This document shows, one piece after another, positions 1-64,000 of a stretch of 64,000 bases of DNA. Origin of the DNA: Cylicocyclus nassatus (Eukaryota; Nematoda; Chromadorea; Rhabditida; Strongylidae); the NCBI GenBank assembly GCA_958299035.1, contig CATQJL010000001.1, positions 30,602,228-30,666,227 of the forward strand, written 5' to 3'. The position numbers were made by a program, and so were the translations under genes. Under the pieces are notes generated by a model. That model did not search any database, was not told where the DNA came from, and saw only the letters and a program-made list of their open reading frames with translations. The first letter of the stretch is position 1; every line of letters starts with the position of its first letter.

Positions 1-40
1 CCACGGAACGCGATCTACCCGTATCGATCAACGAACCTGT
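1..40. repeat. Left-edge fragment of the 41-900 repeat family
   Basis: The bases from about 21 (ATCGATCAACGAACC) resemble the TIR of the element that follows, so this is probably the tail of a neighbouring or tandem copy cut by the window edge. Nothing else is visible. Confidence 0.35.
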
Positions 41-900
41 GGCCGTAATCATCAACGAACCCTTTGGTTGATGAATACGGCCAATGAACCCTGAGGGTTA
101 AACTAACCCTGGAGGGTTAAGGCGTCAGTTCTGCGTGCGCTGTGCGAACTCGCATCACAGAATGCCTAAGTACGCTAAATTTACTTTATACTTCTATTCT
201 TTCACTGTTATAGTAGTATAATCAACGAATAAGCTTCTAGCACTAGTTTTTATAATACATCTCTAGCATATTTGTGCAGCATCCACTCTTACAGCGTGGG
301 TTTATTTTCATGTGTGCAATTGTGCCGTGTAATCTTTTGCGTAGTTCGTTTTATACCGGGCTTATGCTACTTTTTTAGGGGTCAGTGCGTGTTATCATAA
401 AGGGGTTCTTCAGTTTTGGCACTTGTCAGAGTGGAATGCGCAACCATTTTTCCTCGTTGCATTCATTTGCCACCAAGCTAGGATTTTTTTCTCGCGAAGT
501 CAGTGTTTCATGTACTTCGAATTTGAACACGAAACGAAGTTGAAACTAGATACTATAACAACTAATACTAAGTACTACAACACTCGTTAATCTTTTTCTA
601 TAAAACTACATGCGAGTAAATGTTTGTATGAAGTGGGTAGAGTTAACCTTGCTCTGAGCTAGGGTTAAATTAACCCTGATGAATCACGTAAGTTTAACCC
701 TCCAGGGTTAGTTTAACCCTCACGGTTCGTTGATGAATACGGGTTAGTCGCTTTCGGGGTAAAATTAACCCTCAAGGTTGGATTTAACCCTCAGGGTTAA
801 GCCTACCCTGTGTTTCATGAATACGGGTTAAACGCTTTCCAGGGTTAAACTAACCCTCCAGGGTTAGTTTAACCCTCGGGGTTCGTTGATGAATACGGCC
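41..900. mobile_element. TIR element rich in AGGGTTAA/TTAACCCT palindromes
   Basis: The left end begins GGCCGTAATCATCAACGAAC and the right end is its near-perfect inverse (…GTTCGTTGATGAATACGGCC, ending at 900). Subterminal blocks also mirror each other: the block at about 87-120 reads GAGGGTTAAACTAACCCT and the right side carries the inverted form at about 690-720 and 841-878. There is no coding capacity. It is best read as a roughly 860-bp non-autonomous DNA transposon or fold-back element. No clear TSD was found, so the superfamily is not assigned. The AACCCT-like words come from palindromic TIR units and are not telomeric arrays. Confidence 0.55.
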
Positions 901-1922
901 ACTGAAGAAGTTATGAGCTGTTGAGTTTCAAAAAGCGCTTTTTTACTTGCTTCTTCAAGACTCTGGATCTCGGAGGTGTTTTGATGAATCGGAACGGCTA
1001 AGATATATCCTGATAAGGCAAACCTCAATCTATAAAACTTATGAAGTCGCAGCATCACACACTTTCACATTCAAGATTTATATGAGTTTAACTGTTAACT
1101 GTCAAAAAACACGCAAAAATGGCGTATTTTCAGAATTCTGGTTTTCAACGTCTCTCAAATCCACTCGATTCTTTCACTAGCTGATAGAGCACCATTTACT
1201 CTTCAAAACCTATGAAGTGCAACTGCTGACATCTTCAAACAACAGATTTATAACAGTGGAAATTTTGCATGATTTTTCACTGTTTAGTTATTCAAAATTC
1301 TGGTTCTCGCCGTTGCTGCCTGGATCGATCTACTTTCTTCGCTGTACGTTATAACAAAACTTGATTAATAAAATCCTTACAGTCAACAAACTTTTACTTC
1401 CAAATACACCATTTACTAAACACGTCTATTGTAAATTTTCATAAATAGAATTTATAAATATTTTTAATATTCATCGTATCTGTGGCCCCTAAGAAGGCCG
1501 TTAAGTCACAGTTCGACCTAGAAAGATAGCTCTGCTCTGTTTGTCCGTTCCATCCCCCCCCCGCACCTCCCGCTCCCCCCCCCCCCCGTCGACGTTTTTG
1601 GGAGGTAAGTGTCCGACACTACCACCTTCACTTTTGGCCAACCAGTGGTAGCTGGGACCACCTTCACTTTTGGTGAGCCCGGCTCCCCCCATCGCACCTC
1701 TGATCAGTAGGCACTAGAAAGAGCAAGAAAGGTGCTTCTAGACGATGGTTATGCTGCCATAAGTGCAAAATCCTGAAAAAATTGCTGCGTTAAGACAAGG
1801 CAATTAAAATCGGACAGAACTTTTGAATCAGCCTAGTATACAATTCGTCTCCACTCGTATACTTTATTTGGTTGGTTGGTTACAGCCGAGTTCACAGCGG
1901 AAGAACTTTGGCTAACTCTTTA
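901..1922. other. Non-coding stretch, no gene recognised
   Basis: Visible items are two C-runs (9 C at 1554-1562, 13 C at 1575-1587), a 17-base direct repeat ACCACCTTCACTTTTGG at 1621-1637 and 1657-1673, and a lone mariner-type TIR at 1806-1836. Open frames here are short, lack family similarity and overlap low-complexity DNA. Confidence 0.5.
1806..1836. repeat. Solo mariner-type TIR remnant
   Basis: The bases AAAATCGGACAGAACTT followed by TTGAATCAGCCTA match the right terminal repeat of the element at 8686-10328 (ATCGGACAGAACTTATGCAA…CCTAA) with several changes. No partner TIR is visible upstream, so this is a truncated or decayed copy. Confidence 0.45.
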
Positions 1923-2120
1923 GGCCCCGGACAGGCTTCACGCGATTTGATCGTCGAGACTAAATCGCGACGAGGCAACTGTTACAACATCCATGCCGAT
2001 CAACATGCATTTCGGTTGTGATACTTTTCCAGCCCGAAATTTTTGAATGTGAAATGAAAATGAATGGAGATGTCGGCATTGAGTCGCGACGATCAAATCG
2101 CGTGAAGTCTGTCCGGGGCC
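1923..2120. mobile_element. 198-bp MITE, 34-bp TIRs, TTA target duplication (PIF/Harbinger-like)
   Basis: The arms at 1923-1956 and 2087-2120 are inverted copies with one mismatch, beginning GGCCCCGGACAG. The flanks read TTA on both sides (…CTTTA before, TTACG after), giving a 3-bp TTA target-site duplication. A 3-bp TWA duplication with G/C-rich TIRs is the PIF/Harbinger signature. There is no coding capacity, so it would have been moved in trans. Short frames across it are chance. Confidence 0.7.
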
Positions 2121-3494
2121 TTACGTTGTGCCTTGAAGTATACAAGTTCATGACAACTTTATCTCAGTTTCCGCGACGCTATGCTAAATCCTGTCGGACT
2201 TCACCGAAGAGCACTTACTAGTGCCAAAGCGCACATCATACTTATCCACTTTATACACTTTACTTTACCCGCTTCGAAGGCAATCCGTCAAAAGTGTTGA
2301 TACGCTTTTTGTTTTAACGCGGATGAAGTGTAGAGATTAAGTATAGTTCATTCGTTGAACGCACGGATTGGGCATCACTACGGAACACACGCAGCGAGGT
2401 GATACGCCTGCCTCAGTACAAATCGCCATTGTACAAGTCGTATTTTTGCAACACTTTAGCCGCGGGTCCGCCGCGTTTGAGCAGTCCGTGCGTCAACGAA
2501 TCAACAATACAGCATATGCCAAAAACGCCCAAGCACCAAGAGAAATCAGAAAGAGCTAAATTAAATAGCTTTTTTGCTTGCAGAATTTGATGCTAGAGTA
2601 TCAGCCCTACACAAATCGTTTGACACTAGACTGGTTTAACTTGGTGAGTAATCCTTAAGAAACTTTGAAGAAGAATCACGAATACGACATAAGATACATA
2701 AGAACAATCCCAAAATCCAGATAGAGTATTCATATAAACCGCTGAATCAAAGCAAGGTTTAATCAAGCCAGCACCGACTAAATGCGTTTTATCAGTTGCT
2801 ATCGAGCAAATAGGCCGTTCTTCAATCTTGATTAAACATACGAAGATCCGTTAAAAAAATTGGTTATTTTTCCAAAAAAACTCGTCAAGCTACATCACGA
2901 AAGCAATTTATAGTAATGCTTGCGCTGACATAAAGCGTATCAAAAACATGGAATGATGAATCTGATATAGACAAATCTGAATAGCCTGAGCCTCGTTGGT
3001 AGGTAGTGGATATGGGACTTACTCTAAACTAGAATGCGAGATAACTCTTAGCGCTGTCTGGTAAGTTTAAGTGTTTTTTTAGGTTTTATAACGCTTTTGA
3101 GTCGACTTTAACGGACTCAATATCACCTTTCTCACAATTTTGATCACCTTGCTTAAATCTTTGACAACTTGAATAGCTTGTTGGGTCACCCGATAATTGA
3201 TAGGAGGCAAAATATAATCTCCTCTGTTGTATCCTACATTTACGGTCTCATGAGCATTGTTATCCACTCTTGCGAAAATTAAGCAAAGATATAGTGGTGT
3301 AGCTAACGATAAGTTAGGTTGCTTTTTCTTTAGAAAGCAAAGCATTCAATGTTCAGCATCTTCTCAGAAAAAACCGTTTTTGACTGAAACCATATAAGAC
3401 TCTAAATTAAATTAGCTTATATCTCGGACAAAGCTTTAGCAAAAAAAACTTCGCGTTTGACAACCTGTGCAAGAAGTTGTACCTCAAAATCTTA
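2121..3494. other. Non-coding stretch, no gene recognised
   Basis: AT-rich sequence with scattered short frames on both strands, none with recognisable domains or convincing splice-linked continuity. The longest (88 codons, minus strand, 3079-3345) has no family resemblance I can name. Confidence 0.4.
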
Positions 3495-3698
3495 CAGATA
3501 AGTCCGCTTTTTTAACAAGAAACATCGGTGAAAATGCACCCTCGCACCGACAAGAATCCCGCAGATAAGTCCCCCAATCAGATAAGTCCGTCTACAGATA
3601 AGTCCGGGCTTACCTGACAATCTTCGGACTTATCTGACGAGATTTCAGGGTAGTTATAATAGAAAGAAAACGGACTGATCTGTTGGCGGACTTATCTG
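3495..3698. repeat. Fold-back cluster of CAGATAAGTCCG
   Basis: The 12-mer CAGATAAGTCCG (or its first 11 bases) occurs at 3495, 3562, 3579 and 3595 on the + strand. Its inverse CGGACTTATCTG occurs at 3625-3636 and 3687-3698. The outermost copies are inverted and bound a roughly 204-bp block, as in a MITE with iterated subterminal repeats. No target duplication is clear. Confidence 0.55.
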
Positions 3699-4863
3699 AA
3701 AGACCTTAACTGACAAGGAAAGGATACCAACTTAGATTCGCTTCTGGAGTTGGGACACATATATTTGGAATCAGCTTTGAACGCTGATTCCAAATATGCT
3801 ATTCCTAGTTGCTTAGCAATTTCTAACAAATTGTGGGCTTGCTGTTGCGAGTGACTAACAAACTTCTGAATGTGTTGTGAGTGACCAACAAATTTCTGAA
3901 TGTCGAAAGACGGCCTGTAGCTAGGAATCTGCTCGAAAAAAGTGTTACGATGTTGAAATGGGGCATTATACAATTGCAAAACCACCTAGACTTCCACATC
4001 GTAGCATCAGTAGGTCGAGGAGCACGCAAATTTTGTATAGAAAGGAGAACCATATTTTTGTTTCTTTTTGTTTCTGTTTTTGAATGAGTTGCATGGTAAC
4101 AGAACTTACCCTCAGACTGAACAATTATAAATCGATTTAGGCCAGAAGACATAGATATTTGGAGCGTAACCTCTATAACTACTGCATGTATTTGAGTCTT
4201 GCTTGTTGCATGGTGGGCTTGTTCTGCATCGCCTTTGTCTCTGAAAGTGTGGTATGTCAGTATGTTCTTCACGGCCTCGGTCAATAATTCTATCAAACAT
4301 TCAAGAAATACAACGGTGACCTCAAGCGAATAAAACAAGAACGTGTGAAATTAGCAGAACATTCGACGAAGATATTCAAGCGGATTAGGACAAAGAAGAA
4401 TCACATGCACATGAATAAGCAAGGCCATGGACGAAATGAGAAGGTATCTGCTAATTGCTCTATTAATATACCATGCGTCACCTCTGCTTCACAGAGGCTT
4501 GCACTGGTATCCTACTATCTGAGTGCCCTATTCATTCTCTCAAAATGATGGCATTGAAGCTCACCGCAATGCCGACTATCACGAATAAAATGTATATAAC
4601 TACTCATTCTAAAAGCTTTTTATGTGAAATCGGTGATTTTTCGTGGACGAAATTCTTTGCAGAAGAACAAACGCAAATCTGAATAGGTTTTTGAATTTTT
4701 CGTTGTTTTGGTAGTCGGAAGGAACAACTATCACCGTGGACTACAATTTTGCGCAAAAATAAGATTGCTCGTGCTTTTGCACGCAGGACTTTCATGCTGG
4801 TAGCAGGCGCTGTGCAAAGTTTGAGCCCAGGAGGTTGGCTGGAACACGCCCTACGGAGTTCGT
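3699..4863. other. Non-coding stretch with a hairpin and a short tandem duplication
   Basis: A perfect 15-bp hairpin sits at 3761-3775/3783-3797 with a 7-base loop. A diverged 30-base tandem duplication (GAGTGACTAACAAACTTCTG type) lies at about 3848-3903 and gives an internally repeated minus-strand frame. A 171-codon minus-strand frame at 3823-4338 has no recognisable domain and covers this repeat. I do not call it a gene. Confidence 0.4.
3761..3797. repeat. Perfect 15-bp inverted repeat
   Basis: ATATTTGGAATCAGC at 3761-3775 is followed by a 7-base spacer and its exact reverse complement at 3783-3797. No T-run or gene end is next to it. Confidence 0.8.
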
Positions 4864-5067
4864 ACACACACACACACCACACACACACACACACACACAC
4901 CACACACACACACACCACACACACCACACACACCACACACACACCACACACACACCACACACACACCACACACACACACACACCACACACACACCACACA
5001 CACACCACACACACACCACACACACCACACACACACACCACACACACACAACACACAACACAACACA
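4864..5067. repeat. CA/ACACC microsatellite, about 204 bp
   Basis: An interrupted (AC)n tract in which CACACAC runs alternate with CACC, ending in ACACAAC degenerate units. Histidine/threonine-rich frames on + and cysteine/valine-rich frames on - are translations of the simple repeat and not genes. Confidence 0.95.
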
Positions 5068-5593
5068 TTATTATATTTTTACATTGTTATTAAAAGTAAC
5101 TAGCCGACATCCCCGGCCAAGCCCGGGCAGTGGTAAACCGCTTAGCATGGTTATCAAAGAGTTTATAACTTACAGTCCCTCCCTTTCTCTCCATTCTTGA
5201 TTCTTGTGGCCTCTTTCCTTCTTCCTTCCTGCTTCTGTTCCTGGTTTGCACTGCGGCCCTCGAGGTACCCGCAGTAGTTGTCTTCTTTCTTGATCGCCCG
5301 CCTCTTTTCGTGGAACCGCATCTCCCTCGCCGCGACATGTAAATGATCTTTGCCGCCCTCCTTCTATTTGACTTGAGGAAATGAACAGGTTGATAAGCGT
5401 TCATTTTGCTAGATTAAGTAAACAAATCAATAAATCGATGGAAGGACCCAGCGACTTGTTGCGAAAAGTAGCCTATCTTCTGCGCCGTGGCTTGTTTATA
5501 GGAAAGAGAATTTCGCCTTTTCAGTTCATATGCAAAGGAGTCTACAAGTCACAAACATCCTAACAAACAAAGTGACAGTGTTTGAGTTTTATA
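5068..5593. other. Non-coding stretch, no gene recognised
   Basis: A 104-codon arginine-rich minus-strand frame at 5090-5404 has no domain that I recognise. No splice-linked exon or known repeat end is seen. Confidence 0.4.
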
Positions 5594-6605
5594 TTAGGTC
5601 GTTGCGAAAGTAACTTTTTTCAAGCGTACGCCACATCTCGCGGAACAAAGATGTGCAAGAGATTCTAGTAGCATTTGATGCAGATCTACATTCTCTTTCT
5701 AATGGTTATATAACCACTGCACAAAATTCATAACCTCTCGAAAAATTATCAAAATCTGCGACCCATGTTTCTTAAGAAAGCCAAGCTTCACAATTTTTCT
5801 AAATTTTTATAACAACTCTCGGAAGGAATCCAAGTAATGGATGGATAGAGCAAACCCTACAAAAAGCAGCACAACTTTTTTTTACTTTCCAGAGTTCGTA
5901 ATACTTTTTATATAGATTTCTTGATGGAACCACCAAATTTTAGCAGGCTCGTCGCAGACATAAATGCATCAAACACCGATAAATCTACGGATTTTGAAAC
6001 TTACAAAGATGGATTATGGTTTGGCACTAATTTTACAAAGCGAATGAGCATTCACCGCTTCAGGTTAGCAACTTTCGAAAATTCAGGGTACAGCCTGGAG
6101 CGCTTTGGAAAACCTGATTTATGATGATTTTATCCCGGAAAACTTTATGAATCGGGAACCAAAAACAACTGAAAGAGGAGAAAAAGCTGCGTCGAATGAC
6201 ACCCGACTTGCTTGCCGGTTGTTGTTCTGTGAGGTTTTAATTGACAGATGTGGAATTTGATAGCATTAGAAAATTGATTTTGGAAATTCTAGGAGGCGAG
6301 CTAAAGAAAAGAAAAAAGTTGTTTTGTATCCTATAGGGTTTGGTCTACCTAACTGTCACTTGCAGTTCTTCGGAGAATAAGTACAAAAATTTAGAAAAAT
6401 AGCCGAACTTGACCATGACAAAAAGCATGAGTCGAAGATTTTGGTAAATTTTCAGGAGCTCATTGAATATTATGCAATCAAATTACAAACATTTGAAAGT
6501 GGATGAAACGGTGCATCGAATGCTACCAAGACCTCTTAGAAATCTTGCTTCCACGAATTGTAGCGTTCATTTGAAAAAAGCGACATTACTTTCGGAACGA
6601 CCTAA
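5594..6605. mobile_element. Mariner/Tc1-type non-autonomous element, 1012 bp, TA duplication
   Basis: The left TIR TTAGGTCGTTGCGAAAGTAA and the right inverse TTACTTTCGGAACGACCTAA differ at one position. TA flanks both ends (5592-5593 and 6606-6607). There is no transposase. The 67-codon frame at 5921-6124 is not transposase-like, although its DNA is conserved in the second copy. This copy is the uninterrupted reference for the split copy at 10806-11038 plus 55873-56418. Confidence 0.75.
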
Positions 6606-6723
6606 TATATATCTAATTATGATCGTACATGTTTTGAGCAAAGGGCTGTAATGAAAGCGATTTTCGGTGCAAATAAGCAGGTTTTAAGCATTGCAGAATG
6701 TCCAAAAGTATGTCCACATTGTA

Positions 6724-7417
6724 TTAGGTTGGTCCGAAAGTTCTGTCCCACCATTTTCAAAGAATCATAACTTCCTCCTAACATGATGCTTCTGTATATC
6801 TAAAACCTTGTTGAAAAAAGCAAGTCATGCACTTTCTAAAACTACCTTGGCTGCTATCTACTAAGCTTGCAATGCAGAGATGAAATTGGAAAAAAGAAAT
6901 CACTTCAAGTTCGGAATTTTTGAGCAATAAATTCCAGAACAACCATTATCCTAGGTTTTCTGATCTCCTCTTTCTATATAAGCAAAAGTCGCGCTGATGG
7001 AGCCCTTCCTAGAAAAGTTATGATTTTCAGGAAAAAATGCCAAAAAATCAGTTCCTTAAGAAAATTGATTTTTTGCCATTTTTTTTCAAAAAATTATAGC
7101 TTTTGAAGTAACAGCTCGATCAGCGCAAATTTCACTCAGCTGGAAAGAGAGGGTCAAAAAGTCTAAAATAATGGCTGTTTTGGATTTTAGCACAGTTTTG
7201 GATTTTTTAGCAGGCTTTTAGAAATTCCGAACTTGAAGTGACTTTCTTTTCCCAATTTTATCTCTGCATTAAGAGCTTAGTTAATAGCATCCAAGACGGT
7301 TTTAGAAAGTGCATGAATTGCTCTTTCCAAAAAGGTTTTAGCTATGCAGAAACATCACGTTGGGAGGAAGTTATGATTATTTGAAAATGGTGGGACAGAA
7401 CTTTCGGACCAACCTAA
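6724..7417. mobile_element. Mariner-type fold-back MITE, 694 bp, TA duplication
   Basis: The ends are TTAGGTTGGTCCGAAAGTTC and its exact inverse, flanked by TA (6722-6723, 7418-7419). The inverted similarity runs inward for roughly 200 bp on each side with scattered mismatches, so a transcript could fold into a long hairpin. No coding capacity. Confidence 0.8.
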
Positions 7418-8685
7418 TATTATCGTCGATATGCATTTTGTCTAAGCAACATCGCGAACTTCCTCATTCGAGCTGGCTTTGGCGTTAGATTTGCCATGCA
7501 AGGCAAAACATCGTTTGTTCCTTCTTACTGTGTGTTTACGGCAACTTCAAAAACGGTATCTTCTCAGGATCTCAGATAAGTAGCAGCTGCCGCCGATCAC
7601 CTACATGCGACGTCAAACCCACCCAGTGCGAGTATGAGCGCTCACACCAACTCATGCTTCCTCCAATAAGTGCCCACTCCGTAGAATTCCGTGGGCGCTG
7701 CGAAAATCCAGCCGCAAATAGCCTGGCTTGACAAATTAGTTCAACCTCTAATCTAGAGCACTGTTATTCCTATGCATATTGGACTCGCACTCGCTATGCA
7801 CTATGCTAACTTTCTACTAGTTCTTATCTTTTTAGAACTTTTTTGATAGTGCAGTGAATAACACTATGACAAATAACTACATTATGCAAAACCTCAGCAA
7901 ACTCAAGAATGTCTAACGCTCACTTGCATACACGCACACACACATCCAGCAGCTCATAAGGGAGCCCTACCATGCGAAACGTGCAAATTTTTAGAAACAA
8001 TATGTTGTCATTCATTGTCTACAATTTTTTAGCCTTCTACAATGTCTAAAAAGCTTCAAGTTCAAACGTGAGCTGACTAATTTCATTGAAGTTCAGGAAA
8101 CCAACTTTTCTTTACTCTAAGCAGCACTCTTCTTTGTTTATGGTGGGAAATCGACTTCACATCGTCGGCAAGAGGTAGTCGCAAAAGGCCAAAGGCAAAC
8201 CGCCAAAAGTCCAATCAACGAAGTTTTTTTACCGAGTTCAGTCTATAGATTTCTTCAAAGTGGGAACAAGTTAAAGTAGCTGGAAATTCTAGTAAACAAA
8301 CTGAAAAATTGCTAATGGGATCAGGCAACTTTGAAGAGGTCAGGCTGTCTGAGTCCTTCAAAGTGTGCCTGGTTCAACAGCTTGCCTTTAGAGTGCCTTA
8401 CCACAAAACAATCCATTTTGCTATTGTTGTTAAGCTCAAAACTGTCCTTTCCATAATTGTAATTTGGCCTCAAATCAATCATCCTAAAGGAAGTTGTGGT
8501 TTCTAAGAAACCCCATACTTTGGAAAATTATTCGTCAAATATTTTGTCAGCACCGCTTACCCGAGTGCACCGCAGAGGGTTGTGTCTAGAGGCTTCAAAA
8601 AATAAAAACTCCATAGAACAGACTGTTTTCTCTCCTGAATATCACATTATAAGGATTTGAATAAAAAGAAAGAAGTAGTCATTTA
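7418..8685. other. Non-coding stretch, no gene recognised
   Basis: No frame over 65 codons and no known domain. A short CA-rich patch occurs near 7929-7945. Confidence 0.4.
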
Positions 8686-10328
8686 TTAGGTTGTTGCATA
8701 AGTTCCGTCCGATTTTTTTGCCTCATGTTTGAAAGCAGCTGTTCTAAGAGAATTTCATCTCTAATGCGGTATTGTTAGAATCTTTAAAAAGTACTTTTCT
8801 TGCGCTTTCTAAAGCATATCAAATTTCAATAAATTTCTTAGCGTAAGGAGATTCCAGGCCTAAAATCTCAAAGTGGGCGAGGTACGTTCTCACCCTAGAA
8901 ATATGTTCTTGCGAGAAAATCCCCACAATGCGCCCTTCAAGTCAAGTTCTTCCATTGGTGCGGAATAAGGGTGTAGAAGGCTAATCAGGGCTCAGCACAG
9001 CTGGCACCGGGTCAAGCTAGATATCGTTTCTAGGGCGGAAAGCAAAGGGGATATCGTTTTGACAGAGTCCGAGGCGAAGAAATGCCGCAAAAATGCCGCC
9101 GGCATGCCACCGGCAAGCTGTTTATCAACAAACAGAGGCATTGTTTTCAGCCAAAACGCAATACTATGATACCAAATTTGGTGTATGCATGCGCGTTGGT
9201 GGGCCCGAACTATGGCCCAAAAATTTATGAAAACTTATGTGAATGAAAGCTGTGCCGAACTTTTTTCTGAATTAGCTGGCACCGTGCCAGCTGGGTGCTA
9301 GCTGAGCTGGCACCGACACTTTGCTCAATTAAGTTTTCATACTTTTTTACTTAAAATGTATCTACACTTAAAAGATTACGTACGGAGAAGACACAGTTTC
9401 ATAATCTTTTCTTTTCAGCGTTTTATAGCACTCTGAAAACTACTCGGTCTGCTCCGCAGTCGAAAAATCGCCTTTTTCTGCTTCTCAAGATGTGATTCGA
9501 CCACTCAAAAGCTCAGAAAGCTGTGAAAAGTTGTTCCATGAAATCATCATGCATGAAAACACTACATACTTTTACATAATATAAAAATAATGACGGGTTT
9601 TCAAAGCAGGTCAAAGGGTACTTCGTACGAAATTTTCAATATCAAACGGGACTTCGTTTCAAAATTTCCCTGGTGCCAGCTCGTGCCGAGCCCTGAGGCT
9701 AATATATGCCTAAGTTCGGTTCCATGAAGAAAACGTCTGGCCAGTGGAATTTGTCGTCGAACATTAATTTTATGTATAGACGTTTTACAAGCTATGACTT
9801 TCTGCGAATAGAAGTAAACGACAACTTCAAAGTTGCAGGTGCTAGGGCAAAGCAAGAGCTAGCAGAGCCCATCCACCAATTCCTTCCGGCGCTTACGTCA
9901 ATTGTAAAATTTTCTAACTCGTAAATGGGCATGCACACATGCACTGAAGCGAGGTCAAAAAGTGGCTAATTTTTTGTTCGGTCAAAAAAATCTCTCGGCA
10001 ACGCAGACCCTATGGGTTCTTTCATGTTGCAGAATAATCTACGAAAATTTCTCTATCTGTCCATTGTTAGATAAGATGCCTACCAATTTTCATAAGGGAG
10101 CATTGCCATGTCAAAAAAGAAAAGTTTGAAGGAAAACGTAGTGAAGTTTTTAAGTTTTTGCTTCCTCTTTAACAGGGATTTTCGCAGGTTCTAATATGTA
10201 TCTGATAGCCAAGGAATTGCTGAACACATAGAAACTAAGATCATGGAAAAAAGACTTGACTTTGAAAAAAGTTATGACATTATGAACTCAAAAAATTCAA
10301 ATCGGACAGAACTTATGCAACAACCTAA
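8686..10328. mobile_element. Mariner-type element, 1643 bp, TA duplication, with nested MITE
   Basis: The left end TTAGGTTGTTGCATAAGTTC and the right end GAACTTATGCAACAACCTAA are exact inverses, and the similarity continues into TCCGAT-type bases. TA flanks both sides (8684-8685, 10329-10330). No transposase frame is visible. About 710 bp of its length is the nested hAT-type MITE at 8986-9695, so the original was about 925 bp. Confidence 0.75.
8986..9695. mobile_element. hAT-type MITE, 710 bp, 8-bp TSD AGGCTAAT
   Basis: The left end starts CAGGGCTCAGCACAGCTGGC and the right end is the inverse of CAGGGCTCGGCACGAGCTGG. The octamer AGGCTAAT directly precedes (8978-8985) and follows (9696-9703) it. 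An 8-bp target duplication with CAGGG termini is the hAT hallmark. Internal GCTGGCACC words recur near 9286-9315. No coding capacity. Confidence 0.8.
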
Positions 10329-10805
10329 TATTTAGGTCTGCAGAAGAGAGTTTTTTGAACAATGTGTGGCTTCTCGCTCAACCTTGCCTAAACGATTTGA
10401 TAACGGTTTTCCTTTCGAGTCGTGCACGCCTTTTCAAGCGTCGTTTTCCTTTTTGACGTGTTTGAACTTGCGGTGAGAGCTAATTTAGAGAGGTACAGCT
10501 TATCCGCGTTGCTTACGTGGATTTCATGTAACAGAGATTCTGGATTTTTCATGCAGTTCAAACTTATTTAAGGTTTAACAGGCGGAAAGTCTTGTTATCT
10601 GTATAAATAAAGCTGAATGTCTGTTTGTTTGTTTATGTTTATGCTTATGTATGCATTCATGGTGCTCCAAAACAGCTCGACATGTACACAATAATGAAAG
10701 AAATACTCAGTAATGAAAGAAATGTCCCTGTCACACTTCCACATTAGAAGCTAAATACACCGGTGCAGTCAATTAAGACAGAATGAGATCCGTTTATCAG
10801 ATCAG
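10329..10805. other. Non-coding stretch, no gene recognised
   Basis: AT-rich with a simple TGTTTGTTTATGTTTATGC patch near 10622-10645. The left TIR expected for the split mariner-type copy that begins to align at about 10806 is not present, so that copy is 5'-truncated or its end has decayed. Confidence 0.4.
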
Positions 10806-11038
10806 ATTTCTAAATTTTCATAACAATCCTCGGAAGGAGTCCAAGTGATGGTTGGAGCAAACCCTACAGGAAACAGCACAACTTTTTTCTACTTTTCAGA
10901 ACTCGGCATAATTTTGTATAAATTTCCTTATGGAGTCACCGAATTTTAGCGAGCTTGTCTCAGACACAAATGCATCAAACACCAACAAATCTTCGGAATC
11001 TAAACTTACAAAGGTGGATGATTATGGTGTGACACTAA
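10806..11038. mobile_element. Left fragment of split mariner-type element (copy 2)
   Basis: This sequence aligns with 5795-6035 of the intact copy (for example CCTCGGAAGGAGTCCAAGTG and AATGCATCAAACACC) with scattered substitutions. The alignment stops at …GACACTAA (TAA at 11036-11038). The matching continuation TAATTTTACAAA resumes at 55873, so 44.8 kb was inserted at this TAA in steps. Confidence 0.7.
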
Positions 11039-11218
11039 CAAGGGAAGTTCGCCGAATCGAAATGGCCGATTGATACGTGGTATACACCCGGAGGCGGGGC
11101 TCGGGAGGTTAGTATCAAATGTGCGCCCATTAGCTGCGACGCGTTATTGTGGAGCAAGTTATGGCCCTCTGAAGTTTTTGGCGTGTGCATGTCTAGAGAA
11201 CGCACAAATGCTGCGATT

Positions 11219-11292
11219 GCGGCCGTGTGATGTAGTGGTTAGCGTCTCGGACTCACAGGTGACCGGTGAGGGTTCAAGTCCTGTTGCTGTCC
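11219..11292 (+). other. tRNA-like (SINE-type) sequence, left arm
   Basis: It contains an A-box/D-arm-like GTAGTGGTTAGCG at about 11231-11243 and a B-box GGTTCAAGTCC at 11271-11281 with tRNA-like spacing. The anticodon and acceptor stems do not pair well, so it is a degenerate tRNA or SINE head and not a working tRNA. It could still act as an internal Pol III promoter. Confidence 0.5.
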
Positions 11293-11581
11293 AAACGTTT
11301 TGCGTTCTTCTCAAAATTCATTTTTTACCTGTTTTATGCATTACTGACGTAAAAAATGACACATACGGGTGGTTAAACTCTACTAATTATACATCCTGCC
11401 GTGTCATTCTCACACGGTAGCCCATTAGCAAGAATCAATAGTACGACGTGATACAACTTGGAGATTGTCACGTAACTAATTAGTACGTGCAATCGAAGAA
11501 AGTATGTGGGAGTGAGGATTTGGCAAATCTTCAAAGTCAGCTGGAAAGCGTTGCTAAAAAGTCGTTGCTATGTTCTACGAA

Positions 11582-11649
11582 AATCTTACATATGAAGCAT
11601 TGGTCGAATTTTCGTGAGAAAATTCGACCAATGCTTCATATGTAAGATT
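11582..11649. repeat. Perfect 32-bp palindrome with 4-base loop
   Basis: Arm 11582-11613 (AATCTTACATATGAAGCATT…) is followed by the loop GTGA and the exact reverse complement at 11618-11649. Perfect arms inside an otherwise diverged inverted repeat suggest recent origin, for example by template switching. Confidence 0.9.
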
Positions 11650-11779
11650 GAAAGAAAATATGAATATGAAAGAATATCAATGTGAAAGAAAATCATCCCG
11701 TAATCCGTGTGTGTTATTTTTTACCTCAATAATACATAAAACAGGTAAAAAATGATTTTTGAGAAGAACGCAAAACTTG

Positions 11780-11855
11780 TGGACAGCAACAGGATCCGAA
11801 CCCCCACCGGTCACCTGTGAGTCCGAGACGCTAACCACTACACCACACGACCGCG
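11780..11855 (-). other. tRNA-like (SINE-type) sequence, right arm
   Basis: Inverse counterpart of the left-arm tRNA-like segment. The B-box complement is GGATCCGAACC (11792-11802) and the A-box complement CGCTAACCACTACACCA (11829-11845). It differs from the left copy at several positions. Confidence 0.5.
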
Positions 11856-12036
11856 GTCGGGGCATTTGTGCGTTCTCTAGACATGCACACGCCAAAAACT
11901 TCAGAGGACCATAACTTGTTTCACAATAACGCGTCGCAGCTAATGGGCGCACATTTGATACTAACCTTCCGAGCCCCGCGTCGGATATATACCACGTATC
12001 AATCGGCCATTTCGATTCGGCGAACTTCCCTTGTAA

Positions 12037-12432
12037 GGCCCGTAGTAAAGCTCGGTCAGGAGAGATGATCTCCCCCGAGGCTCTCATATGAGGCTCCGTC
12101 AGGTGAAATGAGCACCGCCCACTTTCCTTGCTATAAGTATGCAACTTCACCTGACAAGTGAGCTTCAGATCAACCCCGGCAGGGAGATCAGCTCCCGATC
12201 AATTCATCGGAGATGAGACGGGCGATGATGCTCAAATAGTGTGCCAAAGACGAGACCCAGAGAAAATTTTTGTAAGTTGCTCTTGAGTAACTTACAATAC
12301 ACCTCAAGACTCCTAATAATGCAGACGAGGGTACGCGAAGTTGCACATACTTGGGGGACCTGCGGAAGAAAAGAATCGGTGATCAGCTGTTCGCAGGCAA
12401 GAAAACGGAAAATCAAGAGTCACATCATTGAG
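12037..12432. mobile_element. Left half of GGCCCG-TIR element (Harbinger-like, TAA duplication)
   Basis: It begins GGCCCGTAGTAAAGCTCGGT right after TAA (12034-12036). The right half ends at 55872 with the inverse (22 of 24 bases match) followed by TAA at 55873-55875. Inside are small hairpins (GTCAGGTGAA near 12097 with TTCACCTGAC near 12144; TTGTAAGTTGCTC at 12270-12282 with its near-inverse at 12285-12297). The PLE array is inserted inside it. The 75-codon frame at 12241-12468 runs across the junction and is not a gene. The last roughly 15 bases before 12433 may belong to the PLE. Confidence 0.6.
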
Positions 12433-12808
12433 TTTCATTGTCACATCGACTCAGTCCGAAATGGATGAGTGCTTCAAGATCCTCAATGAACAATCGCAGT
12501 ACATTTGCTTGACCAGAGAAGAACCACGCGATGGCTGGCTACCTTTTCTCAACACACAGGTGAGGTTGTTTAAAGGCGCTGCACACTTCAAATGGTATCG
12601 GAAAGAGAGCAGCAAGAACATCATTCTGCACGCGATCTCTGCTCATCCAGCTGCCGTGAAACGTGCGGTTATGCGCAACATATTCAGAACAGCAAGCAGC
12701 GTATGCAGCGGCGAAAGTGAAAGACTTGAGTCTCTCGAAATGGCACGCGTCATCGTTTCCAACAACGGATACCACTGCAGCCCAAAACCTTCAGGCGAAC
12801 ACGCATGA
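12433..12808 (+). pseudogene. Truncated unit 0: RT thumb fragment
   Basis: The array's left end starts at the base just after the RT catalytic box. The frame reads through the thumb blocks typical of PLEs (WLPFLNTQV, then FKWYRKESSKN and HPAAVKRAVMRNI). Unlike every other unit it has no stop at the LN position: the bases are AATGAACAATCG instead of AATTAACCG. About ten differences from the other units occur between 12433 and 12589 and essentially none after, so the edge is either diverged or less homogenised. Confidence 0.85.
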
Positions 12809-13230
12809 ACGCGAGCAACCAAAGCCGAACACGCATTTCTTTGTGCTTGCCGTTCATATCCGACAAAGTGACCAATGCAGTTAGGCGATGTATAGCGCAA
12901 GCGCAGTTGGAAGATGATGTTGTCTTAGTGAATGTACCACAAGACAGCATCAGAAAACAACTGGTTCGAAATCGATTGTACGATATAGCTTGCAGATCGC
13001 AAAACTGCGTTGTGTGCACAAATGGAAGGTCAGGGGATTGCTCACGAAGTGGTGTAGTTTATCAGTTGGAATGTCAAACATGCCGGGCCATTTACATCGG
13101 TGAGACAGGTCGACCACTTTCAGTGCGTGTAAATGAACATCTGGCCAGTAAACGAAGACAAAGCCTCGTGAGCCCATTGGGGAAACATAGGAAGGAGGAC
13201 CATGACGGCAAAGATTTTGAAATAAGCTAA
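12805..13230 (+). pseudogene. Unit 0: GIY-YIG endonuclease domain, 141 codons
   Basis: PLE-type GIY-YIG nuclease. A cysteine-rich linker (CRSQNCVVC and CQTC) precedes GVVYQLEC…AIYIGETGR, the two tyrosine motifs plus the arginine, then VRVNEHL and the HRKEDHDGKDFE block. The domain's tail (ILAVEDNISARKALEAAYIL…) continues in the next frame at 13226-13378, so a one-base shift breaks it at 13222-13230. The domain would nick target DNA for PLE insertion. This unit keeps the C in GCCAGTAAACGAAG that several other units lost. Confidence 0.88.
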
Positions 13231-13378
13231 CATACTGGCAGTCGAGGATAATATCTCAGCTCGGAAAGCGTTGGAAGCCGCATACATTCTTGCTCGGAAT
13301 CCGAAAATGAATAGCAAGAATGAACAGTTGTCGATCACAAATGATCTTAAGCCGTTCCTATCATTTTGCGGTTTCTAG
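13226..13378 (+). pseudogene. Unit 0: C-terminal tail of PLE protein
   Basis: Frame-shifted continuation of the endonuclease, with ARKALEAAYILARNPKMN and NEQLSITNDLKPFLSFCGF followed by TAG. This block closes nematode PLE proteins, so TAG at 13376-13378 is probably the natural stop. Confidence 0.75.
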
Positions 13379-13601
13379 ATAACCTGCAGCTACATAAACA
13401 TGTCCAACTCAGCTGGACTGTTCATTGTCACCATATCCTGTAGGCGACCGAAAGAGCTTTTATCGGCTCTTCTGTGGAACTCTTGGTAAGTTGATTCGGC
13501 TGGATGCTAGACTCCGATCACTTTGGACGAATCAAACGTACGAGTTGGTTAAAGCATTTGATCGCATAAAGCGTTTGATGGAAGTGATTGAATCGCTTTC
13601 A
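13379..13601 (+). other. Unit 0: 3' untranslated region before the ribozyme
   Basis: 223 nt between the PLE stop and the hammerhead motif, repeated in every unit. A 61-codon frame here (for example 13425-13610) recurs in each unit but starts without ATG and matches no PLE domain, so I treat it as chance. Confidence 0.6.
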
Positions 13602-13641
13602 GGCCTCTGAGGACGGTGTTTTTCCGCCGAAACGTAAGGCT
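13602..13641 (+). ncRNA. Minimal hammerhead ribozyme motif (copy 1)
   Basis: Seen directly: stem I 5' strand GGCCT (13602-13606), core CTGAGGA (13607-13613), one extra C, stem II GGTG (13615-13618) and CGCC (13625-13628) closed by TTTTTC, core GAAA (13629-13632), then CGTA and the stem I 3' strand AGGCT (13637-13641, one G-U pair). This matches CUGANGA…GAAA…UH, with predicted cleavage after A13636. Stem III would be only A-U and C-G with no loop, but ACGT is self-complementary, so two neighbouring copies can form a 4-bp intermolecular stem III. Hammerheads with very short stem III are known from PLEs. The extra C after CTGAGGA departs from the consensus, and activity is untested. Confidence 0.75.
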
Positions 13642-13704
13642 CAATAGGGAGTTCCGATAAAAACCTGTTGTGACATAAAAAAAGTCAAACGATATACTAT
13701 CAAC

Positions 13705-14157
13705 ATGCCAAGGTTTAAAGAAAGGAGGACTTATGAAGTACTTCGAAACGTACCGCCAAGATTGTTCTCCTTAGTTCAAGAAGCTCTAGCGCTTCGACAG
13801 AAAGTGATAGCAACCAACCAATCGCTTACGTTCCTCAAACGATGCAGAATGGAAGGCGTGCTACCTCACTTCATTACGAATAACAAACTTGGAGTCACCT
13901 GCAATCTCCCAGAAGAACATCAGATACGCGGACTGTACAAATCGATCTTGGGAGTTACGATAAGGCAGAAGCAGTACGTCTTATACTCCACTCGAATGAA
14001 GTGCAGATCGAAGGAGGAAGCCTGTCGTAGACTATTGAATGATGATACATGGCAGAGGATTGAAAGCGCGTCAAGGCGTATCTGCGACATTGTGCGATCT
14101 AATACTAAAACCACACTTGGAAGAAAATTTGACGTACTCTTGAGTGAGCGTAGGTAG
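13705..14157 (+). pseudogene. Unit 1: N-terminal PLE region
   Basis: 150 codons from ATG, 64 nt 3' of the hammerhead motif, ending …DVLLSERR-TAG. The basic, helical content (KERRTYEVLRNVPP, LALRQKVIATNQSLTFLKRCR) fits the poorly conserved region ahead of the PLE RT. The following residues (SLSKLKRSNPEIQQ) are in frame 2, so a one-base shift lies at 14144-14157. The ATG is the natural start candidate because it is the first after the ribozyme and is kept in all units. Confidence 0.7.
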
Positions 14158-14158
14158 T

Positions 14159-14578
14159 TTGTCTAAGCTTAAACGAAGCAATCCGGAGATCCAACAACGG
14201 TCGATAATTTTAGATCAATCCCAAACTGATAACACGGCCAGGGTCACTGTTTTAGGCAACGTTAACATCTCTGCTCACGCTGTAGACCTACTAAGCTTGG
14301 GACCATCCTTTGCGCCAACGCAAAACGTTGATTGTAAGGTCTTCCGCAAAGTACTAGACTCTTTGCAAAGATTTAGAGATCAGCTACGGACCAAGGTCAG
14401 GCTTGATACCAACCCACAAGCTTCTGTTCTTTGTAGAAGACTGTTACCCTCAATACCTTTTCCGTCGTCGTTCTACAAAGAACCCGAACCCTGCCACGAA
14501 GCTGATGTTAAATTTCGTATACTGTCGGCTGGCATTCTAAACTGGATAAAAGTCGCAGCATCAAACAATCTAACTTAA
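14159..14578 (+). pseudogene. Unit 1: second N-terminal PLE segment (frame 2)
   Basis: It reads SLSKLKRSNPEIQQ… through VDLLSLGPSFAPTQNVD to SAGILNWIKVAASNNLT. 'LSLGPSFAP' is a recognisable block upstream of the RT in PLEs. It ends at TAA created by a five-base TAACT tandem duplication. Immediately after it the frame-1 reading resumes with THAQRQGFKEL. Confidence 0.75.
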
Positions 14579-14580
14579 CT

Positions 14581-15299
14581 CACGCACAAAGGCAGGGATT
14601 CAAGGAGCTACGTGAATTTACATCTAATGGGACCCTCCGACTTTCGATTAGCGGCAAAGGAGGCGAATTTGTTATCATGCCCCAGACACTGGACCGTGAC
14701 ATTACCGAATATCACTTATCCAATGATTCAGTATATCGTCGCTCAACAGAGAAAGAATTTCTTTCTCAATGCAAACGACTGAACCATATGTGGGTGGTGA
14801 TTGGCAAGCAGGCCGGTTTAGAAGAAAGGTTCCTCAGTCGGCTCAAGATTGAAAATCCGATCTGCCCTGTCTTCTACAGCCTCGTTAAAACGCATAAGCT
14901 CTCGACCGATCCACGAAATGTGTCAGCTGCAAATTGTAAAATTCGACCAATCATCAGTTGCGTTGGAGGGCCGACAGACAGAATTGCATGGTTCCTGAAC
15001 AAGATTGTCAGCCAACTTTTAAGTACGATCCCCGCTCATCTGCCGAATACCAATCGCTTCCTTGAACAATTACGCAATACGAATTTCGATCAGCATTGTG
15101 TAATAGAGTCTTTTGATGTGGAGTCATTATACACAAATGTGTCTAACGATGACGCCTTACAGGCACTTTCTGAGCTCCTCGATTCACATATCACAAATAT
15201 GGAAACCTACAGACTCAGTAAAGTACGCATCATTGCTCTTATCAAGGAATGCCTTGGATGTAATATCTTAAGATGGGCGGGCAAGTATTACCACAGCTA
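14581..15299 (+). pseudogene. Unit 1: RT fingers/palm, blocks through motif A
   Basis: PLE reverse transcriptase core. Visible blocks are GGEFVIMP, FYSLVKTHKL, KIRPIISCVGGPTDRIAWFL and motif A SFDVESLYTNV, whose aspartate is one of the catalytic carboxylates. The frame stops after WAGKYYHS at 15298-15300, and the next RT block is in frame 3. The FYxLxKTHK, RPIxS and SFDVxSLYTN combination distinguishes PLE RTs from LINE and LTR RTs. Confidence 0.9.
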
Positions 15300-15407
15300 A
15301 GAGGGCTGGCGATGGGGCAAAGACTAGCTCCGGTCCTTGCTATCTGCTTTATGAGCAAGATAGAAGAGCCGGTACTGACGCGACGTCCCCTTTTGTACTG
15401 CCGCTAG
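15300..15407 (+). pseudogene. Unit 1: RT motif B segment, ends at lost YxDD
   Basis: Frame 3 reads RGLAMGQRLAPVLAICF… to PLLYCR and meets TAG at 15405-15407. 'GxAMGxxLAP' is the PLE motif B. The YxDD catalytic box should follow YCR directly. Comparing spacing with the downstream frame (GATTGTTTCATT, reading DCFIF from 15407) shows that seven bases are missing, which removes most of the box and shifts the frame. Confidence 0.88.
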
Positions 15408-15784
15408 ATTGTTTCATTTTCACATCGACTCAGTCCGAAATGGATGAGTGCTTCAAGATCCTCAATTAACCGCAGTACATTTGCTTGACCAGAGAAGAAC
15501 CACACGATGGCTGGCTACCCTTTCTCAACACACAGGTGAAGTTGGCTAAAGGCGCTGCACACTTTAAATGGTATCGGAAAGAGAGCAGCAAGAACATCAT
15601 TCTGCACGCGATCTCTGCTCATCCAGCTGCCGTGAAACGTGCGGTTATGCGCAACATATTCAGAACAGCAAGCAGCGTATGCAGCGGCGAAAGTGAAAGA
15701 CTTGAGTCTCTCGAAATGGCACGCGTCATCGTTTCCAACAACGGATACCACTGCAGCCCAAAACCTTCAGGCGAACACGCATGA
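15407..15784 (+). pseudogene. Unit 1: RT thumb segment with internal stop
   Basis: Frame 2 starts DCFIFTSTQSEMDECFKILN, meets TAA at 15467-15469, then continues PQYICLTREEPHDGWLPFLN and the YRKESSKN…HPAAVKRAVM thumb. The stop replaces three codons that are open in the truncated unit 0. It ends at TGA overlapping the next ATG by the sequence ATGA. Confidence 0.85.
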
Positions 15785-16146
15785 ACGCGAGCAACCAAAG
15801 CCGAACACGCATTTCTTTGTGCTTGCCGTTCATATCCGACAAAGTGACCAATGCAGTTAGGCGATGTATAGCGCAAGCGCAGTTGGAAGATGATGTTGTC
15901 TTAGTGAATGTACCACAAGACAGCATCAGAAAACAACTGGTTCGAAATCGATTGTACGATATAGCTTGCAGATCGCAAAACTGCGTTGTGTGCACAAATG
16001 GAAGGTCAGGGGATTGCTCACGAAGTGGTGTAGTTTATCAGTTGGAATGTCAAACATGCCGGGCCATTTACATCGGTGAGACAGGTCGACCACTTTCAGT
16101 GCGTGTAAATGAACATCTGGCCAGTAAAGAAGACAAAGCCTCGTGA
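15781..16146 (+). pseudogene. Unit 1: GIY-YIG endonuclease, truncated to 121 codons
   Basis: Same domain as unit 0 up to VRVNEHLASK, then a one-base loss (AGTAAAGAAG instead of AGTAAACGAAG) shifts the frame and ends at TGA (16144-16146). The downstream HRKEDHDGKDFE block is therefore out of frame. The Y, Y and R positions of the nuclease core are present. Confidence 0.85.
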
Positions 16147-16576
16147 GCCCATTGGGGAAACATAGGAAGGAGGACCATGACGGCAAAGATTTTGAAATAA
16201 GCTAACATACTGGCAGTCGAGGATAATATCTCAGCTCGGAAAGCGTTGGAAGCCGCATACATTCTTGCTCGGAATCCGAAAATGAATAGCAAGAATGAAC
16301 AGTTGTCGATCACAAATGATCTTAAGCCGTTCCTATCATTTTGCGGTTTCTAGATAACCTGCAGCTACATAAACATGTCCAACTCAGCTGGACTGTTCAT
16401 TGTCACCATATCCTGTAGGCGACCGAAAGAGCTTTTATCGGCTCTTCTGTGGAACTCTTGGTAAGTTGATTCGGCTGGATGCTAGACTCCGATCACTTTG
16501 GACGAATCAAACGTACGAGTTGGTTAAAGCATTTGATCGCATAAAGCGTTTGATGGAAGTGATTGAATCGCTTTCA

Positions 16577-16616
16577 GGCCTCTGAGGACGGTGTTTTTCC
16601 GCCGAAACGTAAGGCT
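16577..16616 (+). ncRNA. Hammerhead ribozyme motif (copy 2)
   Basis: Same 40-base core as the copy at 13602-13641; predicted cleavage after base 16611. Confidence 0.72.
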
Positions 16617-16679
16617 CAATAGGGAGTTCCGATAAAAACCTGTTGTGACATAAAAAAAGTCAAACGATATACTATCAAC

Positions 16680-19654
16680 ATGCCAAGGTTTAAAGAAAGG
16701 AGGACTTATGAAGTACTTCGAAACGTACCGCCAAGATTGTTCTCCTTAGTTCAAGAAGCTCTAGCGCTTCGACAGAAAGTGATAGCAACCAACCAATCGC
16801 TTACGTTCCTCAAACGATGCAGAATGGAAGGCGTGCTACCTCACTTCATTACGAATAACAAACTTGGAGTCACCTGCAATCTCCCAGAAGAACATCAGAT
16901 ACGCGGACTGTACAAATCGATCTTGGGAGTTACGATAAGGCAGAAGCAGTACGTCTTATACTCCACTCGAATGAAGTGCAGATCGAAGGAGGAAGCCTGT
17001 CGTAGACTATTGAATGATGATACATGGCAGAGGATTGAAAGCGCGTCAAGGCGTATCTGCGACATTGTGCGATCTAATACTAAAACCACACTTGGAAGAA
17101 AATTTGACGTACTCTTGAGTGAGCGTAGGTAGTTTGTCTAAGCTTAAACGAAGCAATCCGGAGATCCAACAACGGTCGATAATTTTAGATCAATCCCAAA
17201 CTGATAACACGGCCAGGGTCACTGTTTTAGGCAACGTTAACATCTCTGCTCACGCTGTAGACCTACTAAGCTTGGGACCATCCTTTGCGCCAACGCAAAA
17301 CGTTGATTGTAAGGTCTTCCGCAAAGTACTAGACTCTTTGCAAAGATTTAGAGATCAGCTACGGACCAAGGTCAGGCTTGATACCAACCCACAAGCTTCT
17401 GTTCTTTGTAGAAGACTGTTACCCTCAATACCTTTTCCGTCGTCGTTCTACAAAGAACCCGAACCCTGCCACGAAGCTGATGTTAAATTTCGTATACTGT
17501 CGGCTGGCATTCTAAACTGGATAAAAGTCGCAGCATCAAACAATCTAACTTAACTCACGCACAAAGGCAGGGATTCAAGGAGCTACGTGAATTTACATCT
17601 AATGGGACCCTCCGACTTTCGATTAGCGGCAAAGGAGGCGAATTTGTTATCATGCCCCAGACACTGGACCGTGACATTACCGAATATCACTTATCCAATG
17701 ATTCAGTATATCGTCGCTCAACAGAGAAAGAATTTCTTTCTCAATGCAAACGACTGAACCATATGTGGGTGGTGATTGGCAAGCAGGCCGGTTTAGAAGA
17801 AAGGTTCCTCAGTCGGCTCAAGATTGAAAATCCGATCTGCCCTGTCTTCTACAGCCTCGTTAAAACGCATAAGCTCTCGACCGATCCACGAAATGTGTCA
17901 GCTGCAAATTGTAAAATTCGACCAATCATCAGTTGCGTTGGAGGGCCGACAGACAGAATTGCATGGTTCCTGAACAAGATTGTCAGCCAACTTTTAAGTA
18001 CGATCCCCGCTCATCTGCCGAATACCAATCGCTTCCTTGAACAATTACGCAATACGAATTTCGATCAGCATTGTGTAATAGAGTCTTTTGATGTGGAGTC
18101 ATTATACACAAATGTGTCTAACGATGACGCCTTACAGGCACTTTCTGAGCTCCTCGATTCACATATCACAAATATGGAAACCTACAGACTCAGTAAAGTA
18201 CGCATCATTGCTCTTATCAAGGAATGCCTTGGATGTAATATCTTAAGATGGGCGGGCAAGTATTACCACAGCTAAGAGGGCTGGCGATGGGGCAAAGACT
18301 AGCTCCGGTCCTTGCTATCTGCTTTATGAGCAAGATAGAAGAGCCGGTACTGACGCGACGTCCCCTTTTGTACTGCCGCTAGATTGTTTCATTTTCACAT
18401 CGACTCAGTCCGAAATGGATGAGTGCTTCAAGATCCTCAATTAACCGCAGTACATTTGCTTGACCAGAGAAGAACCACACGATGGCTGGCTACCCTTTCT
18501 CAACACACAGGTGAAGTTGGCTAAAGGCGCTGCACACTTTAAATGGTATCGGAAAGAGAGCAGCAAGAACATCATTCTGCACGCGATCTCTGCTCATCCA
18601 GCTGCCGTGAAACGTGCGGTTATGCGCAACATATTCAGAACAGCAAGCAGCGTATGCAGCGGCGAAAGTGAAAGACTTGAGTCTCTCGAAATGGCACGCG
18701 TCATCGTTTCCAACAACGGATACCACTGCAGCCCAAAACCTTCAGGCGAACACGCATGAACGCGAGCAACCAAAGCCGAACACGCATTTCTTTGTGCTTG
18801 CCGTTCATATCCGACAAAGTGACCAATGCAGTTAGGCGATGTATAGCGCAAGCGCAGTTGGAAGATGATGTTGTCTTAGTGAATGTACCACAAGACAGCA
18901 TCAGAAAACAACTGGTTCGAAATCGATTGTACGATATAGCTTGCAGATCGCAAAACTGCGTTGTGTGCACAAATGGAAGGTCAGGGGATTGCTCACGAAG
19001 TGGTGTAGTTTATCAGTTGGAATGTCAAACATGCCGGGCCATTTACATCGGTGAGACAGGTCGACCACTTTCAGTGCGTGTAAATGAACATCTGGCCAGT
19101 AAAGAAGACAAAGCCTCGTGAGCCCATTGGGGAAACATAGGAAGGAGGACCATGACGGCAAAGATTTTGAAATAAGCTAACATACTGGCAGTCGAGGATA
19201 ATATCTCAGCTCGGAAAGCGTTGGAAGCCGCATACATTCTTGCTCGGAATCCGAAAATGAATAGCAAGAATGAACAGTTGTCGATCACAAATGATCTTAA
19301 GCCGTTCCTATCATTTTGCGGTTTCTAGATAACCTGCAGCTACATAAACATGTCCAACTCAGCTGGACTGTTCATTGTCACCATATCCTGTAGGCGACCG
19401 AAAGAGCTTTTATCGGCTCTTCTGTGGAACTCTTGGTAAGTTGATTCGGCTGGATGCTAGACTCCGATCACTTTGGACGAATCAAACGTACGAGTTGGTT
19501 AAAGCATTTGATCGCATAAAGCGTTTGATGGAAGTGATTGAATCGCTTTCAGGCCTCTGAGGACGGTGTTTTTCCGCCGAAACGTAAGGCTCAATAGGGA
19601 GTTCCGATAAAAACCTGTTGTGACATAAAAAAAGTCAAACGATATACTATCAAC
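16680..19654 (+). pseudogene. PLE array unit 2 (2975 bp)
   Basis: Same lesions as unit 1, including the one-base loss in the endonuclease near 19103. I saw no distinguishing variant from unit 1. Confidence 0.9.
19552..19591 (+). ncRNA. Hammerhead ribozyme motif (copy 3)
   Basis: Identical core; predicted cleavage after base 19586. Confidence 0.72.
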
Positions 19655-22630
19655 ATGCCAAGGTTTAAAGAAAGGAGGACTTATGAAGTACTTCGAAACG
19701 TACCGCCAAGATTGTTCTCCTTAGTTCAAGAAGCTCTAGCGCTTCGACAGAAAGTGATAGCAACCAACCAATCGCTTACGTTCCTCAAACGATGCAGAAT
19801 GGAAGGCGTGCTACCTCACTTCATTACGAATAACAAACTTGGAGTCACCTGCAATCTCCCAGAAGAACATCAGATACGCGGACTGTACAAATCGATCTTG
19901 GGAGTTACGATAAGGCAGAAGCAGTACGTCTTATACTCCACTCGAATGAAGTGCAGATCGAAGGAGGAAGCCTGTCGTAGACTATTGAATGATGATACAT
20001 GGCAGAGGATTGAAAGCGCGTCAAGGCGTATCTGCGACATTGTGCGATCTAATACTAAAACCACACTTGGAAGAAAATTTGACGTACTCTTGAGTGAGCG
20101 TAGGTAGTTTGTCTAAGCTTAAACGAAGCAATCCGGAGATCCAACAACGGTCGATAATTTTAGATCAATCCCAAACTGATAACACGGCCAGGGTCACTGT
20201 TTTAGGCAACGTTAACATCTCTGCTCACGCTGTAGACCTACTAAGCTTGGGACCATCCTTTGCGCCAACGCAAAACGTTGATTGTAAGGTCTTCCGCAAA
20301 GTACTAGACTCTTTGCAAAGATTTAGAGATCAGCTACGGACCAAGGTCAGGCTTGATACCAACCCACAAGCTTCTGTTCTTTGTAGAAGACTGTTACCCT
20401 CAATACCTTTTCCGTCGTCGTTCTACAAAGAACCCGAACCCTGCCACGAAGCTGATGTTAAATTTCGTATACTGTCGGCTGGCATTCTAAACTGGATAAA
20501 AGTCGCAGCATCAAACAATCTAACTTAACTCACGCACAAAGGCAGGGATTCAAGGAGCTACGTGAATTTACATCTAATGGGACCCTCCGACTTTCGATTA
20601 GCGGCAAAGGAGGCGAATTTGTTATCATGCCCCAGACACTGGACCGTGACATTACCGAATATCACTTATCCAATGATTCAGTATATCGTCGCTCAACAGA
20701 GAAAGAATTTCTTTCTCAATGCAAACGACTGAACCATATGTGGGTGGTGATTGGCAAGCAGGCCGGTTTAGAAGAAAGGTTCCTCAGTCGGCTCAAGATT
20801 GAAAATCCGATCTGCCCTGTCTTCTACAGCCTCGTTAAAACGCATAAGCTCTCGACCGATCCACGAAATGTGTCAGCTGCAAATTGTAAAATTCGACCAA
20901 TCATCAGTTGCGTTGGAGGGCCGACAGACAGAATTGCATGGTTCCTGAACAAGATTGTCAGCCAACTTTTAAGTACGATCCCCGCTCATCTGCCGAATAC
21001 CAATCGCTTCCTTGAACAATTACGCAATACGAATTTCGATCAGCATTGTGTAATAGAGTCTTTTGATGTGGAGTCATTATACACAAATGTGTCTAACGAT
21101 GACGCCTTACAGGCACTTTCTGAGCTCCTCGATTCACATATCACAAATATGGAAACCTACAGACTCAGTAAAGTACGCATCATTGCTCTTATCAAGGAAT
21201 GCCTTGGATGTAATATCTTAAGATGGGCGGGCAAGTATTACCACAGCTAAGAGGGCTGGCGATGGGGCAAAGACTAGCTCCGGTCCTTGCTATCTGCTTT
21301 ATGAGCAAGATAGAAGAGCCGGTACCGACGCGACGTCCCCTTTTGTACTGCCGCTAGATTGTTTCATTTTCACATCGACTCAGTCCGAAATGGATGAGTG
21401 CTTCAAGATCCTCAATTAACCGCAGTACATTTGCTTGACCAGAGAAGAACCACACGATGGCTGGCTACCCTTTCTCAACACACAGGTGAAGTTGGCTAAA
21501 GGCGCTGCACACTTTAAATGGTATCGGAAAGAGAGCAGCAAGAACATCATTCTGCACGCGATCTCTGCTCATCCAGCTGCCGTGAAACGTGCGGTTATGC
21601 GCAACATATTCAGAACAGCAAGCAGCGTATGCAGCGGCGAAAGTGAAAGACTTGAGTCTCTCGAAATGGCACGCGTCATCGTTTCCAACAACGGATACCA
21701 CTGCAGCCCAAAACCTTCAGGCGAACACGCATGAACGCGAGCAACCAAAGCCGAACACGCATTTCTTTGTGCTTGCCGTTCATATCCGACAAAGTGACCA
21801 ATGCAGTTAGGCGATGTATAGCGCAAGCGCAGTTGGAAGATGATGTTGTCTTAGTGAATGTACCACAAGACAGCATCAGAAAACAACTGGTTCGAAATCG
21901 ATTGTACGATATAGCTTGCAGATCGCAAAACTGCGTTGTGTGCACAAATGGAAGGTCAGGGGATTGCTCACGAAGTGGTGTAGTTTATCAGTTGGAATGT
22001 CAAACATGCCGAGCTATTTACATCGGTGAGACAGGTCGACCACTTTCAGTGCGTGTAAATGAACATCTGGCCAGTAAACGAAGACAAAGCCTCGTGAGCC
22101 CATTGGGGAAACATAGGAAGGAGGACCATGACGGCAAAGATTTTGAAATAAGCTAACATACTGGCAGTCGAGGATAATATCTCAGCTCGGAAAGCGTTGG
22201 AAGCCGCATACATTCTTGCTCGGAATCCGAAAATGAATAGCAAGAATGAACAGTTGTCGATCACAAATGATCTTAAGCCGTTCCTATCATTTTGCGGTTT
22301 CTAGATAACCTGCAGCTACATAAACATGTCCAACTCAGCTGGACTGTTCATTGTCACCATATCCTGTAGGCGACCGAAAGAGCTTTTATCGGCTCTTCTG
22401 TGGAACTCTTGGTAAGTTGATTCGGCTGGATGCTAGACTCCGATCACTTTGGACGAATCAAACGTACGAGTTGGTTAAAGCATTTGATCGCATAAAGCGT
22501 TTGATGGAAGTGATTGAATCGCTTTCAGGCCTCTGAGGACGGTGTTTTTCCGCCGAAACGTAAGGCTCAATAGGGAGTTCCGATAAAAACCTGTTGTGAC
22601 ATAAAAAAAGTCAAACGATATACTATCAAC
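19655..22630 (+). pseudogene. PLE array unit 3 (2976 bp)
   Basis: Carries two variants that recur only in units 7 and 10 or in 7 alone: GGTACCGACG instead of GGTACTGACG (21326) and CGAGCTATT instead of CGGGCCATT (22011-22016). It keeps the endonuclease C, so the GIY-YIG frame is 141 codons (21731-22156). The RT lesions are unchanged. Confidence 0.9.
22528..22567 (+). ncRNA. Hammerhead ribozyme motif (copy 4)
   Basis: Identical core; predicted cleavage after base 22562. Confidence 0.72.
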
Positions 22631-25605
22631 ATGCCAAGGTTTAAAGAAAGGAGGACTTATGAAGTACTTCGAAACGTACCGCCAAGATTGTTCTCCTTAG
22701 TTCAAGAAGCTCTAGCGCTTCGACAGAAAGTGATAGCAACCAACCAATCGCTTACGTTCCTCAAACGATGCAGAATGGAAGGCGTGCTACCTCACTTCAT
22801 TACGAATAACAAACTTGGAGTCACCTGCAATCTCCCAGAAGAACATCAGATACGCGGACTGTACAAATCGATCTTGGGAGTTACGATAAGGCAGAAGCAG
22901 TACGTCTTATACTCCACTCGAATGAAGTGCAGATCGAAGGAGGAAGCCTGTCGTAGACTATTGAATGATGATACATGGCAGAGGATTGAAAGCGCGTCAA
23001 GGCGTATCTGCGACATTGTGCGATCTAATACTAAAACCACACTTGGAAGAAAATTTGACGTACTCTTGAGTGAGCGTAGGTAGTTTGTCTAAGCTTAAAC
23101 GAAGCAATCCGGAGATCCAACAACGGTCGATAATTTTAGATCAATCCCAAACTGATAACACGGCCAGGGTCACTGTTTTAGGCAACGTTAACATCTCTGC
23201 TCACGCTGTAGACCTACTAAGCTTGGGACCATCCTTTGCGCCAACGCAAAACGTTGATTGTAAGGTCTTCCGCAAAGTACTAGACTCTTTGCAAAGATTT
23301 AGAGATCAGCTACGGACCAAGGTCAGGCTTGATACCAACCCACAAGCTTCTGTTCTTTGTAGAAGACTGTTACCCTCAATACCTTTTCCGTCGTCGTTCT
23401 ACAAAGAACCCGAACCCTGCCACGAAGCTGATGTTAAATTTCGTATACTGTCGGCTGGCATTCTAAACTGGATAAAAGTCGCAGCATCAAACAATCTAAC
23501 TTAACTCACGCACAAAGGCAGGGATTCAAGGAGCTACGTGAATTTACATCTAATGGGACCCTCCGACTTTCGATTAGCGGCAAAGGAGGCGAATTTGTTA
23601 TCATGCCCCAGACACTGGACCGTGACATTACCGAATATCACTTATCCAATGATTCAGTATATCGTCGCTCAACAGAGAAAGAATTTCTTTCTCAATGCAA
23701 ACGACTGAACCATATGTGGGTGGTGATTGGCAAGCAGGCCGGTTTAGAAGAAAGGTTCCTCAGTCGGCTTAAGATTGAAAATCCGATCTGCCCTGTCTTC
23801 TACAGCCTCGTTAAAACGCATAAGCTCTCGACCGATCCACGAAATGTGTCAGCTGCAAATTGTAAAATTCGACCAATCATCAGTTGCGTTGGAGGGCCGA
23901 CAGACAGAATTGCATGGTTCCTGAACAAGATTGTCAGCCAACTTTTAAGTACGATCCCCGCTCATCTGCCGAATACCAATCGCTTCCTTGAACAATTACG
24001 CAATACGAATTTTGATCAGCATTGTGTAATAGAGTCTTTTGATGTGGAGTCATTATACACAAATGTGTCTAACGATGACGCCTTACAGGCACTTTCTGAG
24101 CTCCTCGATTCACATATCACAAATATGGAAACCTACAGACTCAGTAAAGTACGCATCATTGCTCTTATCAAGGAATGCCTTGGATGTAATATCTTAAGAT
24201 GGGCGGGCAAGTATTACCACAGCTAAGAGGGCTGGCGATGGGGCAAAGACTAGCTCCGGTCCTTGCTATCTGCTTTATGAGCAAGATAGAAGAGCCGGTA
24301 CTGACGCGACGTCCCCTTTTGTACTGCCGCTAGATTGTTTCATTTTCACATCGACTCAGTCCGAAATGGATGAGTGCTTCAAGATCCTCAATTAACCGCA
24401 GTACATTTGCTTGACCAGAGAAGAACCACACGATGGCTGGCTACCCTTTCTCAACACACAGGTGAAGTTGGCTAAAGGCGCTGCACACTTTAAATGGTAT
24501 CGGAAAGAGAGCAGCAAGAACATCATTCTGCACGCGATCTCTGCTCATCCAGCTGCCGTGAAACGTGCGGTTATGCGCAACATATTCAGAACAGCAAGCA
24601 GCGTATGCAGCGGCGAAAGTGAAAGACTTGAGTCTCTCGAAATGGCACGCGTCATCGTTTCCAACAACGGATACCACTGCAGCCCAAAACCTTCAGGCGA
24701 ACACGCATGAACGCGAGCAACCAAAGCCGAACACGCATTTCTTTGTGCTTGCCGTTCATATCCGACAAAGTGACCAATGCAGTTAGGCGATGTATAGCGC
24801 AAGCGCAGTTGGAAGATGATGTTGTCTTAGTGAATGTACCACAAGACAGCATCAGAAAACAACTGGTTCGAAATCGATTGTACGATATAGCTTGCAGATC
24901 GCAAAACTGCGTTGTGTGCACAAATGGAAGGTCAGGGGATTGCTCACGAAGTGGTGTAGTTTATCAGTTGGAATGTCAAACATGCCGGGCCATTTACATC
25001 GGTGAGACAGGTCGACCACTTTCAGTGCGTGTAAATGAACATCTGGCCAGTAAAGAAGACAAAGCCTCGTGAGCCCATTGGGGAAACATAGGAAGGAGGA
25101 CCATGACGGCAAAGATTTTGAAATAAGCTAACATACTGGCAGTCGAGGATAATATCTCAGCTCGGAAAGCGTTGGAAGCCGCATACATTCTTGCTCGGAA
25201 TCCGAAAATGAATAGCAAGAATGAACAGTTGTCGATCACAAATGATCTTAAGCCGTTCCTATCATTTTGCGGTTTCTAGATAACCTGCAGCTACATAAAC
25301 ATGTCCAACTCAGCTGGACTGTTCATTGTCACCATATCCTGTAGGCGACCGAAAGAGCTTTTATCGGCTCTTCTGTGGAACTCTTGGTAAGTTGATTCGG
25401 CTGGATGCTAGACTCCGATCACTTTGGACGAATCAAACGTACGAGTTGGTTAAAGCATTTGATCGCATAAAGCGTTTGATGGAAGTGATTGAATCGCTTT
25501 CAGGCCTCTGAGGACGGTGTTTTTCCGCCGAAACGTAAGGCTCAATAGGGAGTTCCGATAAAAACCTGTTGTGACATAAAAAAAGTCAAACGATATACTA
25601 TCAAC
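22631..25605 (+). pseudogene. PLE array unit 4 (2975 bp)
   Basis: Has CGGCTTAAG (T at 23770) shared only with unit 8, and a private AATTTTGATC near 24010. The endonuclease C is lost (frame 24707-25072). Confidence 0.9.
25503..25542 (+). ncRNA. Hammerhead ribozyme motif (copy 5)
   Basis: Identical core; predicted cleavage after base 25537. Confidence 0.72.
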
Positions 25606-28580
25606 ATGCCAAGGTTTAAAGAAAGGAGGACTTATGAAGTACTTCGAAACGTACCGCCAAGATTGTTCTCCTTAGTTCAAGAAGCTCTAGCGCTTCGACA
25701 GAAAGTGATAGCAACCAACCAATCGCTTACGTTCCTCAAACGATGCAGAATGGAAGGCGTGCTACCTCACTTCATTACGAATAACAAACTTGGAGTCACC
25801 TGCAATCTCCCAGAAGAACATCAGATACGCGGACTGTACAAATCGATCTTGGGAGTTACGATAAGGCAGAAGCAGTACGTCTTATACTCCACTCGAATGA
25901 AGTGCAGATCGAAGGAGGAAGCCTGTCGTAGACTATTGAATGATGATACATGGCAGAGGATTGAAAGCGCGTCAAGGCGTATCTGCGACATTGTGCGATC
26001 TAATACTAAAACCACACTTGGAAGAAAATTTGACGTACTCTTGAGTGAGCGTAGGTAGTTTGTCTAAGCTTAAACGAAGCAATCCGGAGATCCAACAACG
26101 GTCGATAATTTTAGATCAATCCCAAACTGATAACACGGCCAGGGTCACTGTTTTAGGCAACGTTAACATCTCTGCTCACGCTGTAGACCTACTAAGCTTG
26201 GGACCATCCTTTGCGCCAACGCAAAACGTTGATTGTAAGGTCTTCCGCAAAGTACTAGACTCTTTGCAAAGATTTAGAGATCAGCTACGGACCAAGGTCA
26301 GGCTTGATACCAACCCACAAGCTTCTGTTCTTTGTAGAAGACTGTTACCCTCAATACCTTTTCCGTCGTCGTTCTACAAAGAACCCGAACCCTGCCACGA
26401 AGCTGATGTTAAATTTCGTATACTGTCGGCTGGCATTCTAAACTGGATAAAAGTCGCAGCATCAAACAATCTAACTTAACTCACGCACAAAGGCAGGGAT
26501 TCAAGGAGCTACGTGAATTTACATCTAATGGGACCCTCCGACTTTCGATTAGCGGCAAAGGAGGCGAATTTGTTATCATGCCCCAGACACTGGACCGTGA
26601 CATTACCGAATATCACTTATCCAATGATTCAGTATATCGTCGCTCAACAGAGAAAGAATTTCTTTCTCAATGCAAACGACTGAACCATATGTGGGTGGTG
26701 ATTGGCAAGCAGGCCGGTTTAGAAGAAAGGTTCCTCAGTCGGCTCAAGATTGAAAATCCGATCTGCCCTGTCTTCTACAGCCTCGTTAAAACGCATAAGC
26801 TCTCGACCGATCCACGAAATGTGTCAGCTGCAAATTGTAAAATTCGACCAATCATCAGTTGCGTTGGAGGGCCGACAGACAGAATTGCATGGTTCCTGAA
26901 CAAGATTGTCAGCCAACTTTTAAGTACGATCCCCGCTCATCTGCCGAATACCAATCGCTTCCTTGAACAATTACGCAATACGAATTTCGATCAGCATTGT
27001 GTAATAGAGTCTTTTGATGTGGAGTCATTATACACAAATGTGTCTAACGATGACGCCTTACAGGCACTTTCTGAGCTCCTCGATTCACATATCACAAATA
27101 TGGAAACCTACAGACTCAGTAAAGTACGCATCATTGCTCTTATCAAGGAATGCCTTGGATGTAATATCTTAAGATGGGCGGGCAAGTATTACCACAGCTA
27201 AGAGGGCTGGCGATGGGGCAAAGACTAGCTCCGGTCCTTGCTATCTGCTTTATGAGCAAGATAGAAGAGCCGGTACTGACGCGACGTCCCCTTTTGTACT
27301 GCCGCTAGATTGTTTCATTTTCACATCGACTCAGTCCGAAATGGATGAGTGCTTCAAGATCCTCAATTAACCGCAGTACATTTGCTTGACCAGAGAAGAA
27401 CCACACGATGGCTGGCTACCCTTTCTCAACACACAGGTGAAGTTGGCTAAAGGCGCTGCACACTTTAAATGGTATCGGAAAGAGAGCAGCAAGAACATCA
27501 TTCTGCACGCGATCTCTGCTCATCCAGCTGCCGTGAAACGTGCGGTTATGCGCAACATATTCAGAACAGCAAGCAGCGTATGCAGCGGCGAAAGTGAAAG
27601 ACTTGAGTCTCTCGAAATGGCACGCGTCATCGTTTCCAACAACGGATACCACTGCAGCCCAAAACCTTCAGGCGAACACGCATGAACGCGAGCAACCAAA
27701 GCCGAACACGCATTTCTTTGTGCTTGCCGTTCATATCCGACAAAGTGACCAATGCAGTTAGGCGATGTATAGCGCAAGCGCAGTTGGAAGATGATGTTGT
27801 CTTAGTGAATGTACCACAAGACAGCATCAGAAAACAACTGGTTCGAAATCGATTGTACGATATAGCTTGCAGATCGCAAAACTGCGTTGTGTGCACAAAT
27901 GGAAGGTCAGGGGATTGCTCACGAAGTGGTGTAGTTTATCAGTTGGAATGTCAAACATGCCGGGCCATTTACATCGGTGAGACAGGTCGACCACTTTCAG
28001 TGCGTGTAAATGAACATCTGGCCAGTAAAGAAGACAAAGCCTCGTGAGCCCATTGGGGAAACATAGGAAGGAGGACCATGACGGCAAAGATTTTGAAATA
28101 AGCTAACATACTGGCAGTCGAGGATAATATCTCAGCTCGGAAAGCGTTGGAAGCCGCATACATTCTTGCTCGGAATCCGAAAATGAATAGCAAGAATGAA
28201 CAGTTGTCGATCACAAATGATCTTAAGCCGTTCCTATCATTTTGCGGTTTCTAGATAACCTGCAGCTACATAAACATGTCCAACTCAGCTGGACTGTTCA
28301 TTGTCACCATATCCTGTAGGCGACCGAAAGAGCTTTTATCGGCTCTTCTGTGGAACTCTTGGTAAGTTGATTCGGCTGGATGCTAGACTCCGATCACTTT
28401 GGACGAATCAAACGTACGAGTTGGTTAAAGCATTTGATCGCATAAAGCGTTTGATGGAAGTGATTGAATCGCTTTCAGGCCTCTGAGGACGGTGTTTTTC
28501 CGCCGAAACGTAAGGCTCAATAGGGAGTTCCGATAAAAACCTGTTGTGACATAAAAAAAGTCAAACGATATACTATCAAC
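25606..28580 (+). pseudogene. PLE array unit 5 (2975 bp)
   Basis: Matches units 1 and 2 at all marker sites. Endonuclease frame is 27682-28047 with the one-base loss. Confidence 0.9.
28478..28517 (+). ncRNA. Hammerhead ribozyme motif (copy 6)
   Basis: Identical core; predicted cleavage after base 28512. Confidence 0.72.
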
Positions 28581-31555
28581 ATGCCAAGGTTTAAAGAAAG
28601 GAGGACTTATGAAGTACTTCGAAACGTACCGCCAAGATTGTTCTCCTTAGTTCAAGAAGCTCTAGCGCTTCGACAGAAAGTGATAGCAACCAACCAATCG
28701 CTTACGTTCCTCAAACGATGCAGAATGGAAGGCGTGCTACCTCACTTCATTACGAATAACAAACTTGGAGTCACCTGCAATCTCCCAGAAGAACATCAGA
28801 TACGCGGACTGTACAAATCGATCTTGGGAGTTACGATAAGGCAGAAGCAGTACGTCTTATACTCCACTCGAATGAAGTGCAGATCGAAGGAGGAAGCCTG
28901 TCGTAGACTATTGAATGATGATACATGGCAGAGGATTGAAAGCGCGTCAAGGCGTATCTGCGACATTGTGCGATCTAATACTAAAACCACACTTGGAAGA
29001 AAATTTGACGTACTCTTGAGTGAGCGTAGGTAGTTTGTCTAAGCTTAAACGAAGCAATCCGGAGATCCAACAACGGTCGATAATTTTAGATCAATCCCAA
29101 ACTGATAACACGGCCAGGGTCACTGTTTTAGGCAACGTTAACATCTCTGCTCACGCTGTAGACCTACTAAGCTTGGGACCATCCTTTGCGCCAACGCAAA
29201 ACGTTGATTGTAAGGTCTTCCGCAAAGTACTAGACTCTTTGCAAAGATTTAGAGATCAGCTACGGACCAAGGTCAGGCTTGATACCAACCCACAAGCTTC
29301 TGTTCTTTGTAGAAGACTGTTACCCTCAATACCTTTTCCGTCGTCGTTCTACAAAGAACCCGAACCCTGCCACGAAGCTGATGTTAAATTTCGTATACTG
29401 TCGGCTGGCATTCTAAACTGGATAAAAGTCGCAGCATCAAACAATCTAACTTAACTCACGCACAAAGGCAGGGATTCAAGGAGCTACGTGAATTTACATC
29501 TAATGGGACCCTCCGACTTTCGATTAGCGGCAAAGGAGGCGAATTTGTTATCATGCCCCAGACACTGGACCGTGACATTACCGAATATCACTTATCCAAT
29601 GATTCAGTATATCGTCGCTCAACAGAGAAAGAATTTCTTTCTCAATGCAAACGACTGAACCATATGTGGGTGGTGATTGGCAAGCAGGCCGGTTTAGAAG
29701 AAAGGTTCCTCAGTCGGCTCAAGATTGAAAATCCGATCTGCCCTGTCTTCTACAGCCTCGTTAAAACGCATAAGCTCTCGACCGATCCACGAAATGTGTC
29801 AGCTGCAAATTGTAAAATTCGACCAATCATCAGTTGCGTTGGAGGGCCGACAGACAGAATTGCATGGTTCCTGAACAAGATTGTCAGCCAACTTTTAAGT
29901 ACGATCCCCGCTCATCTGCCGAATACCAATCGCTTCCTTGAACAATTACGCAATACGAATTTCGATCAGCATTGTGTAATAGAGTCTTTTGATGTGGAGT
30001 CATTATACACAAATGTGTCTAACGATGACGCCTTACAGGCACTTTCTGAGCTCCTCGATTCACATATCACAAATATGGAAACCTACAGACTCAGTAAAGT
30101 ACGCATCATTGCTCTTATCAAGGAATGCCTTGGATGTAATATCTTAAGATGGGCGGGCAAGTATTACCACAGCTAAGAGGGCTGGCGATGGGGCAAAGAC
30201 TAGCTCCGGTCCTTGCTATCTGCTTTATGAGCAAGATAGAAGAGCCGGTACTGACGCGACGTCCCCTTTTGTACTGCCGCTAGATTGTTTCATTTTCACA
30301 TCGACTCAGTCCGAAATGGATGAGTGCTTCAAGATCCTCAATTAACCGCAGTACATTTGCTTGACCAGAGAAGAACCACACGATGGCTGGCTACCCTTTC
30401 TCAACACACAGGTGAAGTTGGCTAAAGGCGCTGCACACTTTAAATGGTATCGGAAAGAGAGCAGCAAGAACATCATTCTGCACGCGATCTCTGCTCATCC
30501 AGCTGCCGTGAAACGTGCGGTTATGCGCAACATATTCAGAACAGCAAGCAGCGTATGCAGCGGCGAAAGTGAAAGACTTGAGTCTCTCGAAATGGCACGC
30601 GTCATCGTTTCCAACAACGGATACCACTGCAGCCCAAAACCTTCAGGCGAACACGCATGAACGCGAGCAACCAAAGCCGAACACGCATTTCTTTGTGCTT
30701 GCCGTTCATATCCGACAAAGTGACCAATGCAGTTAGGCGATGTATAGCGCAAGCGCAGTTGGAAGATGATGTTGTCTTAGTGAATGTACCACAAGACAGC
30801 ATCAGAAAACAACTGGTTCGAAATCGATTGTACGATATAGCTTGCAGATCGCAAAACTGCGTTGTGTGCACAAATGGAAGGTCAGGGGATTGCTCACGAA
30901 GTGGTGTAGTTTATCAGTTGGAATGTCAAACATGCCGGGCCATTTACATCGGTGAGACAGGTCGACCACTTTCAGTGCGTGTAAATGAACATCTGGCCAG
31001 TAAAGAAGACAAAGCCTCGTGAGCCCATTGGGGAAACATAGGAAGGAGGACCATGACGGCAAAGATTTTGAAATAAGCTAACATACTGGCAGTCGAGGAT
31101 AATATCTCAGCTCGGAAAGCGTTGGAAGCCGCATACATTCTTGCTCGGAATCCGAAAATGAATAGCAAGAATGAACAGTTGTCGATCACAAATGATCTTA
31201 AGCCGTTCCTATCATTTTGCGGTTTCTAGATAACCTGCAGCTACATAAACATGTCCAACTCAGCTGGACTGTTCATTGTCACCATATCCTGTAGGCGACC
31301 GAAAGAGCTTTTATCGGCTCTTCTGTGGAACTCTTGGTAAGTTGATTCGGCTGGATGCTAGACTCCGATCACTTTGGACGAATCAAACGTACGAGTTGGT
31401 TAAAGCATTTGATCGCATAAAGCGTTTGATGGAAGTGATTGAATCGCTTTCAGGCCTCTGAGGACGGTGTTTTTCCGCCGAAACGTAAGGCTCAATAGGG
31501 AGTTCCGATAAAAACCTGTTGTGACATAAAAAAAGTCAAACGATATACTATCAAC
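28581..31555 (+). pseudogene. PLE array unit 6 (2975 bp)
   Basis: Matches units 1, 2 and 5 at all marker sites. Endonuclease frame is 30657-31022 with the one-base loss. Confidence 0.9.
31453..31492 (+). ncRNA. Hammerhead ribozyme motif (copy 7)
   Basis: Identical core; predicted cleavage after base 31487. Confidence 0.72.
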
Positions 31556-34531
31556 ATGCCAAGGTTTAAAGAAAGGAGGACTTATGAAGTACTTCGAAAC
31601 GTACCGCCAAGATTGTTCTCCTTAGTTCAAGAAGCTCTAGCGCTTCGACAGAAAGTGATAGCAACCAACCAATCGCTTACGTTCCTCAAACGATGCAGAA
31701 TGGAAGGCGTGCTACCTCACTTCATTACGAATAACAAACTTGGAGTCACCTGCAATCTCCCAGAAGAACATCAGATACGCGGACTGTACAAATCGATCTT
31801 GGGAGTTACGATAAGGCAGAAGCAGTACGTCTTATACTCCACTCGAATGAAGTGCAGATCGAAGGAGGAAGCCTGTCGTAGACTATTGAATGATGATACA
31901 TGGCAGAGGATTGAAAGCGCGTCAAGGCGTATCTGCGACATTGTGCGATCTAATACTAAAACCACACTTGGAAGAAAATTTGACGTACTCTTGAGTGAGC
32001 GTAGGTAGTTTGTCTAAGCTTAAACGAAGCAATCCGGAGATCCAACAACGGTCGATAATTTTAGATCAATCCCAAACTGATAACACGGCCAGGGTCACTG
32101 TTTTAGGCAACGTTAACATCTCTGCTCACGCTGTAGACCTACTAAGCTTGGGACCATCCTTTGCGCCAACGCAAAACGTTGATTGTAAGGTCTTCCGCAA
32201 AGTACTAGACTCTTTGCAAAGATTTAGAGATCAGCTACGGACCAAGGTCAGGCTTGATACCAACCCACAAGCTTCTGTTCTTTGTAGAAGACTGTTACCC
32301 TCAATACCTTTTCCGTCGTCGTTCTACAAAGAACCCGAACCCTGCCACGAAGCTGATGTTAAATTTCGTATACTGTCGGCTGGCATTCTAAACTGGATAA
32401 AAGTCGCAGCATCAAACAATCTAACTTAACTCACGCACAAAGGCAGGGATTCAAGGAGCTACGTGAATTTACATCTAATGGGACCCTCCGACTTTCGATT
32501 AGCGGCAAAGGAGGCGAATTTGTTATCATGCCCCAGACACTGGACCGTGACATTACCGAATATCACTTATCCAATGATTCAGTATATCGTCGCTCAACAG
32601 AGAAAGAATTTCTTTCTCAATGCAAACGACTGAACCATATGTGGGTGGTGATTGGCAAGCAGGCCGGTTTAGAAGAAAGGTTCCTCAGTCGGCTCAAGAT
32701 TGAAAATCCGATCTGCCCTGTCTTCTACAGCCTCGTTAAAACGCATAAGCTCTCGACCGATCCACGAAATGTGTCAGCTGCAAATTGTAAAATTCGACCA
32801 ATCATCAGTTGCGTTGGAGGGCCGACAGACAGAATTGCATGGTTCCTGAACAAGATTGTCAGCCAACTTTTAAGTACGATCCCCGCTCATCTGCCGAATA
32901 CCAATCGCTTCCTTGAACAATTACGCAATACGAATTTCGATCAGCATTGTGTAATAGAGTCTTTTGATGTGGAGTCATTATACACAAATGTGTCTAACGA
33001 TGACGCCTTACAGGCACTTTCTGAGCTCCTCGATTCACATATCACAAATATGGAAACCTACAGACTCAGTAAAGTACGCATCATTGCTCTTATCAAGGAA
33101 TGCCTTGGATGTAATATCTTAAGATGGGCGGGCAAGTATTACCACAGCTAAGAGGGCTGGCGATGGGGCAAAGACTAGCTCCGGTCCTTGCTATCTGCTT
33201 TATGAGCAAGATAGAAGAGCCGGTACCGACGCGACGTCCCCTTTTGTACTGCCGCTAGATTGTTTCATTTTCACATCGACTCAGTCCGAAATGGATGAGT
33301 GCTTCAAGATCCTCAATTAACCGCAGTACATTTGCTTGACCAGAGAAGAACCACACGATGGCTGGCTACCCTTTCTCAACACACAGGTGAAGTTGGCTAA
33401 AGGCGCTGCACACTTTAAATGGTATCGGAAAGAGAGCAGCAAGAACATCATTCTGCACGCGATCTCTGCTCATCCAGCTGCCGTGAAACGTGCGGTTATG
33501 CGCAACATATTCAGAACAGCAAGCAGCGTATGCAGCGGCGAAAGTGAAAGACTTGAGTCTCTCGAAATGGCACGCGTCATCGTTTCCAACAACGGATACC
33601 ACTGCAGCCCAAAACCTTCAGGCGAACACGCATGAACGCGAGCAACCAAAGCCGAACACGCATTTCTTTGTGCTTGCCGTTCATATCCGACAAAGTGACC
33701 AATGCAGTTAGGCGATGTATAGCGCAAGCGCAGTTGGAAGATGATGTTGTCTTAGTGAATGTACCACAAGACAGCATCAGAAAACAACTGGTTCGAAATC
33801 GATTGTACGATATAGCTTGCAGATCGCAAAACTGCGTTGTGTGCACAAATGGAAGGTCAGGGGATTGCTCACGAAGTGGTGTAGTTTATCAGTTGGAATG
33901 TCAAACATGCCGAGCTATTTACATCGGTGAGACAGGTCGACCACTTTCAGTGCGTGTAAATGAACATCTGGCCAGTAAACGAAGACAAAGCCTCGTGAGC
34001 CCATTGGGGAAACATAGGAAGGAGGACCATGACGGCAAAGATTTTGAAATAAGCTAACATACTGGCAGTCGAGGATAATATCTCAGCTCGGAAAGCGTTG
34101 GAAGCCGCATACATTCTTGCTCGGAATCCGAAAATGAATAGCAAGAATGAACAGTTGTCGATCACAAATGATCTTAAGCCGTTCCTATCATTTTGCGGTT
34201 TCTAGATAACCTGCAGCTACATAAACATGTCCAACTCAGCTGGACTGTTCATTGTCACCATATCCTGTAGGCGACCGAAAGAGCTTTTATCGGCTCTTCT
34301 GTGGAACTCTTGGTAAGTTGATTCGGCTGGATGCTAGACTCCGATCACTTTGGACGAATCAAACGTACGAGTTGGTTAAAGCATTTGATCGCATAAAGCG
34401 TTTGATGGAAGTGATTGAATCGCTTTCAGGCCTCTGAGGACGGTGTTTTTCCGCCGAAACGTAAGGCTCAATAGGGAGTTCCGATAAAAACCTGTTGTGA
34501 CATAAAAAAAGTCAAACGATATACTATCAAC
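31556..34531 (+). pseudogene. PLE array unit 7 (2976 bp)
   Basis: Has the same GGTACCGACG (33227) and CGAGCTATT (33912) variants as unit 3, exactly 11,901 bp further on. Endonuclease frame of 141 codons at 33632-34057. Confidence 0.9.
34429..34468 (+). ncRNA. Hammerhead ribozyme motif (copy 8)
   Basis: Identical core; predicted cleavage after base 34463. Confidence 0.72.
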
Positions 34532-37506
34532 ATGCCAAGGTTTAAAGAAAGGAGGACTTATGAAGTACTTCGAAACGTACCGCCAAGATTGTTCTCCTTA
34601 GTTCAAGAAGCTCTAGCGCTTCGACAGAAAGTGATAGCAACCAACCAATCGCTTACGTTCCTCAAACGATGCAGAATGGAAGGCGTGCTACCTCACTTCA
34701 TTACGAATAACAAACTTGGAGTCACCTGCAATCTCCCAGAAGAACATCAGATACGCGGACTGTACAAATCGATCTTGGGAGTTACGATAAGGCAGAAGCA
34801 GTACGTCTTATACTCCACTCGAATGAAGTGCAGATCGAAGGAGGAAGCCTGTCGTAGACTATTGAATGATGATACATGGCAGAGGATTGAAAGCGCGTCA
34901 AGGCGTATCTGCGACATTGTGCGATCTAATACTAAAACCACACTTGGAAGAAAATTTGACGTACTCTTGAGTGAGCGTAGGTAGTTTGTCTAAGCTTAAA
35001 CGAAGCAATCCGGAGATCCAACAACGGTCGATAATTTTAGATCAATCCCAAACTGATAACACGGCCAGGGTCACTGTTTTAGGCAACGTTAACATCTCTG
35101 CTCACGCTGTAGACCTACTAAGCTTGGGACCATCCTTTGCGCCAACGCAAAACGTTGATTGTAAGGTCTTCCGCAAAGTACTAGACTCTTTGCAAAGATT
35201 TAGAGATCAGCTACGGACCAAGGTCAGGCTTGATACCAACCCACAAGCTTCTGTTCTTTGTAGAAGACTGTTACCCTCAATACCTTTTCCGTCGTCGTTC
35301 TACAAAGAACCCGAACCCTGCCACGAAGCTGATGTTAAATTTCGTATACTGTCGGCTGGCATTCTAAACTGGATAAAAGTCGCAGCATCAAACAATCTAA
35401 CTTAACTCACGCACAAAGGCAGGGATTCAAGGAGCTACGTGAATTTACATCTAATGGGACCCTCCGACTTTCGATTAGCGGCAAAGGAGGCGAATTTGTT
35501 ATCATGCCCCAGACACTGGACCGTGACATTACCGAATATCACTTATCCAATGATTCAGTATATCGTCGCTCAACAGAGAAAGAATTTCTTTCTCAATGCA
35601 AACGACTGAACCATATGTGGGTGGTGATTGGCAAGCAGGCCGGTTTAGAAGAAAGGTTCCTCAGTCGGCTTAAGATTGAAAATCCGATCTGCCCTGTCTT
35701 CTACAGCCTCGTTAAAACGCATAAGCTCTCGACCGATCCACGAAATGTGTCAGCTGCAAATTGTAAAATTCGACCAATCATCAGTTGCGTTGGAGGGCCG
35801 ACAGACAGAATTGCATGGTTCCTGAACAAGATTGTCAGCCAACTTTTAAGTACGATCCCCGCTCATCTGCCGAATACCAATCGCTTCCTTGAACAATTAC
35901 GCAATACGAATTTCGATCAGCATTGTGTAATAGAGTCTTTTGATGTGGAGTCATTATACACAAATGTGTCTAACGATGACGCCTTACAGGCACTTTCTGA
36001 GCTCCTCGATTCACATATCACAAATATGGAAACCTACAGACTCAGTAAAGTACGCATCATTGCTCTTATCAAGGAATGCCTTGGATGTAATATCTTAAGA
36101 TGGGCGGGCAAGTATTACCACAGCTAAGAGGGCTGGCGATGGGGCAAAGACTAGCTCCGGTCCTTGCTATCTGCTTTATGAGCAAGATAGAAGAGCCGGT
36201 ACTGACGCGACGTCCCCTTTTGTACTGCCGCTAGATTGTTTCATTTTCACATCGACTCAGTCCGAAATGGATGAGTGCTTCAAGATCCTCAATTAACCGC
36301 AGTACATTTGCTTGACCAGAGAAGAACCACACGATGGCTGGCTACCCTTTCTCAACACACAGGTGAAGTTGGCTAAAGGCGCTGCACACTTTAAATGGTA
36401 TCGGAAAGAGAGCAGCAAGAACATCATTCTGCACGCGATCTCTGCTCATCCAGCTGCCGTGAAACGTGCGGTTATGCGCAACATATTCAGAACAGCAAGC
36501 AGCGTATGCAGCGGCGAAAGTGAAAGACTTGAGTCTCTCGAAATGGCACGCGTCATCGTTTCCAACAACGGATACCACTGCAGCCCAAAACCTTCAGGCG
36601 AACACGCATGAACGCGAGCAACCAAAGCCGAACACGCATTTCTTTGTGCTTGCCGTTCATATCCGACAAAGTGACCAATGCAGTTAGGCGATGTATAGCG
36701 CAAGCGCAGTTGGAAGATGATGTTGTCTTAGTGAATGTACCACAAGACAGCATCAGAAAACAACTGGTTCGAAATCGATTGTACGATATAGCTTGCAGAT
36801 CGCAAAACTGCGTTGTGTGCACAAATGGAAGGTCAGGGGATTGCTCACGAAGTGGTGTAGTTTATCAGTTGGAATGTCAAACATGCCGGGCCATTTACAT
36901 CGGTGAGACAGGTCGACCACTTTCAGTGCGTGTAAATGAACATCTGGCCAGTAAAGAAGACAAAGCCTCGTGAGCCCATTGGGGAAACATAGGAAGGAGG
37001 ACCATGACGGCAAAGATTTTGAAATAAGCTAACATACTGGCAGTCGAGGATAATATCTCAGCTCGGAAAGCGTTGGAAGCCGCATACATTCTTGCTCGGA
37101 ATCCGAAAATGAATAGCAAGAATGAACAGTTGTCGATCACAAATGATCTTAAGCCGTTCCTATCATTTTGCGGTTTCTAGATAACCTGCAGCTACATAAA
37201 CATGTCCAACTCAGCTGGACTGTTCATTGTCACCATATCCTGTAGGCGACCGAAAGAGCTTTTATCGGCTCTTCTGTGGAACTCTTGGTAAGTTGATTCG
37301 GCTGGATGCTAGACTCCGATCACTTTGGACGAATCAAACGTACGAGTTGGTTAAAGCATTTGATCGCATAAAGCGTTTGATGGAAGTGATTGAATCGCTT
37401 TCAGGCCTCTGAGGACGGTGTTTTTCCGCCGAAACGTAAGGCTCAATAGGGAGTTCCGATAAAAACCTGTTGTGACATAAAAAAAGTCAAACGATATACT
37501 ATCAAC
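34532..37506 (+). pseudogene. PLE array unit 8 (2975 bp)
   Basis: Shares CGGCTTAAG (35671) with unit 4, 11,901 bp away, but not unit 4's private AATTTTGATC. The endonuclease C is lost (36608-36973). Confidence 0.9.
37404..37443 (+). ncRNA. Hammerhead ribozyme motif (copy 9)
   Basis: Identical core; predicted cleavage after base 37438. Confidence 0.72.
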
Positions 37507-40480
37507 ATGCCAAGGTTTAAAGAAAGGAGGACTTATGAAGTACTTCGAAACGTACCGCCAAGATTGTTCTCCTTAGTTCAAGAAGCTCTAGCGCTTCGAC
37601 AGAAAGTGATAGCAACCAACCAATCGCTTACGTTCCTCAAACGATGCAGAATGGAAGGCGTGCTACCTCACTTCATTACGAATAACAAACTTGGAGTCAC
37701 CTGCAATCTCCCAGAAGAACATCAGATACGCGGACTGTACAAATCGATCTTGGGAGTTACGATAAGGCAGAAGCAGTACGTCTTATACTCCACTCGAATG
37801 AAGTGCAGATCGAAGGAGGAAGCCTGTCGTAGACTATTGAATGATGATACATGGCAGAGGATTGAAAGCGCGTCAAGGCGTATCTGCGACATTGTGCGGT
37901 CTAATACTAAAACCACACTTGGAAGAAAATTTGACGTACTCTTGAGTGAGCGTAGGTAGTTTGTCTAAGCTTAAACGAAGCAATCCGGAGATCCAACAAC
38001 GGTCGATAATTTTAGATCAATCCCAAACTGATAACACGGCCAGGGTCACTGTTTTAGGCAACGTTAACATCTCTGCTCACGCTGTAGACCTACTAAGCTT
38101 GGGACCATCCTTTGCGCCAACGCAAAACGTTGATTGTAAGGTCTTCCGCAAAGTACTAGACTCTTTGCAAAGATTTAGAGATCAGCTACGGACCAAGGTC
38201 AGGCTTGATACCAACCCACAAGCTTCTGTTCTTTGTAGAAGACTGTTACCCTCAATACCTTTTCCGTCGTCGTTCTACAAAGAACCCGAACCCTGCCACG
38301 AAGCTGATGTTAAATTTCGTATACTGTCGGCTGGCATTCTAAACTGGATAAAAGTCGCAGCATCAAACAATCTAACTTAACTCACGCACAAAGGCAGGGA
38401 TTCAAGGAGCTACGTGAATTTACATCTAATGGGACCCTCCGACTTTCGATTAGCGGCAAAGGAGGCGAATTTGTTATCGTGCCCCAGACACTGGACCGAC
38501 ATTACCGAATATCACTTATCCAATGATTCAGTATATCGTCGCTCAACAGAGAAAGAATTTCTTTCTCAATGCAAACGACTGAACCATATGTGGGTGGTGA
38601 TTGGCAAGCAGGCCGGTTTAGAAGAAAGGTTCCTCAGTCGGCTCAAGATTGAAAATCCGATCTGCCCTGTCTTCTACAGCCTCGTTAAAACGCATAAGCT
38701 CTCGACCGATCCACGAAATGTGTCAGCTGCAAATTGTAAAATTCGACCAATCATCAGTTGCGTTGGAGGGCCGACAGACAGAATTGCATGGTTCCTGAAC
38801 AAGATTGTCAGCCAACTTTTAAGTACGATCCCCGCTCATCTGCCGAATACCAATCGCTTCCTTGAACAATTACGCAATACGAATTTCGATCAGCATTGTG
38901 TAATAGAGTCTTTTGATGTGGAGTCATTATACACAAATGTGTCTAACGATGACGCCTTACAGGCACTTTCTGAGCTCCTCGATTCACATATCACAAATAT
39001 GGAAACCTACAGACTCAGTAAAGTACGCATCATTGCTCTTATCAAGGAATGCCTTGGATGTAATATCTTAAGATGGGCGGGCAAGTATTACCACAGCTAA
39101 GAGGGCTGGCGATGGGGCAAAGACTAGCTCCGGTCCTTGCTATCTGCTTTATGAGCAAGATAGAAGAGCCGGTACTGACGCGACGTCCCCTTTTGTACTG
39201 CCGCTAGATTGTTTCATTTTCACATCGACTCAGTCCGAAATGGATGAGTGCTTCAAGATCCTCAATTAACCGCAGTACATTTGCTTGACCAGAGAAGAAC
39301 CACACGATGGCTGGCTACCCTTTCTCAACACACAGGTGAAGTTGGCTAAAGGCGCTGCACACTTTAAATGGTATCGGAAAGAGAGCAGCAAGAACATCAT
39401 TCTGCACGCGATCTCTGCTCATCCAGCTGCCGTGAAACGTGCGGTTATGCGCAACATATTCAGAACAGCAAGCAGCGTATGCAGCGGCGAAAGTGAAAGA
39501 CTTGAGTCTCTCGAAATGGCACGCGTCATCGTTTCCAACAACGGATACCACTGCAGCCCAAAACCTTCAGGCGAACACGCATGAACGCGAGCAACCAAAG
39601 CCGAACACGCATTTCTTTGTGCTTGCCGTTCATATCCGACAAAGTGACCAATGCAGTTAGGCGATGTATAGCGCAAGCGCAGTTGGAAGATGATGTTGTC
39701 TTAGTGAATGTACCACAAGACAGCATCAGAAAACAACTGGTTCGAAATCGATTGTACGATATAGCTTGCAGATCGCAAAACTGCGTTGTGTGCACAAATG
39801 GAAGGTCAGGGGATTGCTCACGAAGTGGTGTAGTTTATCAGTTGGAATGTCAAACATGCCGGGCCATTTACATCGGTGAGACAGGTCGACCACTTTCAGT
39901 GCGTGTAAATGAACATCTGGCCAGTAAACGAAGACAAAGCCTCGTGAGCCCATTGGGGAAACATAGGAAGGAGGACCATGACGGCAAAGATTTTGAAATA
40001 AGCTAACATACTGGCAGTCGAGGATAATATCTCAGCTCGGAAAGCGTTGGAAGCCGCATACATTCTTGCTCGGAATCCGAAAATGAATAGCAAGAATGAA
40101 CAGTTGTCGATCACAAATGATCTTAAGCCGTTCCTATCATTTTGCGGTTTCTAGATAACCTGCAGCTACATAAACATGTCCAACTCAGCTGGACTGTTCA
40201 TTGTCACCATATCCTGTAGGCGACCGAAAGAGCTTTTATCGGCTCTTCTGTGGAACTCTTGGTAAGTTGATTCGGCTGGATGCTAGACTCCGATCACTTT
40301 GGACGAATCAAACGTACGAGTTGGTTAAAGCATTTGATCGCATAAAGCGTTTGATGGAAGTGATTGAATCGCTTTCAGGCCTCTGAGGACGGTGTTTTTC
40401 CGCCGAAACGTAAGGCTCAATAGGGAGTTCCGATAAAAACCTGTTGTGACATAAAAAAAGTCAAACGATATACTATCAAC
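37507..40480 (+). pseudogene. PLE array unit 9 (2974 bp), first of the right subfamily
   Basis: Introduces GCGGTCTAAT (about 37898) and a two-base GT loss (GGACCGACATT) near 38497. The GT loss makes a longer, differently framed RT frame at 38414-39100. A private G replaces A in ATCGTGCCCC (about 38479). Endonuclease of 141 codons at 39581-40006. Confidence 0.9.
40378..40417 (+). ncRNA. Hammerhead ribozyme motif (copy 10)
   Basis: Identical core; predicted cleavage after base 40412. Confidence 0.72.
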
Positions 40481-43456
40481 ATGCCAAGGTTTAAAGAAAG
40501 GAGGACTTATGAAGTACTTCGAAACGTACCGCCAAGATTGTTCTCCTTAGTTCAAGAAGCTCTAGCGCTTCGACAGAAAGTGATAGCAACCAACCAATCG
40601 CTTACGTTCCTCAAACGATGCAGAATGGAAGGCGTGCTACCTCACTTCATTACGAATAACAAACTTGGAGTCACCTGCAATCTCCCAGAAGAACATCAGA
40701 TACGCGGACTGTACAAATCGATCTTGGGAGTTACGATAAGGCAGAAGCAGTACGTCTTATACTCCACTCGAATGAAGTGCAGATCGAAGGAGGAAGCCTG
40801 TCGTAGACTATTGAATGATGATACATGGCAGAGGATTGAAAGCGCGTCAAGGCGTATCTGCGACATTGTGCGGTCTAATACTAAAACCACACTTGGAAGA
40901 AAATTTGACGTACTCTTGAGTGAGCGTAGGTAGTTTGTCTAAGCTTAAACGAAGCAATCCGGAGATCCAACAACGGTCGATAATTTTAGATCAATCCCAA
41001 ACTGATAACACGGCCAGGGTCACTGTTTTAGGCAACGTTAACATCTCTGCTCACGCTGTAGACCTACTAAGCTTGGGACCATCCTTTGCGCCAACGCAAA
41101 ACGTTGATTGTAAGGTCTTCCGCAAAGTACTAGACTCTTTGCAAAGATTTAGAGATCAGCTACGGACCAAGGTCAGGCTTGATACCAACCCACAAGCTTC
41201 TGTTCTTTGTAGAAGACTGTTACCCTCAATACCTTTTCCGTCGTCGTTCTACAAAGAACCCGAACCCTGCCACGAAGCTGATGTTAAATTTCGTATACTG
41301 TCGGCTGGCATTCTAAACTGGATAAAAGTCGCAGCATCAAACAATCTAACTTAACTCACGCACAAAGGCAGGGATTCAAGGAGCTACGTGAATTTACATC
41401 TAATGGGACCCTCCGACTTTCGATTAGCGGCAAAGGAGGCGAATTTGTTATCATGCCCCAGACACTGGACCGTGACATTACCGAATATCACTTATCCAAT
41501 GATTCAGTATATCGTCGCTCAACAGAGAAAGAATTTCTTTCTCAATGCAAACGACTGAACCATATGTGGGTGGTGATTGGCAAGCAGGCCGGTTTAGAAG
41601 AAAGGTTCCTCAGTCGGCTCAAGATTGAAAATCCGATCTGCCCTGTCTTCTACAGCCTCGTTAAAACGCATAAGCTCTCGACCGATCCACGAAATGTGTC
41701 AGCTGCAAATTGTAAAATTCGACCAATCATCAGTTGCGTTGGAGGGCCGACAGACAGAATTGCATGGTTCCTGAACAAGATTGTCAGCCAACTTTTAAGT
41801 ACGATCCCCGCTCATCTGCCGAATACCAATCGCTTCCTTGAACAATTACGCAATACGAATTTCGATCAGCATTGTGTAATAGAGTCTTTTGATGTGGAGT
41901 CATTATACACAAATGTGTCTAACGATGACGCCTTACAGGCACTTTCTGAGCTCCTCGATTCACATATCACAAATATGGAAACCTACAGACTCAGTAAAGT
42001 ACGCATCATTGCTCTTATCAAGGAATGCCTTGGATGTAATATCTTAAGATGGGCGGGCAAGTATTACCACAGCTAAGAGGGCTGGCGATGGGGCAAAGAC
42101 TAGCTCCGGTCCTTGCTATCTGCTTTATGAGCAAGATAGAAGAGCCGGTACCGACGCGACGTCCCCTTTTGTACTGCCGCTAGATTGTTTCATTTTCACA
42201 TCGACTCAGTCCGAAATGGATGAGTGCTTCAAGATCCTCAATTAACCGCAGTACATTTGCTTGACCAGAGAAGAACCACACGATGGCTGGCTACCCTTTC
42301 TCAACACACAGGTGAAGTTGGCTAAAGGCGCTGCACACTTTAAATGGTATCGGAAAGAGAGCAGCAAGAACATCATTCTGCACGCGATCTCTGCTCATCC
42401 AGCTGCCGTGAAACGTGCGGTTATGCGCAACATATTCAGAACAGCAAGCAGCGTATGCAGCGGCGAAAGTGAAAGACTTGAGTCTCTCGAAATGGCACGC
42501 GTCATCGTTTCCAACAACGGATACCACTGCAGCCCAAAACCTTCAGGCGAACACGCATGAACGCGAGCAACCAAAGCCGAACACGCATTTCTTTGTGCTT
42601 GCCGTTCATATCCGACAAAGTGACCAATGCAGTTAGGCGATGTATAGCGCAAGCGCAGTTGGAAGATGATGTTGTCTTAGTGAATGTACCACAAGACAGC
42701 ATCAGAAAACAACTGGTTCGAAATCGATTGTACGATATAGCTTGCAGATCGCAAAACTGCGTTGTGTGCACAAATGGAAGGTCAGGGGATTGCTCACGAA
42801 GTGGTGTAGTTTATCAGTTGGAATGTCAAACATGCCGGGCCATTTACATCGGTGAGACAGGTCGACCACTTTCAGTGCGTGTAAATGAACATCTGGCCAG
42901 TAAACGAAGACAAAGCCTCGTGAGCCCATTGGGGAAACATAGGAAGGAGGACCATGACGGCAAAGATTTTGAAATAAGCTAACATACTGGCAGTCGAGGA
43001 TAATATCTCAGCTCGGAAAGCGTTGGAAGCCGCATACATTCTTGCTCGGAATCCGAAAATGAATAGCAAGAATGAACAGTTGTCGATCACAAATGATCTT
43101 AAGCCGTTCCTATCATTTTGCGGTTTCTAGATAACCTGCAGCTACATAAACATGTCCAACTCAGCTGGACTGTTCATTGTCACCATATCCTGTAGGCGAC
43201 CGAAAGAGCTTTTATCGGCTCTTCTGTGGAACTCTTGGTAAGTTGATTCGGCTGGATGCTAGACTCCGATCACTTTGGACGAATCAAACGTACGAGTTGG
43301 TTAAAGCATTTGATCGCATAAAGCGTTTGATGGAAGTGATTGAATCGCTTTCAGGCCTCTGAGGACGGTGTTTTTCCGCCGAAACGTAAGGCTCAATAGG
43401 GAGTTCCGATAAAAACCTGTTGTGACATAAAAAAAGTCAAACGATATACTATCAAC
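40481..43456 (+). pseudogene. PLE array unit 10 (2976 bp), mosaic
   Basis: Combines right-subfamily GCGGTCTAAT (about 40872) with left-subfamily features: GT present before the RT and GGTACCGACG (about 42152). It looks recombinant between the two subfamilies. Endonuclease of 141 codons at 42557-42982. Confidence 0.9.
43354..43393 (+). ncRNA. Hammerhead ribozyme motif (copy 11)
   Basis: Identical core; predicted cleavage after base 43388. Confidence 0.72.
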
Positions 43457-46430
43457 ATGCCAAGGTTTAAAGAAAGGAGGACTTATGAAGTACTTCGAAA
43501 CGTACCGCCAAGATTGTTCTCCTTAGTTCAAGAAGCTCTAGCGCTTCGACAGAAAGTGATAGCAACCAACCAATCGCTTACGTTCCTCAAACGATGCAGA
43601 ATGGAAGGCGTGCTACCTCACTTCATTACGAATAACAAACTTGGAGTCACCTGCAATCTCCCAGAAGAACATCAGATACGCGGACTGTACAAATCGATCT
43701 TGGGAGTTACGATAAGGCAGAAGCAGTACGTCTTATACTCCACTCGAATGAAGTGCAGATCGAAGGAGGAAGCCTGTCGTAGACTATTGAATGATGATAC
43801 ATGGCAGAGGATTGAAAGCGCGTCAAGGCGTATCTGCGACATTGTGCGATCTAATACTAAAACCACACTTGGAAGAAAATTTGACGTACTCTTGAGTGAG
43901 CGTAGGTAGTTTGTCTAAGCTTAAACGAAGCAATCCGGAGATCCAACAACGGTCGATAATTTTAGATCAATCCCAAACTGATAACACGGCCAGGGTCACT
44001 GTTTTAGGCAACGTTAACATCTCTGCTCACGCTGTAGACCTACTAAGCTTGGGACCATCCTTTGCGCCAACGCAAAACGTTGATTGTAAGGTCTTCCGCA
44101 AAGTACTAGACTCTTTGCAAAGATTTAGAGATCAGCTACGGACCAAGGTCAGGCTTGATACCAACCCACAAGCTTCTGTTCTTTGTAGAAGACTGTTACC
44201 CTCAATACCTTTTCCGTCGTCGTTCTACAAAGAACCCGAACCCTGCCACGAAGCTGATGTTAAATTTCGTATACTGTCGGCTGGCATTCTAAACTGGATA
44301 AAAGTCGCAGCATCAAACAATCTAACTTAACTCACGCACAAAGGCAGGGATTCAAGGAGCTACGTGAATTTACATCTAATGGGACCCTCCGACTTTCGAT
44401 TAGCGGCAAAGGAGGCGAATTTGTTATCATGCCCCAGACACTGGACCGACATTACCGAATATCACTTATCCAATGATTCAGTATATCGTCGCTCAACAGA
44501 GAAAGAATTTCTTTCTCAATGCAAACGACTGAACCATATGTGGGTGGTGATTGGCAAGCAGGCCGGTTTAGAAGAAAGGTTCCTCAGTCGGCTCAAGATT
44601 GAAAATCCGATCTGCCCTGTCTTCTACAGCCTCGTTAAAACGCATAAGCTCTCGACCGATCCACGAAATGTGTCAGCTGCAAATTGTAAAATTCGACCAA
44701 TCATCAGTTGCGTTGGAGGGCCGACAGACAGAATTGCATGGTTCCTGAACAAGATTGTCAGCCAACTTTTAAGTACGATCCCCGCTCATCTGCCGAATAC
44801 CAATCGCTTCCTTGAACAATTACGCAATACGAATTTCGATCAGCATTGTGTAATAGAGTCTTTTGATGTGGAGTCATTATACACAAATGTGTCTAACGAT
44901 GACGCCTTACAGGCACTTTCTGAGCTCCTCGATTCACATATCACAAATATGGAAACCTACAGACTCAGTAAAGTACGCATCATTGCTCTTATCAAGGAAT
45001 GCCTTGGATGTAATATCTTAAGATGGGCGGGCAAGTATTACCACAGCTAAGAGGGCTGGCGATGGGGCAAAGACTAGCTCCGGTCCTTGCTATCTGCTTT
45101 ATGAGCAAGATAGAAGAGCCGGTACTGACGCGACGTCCCCTTTTGTACTGCCGCTAGATTGTTTCATTTTCACATCGACTCAGTCCGAAATGGATGAGTG
45201 CTTCAAGATCTTCAATTAACCGCAGTACATTTGCTTGACCAGAGAAGAACCACACGATGGCTGGCTACCCTTTCTCAACACACAGGTGAAGTTGGCTAAA
45301 GGCGCTGCACACTTTAAATGGTATCGGAAAGAGAGCAGCAAGAACATCATTCTGCACGCGATCTCTGCTCATCCAGCTGCCGTGAAACGTGCGGTTATGC
45401 GCAACATATTCAGAACAGCAAGCAGCGTATGCAGCGGCGAAAGTGAAAGACTTGAGTCTCTCGAAATGGCACGCGTCATCGTTTCCAACAACGGATACCA
45501 CTGCAGCCCAAAACCTTCAGGCGAACACGCATGAACGCGAGCAACCAAAGCCGAACACGCATTTCTTTGTGCTTGCCGTTCATATCCGACAAAGTGACCA
45601 ATGCAGTTAGGCGATGTATAGCGCAAGCGCAGTTGGAAGATGATGTTGTCTTAGTGAATGTACCACAAGACAGCATCAGAAAACAACTGGTTCGAAATCG
45701 ATTGTACGATATAGCTTGCAGATCGCAAAACTGCGTTGTGTGCACAAATGGAAGGTCAGGGGATTGCTCACGAAGTGGTGTAGTTTATCAGTTGGAATGT
45801 CAAACATGCCGGGCCATTTACATCGGTGAGACAGGTCGACCACTTTCAGTGCGTGTAAATGAACATCTGGCCAGTAAACGAAGACAAAGCCTCGTGAGCC
45901 CATTGGGGAAACATAGGAAGGAGGACCATGACGGCAAAGATTTTGAAATAAGCTAACATACTGGCAGTCGAGGATAATATCTCAGCTCGGAAAGCGTTGG
46001 AAGCCGCATACATTCTTGCTCGGAATCCGAAAATGAATAGCAAGAATGAACAGTTGTCGATCACAAATGATCTTAAGCCGTTCCTATCATTTTGCGGTTT
46101 CTAGATAACCTGCAGCTACATAAACATGTCCAACTCAGCTGGACTGTTCATTGTCACCATATCCTGTAGGCGACCGAAAGAGCTTTTATCGGCTCTTCTG
46201 TGGAACTCTTGGTAAGTTGATTCGGCTGGATGCTAGACTCCGATCACTTTGGACGAATCAAACGTACGAGTTGGTTAAAGCATTTGATCGCATAAAGCGT
46301 TTGATGGAAGTGATTGAATCGCTTTCAGGCCTCTGAGGACGGTGTTTTTCCGCCGAAACGTAAGGCTCAATAGGGAGTTCCGATAAAAACCTGTTGTGAC
46401 ATAAAAAAAGTCAAACGATATACTATCAAC
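43457..46430 (+). pseudogene. PLE array unit 11 (2974 bp), mosaic
   Basis: Has GCGATCTAAT as in units 1-8 but the GT loss of the right subfamily, plus GATCTTCAAT (about 45210) shared with units 12 and 14. Endonuclease of 141 codons at 45531-45956. Confidence 0.9.
46328..46367 (+). ncRNA. Hammerhead ribozyme motif (copy 12)
   Basis: Identical core; predicted cleavage after base 46362. Confidence 0.72.
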
Positions 46431-49404
46431 ATGCCAAGGTTTAAAGAAAGGAGGACTTATGAAGTACTTCGAAACGTACCGCCAAGATTGTTCTCCTTAG
46501 TTCAAGAAGCTCTAGCGCTTCGACAGAAAGTGATAGCAACCAACCAATCGCTTACGTTCCTCAAACGATGCAGAATGGAAGGCGTGCTACCTCACTTCAT
46601 TACGAATAACAAACTTGGAGTCACCTGCAATCTCCCAGAAGAACATCAGATACGCGGACTGTACAAATCGATCTTGGGAGTTACGATAAGGCAGAAGCAG
46701 TACGTCTTATACTCCACTCGAATGAAGTGCAGATCGAAGGAGGAAGCCTGTCGTAGACTATTGAATGATGATACATGGCAGAGGATTGAAAGCGCGTCAA
46801 GGCGTATCTGCGACATTGTGCGGTCTAATACTAAAACCACACTTGGAAGAAAATTTGACGTACTCTTGAGTGAGCGTAGGTAGTTTGTCTAAGCTTAAAC
46901 GAAGCAATCCGGAGATCCAACAACGGTCGATAATTTTAGATCAATCCCAAACTGATAACACGGCCAGGGTCACTGTTTTAGGCAACGTTAACATCTCTGC
47001 TCACGCTGTAGACCTACTAAGCTTGGGACCATCCTTTGCGCCAACGCAAAACGTTGATTGTAAGGTCTTCCGCAAAGTACTAGACTCTTTGCAAAGATTT
47101 AGAGATCAGCTACGGACCAAGGTCAGGCTTGATACCAACCCACAAGCTTCTGTTCTTTGTAGAAGACTGTTACCCTCAATACCTTTTCCGTCGTCGTTCT
47201 ACAAAGAACCCGAACCCTGCCACGAAGCTGATGTTAAATTTCGTATACTGTCGGCTGGCATTCTAAACTGGATAAAAGTCGCAGCATCAAACAATCTAAC
47301 TTAACTCACGCACAAAGGCAGGGATTCAAGGAGCTACGTGAATTTACATCTAATGGGACCCTCCGACTTTCGATTAGCGGCAAAGGAGGCGAATTTGTTA
47401 TCATGCCCCAGACACTGGACCGACATTACCGAATATCACTTATCCAATGATTCAGTATATCGTCGCTCAACAGAGAAAGAATTTCTTTCTCAATGCAAAC
47501 GACTGAACCATATGTGGGTGGTGATTGGCAAGCAGGCCGGTTTAGAAGAAAGGTTCCTCAGTCGGCTCAAGATTGAAAATCCGATCTGCCCTGTCTTCTA
47601 CAGCCTCGTTAAAACGCATAAGCTCTCGACCGATCCACGAAATGTGTCAGCTGCAAATTGTAAAATTCGACCAATCATCAGTTGCGTTGGAGGGCCGACA
47701 GACAGAATTGCATGGTTCCTGAACAAGATTGTCAGCCAACTTTTAAGTACGATCCCCGCTCATCTGCCGAATACCAATCGCTTCCTTGAACAATTACGCA
47801 ATACGAATTTCGATCAGCATTGTGTAATAGAGTCTTTTGATGTGGAGTCATTATACACAAATGTGTCTAACGATGACGCCTTACAGGCACTTTCTGAGCT
47901 CCTCGATTCACATATCACAAATATGGAAACCTACAGACTCAGTAAAGTACGCATCATTGCTCTTATCAAGGAATGCCTTGGATGTAATATCTTAAGATGG
48001 GCGGGCAAGTATTACCACAGCTAAGAGGGCTGGCGATGGGGCAAAGACTAGCTCCGGTCCTTGCTATCTGCTTTATGAGCAAGATAGAAGAGCCGGTACT
48101 GACGCGACGTCCCCTTTTGTACTGCCGCTAGATTGTTTCATTTTCACATCGACTCAGTCCGAAATGGATGAGTGCTTCAAGATCTTCAATTAACCGCAGT
48201 ACATTTGCTTGACCAGAGAAGAACCACACGATGGCTGGCTACCCTTTCTCAACACACAGGTGAAGTTGGCTAAAGGCGCTGCACACTTTAAATGGTATCG
48301 GAAAGAGAGCAGCAAGAACATCATTCTGCACGCGATCTCTGCTCATCCAGCTGCCGTGAAACGTGCGGTTATGCGCAACATATTCAGAACAGCAAGCAGC
48401 GTATGCAGCGGCGAAAGTGAAAGACTTGAGTCTCTCGAAATGGCACGCGTCATCGTTTCCAACAACGGATACCACTGCAGCCCAAAACCTTCAGGCGAAC
48501 ACGCATGAACGCGAGCAACCAAAGCCGAACACGCATTTCTTTGTGCTTGCCGTTCATATCCGACAAAGTGACCAATGCAGTTAGGCGATGTATAGCGCAA
48601 GCGCAGTTGGAAGATGATGTTGTCTTAGTGAATGTACCACAAGACAGCATCAGAAAACAACTGGTTCGAAATCGATTGTACGATATAGCTTGCAGATCGC
48701 AAAACTGCGTTGTGTGCACAAATGGAAGGTCAGGGGATTGCTCACGAAGTGGTGTAGTTTATCAGTTGGAATGTCAAACATGCCGGGCCATTTACATCGG
48801 TGAGACAGGTCGACCACTTTCAGTGCGTGTAAATGAACATCTGGCCAGTAAACGAAGACAAAGCCTCGTGAGCCCATTGGGGAAACATAGGAAGGAGGAC
48901 CATGACGGCAAAGATTTTGAAATAAGCTAACATACTGGCAGTCGAGGATAATATCTCAGCTCGGAAAGCGTTGGAAGCCGCATACATTCTTGCTCGGAAT
49001 CCGAAAATGAATAGCAAGAATGAACAGTTGTCGATCACAAATGATCTTAAGCCGTTCCTATCATTTTGCGGTTTCTAGATAACCTGCAGCTACATAAACA
49101 TGTCCAACTCAGCTGGACTGTTCATTGTCACCATATCCTGTAGGCGACCGAAAGAGCTTTTATCGGCTCTTCTGTGGAACTCTTGGTAAGTTGATTCGGC
49201 TGGATGCTAGACTCCGATCACTTTGGACGAATCAAACGTACGAGTTGGTTAAAGCATTTGATCGCATAAAGCGTTTGATGGAAGTGATTGAATCGCTTTC
49301 AGGCCTCTGAGGACGGTGTTTTTCCGCCGAAACGTAAGGCTCAATAGGGAGTTCCGATAAAAACCTGTTGTGACATAAAAAAAGTCAAACGATATACTAT
49401 CAAC
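46431..49404 (+). pseudogene. PLE array unit 12 (2974 bp)
   Basis: Right subfamily: GCGGTCTAAT, GT loss, and GATCTTCAAT (about 48184). Endonuclease of 141 codons at 48505-48930. Confidence 0.9.
49302..49341 (+). ncRNA. Hammerhead ribozyme motif (copy 13)
   Basis: Identical core; predicted cleavage after base 49336. Confidence 0.72.
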
Positions 49405-52378
49405 ATGCCAAGGTTTAAAGAAAGGAGGACTTATGAAGTACTTCGAAACGTACCGCCAAGATTGTTCTCCTTAGTTCAAGAAGCTCTAGCGCTTCGACAG
49501 AAAGTGATAGCAACCAACCAATCGCTTACGTTCCTCAAACGATGCAGAATGGAAGGCGTGCTACCTCACTTCATTACGAATAACAAACTTGGAGTCACCT
49601 GCAATCTCCCAGAAGAACATCAGATACGCGGACTGTACAAATCGATCTTGGGAGTTACGATAAGGCAGAAGCAGTACGTCTTATACTCCACTCGAATGAA
49701 GTGCAGATCGAAGGAGGAAGCCTGTCGTAGACTATTGAATGATGATACATGGCAGAGGATTGAAAGCGCGTCAAGGCGTATCTGCGACATTGTGCGGTCT
49801 AATACTAAAACCACACTTGGAAGAAAATTTGACGTACTCTTGAGTGAGCGTAGGTAGTTTGTCTAAGCTTAAACGAAGCAATCCGGAGATCCAACAACGG
49901 TCGATAATTTTAGATCAATCCCAAACTGATAACACGGCCAGGGTCACTGTTTTAGGCAACGTTAACATCTCTGCTCACGCTGTAGACCTACTAAGCTTGG
50001 GACCATCCTTTGCGCCAACGCAAAACGTTGATTGTAAGGTCTTCCGCAAAGTACTAGACTCTTTGCAAAGATTTAGAGATCAGCTACGGACCAAGGTCAG
50101 GCTTGATACCAACCCACAAGCTTCTGTTCTTTGTAGAAGACTGTTACCCTCAATACCTTTTCCGTCGTCGTTCTACAAAGAACCCGAACCCTGCCACGAA
50201 GCTGATGTTAAATTTCGTATACTGTCGGCTGGCATTCTAAACTGGATAAAAGTCGCAGCATCAAACAATCTAACTTAACTCACGCACAAAGGCAGGGATT
50301 CAAGGAGCTACGTGAATTTACATCTAATGGGACCCTCCGACTTTCGATTAGCGGCAAAGGAGGCGAATTTGTTATCATGCCCCAGACACTGGACCGACAT
50401 TACCGAATATCACTTATCCAATGATTCAGTATATCGTCGCTCAACAGAGAAAGAATTTCTTTCTCAATGCAAACGACTGAACCATATGTGGGTGGTGATT
50501 GGCAAGCAGGCCGGTTTAGAAGAAAGGTTCCTCAGTCGGCTCAAGATTGAAAATCCGATCTGCCCTGTCTTCTACAGCCTCGTTAAAACGCATAAGCTCT
50601 CGACCGATCCACGAAATGTGTCAGCTGCAAATTGTAAAATTCGACCAATCATCAGTTGCGTTGGAGGGCCGACAGACAGAATTGCATGGTTCCTGAACAA
50701 GATTGTCAGCCAACTTTTAAGTACGATCCCCGCTCATCTGCCGAATACCAATCGCTTCCTTGAACAATTACGCAATACGAATTTCGATCAGCATTGTGTA
50801 ATAGAGTCTTTTGATGTGGAGTCATTATACACAAATGTGTCTAACGATGACGCCTTACAGGCACTTTCTGAGCTCCTCGATTCACATATCACAAATATGG
50901 AAACCTACAGACTCAGTAAAGTACGCATCATTGCTCTTATCAAGGAATGCCTTGGATGTAATATCTTAAGATGGGCGGGCAAGTATTACCACAGCTAAGA
51001 GGGCTGGCGATGGGGCAAAGACTAGCTCCGGTCCTTGCTATCTGCTTTATGAGCAAGATAGAAGAGCCGGTACTGACGCGACGTCCCCTTTTGTACTGCC
51101 GCTAGATTGTTTCATTTTCACATCGACTCAGTCCGAAATGGATGAGTGCTTCAAGATCCTCAATTAACCGCAGTACATTTGCTTGACCAGAGAAGAACCA
51201 CACGATGGCTGGCTACCCTTTCTCAACACACAGGTGAAGTTGGCTAAAGGCGCTGCACACTTTAAATGGTATCGGAAAGAGAGCAGCAAGAACATCATTC
51301 TGCACGCGATCTCTGCTCATCCAGCTGCCGTGAAACGTGCGGTTATGCGCAACATATTCAGAACAGCAAGCAGCGTATGCAGCGGCGAAAGTGAAAGACT
51401 TGAGTCTCTCGAAATGGCACGCGTCATCGTTTCCAACAACGGATACCACTGCAGCCCAAAACCTTCAGGCGAACACGCATGAACGCGAGCAACCAAAGCC
51501 GAACACGCATTTCTTTGTGCTTGCCGTTCATATCCGACAAAGTGACCAATGCAGTTAGGCGATGTATAGCGCAAGCGCAGTTGGAAGATGATGTTGTCTT
51601 AGTGAATGTACCACAAGACAGCATCAGAAAACAACTGGTTCGAAATCGATTGTACGATATAGCTTGCAGATCGCAAAACTGCGTTGTGTGCACAAATGGA
51701 AGGTCAGGGGATTGCTCACGAAGTGGTGTAGTTTATCAGTTGGAATGTCAAACATGCCGGGCCATTTACATCGGTGAGACAGGTCGACCACTTTCAGTGC
51801 GTGTAAATGAACATCTGGCCAGTAAACGAAGACAAAGCCTCGTGAGCCCATTGGGGAAACATAGGAAGGAGGACCATGACGGCAAAGATTTTGAAATAAG
51901 CTAACATACTGGCAGTCGAGGATAATATCTCAGCTCGGAAAGCGTTGGAAGCCGCATACATTCTTGCTCGGAATCCGAAAATGAATAGCAAGAATGAACA
52001 GTTGTCGATCACAAATGATCTTAAGCCGTTCCTATCATTTTGCGGTTTCTAGATAACCTGCAGCTACATAAACATGTCCAACTCAGCTGGACTGTTCATT
52101 GTCACCATATCCTGTAGGCGACCGAAAGAGCTTTTATCGGCTCTTCTGTGGAACTCTTGGTAAGTTGATTCGGCTGGATGCTAGACTCCGATCACTTTGG
52201 ACGAATCAAACGTACGAGTTGGTTAAAGCATTTGATCGCATAAAGCGTTTGATGGAAGTGATTGAATCGCTTTCAGGCCTCTGAGGACGGTGTTTTTCCG
52301 CCGAAACGTAAGGCTCAATAGGGAGTTCCGATAAAAACCTGTTGTGACATAAAAAAAGTCAAACGATATACTATCAAC
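49405..52378 (+). pseudogene. PLE array unit 13 (2974 bp)
   Basis: Right subfamily with GCGGTCTAAT and GT loss, but GATCCTCAAT as in the left subfamily. Endonuclease of 141 codons at 51479-51904. Confidence 0.9.
52276..52315 (+). ncRNA. Hammerhead ribozyme motif (copy 14)
   Basis: Identical core; predicted cleavage after base 52310. Confidence 0.72.
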
Positions 52379-55353
52379 ATGCCAAGGTTTAAAGAAAGGA
52401 GGACTTATGAAGTACTTCGAAACGTACCGCCAAGATTGTTCTCCTTAGTTCAAGAAGCTCTAGCGCTTCGACAGAAAGTGATAGCAACCAACCAATCGCT
52501 TACGTTCCTCAAACGATGCAGAATGGAAGGCGTGCTACCTCACTTCATTACGAATAACAAACTTGGAGTCACCTGCAATCTCCCAGAAGAACATCAGATA
52601 CGCGGACTGTACAAATCGATCTTGGGAGTTACGATAAGGCAGAAGCAGTACGTCTTATACTCCACTCGAATGAAGTGCAGATCGAAGGAGGAAGCCTGTC
52701 GTAGACTATTGAATGATGATACATGGCAGAGGATTGAAAGCGCGTCAAGGCGTATCTGCGACATTGTGCGGTCTAATACTAAAACCACACTTGGAAGAAA
52801 ATTTGACGTACTCTTGAGTGAGCGTAGGTAGTTTGTCTAAGCTTAAACGAAGCAATCCGGAGATCCAACAACGGTCGATAATTTTAGATCAATCCCAAAC
52901 TGATAACACGGCCAGGGTCACTGTTTTAGGCAACGTTAACATCTCTGCTCACGCTGTAGACCTACTAAGCTTGGGACCATCCTTTGCGCCAACGCAAAAC
53001 GTTGATTGTAAGGTCTTCCGCAAAGTACTAGACTCTTTGCAAAGATTTAGAGATCAGCTACGGACCAAGGTCAGGCTTGATACCAACCCACAAGCTTCTG
53101 TTCTTTGTAGAAGACTGTTACCCTCAATACCTTTTCCGTCGTCGTTCTACAAAGAACCCGAACCCTGCCACGAAGCTGATGTTAAATTTCGTATACTGTC
53201 GGCTGGCATTCTAAACTGGATAAAAGTCGCAGCATCAAACAATCTAACTTAACTCACGCACAAAGGCAGGGATTCAAGGAGCTACGTGAATTTACATCTA
53301 ATGGGACCCTCCGACTTTCGATTAGCGGCAAAGGAGGCGAATTTGTTATCATGCCCCAGACACTGGACCGACATTACCGAATATCACTTATCCAATGATT
53401 CAGTATATCGTCGCTCAACAGAGAAAGAATTTCTTTCTCAATGCAAACGACTGAACCATATGTGGGTGGTGATTGGCAAGCAGGCCGGTTTAGAAGAAAG
53501 GTTCCTCAGTCGGCTCAAGATTGAAAATCCGATCTGCCCTGTCTTCTACAGCCTCGTTAAAACGCATAAGCTCTCGACCGATCCACGAAATGTGTCAGCT
53601 GCAAATTGTAAAATTCGACCAATCATCAGTTGCGTTGGAGGGCCGACAGACAGAATTGCATGGTTCCTGAACAAGATTGTCAGCCAACTTTTAAGTACGA
53701 TCCCCGCTCATCTGCCGAATACCAATCGCTTCCTTGAACAATTACGCAATACGAATTTCGATCAGCATTGTGTAATAGAGTCTTTTGATGTGGAGTCATT
53801 ATACACAAATGTGTCTAACGATGACGCCTTACAGGCACTTTCTGAGCTCCTCGATTCACATATCACAAATATGGAAACCTACAGACTCAGTAAAGTACGC
53901 ATCATTGCTCTTATCAAGGAATGCCTTGGATGTAATATCTTAAGATGGGCGGGCAAGTATTACCACAGCTAAGAGGGCTGGCGATGGGGCAAAGACTAGC
54001 TCCGGTCCTTGCTATCTGCTTTATGAGCAAGATAGAAGAGCCGGTACTGACGCGACGTCCCCTTTTGTACTGCCGCTAGATTGTTTCATTTTCACATCGA
54101 CTCAGTCCGAAATGGATGAGTGCTTCAAGATCTTCAATTAACCGCAGTACATTTGCTTGACCAGAGAAGAACCACACGATGGCTGGCTACCCTTTCTCAA
54201 CACACAGGTGAAGTTGGCTAAAGGCGCTGCACACTTTAAATGGTATCGGAAAGAGAGCAGCAAGAACATCATTCTGCACGCGATCTCTGCTCATCCAGCT
54301 GCCGTGAAACGTGCGGTTATGCGCAACATATTCAGAACAGCAAGCAGCGTATGCAGCGGCGAAAGTGAAAGACTTGAGTCTCTCGAAATGGCACGCGTCA
54401 TCGTTTCCAACAACGGATACCACTGCAGCCCAAAACCTTCAGGCGAACACGCATGAACGCGAGCAACCAAAGCCGAACACGCATTTCTTTGTGCTTGCCG
54501 TTCATATCCGACAAAGTGACCAATGCAGTTAGGCGATGTATAGCGCAAGCGCAGTTGGAAGATGATGTTGTCTTAGTGAATGTACCACAAGACAGCATCA
54601 GAAAACAACTGGTTCGAAATCGATTGTACGATATAGCTTGCAGATCGCAAAACTGCGTTGTGTGCACAAATGGAAGGTCAGGGGATTGCTCACGAAGTGG
54701 TGTAGTTTATCAGTTGGAATGTCAAACATGCCGGGCCATTTACATCGGTGAGACAGGTCGACCACTTTCAGTGCGTGTAGATGAACATCTGGCCAGTAAA
54801 CGAAGACAAAGCCTCGTGAGCCCATTGGGGAAACATAGGAAGGAGGACCATGACGGCAAAGATTTTGAAATAAGCTAACATACTGGCAGTCGAGGATAAT
54901 ATCTCAGCTCGGAAAGCGTTGGAAGCCGCATACATTCTTGCTCGGAATCCGAAAATGAATAGCAAGAATGAACAGTTGTCGATCACAAATGATCTTAAGC
55001 CGTTCCTATCATTTTGCGGTTTCTAGATAACCTGCAGCTACATAAACATGTCCAACTCAGCTGGACTGTTCATTGTCACCATATCCTGTAGGCGACCGAA
55101 AGAGCTTTTATCGGCTCTTCTGTGGAACTCTTGGTAAGTTGATTCGGCTGGATGCTAGACTCCGATCACTTTGGACGAATCAAACGTACGAGTTGGTTAA
55201 AGCATTTGATCGCATAAAGCGTTTGATGGAAGTGATTGAATCGCTTTCAGGCCTCTGAGGACGGTGTTTTTCCGCCGAAACGTAAGGCTCAATAAAGAGT
55301 TCCGATAAAAACCTGTTGTGACATAAAAAAAAGTTAAACGATATACTATCAAC
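52379..55353 (+). pseudogene. PLE array unit 14 (2975 bp), last full unit
   Basis: Right subfamily markers with GATCTTCAAT. Private changes: GTAGATGAAC in the endonuclease (Asn to Asp in VRVDEHL, about 54780), CAATAAAGAG after the ribozyme, one extra A in the A-run and AGTTAAAC instead of AGTCAAAC. The private changes cluster at the array edge. Endonuclease of 141 codons at 54453-54878. Confidence 0.9.
55250..55289 (+). ncRNA. Hammerhead ribozyme motif (copy 15, right edge)
   Basis: Core and all stems are intact even though the bases just downstream have changed (CAATAAAGAG). Predicted cleavage after base 55284, leaving about 99 nt of element 3' of the cut. Confidence 0.72.
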
Positions 55354-55383
55354 ATGCCAAGGTTTAAAGAAAGGAGGACTTAT
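55354..55383 (+). pseudogene. Stub of unit 15 at the array's right end
   Basis: Only the ATG and the next nine codons (MPRFKERRTY-like) match before the sequence changes to AAAAGAAAATCAAG. The end lies just 3' of the hammerhead and start codon, as expected for a PLE pseudo-LTR terminus. Confidence 0.85.
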
Positions 55384-55872
55384 AAAAGAAAATCAAGTTT
55401 TTAAATCTTTTTTCGCGGGATTTGCTTTATTTTTTTGATTGCTGCAATGAATGAATATTGATGTGCTTATGCTTATCTCGTTGTATTTGTGTTCAAAAAT
55501 GTGTTATTTTAATGAAAATCCGCGCTAAAATACCATAATTGTTCTTTCCATTTATTTGCTAGGCGTGTCTCTTAATAGCGGTCACCATCGATTTTTTTCA
55601 TTAGTGACCCCTATCAATGATGCGCGCCGATGCAGCAAAAATGGCCCTGCTAAGCGATCTCGAACCATGACCGCCTATATTGCATCACAATCCTTATCCA
55701 TTTAGCCATACCTGCACAAACACTGTTGCTGTTTCCACCTTGAGAACTTTTGTTGTGTCTGCAGACGATCAGCACCCAGATCGATAGCTCGCCGTATGCT
55801 TGACTGAGGTGCCAAGAGATCGACTCTGGTCCGCTTCAGGGGACATGCCCTGACGGAGGTTTACTACGGGCC
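55384..55872. mobile_element. Right half of GGCCCG-TIR element (Harbinger-like)
   Basis: 489 bp from the array junction to the inverted terminus …TTTACTACGGGCC at 55872, followed by TAA. It pairs with the left half at 12037-12432. GAAAATCAAG lies next to both junctions (12408-12417 and 55388-55397), a possible PLE target duplication. No gene is recognised here. Confidence 0.6.
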
Positions 55873-56418
55873 TAATTTTACAAACCAAATGAGCGTTTAC
55901 CACTACGATTAGCCACTTCTGGGAAATTCGGGTACACCCTGGGGTACCCTAGGAAACGTGAATTATGATGATTTTTCGGAAAACTTTATGAATCGGGAAC
56001 CAAAAACAACTGAAAGAGGAGAAAAAGCTGCGTCGAATGACACCCGAGTTGCTTGCCGTTTGTTGTTCTGTGAGGTTTGAGTTGACCAAATATGGAATTT
56101 TGCAGAAACTCTAAGAAGCAAGCTAAGAAAAGGAATAGATACTTGTCCTATAGGGTTTGCTCTATCTACCTGTCACTTGTACTCCTTCGGAGAATGGGTA
56201 CAAAAATTTAGAAAAATAGTCGAGCTCGATCGGCAAAAATCATGAGTCGCAAATTGTGGTAATTTTTCGAGAGCTCATTGAATGATGCAATGAAATTACG
56301 ACCTTTGAAAAGAGGATAATATGATGCATCAAACGCTCCTAAGATCTCTTGAAAATCTTGATTATATGAAGTGTGGCGTTCGTTTGAAAAAAGCGACATT
56401 ACTTTCGGAACGACCTAA
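55873..56418. mobile_element. Right fragment of split mariner-type element (copy 2)
   Basis: Starts at TAATTTTACAAA and aligns with 6034-6605 of the intact copy, including AAACTTTATGAATCGGGAAC and the right TIR TTACTTTCGGAACGACCTAA at 56399-56418, followed by TA. It shows substitutions and small indels against the first copy. Confidence 0.75.
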
Positions 56419-57666
56419 TATTAGTACAGATGCTTAGCATTGAGGAATGCTACCGCCTTAAGAATAAGTTGAACTTCGAGGGCGTCCAAGGCCGGCCTGG
56501 TTCACGTCAGGTATCCACCAACTAACAGACAAGTCTTAGATTCACCTATAACTAAATCAAGCAAAAGCTGAAAGTCAAAAGTGACTAAGTTCTTCGAATG
56601 GGAACCAGAAGAAGTAGGGGTGAAAGTACGACAGGTCAATCAGGAAAAGGATCAGAAGTTTAGTAACAAGAACATTAATTTTAGCAACATGTTGGATATT
56701 CTGATCAGCCGCCCATGCGGCGATACAGTCGAAGCGCTGTTAAAAGGATAGGCTATAATAACAAACGAGCCAATTTGATCCGATGAACATTGACCTGAAA
56801 CAAAAACCTGATTACGGAAATAAACAAATAAGAAAAAATGATAAAATGAATGAAAAACCATATGAACGCAATTCCATGAAAATCTGAGGAACGAAATCCT
56901 GAAAATAAACTAGCGACGGAAAAACAACAAAAAAGGTTTGTCTGTGTTTGTGCCTTGTGTGTCTGTCTGTGCGTGCGCATGTTCCGAATTTAAAATTCCT
57001 TTTTAGATTCGGAGCAAACTTTGCACATTTATACTTTCCTAGACGGGTGTCGTAGGATTTCTTTCGTCATTGATTGATATCGATTTCAACGATTATTTGC
57101 AAAGTTTCACCTACGAGACTGGGAGTTGGCACAGGGGGGGGGGTGGGTATTTGAGCATAAGCTGAACTGAGTTGAGTACAAAAATGTTGCTGACAGGGCC
57201 GGGCGGAGCCGGATTTACCAGTAGTTCGGTAGCTTGAAATTAGCCCGTTGCCTTTAGCTGCTACAGATTCAGCGTACTTACCTATTGTACAACTACATCA
57301 GAAAACTTGGCGTTGGCGTCCAAAAGGTTAAAGTATTTTAGATTTATCCCTGCAAAAGTCTCAACCGCTGCAAAAAAAGTTATCCCAGATGTATCTTTTG
57401 AGATGTGCGCGACTACTTCTTACTTTTCTGCGGTGTTTACGGTTCACGGAGCAATCTGACAAACTGCAAAGCTCGCGTGCGGAAATGTTGAAGAAGTGAG
57501 TTACTGCTCTGCTGGTCTATCCACAATGCCTTCGATGTCTATGTTGAAGGAGCATCACTTGACACATCGCAAATTGAACATACCTTGATAGTATAACTTT
57601 GTAATCATTATAGGCACTACTGCGTTACTAGTGAAAGCCTACCTCCGCGCAAGCTTAACTTTTCAG
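56419..57666. other. Stretch between the transposon stack and the GH20 gene
   Basis: No repeat end or exon recognised. It contains a G-run at about 57136-57145 and a TGTGTTTGTGCC-type simple patch near 56940-56980. It could be the intron upstream of the first recognisable GH20 exon, which begins with a 3' splice site. Confidence 0.4.
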
Positions 57667-60600
57667 TTCTACAAGAACACTATTGTGCACTTCGACTTGA
57701 AGGGGGCTCCACCAAAAGTGGAGTATTTTTTGGACCTACTGCAGCTTGTTGCTAAAAGTGGGGCAACGGGTAAGGAACAATTGGTCCCAAATCGAAGTAT
57801 TAAGAGTTTTGCCCACGCAAAGGCGCTTACAGGTATTCTCATCGAGTGGGAGGATATGTTCCCATGGCTCGGGGTTCTAAGAACTACCCGAAATACAGAA
57901 GCGTATACTGAAAAGGAAGTCGAGAAAATTCTCGCAAAGGCAAGGTTAGGCTTTTGCTCGATATCTTACATTCCCATTGTTATTGCATCTAATAGCCATG
58001 TCTGCAGCATGCATCGCTCACAAACAAAATATGATTGAAAACCTTATGTGTTCAACATTTTAGAAGTTTGGATCTCGATGTTATTCCATTAGTGCAGACT
58101 TTCGGGCACATGGAATGGATGTTGAAGTACGAGGAGTTCCGAAGATTTAGAGAGAACGATGAGTATCCCCAGGTAAACTGCATGTGAACTAATACTTTTA
58201 TAAGACAGGTAGCAGTAGGTAAGTCATTTTCCTTGATAGGATTTCGACAAAGATACTCTTGATTAAAGACGCGGAGGTTAACCCTTCAAGAACATAGGAA
58301 GCATTTCTTAGTGAACGGCCATAGGTTGCCGGCAACGGTTGTCGAGATTGCTGGGGTTGCCGAGGTTGCCGGCGCTGCTGGGGTCAGAGACACTTAGAGA
58401 GCGCGAAACGTGGAAGCTACATGAGGTCCTACAACGACCGGCAACGCCAGCAACCTCGGCAACGCCGGCAACCTATAGCCGTTTCCTTGGAAATTATCCG
58501 CAATTGGTACAGAAGTGGAATATGCACGTTTGGAAGTTTTGCGGAAATGTAAGCAAAGCATGCATGTAATCCGAAGTTTTGAAAAAGTCCTTGCGCTGTA
58601 TGGCAGTATGTCCTGATCACAATACACTTCAAAGGCTACCAAGAATGCAAAGTTTCTCGCTCTCGGGTCAAGCTGTCTCCTTGGTACAAATTGGTGATGC
58701 ATTGAGTCAAAAAAATAGTAACTTCTTTGAGGTTCAACAAGTTTATCAACGTGTTCAAGTGTCTGCAGGGCCACGCCCGCTATACGCCTGGGAAACGCCT
58801 ATACCTAAATAGTAGTGCGAGGTTGTTAGTACAATGAATAAAGTATCGTTGATTGACAGCCACTTAGGATGAAGATATGAGTAGAACGATTTAGCTCAAC
58901 CTCTATTGGCAGAACTTTCTCTCAACCTATGTTTTTGTCACAAAACATCCTAAACATTCCCTCAATTACCTAAACGTATACTCAACATATTCTTATTTCT
59001 TCCTCACTTACGAATGGGGAAAAATGATGAGATTATCGCAACTCTGCCTTTAGCAGTTCTAGGCATCCTCGCACAATTATACAGCAAATGCATTCAGAAG
59101 CACAATCATGAACTTGTGCCTTTGTACTCAAACATTTTATGCGACCGCCCTCGCCTCATGGCCGGCTAGGCGAAAACCTGCGCCGGGGCTGGCCCTGCCA
59201 TGCTAGCGCGAGGCAGCAACTGTTCCAGTGTGTGCAGCGATTTTGTCACCCATACGAGCGGGCCAGCCTGTATTTCAATGTCTCGTTTTCTTTGTTGGCC
59301 CGCGCTAGCATAGCAGGTCTACCCTGAATGTGGGTTTCCGCTCGGCCGCACATGTATGCGCGGATCGCCGCAAATGTGCATACATGTGATATCAAAAATA
59401 GTGAAACTCGTTCCCTGCATTCATATTCTTAATCTAACTACACGGATTATTCGAAATCCCATCAATGGTCAACTCATAAGGAGACCTATTGTCAGCCCAA
59501 AAGGAAGCGTTACTCCTTCTGCAAGCTCTGATGTCATCCCTTTCACTCCGTCGTATCTAACGCGAGTAACCTTGCGCACACAACGTGCGGTAATTTATGT
59601 GGATGAGCGGGTCGCTGTTGATTTCAGCATATATCTGTATGGGTACACGGGCCGCCAGTGAAATTATGAGCCCATACACGCGTATGGACCACCGTCAGCA
59701 TGGCACCAAGTACGTGCTCGGGTCGACAGCTTACACATATGGGCCGCTGCTGGACCTGATGCATGTGAGGCTGAGATATAGGTGCCGCGGCTCAGCGGCG
59801 AAGCCCAGTTGAGCGACCGGGCCGCTGCAGCAATTGTTTGAATAGGTGCTAAAGTTCTCAAATATTGATCTTGAGGTTGAGGTTGGAAAAAAATCATGAG
59901 ACAAGTTGAAAGTCATTAGAGTTAGTTTCTACTACATTTCACGGTCTACTAATTTTTGAACATCTTTTTTTCTTATAAAAACCGCTGAGTTCGTACCTTC
60001 AACAAACTTCTTCAATCTCTAAACCATATTACAACTCTAAAGCTTGAATTAAATGCTAAGCTATGTCTTAGGTAATCTGCATTGGAGATCAGAATGCCGT
60101 AAATCTTGTAAAAGAAGCAATAAGGCAGGTAGCCACTGTGCACAACAAATTTGGTTTGAAGTACTTCCACATTGGCGCCGACGAAGCCTTCGAGGTACGA
60201 CGTTAACACTGTCTACCTTCAACTCACAGAAGAGAGACCAATCTTTTGAGCACAGGAGAGAAAAGTGTGGATGAGCACTCTAAAAGCACAACATGCACTT
60301 TTAGTATGACCGAGATTTTACGATTTTCTCGTTTTGCTCGGAAGCAATTTAGTAACTTTTTTCTACACGAAACAGTGTTGAAAGCGACTTATGACTAGCT
60401 CTATTTTGCGGAATAGTCAATATAGATTTACTTCATCAGTTTACCTTGCCAACGCTCTCATTTTATGTAAGCATTTGGTTCAACGGAATTGTAGGAAAAG
60501 GAAAAGTGAATCGTGTGTGTATCACAAGAGGTGAAAACTGTCTTACCCGATGAATTGAAGTAGCATGTACCGTATTTGGTACCCATGAAGCAATCTTTTT

Positions 60601-63467
60601 CAGTATGGAACATGTAAGGCCACTGCAGCTCTGCAAAAATCAATGAGAAGCCTTGATAGAGTTGCAATAAAGCATATGGCAACAATAGCTGCTTACGCCA
60701 AAGAAATTACAAAAGGAGCAACGTAAGTGTCTTTTCAGAAATATGTTGATTAACTATGAAGAGTAAGCAATAGCCAGTAATCATGGGGTGTTGTTGATCG
60801 CTTTTTCATTCATCGATAGTGCTTTTCACATGGAAGAATTTTGCTTTCACCGACACCGCAAGATTTGTGAAAATCCCACATACTGCGACTTGAAATGATA
60901 GCATTGCAGTCGCTCAGTGATAGTAACAAAACCATGAAGTTGTTTTATTATTTACTTATTTCGGTACTGAAGTAACCACAAAAGATCGTTTCCACTGAAC
61001 CACATCGTTTACCAAAGTAAGCCCTTAAATCGCTGCCTATAGTACGCCCATCGTAGTCAAGTTGGAGCGGCTAAATCATCCACTTTGTGATGACACACAA
61101 GTTTTGTCTGTTCAGCTGTCAAACGCGTGCTTCTCTTACAGTATACTGAATGCTTATGCATCTTTTAACGATCGTGAGCTGCGTAATTTTAGTATATAAA
61201 TATAAAACAGATTTATTCTTGTACTCAACCCCTCCCATTATGGTTTTGGAAGAAAATTTGTGATTGGAATCGTATAATTGCTGTGCTTACATCTGTGTAA
61301 TACTTCCTTCTAAGAGTTTTCCAGGATACTGGCTTGGCACGATATGTTGAAGAACTTTGAACAGAGAGAAGTTGTCAAAATGGGTCTCGACACTCTCGTG
61401 CAGCCTGTCATTTGGGATTACACCGAGACTCTGGCAACAGTTGACCGTATGCAAAACCCTCAAATGAGGGTCAATAATTCCTCAATAATTCCCTGAGATT
61501 CAGCTCTTCAATATGAAGCCATAGTCAACACGTATGGTAAAATATGGATGTCATCAGCATTCAAAGGCGCCGACTCTCCCACATCAAAGTATAATAGACT
61601 CAAACATTATATGGAGAATAATGTGGCGTGGATTTTAGAGGAAAGGGTTAGCTCAATAAGCTGTCGGCAGTTCTCACAATAGATATCAGATTTTTCAGAA
61701 ATATCGCCGAATCTATCCTTCACGTCATACTCAAGGAATTATTATCACAGGGTGGTCACGGTGAGCTTGCAAAGATAGTAGATACATTACGTGATCAGAT
61801 TTCGGTCCCTGCTCAAAGTCAGTGTCCCGATTTGCGCGCTGTGAGGTATAGCTGTGGTGGGATCCCGGTCTTCACTAACCTCCAGGCCCAACTTGCTGGT
61901 TGATGTCACCACTGCCCCAAGAAAATATTCCTCGAACCGGCGCCGCAACCCCTATCGGCGCGCGCTCCGACGGCTTCGCTTTCCTGTTCGGCGCTGGATC
62001 CCGTCCGCTCCCGCATTGTGTAAGCTATCCAAAGGGGTGGAGGACTATATGTCGCCGAATATGGAAAGGTCCCGCGCGGATTTCTTGCGGGAACACACCG
62101 TGCATGTGCGACTGTGCGTAGTTGTTGCAAATGATCGCGAGCACCGCCCATTTTCGGCGACATATACCTCTACCCTATCCGAAGCAAAATTCACAGGTTC
62201 TTCGCGACAGGGTCTTCGTGCTAGGGCCTCCCAACTTTCTATTTGAACCTCGTCCGAGCTGCCTCTCGGAATTTGGGTAAGCGACTTGAAAGCAGCCTTT
62301 TTACCCGGTTCGAAGCTCAAATTCGAGGACTACGTGTCGAAAAGGCTTAAGACATGTAAAAAATGGAAATACAAAATCTGCCGGGACTCCGCCCATAAGG
62401 AACATGGGCAAATAGAAAGATTACTTATATTAACGAGCTCAAGAGCATGTTTTTGATTACGTTGTAGGTCTGTTGAAATTCTTAGGATGAGTTCTAGTCG
62501 AGCATGTTGCTGGTGTGTAGCAGTAGCGTACTCAGGATTTACCGCACTGCGTGACGTTAGTACACCATCGTATCACGTCCGCCTCGGCAGCCTAGATCGC
62601 CGTTCAAACCTTGTCGCCACTTTATCATTATGCTATTTCTGCGCTCCCTCATACGCTAATCAGACGATGATTTAGTAGCATCGCAGTATGAACAAATTGT
62701 TCATGAGTCCAGAACTTGACCTGTGCTCTACAGCCATTTGGCACGCTCAAATTGCCAACATTAAAGGAACAGAGGTGACTTATATGTCTGCTAGGCTTCA
62801 ACGCGCGCGAACTGCCACTATATATCTGCAATGTCCATAATGTATAGAGTTGCGTGGTTGTTGCAGATGTCCGCGTGGAACCACACCATTTGGCGACATA
62901 CAATCCCGCACCTCAGGAATATCAATCTGCTCACGCGCAAATGTTGTCTGTAAATGTCGGCATCGCAGTGACACTATATCAACATCAATTTCTAGATCCA
63001 CAGTCCTGACCCACCAACCCATAGCACATAGAAAACGAATTCTGCAGCCCTTATATGTTAGTTTTTCCGAGAAAATGGACTTAACTTTTTCGACTCAGAT
63101 ATATGATCTCGGTTGAAAGGTGTTGACAAGGGTTTTGAGGTTTTCCGTTACGGTAATTGCGACCACCAACGAATCAAAGGTCACCGCTTAGTCAGCTATA
63201 CTAAAATTTTATATGTAGTGAGCGAAAATTAGCTTTGGTTGAGCAATCAACCTCGTTAGAACATGTTACCCCTCTCTGCCGTTTCAGCTATGCAAAATAT
63301 TTCGCTATGCAGCTTTGAATTTCAAACACCTAATCTAAACTTTTTTTAGATATGACCATATGGCGGGTTTATGTGAAACTTGGCCGGTTTCTGAGCCATC
63401 TATGGTTACCAACGTTCAGATAGCATTGATCGGTGCACAGAGCGCCTATGAAGAACTGGACCGAGCG
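57667..63467 (+). CDS. Hexosaminidase-D-like GH20 glycosidase, partial, nine exons
   Basis: Exons: 57667-57769, 57833-57944, 58064-58172, 60072-60194, 60604-60722, 61325-61446, 61504-61646, 61699-61760, 63350-63467, joined 1011 nt (337 codons) with every junction in phase and GT…AG introns. Sequence landmarks of the HEXD branch of GH20 are VHFDLKGAPPKVEYFLDLL, GILIEWEDMFPW, IPLVQTFGHMEW, FHIGADEAFE (the D-E pair is the expected catalytic pair), ILAWHDM, PVIWDY and GIIITGWSRYDH. These enzymes remove terminal beta-linked N-acetylhexosamine, with a preference for GalNAc in characterised members. Exon 1 follows a 3' splice site (TTTTCAG) without an ATG, so upstream exon(s) exist. The C-terminus continues past exon 9, which is followed by GTAGGT. 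Exon calls come from reading, not transcripts. Confidence 0.88.
58173..60071 (+). other. 1.9-kb GH20 intron 3 with fold-back repeats
   Basis: Lies between CAG|GTAAAC and TCTTAG|GTAATC. It holds the GGTTGCCGG fold-back and a shorter inverted repeat near 59195-59315 (CATGCTAGCGCG with CGCGCTAGCAT). Open frames inside it, the longest being 101 codons at 59356-59661, are not recognised. Confidence 0.7.
58310..58494. mobile_element. GGTTGCCGG-rich fold-back element in intron 3
   Basis: The left side reads CGGCCATAGGTTGCCGGCAA and the right side is the inverse of CGGCTATAGGTTGCCGGC. Internal GGTTGCCGAGGTTGCCGG iterations also appear inverted on the other side. Total about 185 bp, no coding capacity. 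It is probably a MITE with iterated subterminal repeats. Confidence 0.55.
61761..63349 (+). other. 1.6-kb GH20 intron 8 with MITE-like inverted repeats
   Basis: Bounded by ACG|GTGAGC and TTTTTTTAG|ATATGACC. It contains an imperfect 28-base inverted repeat (62036-62064 with 62146-62174, core ATATGTCGCCGAA). A diverged direct copy of its interior lies at about 62858-62918 (TTGTTGCAGATGTCCGCG). Frames of up to 130 codons here overlap these repeats and are not genes. Confidence 0.65.
62036..62174. repeat. About 140-bp inverted-repeat element
   Basis: The arms share TATATGTCGCCGAA in opposite orientation with a roughly 80-base G/C-rich centre. It resembles a short MITE. No target duplication was resolved. 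Confidence 0.45.
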
Positions 63468-64000
63468 GTAGGTACCCATTTCGCGCACGGTCAAATAGAC
63501 AATTATTTCAAAGTTCCAGGATATTTTGCAGAAAGCAAATGCGAACGCTAGGCAAATAATGGATTGCTCTCTACATGATGGTCTAGAGCGTTGTAAATTT
63601 CCAGGTTAAGTCTAGTCCATAAAGTTAATCAATCGTTTCATGTGCAATACTGCTCAAAATTCGTAACAAAATTTTTGTCACACTCCTGCTGAGTGCGCGG
63701 AAGAGCAGCGGAGTGTATCGCAGTCCACCAAAGTGCGTCGTAATCCGGGTCGCACCGTCATAACTCGCTTTAGAACGGACCAATTTTGAATCCAAAAATA
63801 TCGTTCGTCTTAGCTCGGCGAGACGCATCGTCTTTTATACAGAAGTGACACAATTGTGTTGGGGTACGGTATGTATACGGTGGGCAGTAAGTTTTCGCTC
63901 AACTTTGCAATTCTTGCTTAGTTGGATTATGAAAGTGTCGCAAAAAAAAATATGACCACTGTTTGATTGTTAACAACTCGGTTCTTGGATGTTTTTCGCC
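63468..64000. other. Post-exon-9 sequence, probably intron
   Basis: Starts with the donor GTAGGT. No further GH20 exon is recognised before the window ends. The 67-codon minus-strand frame at 63625-63828 has no domain that I recognise. Confidence 0.45.

Follow-up and report, generated by a model that had tools for sequence, protein, structure and literature searches.

Hammerhead motifs in a 14-unit tandem array of a dead Penelope-like element in the nematode Cylicocyclus nassatus

What is the repeated sequence that carries a hammerhead ribozyme motif every three kilobases in the genome of Cylicocyclus nassatus, and did the motif itself make the array in which it sits? The stretch of contig CATQJL010000001.1 that we analysed (64,000 nt, hereafter the window) contains CTGAGGACGGTGTTTTTCCGCCGAAA 15 times on the + strand at a spacing of 2974-2976 nt, each copy being preceded by AGGCCT and followed by CGTAAGGCT. 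The 26-nt core is identical in 15/15 motifs. Both the places and the letters of the original prediction are confirmed throughout, from 13602-13641 to 55250-55289: stem I (GGCCT/AGGCT), CTGAGGA, an extra C, stem II (GGTG/CGCC) closed by the loop TTTTTC, and GAAA, with a stem III that consists of the palindrome ACGT and with A at position H17. All 15 motifs hold the core boxes CUGANGA and GAAA together with an H17 that is not G. Each of the following was found both by the pattern and by a covariance model.

13602..13641, + strand, hammerhead motif 1, predicted cleavage after 13636
16577..16616, + strand, hammerhead motif 2
19552..19591, + strand, hammerhead motif 3
22528..22567, + strand, hammerhead motif 4
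25503..25542, + strand, hammerhead motif 5
28478..28517, + strand, hammerhead motif 6
31453..31492, + strand, hammerhead motif 7
34429..34468, + strand, hammerhead motif 8
37404..37443, + strand, hammerhead motif 9
40378..40417, + strand, hammerhead motif 10
43354..43393, + strand, hammerhead motif 11
46328..46367, + strand, hammerhead motif 12
49302..49341, + strand, hammerhead motif 13
52276..52315, + strand, hammerhead motif 14
55250..55289, + strand, hammerhead motif 15, inside the end piece of the array

A motif this short might arise by chance, and the bare pattern CTGANGA-N15-GAAACGTA does match at least 118 unrelated bacterial stretches in GTDB genomes. The core pattern has, however, a chance expectation of 0.01 in the window (dinucleotide shuffles), and a more complete description of the motif, with stem I, the core, an optional single extra nucleotide, stem II and a palindromic stem III, was matched at 15 sites there, whereas 20 Mb of first-order Markov sequence gave no match. 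Across the 514.7-Mb genome the motif pattern occurs at 47 sites, namely the 15 of the array, 24 in the same family elsewhere and 8 others, and a reversed control pattern at 5. The covariance-model check that had been proposed for these motifs gave a divided answer: when eight motifs of other Penelope-like element (PLE) families in the same genome, and zero array copies, were used for training, the model scored all 15 array motifs at 42.1 bits, with an E value of 1.6e-9 for each, and at E<=1 had no further match in the window, whereas the Rfam hammerhead families gave no match at the gathering threshold across the window, no hammerhead up to E = 10 over 13560-16700 (one unit) and none in ten related loci. 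IMG/VR, scanned with the reverse-transcriptase and endonuclease parts and with the motif, returned nothing usable.

Judged by its coding content, the repeat unit is a PLE with a reverse transcriptase (RT) and a GIY-YIG endonuclease, of a strongylid-like nematode. Its remnants in the first unit can be compared with L127, a related copy on the same contig at a distance of 10 Mb:

13705..14157, + strand, start of the PLE open reading frame (ORF; MPRFKERRTYEV...), ending after 150 codons; L127 has the same start in its intact ORF
14677..15300, + strand, RT part, 207 aa; the YIDD expected just downstream is missing, and the sequence reads LLYCR-stop
15781..16146, + strand, GIY-YIG endonuclease part, 121 aa (Pfam PF01541, E 1.7e-4)

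The endonuclease piece of the unit scores 22.3 bits, just below the PF01541 cut-off of 22.6. At E <= 0.001 there are 41 proteins related to the RT part, the named ones among them coming from strongylid nematodes (e.g. Necator, Ancylostoma, Haemonchus and Angiostrongylus), and a search of solved structures with the element gave weak RT matches only (best E 0.018). L127 contains one 890-codon ORF in which RVT_1 (43.1 bits) and GIY-YIG (24.1 bits) both exceed their cut-offs; the single ORF with RT and C-terminal GIY-YIG that characterizes PLEs is therefore present in L127 and broken in the array. Tandem or partly tandem copies, pseudo-LTRs, 5' truncation and an optional 3' tail, which also belong to the PLE definition, are all found. 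The array unit is approximately 94% identical to the copy with the intact 890-codon ORF, and the matches of its relatives shift between three frames. Where homologues read YCRY[IV]DD, the array unit reads YCR-stop, a change common to all 14 units since there is no variable column at this place, while dispersed copies retain the motif (YIDD at 7/8 sites, YTDD at 1/8). With YIDD lost and the frames broken, the array is, by its sequence, dead.

The dispersed copies are approximately 3.0 kb long and carry the same motif in the same place. It had been proposed that the ribozyme defines the repeat period; we dropped this idea because the period is simply the length of the PLE unit, in the array as elsewhere. 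An array whose units carry type-I hammerheads and a dead coding sequence might also be taken for a non-autonomous satellite or a retrozyme, and metazoan non-LTR retrozymes are indeed tandem repeats with a type-I hammerhead in each, acting as dimers in amphibians, as far as PMC7229834 describes them. Their units are, however, of ~300 bp and without RT according to the same source, whereas those found here measure 2975 nt, contain remnants of RT and endonuclease and represent a full-length, recently broken PLE. On this coding content we rejected a non-PLE identity, which is almost certainly wrong.

Whether the motif has ever been of use to the element is better asked of its relatives. A genome search with the endonuclease yielded 5863 first-look PLE candidates, of which 150 were scored, and 20 loci of other families were hand-picked from these hits to spread identity levels and to take in tandem loci; from each, we then sampled the sequence lying 150 to 650 nt on the downstream side of the endonuclease match. 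A hammerhead lies in the same place in 20/20 of these loci, 19 with an intact core and one decayed (L202), which argues against a chance match. All 19 intact-core hammerheads have the orientation of the coding strand and are placed at 284-348 of the 501-nt stretch, and the sampled loci hold eight distinct motifs. Between CTGANGA and stem II an extra nucleotide is present in 19/19 core-intact loci (C in 18, A in L206), and neither in these nor in the array motif does stem II follow directly after CUGANGA. The extra C had been called atypical and suspected of weakening the core; this concern is answered, as the extra core nucleotide is, in the sequences compared, a trait of the lineage and no defect particular to the array. 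An extra nucleotide in the conserved core was reportedly also described by De la Pena and Flores in 2001 for the (+) hammerhead of chrysanthemum chlorotic mottle viroid; the likeness lies in the extra nucleotide and the difference in its carrier, a viroid as against a retrotransposon.

The stems vary in a manner expected of paired positions. Across the sampled motifs the first pair of stem I is U-A, C-G or U-G and the third pair of stem II is C-G, U-A or U-G; H17 is C or T in the sampled loci and A in the array, and N7 is A, C or G across families. GAAACGT followed by H17, and with it the palindrome ACGT, is constant in the array and the eight distinct motifs, and can be broken in decayed copies of the array's own family. 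When the eight motifs were aligned with the array and one dispersed copy, 77/80 stem cells were paired, and slid versions paired at 22-44%. No slid version equalled the covariation score, and 1/500 shuffles did, a count that is not to be read as a probability because the alignment is small and its sequences are related. An earlier alignment (A1) of five pattern-found copies (L143-L146 and L188) was 76.7% paired and was equalled by 49/500 shuffles; at least part of these copies seem decayed, L144 being without same-strand coding support, and for this reason the main covariation test was built on the 20 endonuclease-chosen loci. The covarying stems and the fixed extra nucleotide point to past selection as a ribozyme. 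No paper on nematode PLE hammerheads was found in the openly licensed literature.

This selection is visible in the comparison between families and leaves no sign among dead copies, because in the family to which the array belongs motif and flanks have decayed alike. When family copies were chosen by similarity over 181 nt, the motif was conserved no better than its flanks in the 26 rows (which include duplicates, L170/L177 and L174/L178 being the same locus in each case), and several of these rows have broken core boxes. An apparent excess of motif conservation among 23 family copies was rejected as an artefact of selecting copies by the motif itself. The motifs of the array could accordingly be relics, that is, former ribozymes now carried as inactive passengers in a dead satellite-like array, a reading with which the absence of excess conservation within the family and the dead RT agree. 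Stem II of the array also has U where 23/23 pattern-found family copies have C, so that a C-G pair has become a weaker U-G. The U-G pair nonetheless still closes stem II, and core, stems and palindrome are intact in 15/15 motifs; we regard the relic reading as a serious candidate but lean against it.

If the hammerhead belongs to the element as its leader ribozyme, every unit, being one element, would have one. The original prediction that the stem III palindrome closes only between two copies is borne out by the letters of the motif: ACGT of one copy would pair with ACGT of a second, stem I would then also form between the copies, and a transcript with at least two units could be cut into unit-length RNA. 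Cleavage, and its occurrence in dimers, we infer from the sequence. The hammerhead dimer has a predicted energy of -21.7 kcal/mol, compared to -28.4 kcal/mol for the best homodimer and -13.2 kcal/mol for the best fold of a single 47-mer (i.e. -26.4 for two), and is thus not the lowest-energy predicted pairing of two copies. PLEs had rightly been named as a known home of minimal hammerheads: reviews that summarize the work of Cervera and De la Pena (2014) and of Lunse, Weinberg and Breaker (2017) place minimal type-I hammerheads in PLE pseudo-LTRs, in tandem and possibly acting as dimers (PMC6155905, PMC7761336). The motif described here is like these in being of type I, in its position in a PLE pseudo-LTR, in its almost absent stem III, in its tandem and possibly dimeric copies and in showing no sign of loop-loop contacts. 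It differs from them, in the form in which those reviews summarize them, by the extra nucleotide seen in 19/19 core-intact loci.

How did 14 units come to stand in a row? In the window, 14 complete head-to-tail PLE units lie between the 15 motifs, flanked on the left by a 5'-truncated copy and on the right by a short end piece:

12408..12417, no strand, left target-site duplication GAAAATCAAG, the same 10-mer as at 55388-55397
12418..12431, + strand, 5'-junction stretch of 14 nt unmatched to the unit; 12432 is where homology to the unit, as to dispersed copies, begins
12432..13606, + strand, 5'-truncated PLE copy
13607..55254, + strand, 14 complete PLE units of 2974-2976 nt each, with 12 variable alignment columns in total
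55255..55387, + strand, 3' end piece with hammerhead, leader and ~35 nt of ORF start, of the 'long' PLE end class
55388..55397, no strand, right target-site duplication GAAAATCAAG, the same 10-mer as at 12408-12417

The 14 units differ from one another at 0-8 positions in the unit alignment, the end piece departs from the sequence of the first unit at five positions (55295, 55296, 55325, 55335 and 55384), and the right border of unit homology lies near 55386. Because the 10-bp duplication flanks the array borders, the entire 43 kb looks like a single insertion site; among 20000 random pairs of flank stretches of equal sizes, 56 shared a 10-mer. Array length and unit number are known from one assembly. 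Near-identical units assemble poorly, and a period-4 pattern, the likeness of units 1-4 to units 5-8 (p 0.015 at lag 4, without correction for the 7 lags), could reflect mis-joined repeats. Private changes are, however, found at both edges and along the array, so several distinct units must exist, and an explanation of the locus by a chance motif or an assembly artefact is highly improbable.

The edges tell a different story from the interior. Between the left copy and the 13th unit there are 12 differing columns, all within 12440-12589, and none over 12590-13606; against the first unit the left copy has 13 differences, against the third 14. Compared with dispersed copies, the family state is found in the edge at six of the 12 columns and in the units at five (two of them by majority state only), with a third state at the remaining one; at 5/12 columns it is thus the edge, rather than the unit, that deviates from the family. 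For the end piece, four columns were tested, with the family state in the edge at three (one of them 19/25) and in the units at one. Three four-gamete conflicts occur among the units, all touching one column. This pattern suggests a homogenised interior with older edges that have aged separately and, within the one assembly, fits unequal crossing-over or gene conversion. Since the interior is homogenised and the edges are older, the near-identity of the units suggests growth at the DNA level from one insertion, rather than by way of RNA circles.

The array is, in our judgement, probably one partly tandem PLE insertion that was expanded by recombination after its RT had broken, and the hammerhead its own dimer-type leader ribozyme. 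A PLE would have inserted once, with a 5'-truncated start, a ribozyme-containing 3' end, a 10-bp target-site duplication and a partly tandem copy; the insertion would then have expanded to 14 full units, presumably by crossing-over and with the RT gene already broken by that time, and recombination between units (unequal crossing-over or gene conversion) would have held them near-identical. Retroelement copies that have given rise to long arrays or satellites are described in PMC7004042 and PMC7215508, the elements there being plant LTR-type ones as opposed to a PLE with a ribozyme.

The ribozyme could instead have built the array, if multimeric transcripts were cut by dimer hammerheads, closed into circles by a host ligase, reverse-transcribed round the circle and inserted in one event. 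Retrozymes with hammerheads do produce RNA circles, according to PMC7229834. Within the genome, L127 and L190 form an insertion with a 13-bp duplication that comprises two head-to-tail units and one inverted unit, which differ at 0-2 positions across ~2880 nt, and tandem units can therefore arrive together in one event. Same-strand runs at 2.85-3.15 kb spacing among the 150 scored endonuclease hits comprise one of 15 (the array, the longest), two of 3 and six of 2, so that runs of 2-3 units exist at eight further places. A linear multimeric transcript would, however, yield the same tandem copies with no need of a circle, the usual limit here is 2-3 units per arm as against 14, the array's own RT is dead, and its edges are older than an interior whose units show recombination. 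Construction of the 14 units by RNA circles consequently appears improbable to us, and expansion of one insertion at the DNA level remains our preferred reading.

Inverted neighbours were also recorded. Opposite-strand neighbours within 9 kb are arranged 5'-to-5' in 27/27 cases among the 150 hits, and by our reading of the match tables 12/16 fetched family loci are such twins. Twins with both ends present have one short and one long 3' end in 11/11 cases (short, 75-94 nt after the motif start; long, 131-145 nt), the partner having been read from the neighbouring locus in two of the 11. In nine twins examined for duplications, 8 share 9-16 nt and one only 5, these being uncontrolled counts from a search window extended 6 nt into the element.

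One of the closest described systems is Poseidon PAc of Anolis carolinensis, which is, in the account of PMC11167929, likewise a tandem or partly tandem PLE with a hammerhead, RT and GIY-YIG, and with two 3'-end classes that differ by a 'tail' of 30-40 bp. In vitro, both DNA strands are cut and extended and RT starts at two sites (PMC11167929), and the twin pattern seen here fits both features. The motif lies ~100 nt before the ORF start here, whereas the PAc cut site is given as 26 bp after it, and the array here is dead and of 14 units (PMC11167929). The same 2024 study reports that PAc hammerhead cleavage required the PLE protein, that ribozyme mutants inserted in vitro nonetheless, making the ribozyme dispensable for that step, and that RNA-seq ends at the ribozyme site were not found (PMC11167929); a 2020 review calls the in vivo role of PLE hammerheads 'still a mystery' (PMC7761336). 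Combining these observations, a nematode PLE dimer hammerhead with a fixed extra nucleotide might cut multimers that would become unit circles, and the PLE protein might start reverse transcription of circular or multimeric RNA at both cut DNA strands simultaneously, producing 5'-to-5' twins and multi-unit arms that would seed satellite-like arrays. We offer this scheme tentatively and consider it rather unlikely as it stands.

The tandem arrangement had been thought new, but PLEs organized in tandem or partial tandem are already described (PMC11167929), and from the sources cited here both minimal dimer-type hammerheads and tandem copies are known for PLEs. The unusual points, set against known forms as the reviews summarize them, are the conserved extra nucleotide and the length of 14 units. 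Besides the one 14-unit array, the genome of C. nassatus offers thousands of candidate PLE copies, several families with covarying ribozymes, and recent insertions, both tandem and twin, that are bounded by target-site duplications; with this material the ribozyme could be tested against transcript structure alone as the maker of tandem copies.

The endonuclease query, the GIY-YIG part of the Penelope-like element (PLE) unit, gave 5863 first-look candidates when searched against the organism's own genome, and PLEs therefore seem very abundant in Cylicocyclus nassatus. Many of the 150 candidates that were scored carry open frames of 600-965 codons. One dispersed locus of the array's own family lies 10 Mb from the array on the same contig:

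G000:C1:40251500-40261499, L127, a PLE copy paired with L190

The insertion at L127/L190 is recent: it consists of two units placed head-to-tail plus one inverted unit, with 0-2 differences between units across ~2880 nt, and it has a 13-bp duplication and an intact ORF of 890 codons.

The window holds other repeats outside the array. Immediately to its left is a ~334-nt inverted repeat (arms 11035-11368 and 11705-12037; 92% identity), both arms of which encode the same peptide stretch in an open frame. A diverged repeat (73-79% identity), present in both orientations, lies on either side of the array at 5590-6608 and about 55871-56421, and a CA microsatellite of ~200 nt occupies 4864-5067.

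The loci behind the observations on twin copies are L127-L142, with L165, L179 and L189-L191. Inverted twins arranged 5'-to-5' were seen at 12 of the 16 loci fetched for the family, and all opposite-strand neighbours no more than 9 kb apart among the 150 scored endonuclease hits (27/27) had this same orientation. Every twin with both ends present (11/11) combined one short and one long 3' end, the two classes being defined by length after the hammerhead motif start, and the borders had 9-16 nt in common in eight of the nine twins checked. The 5'-to-5' arrangement, the short/long pairing and the common border nucleotides together suggest that PLE twins arise in a single insertion event in which each of the two DNA strands serves for priming and there are two fixed start sites.
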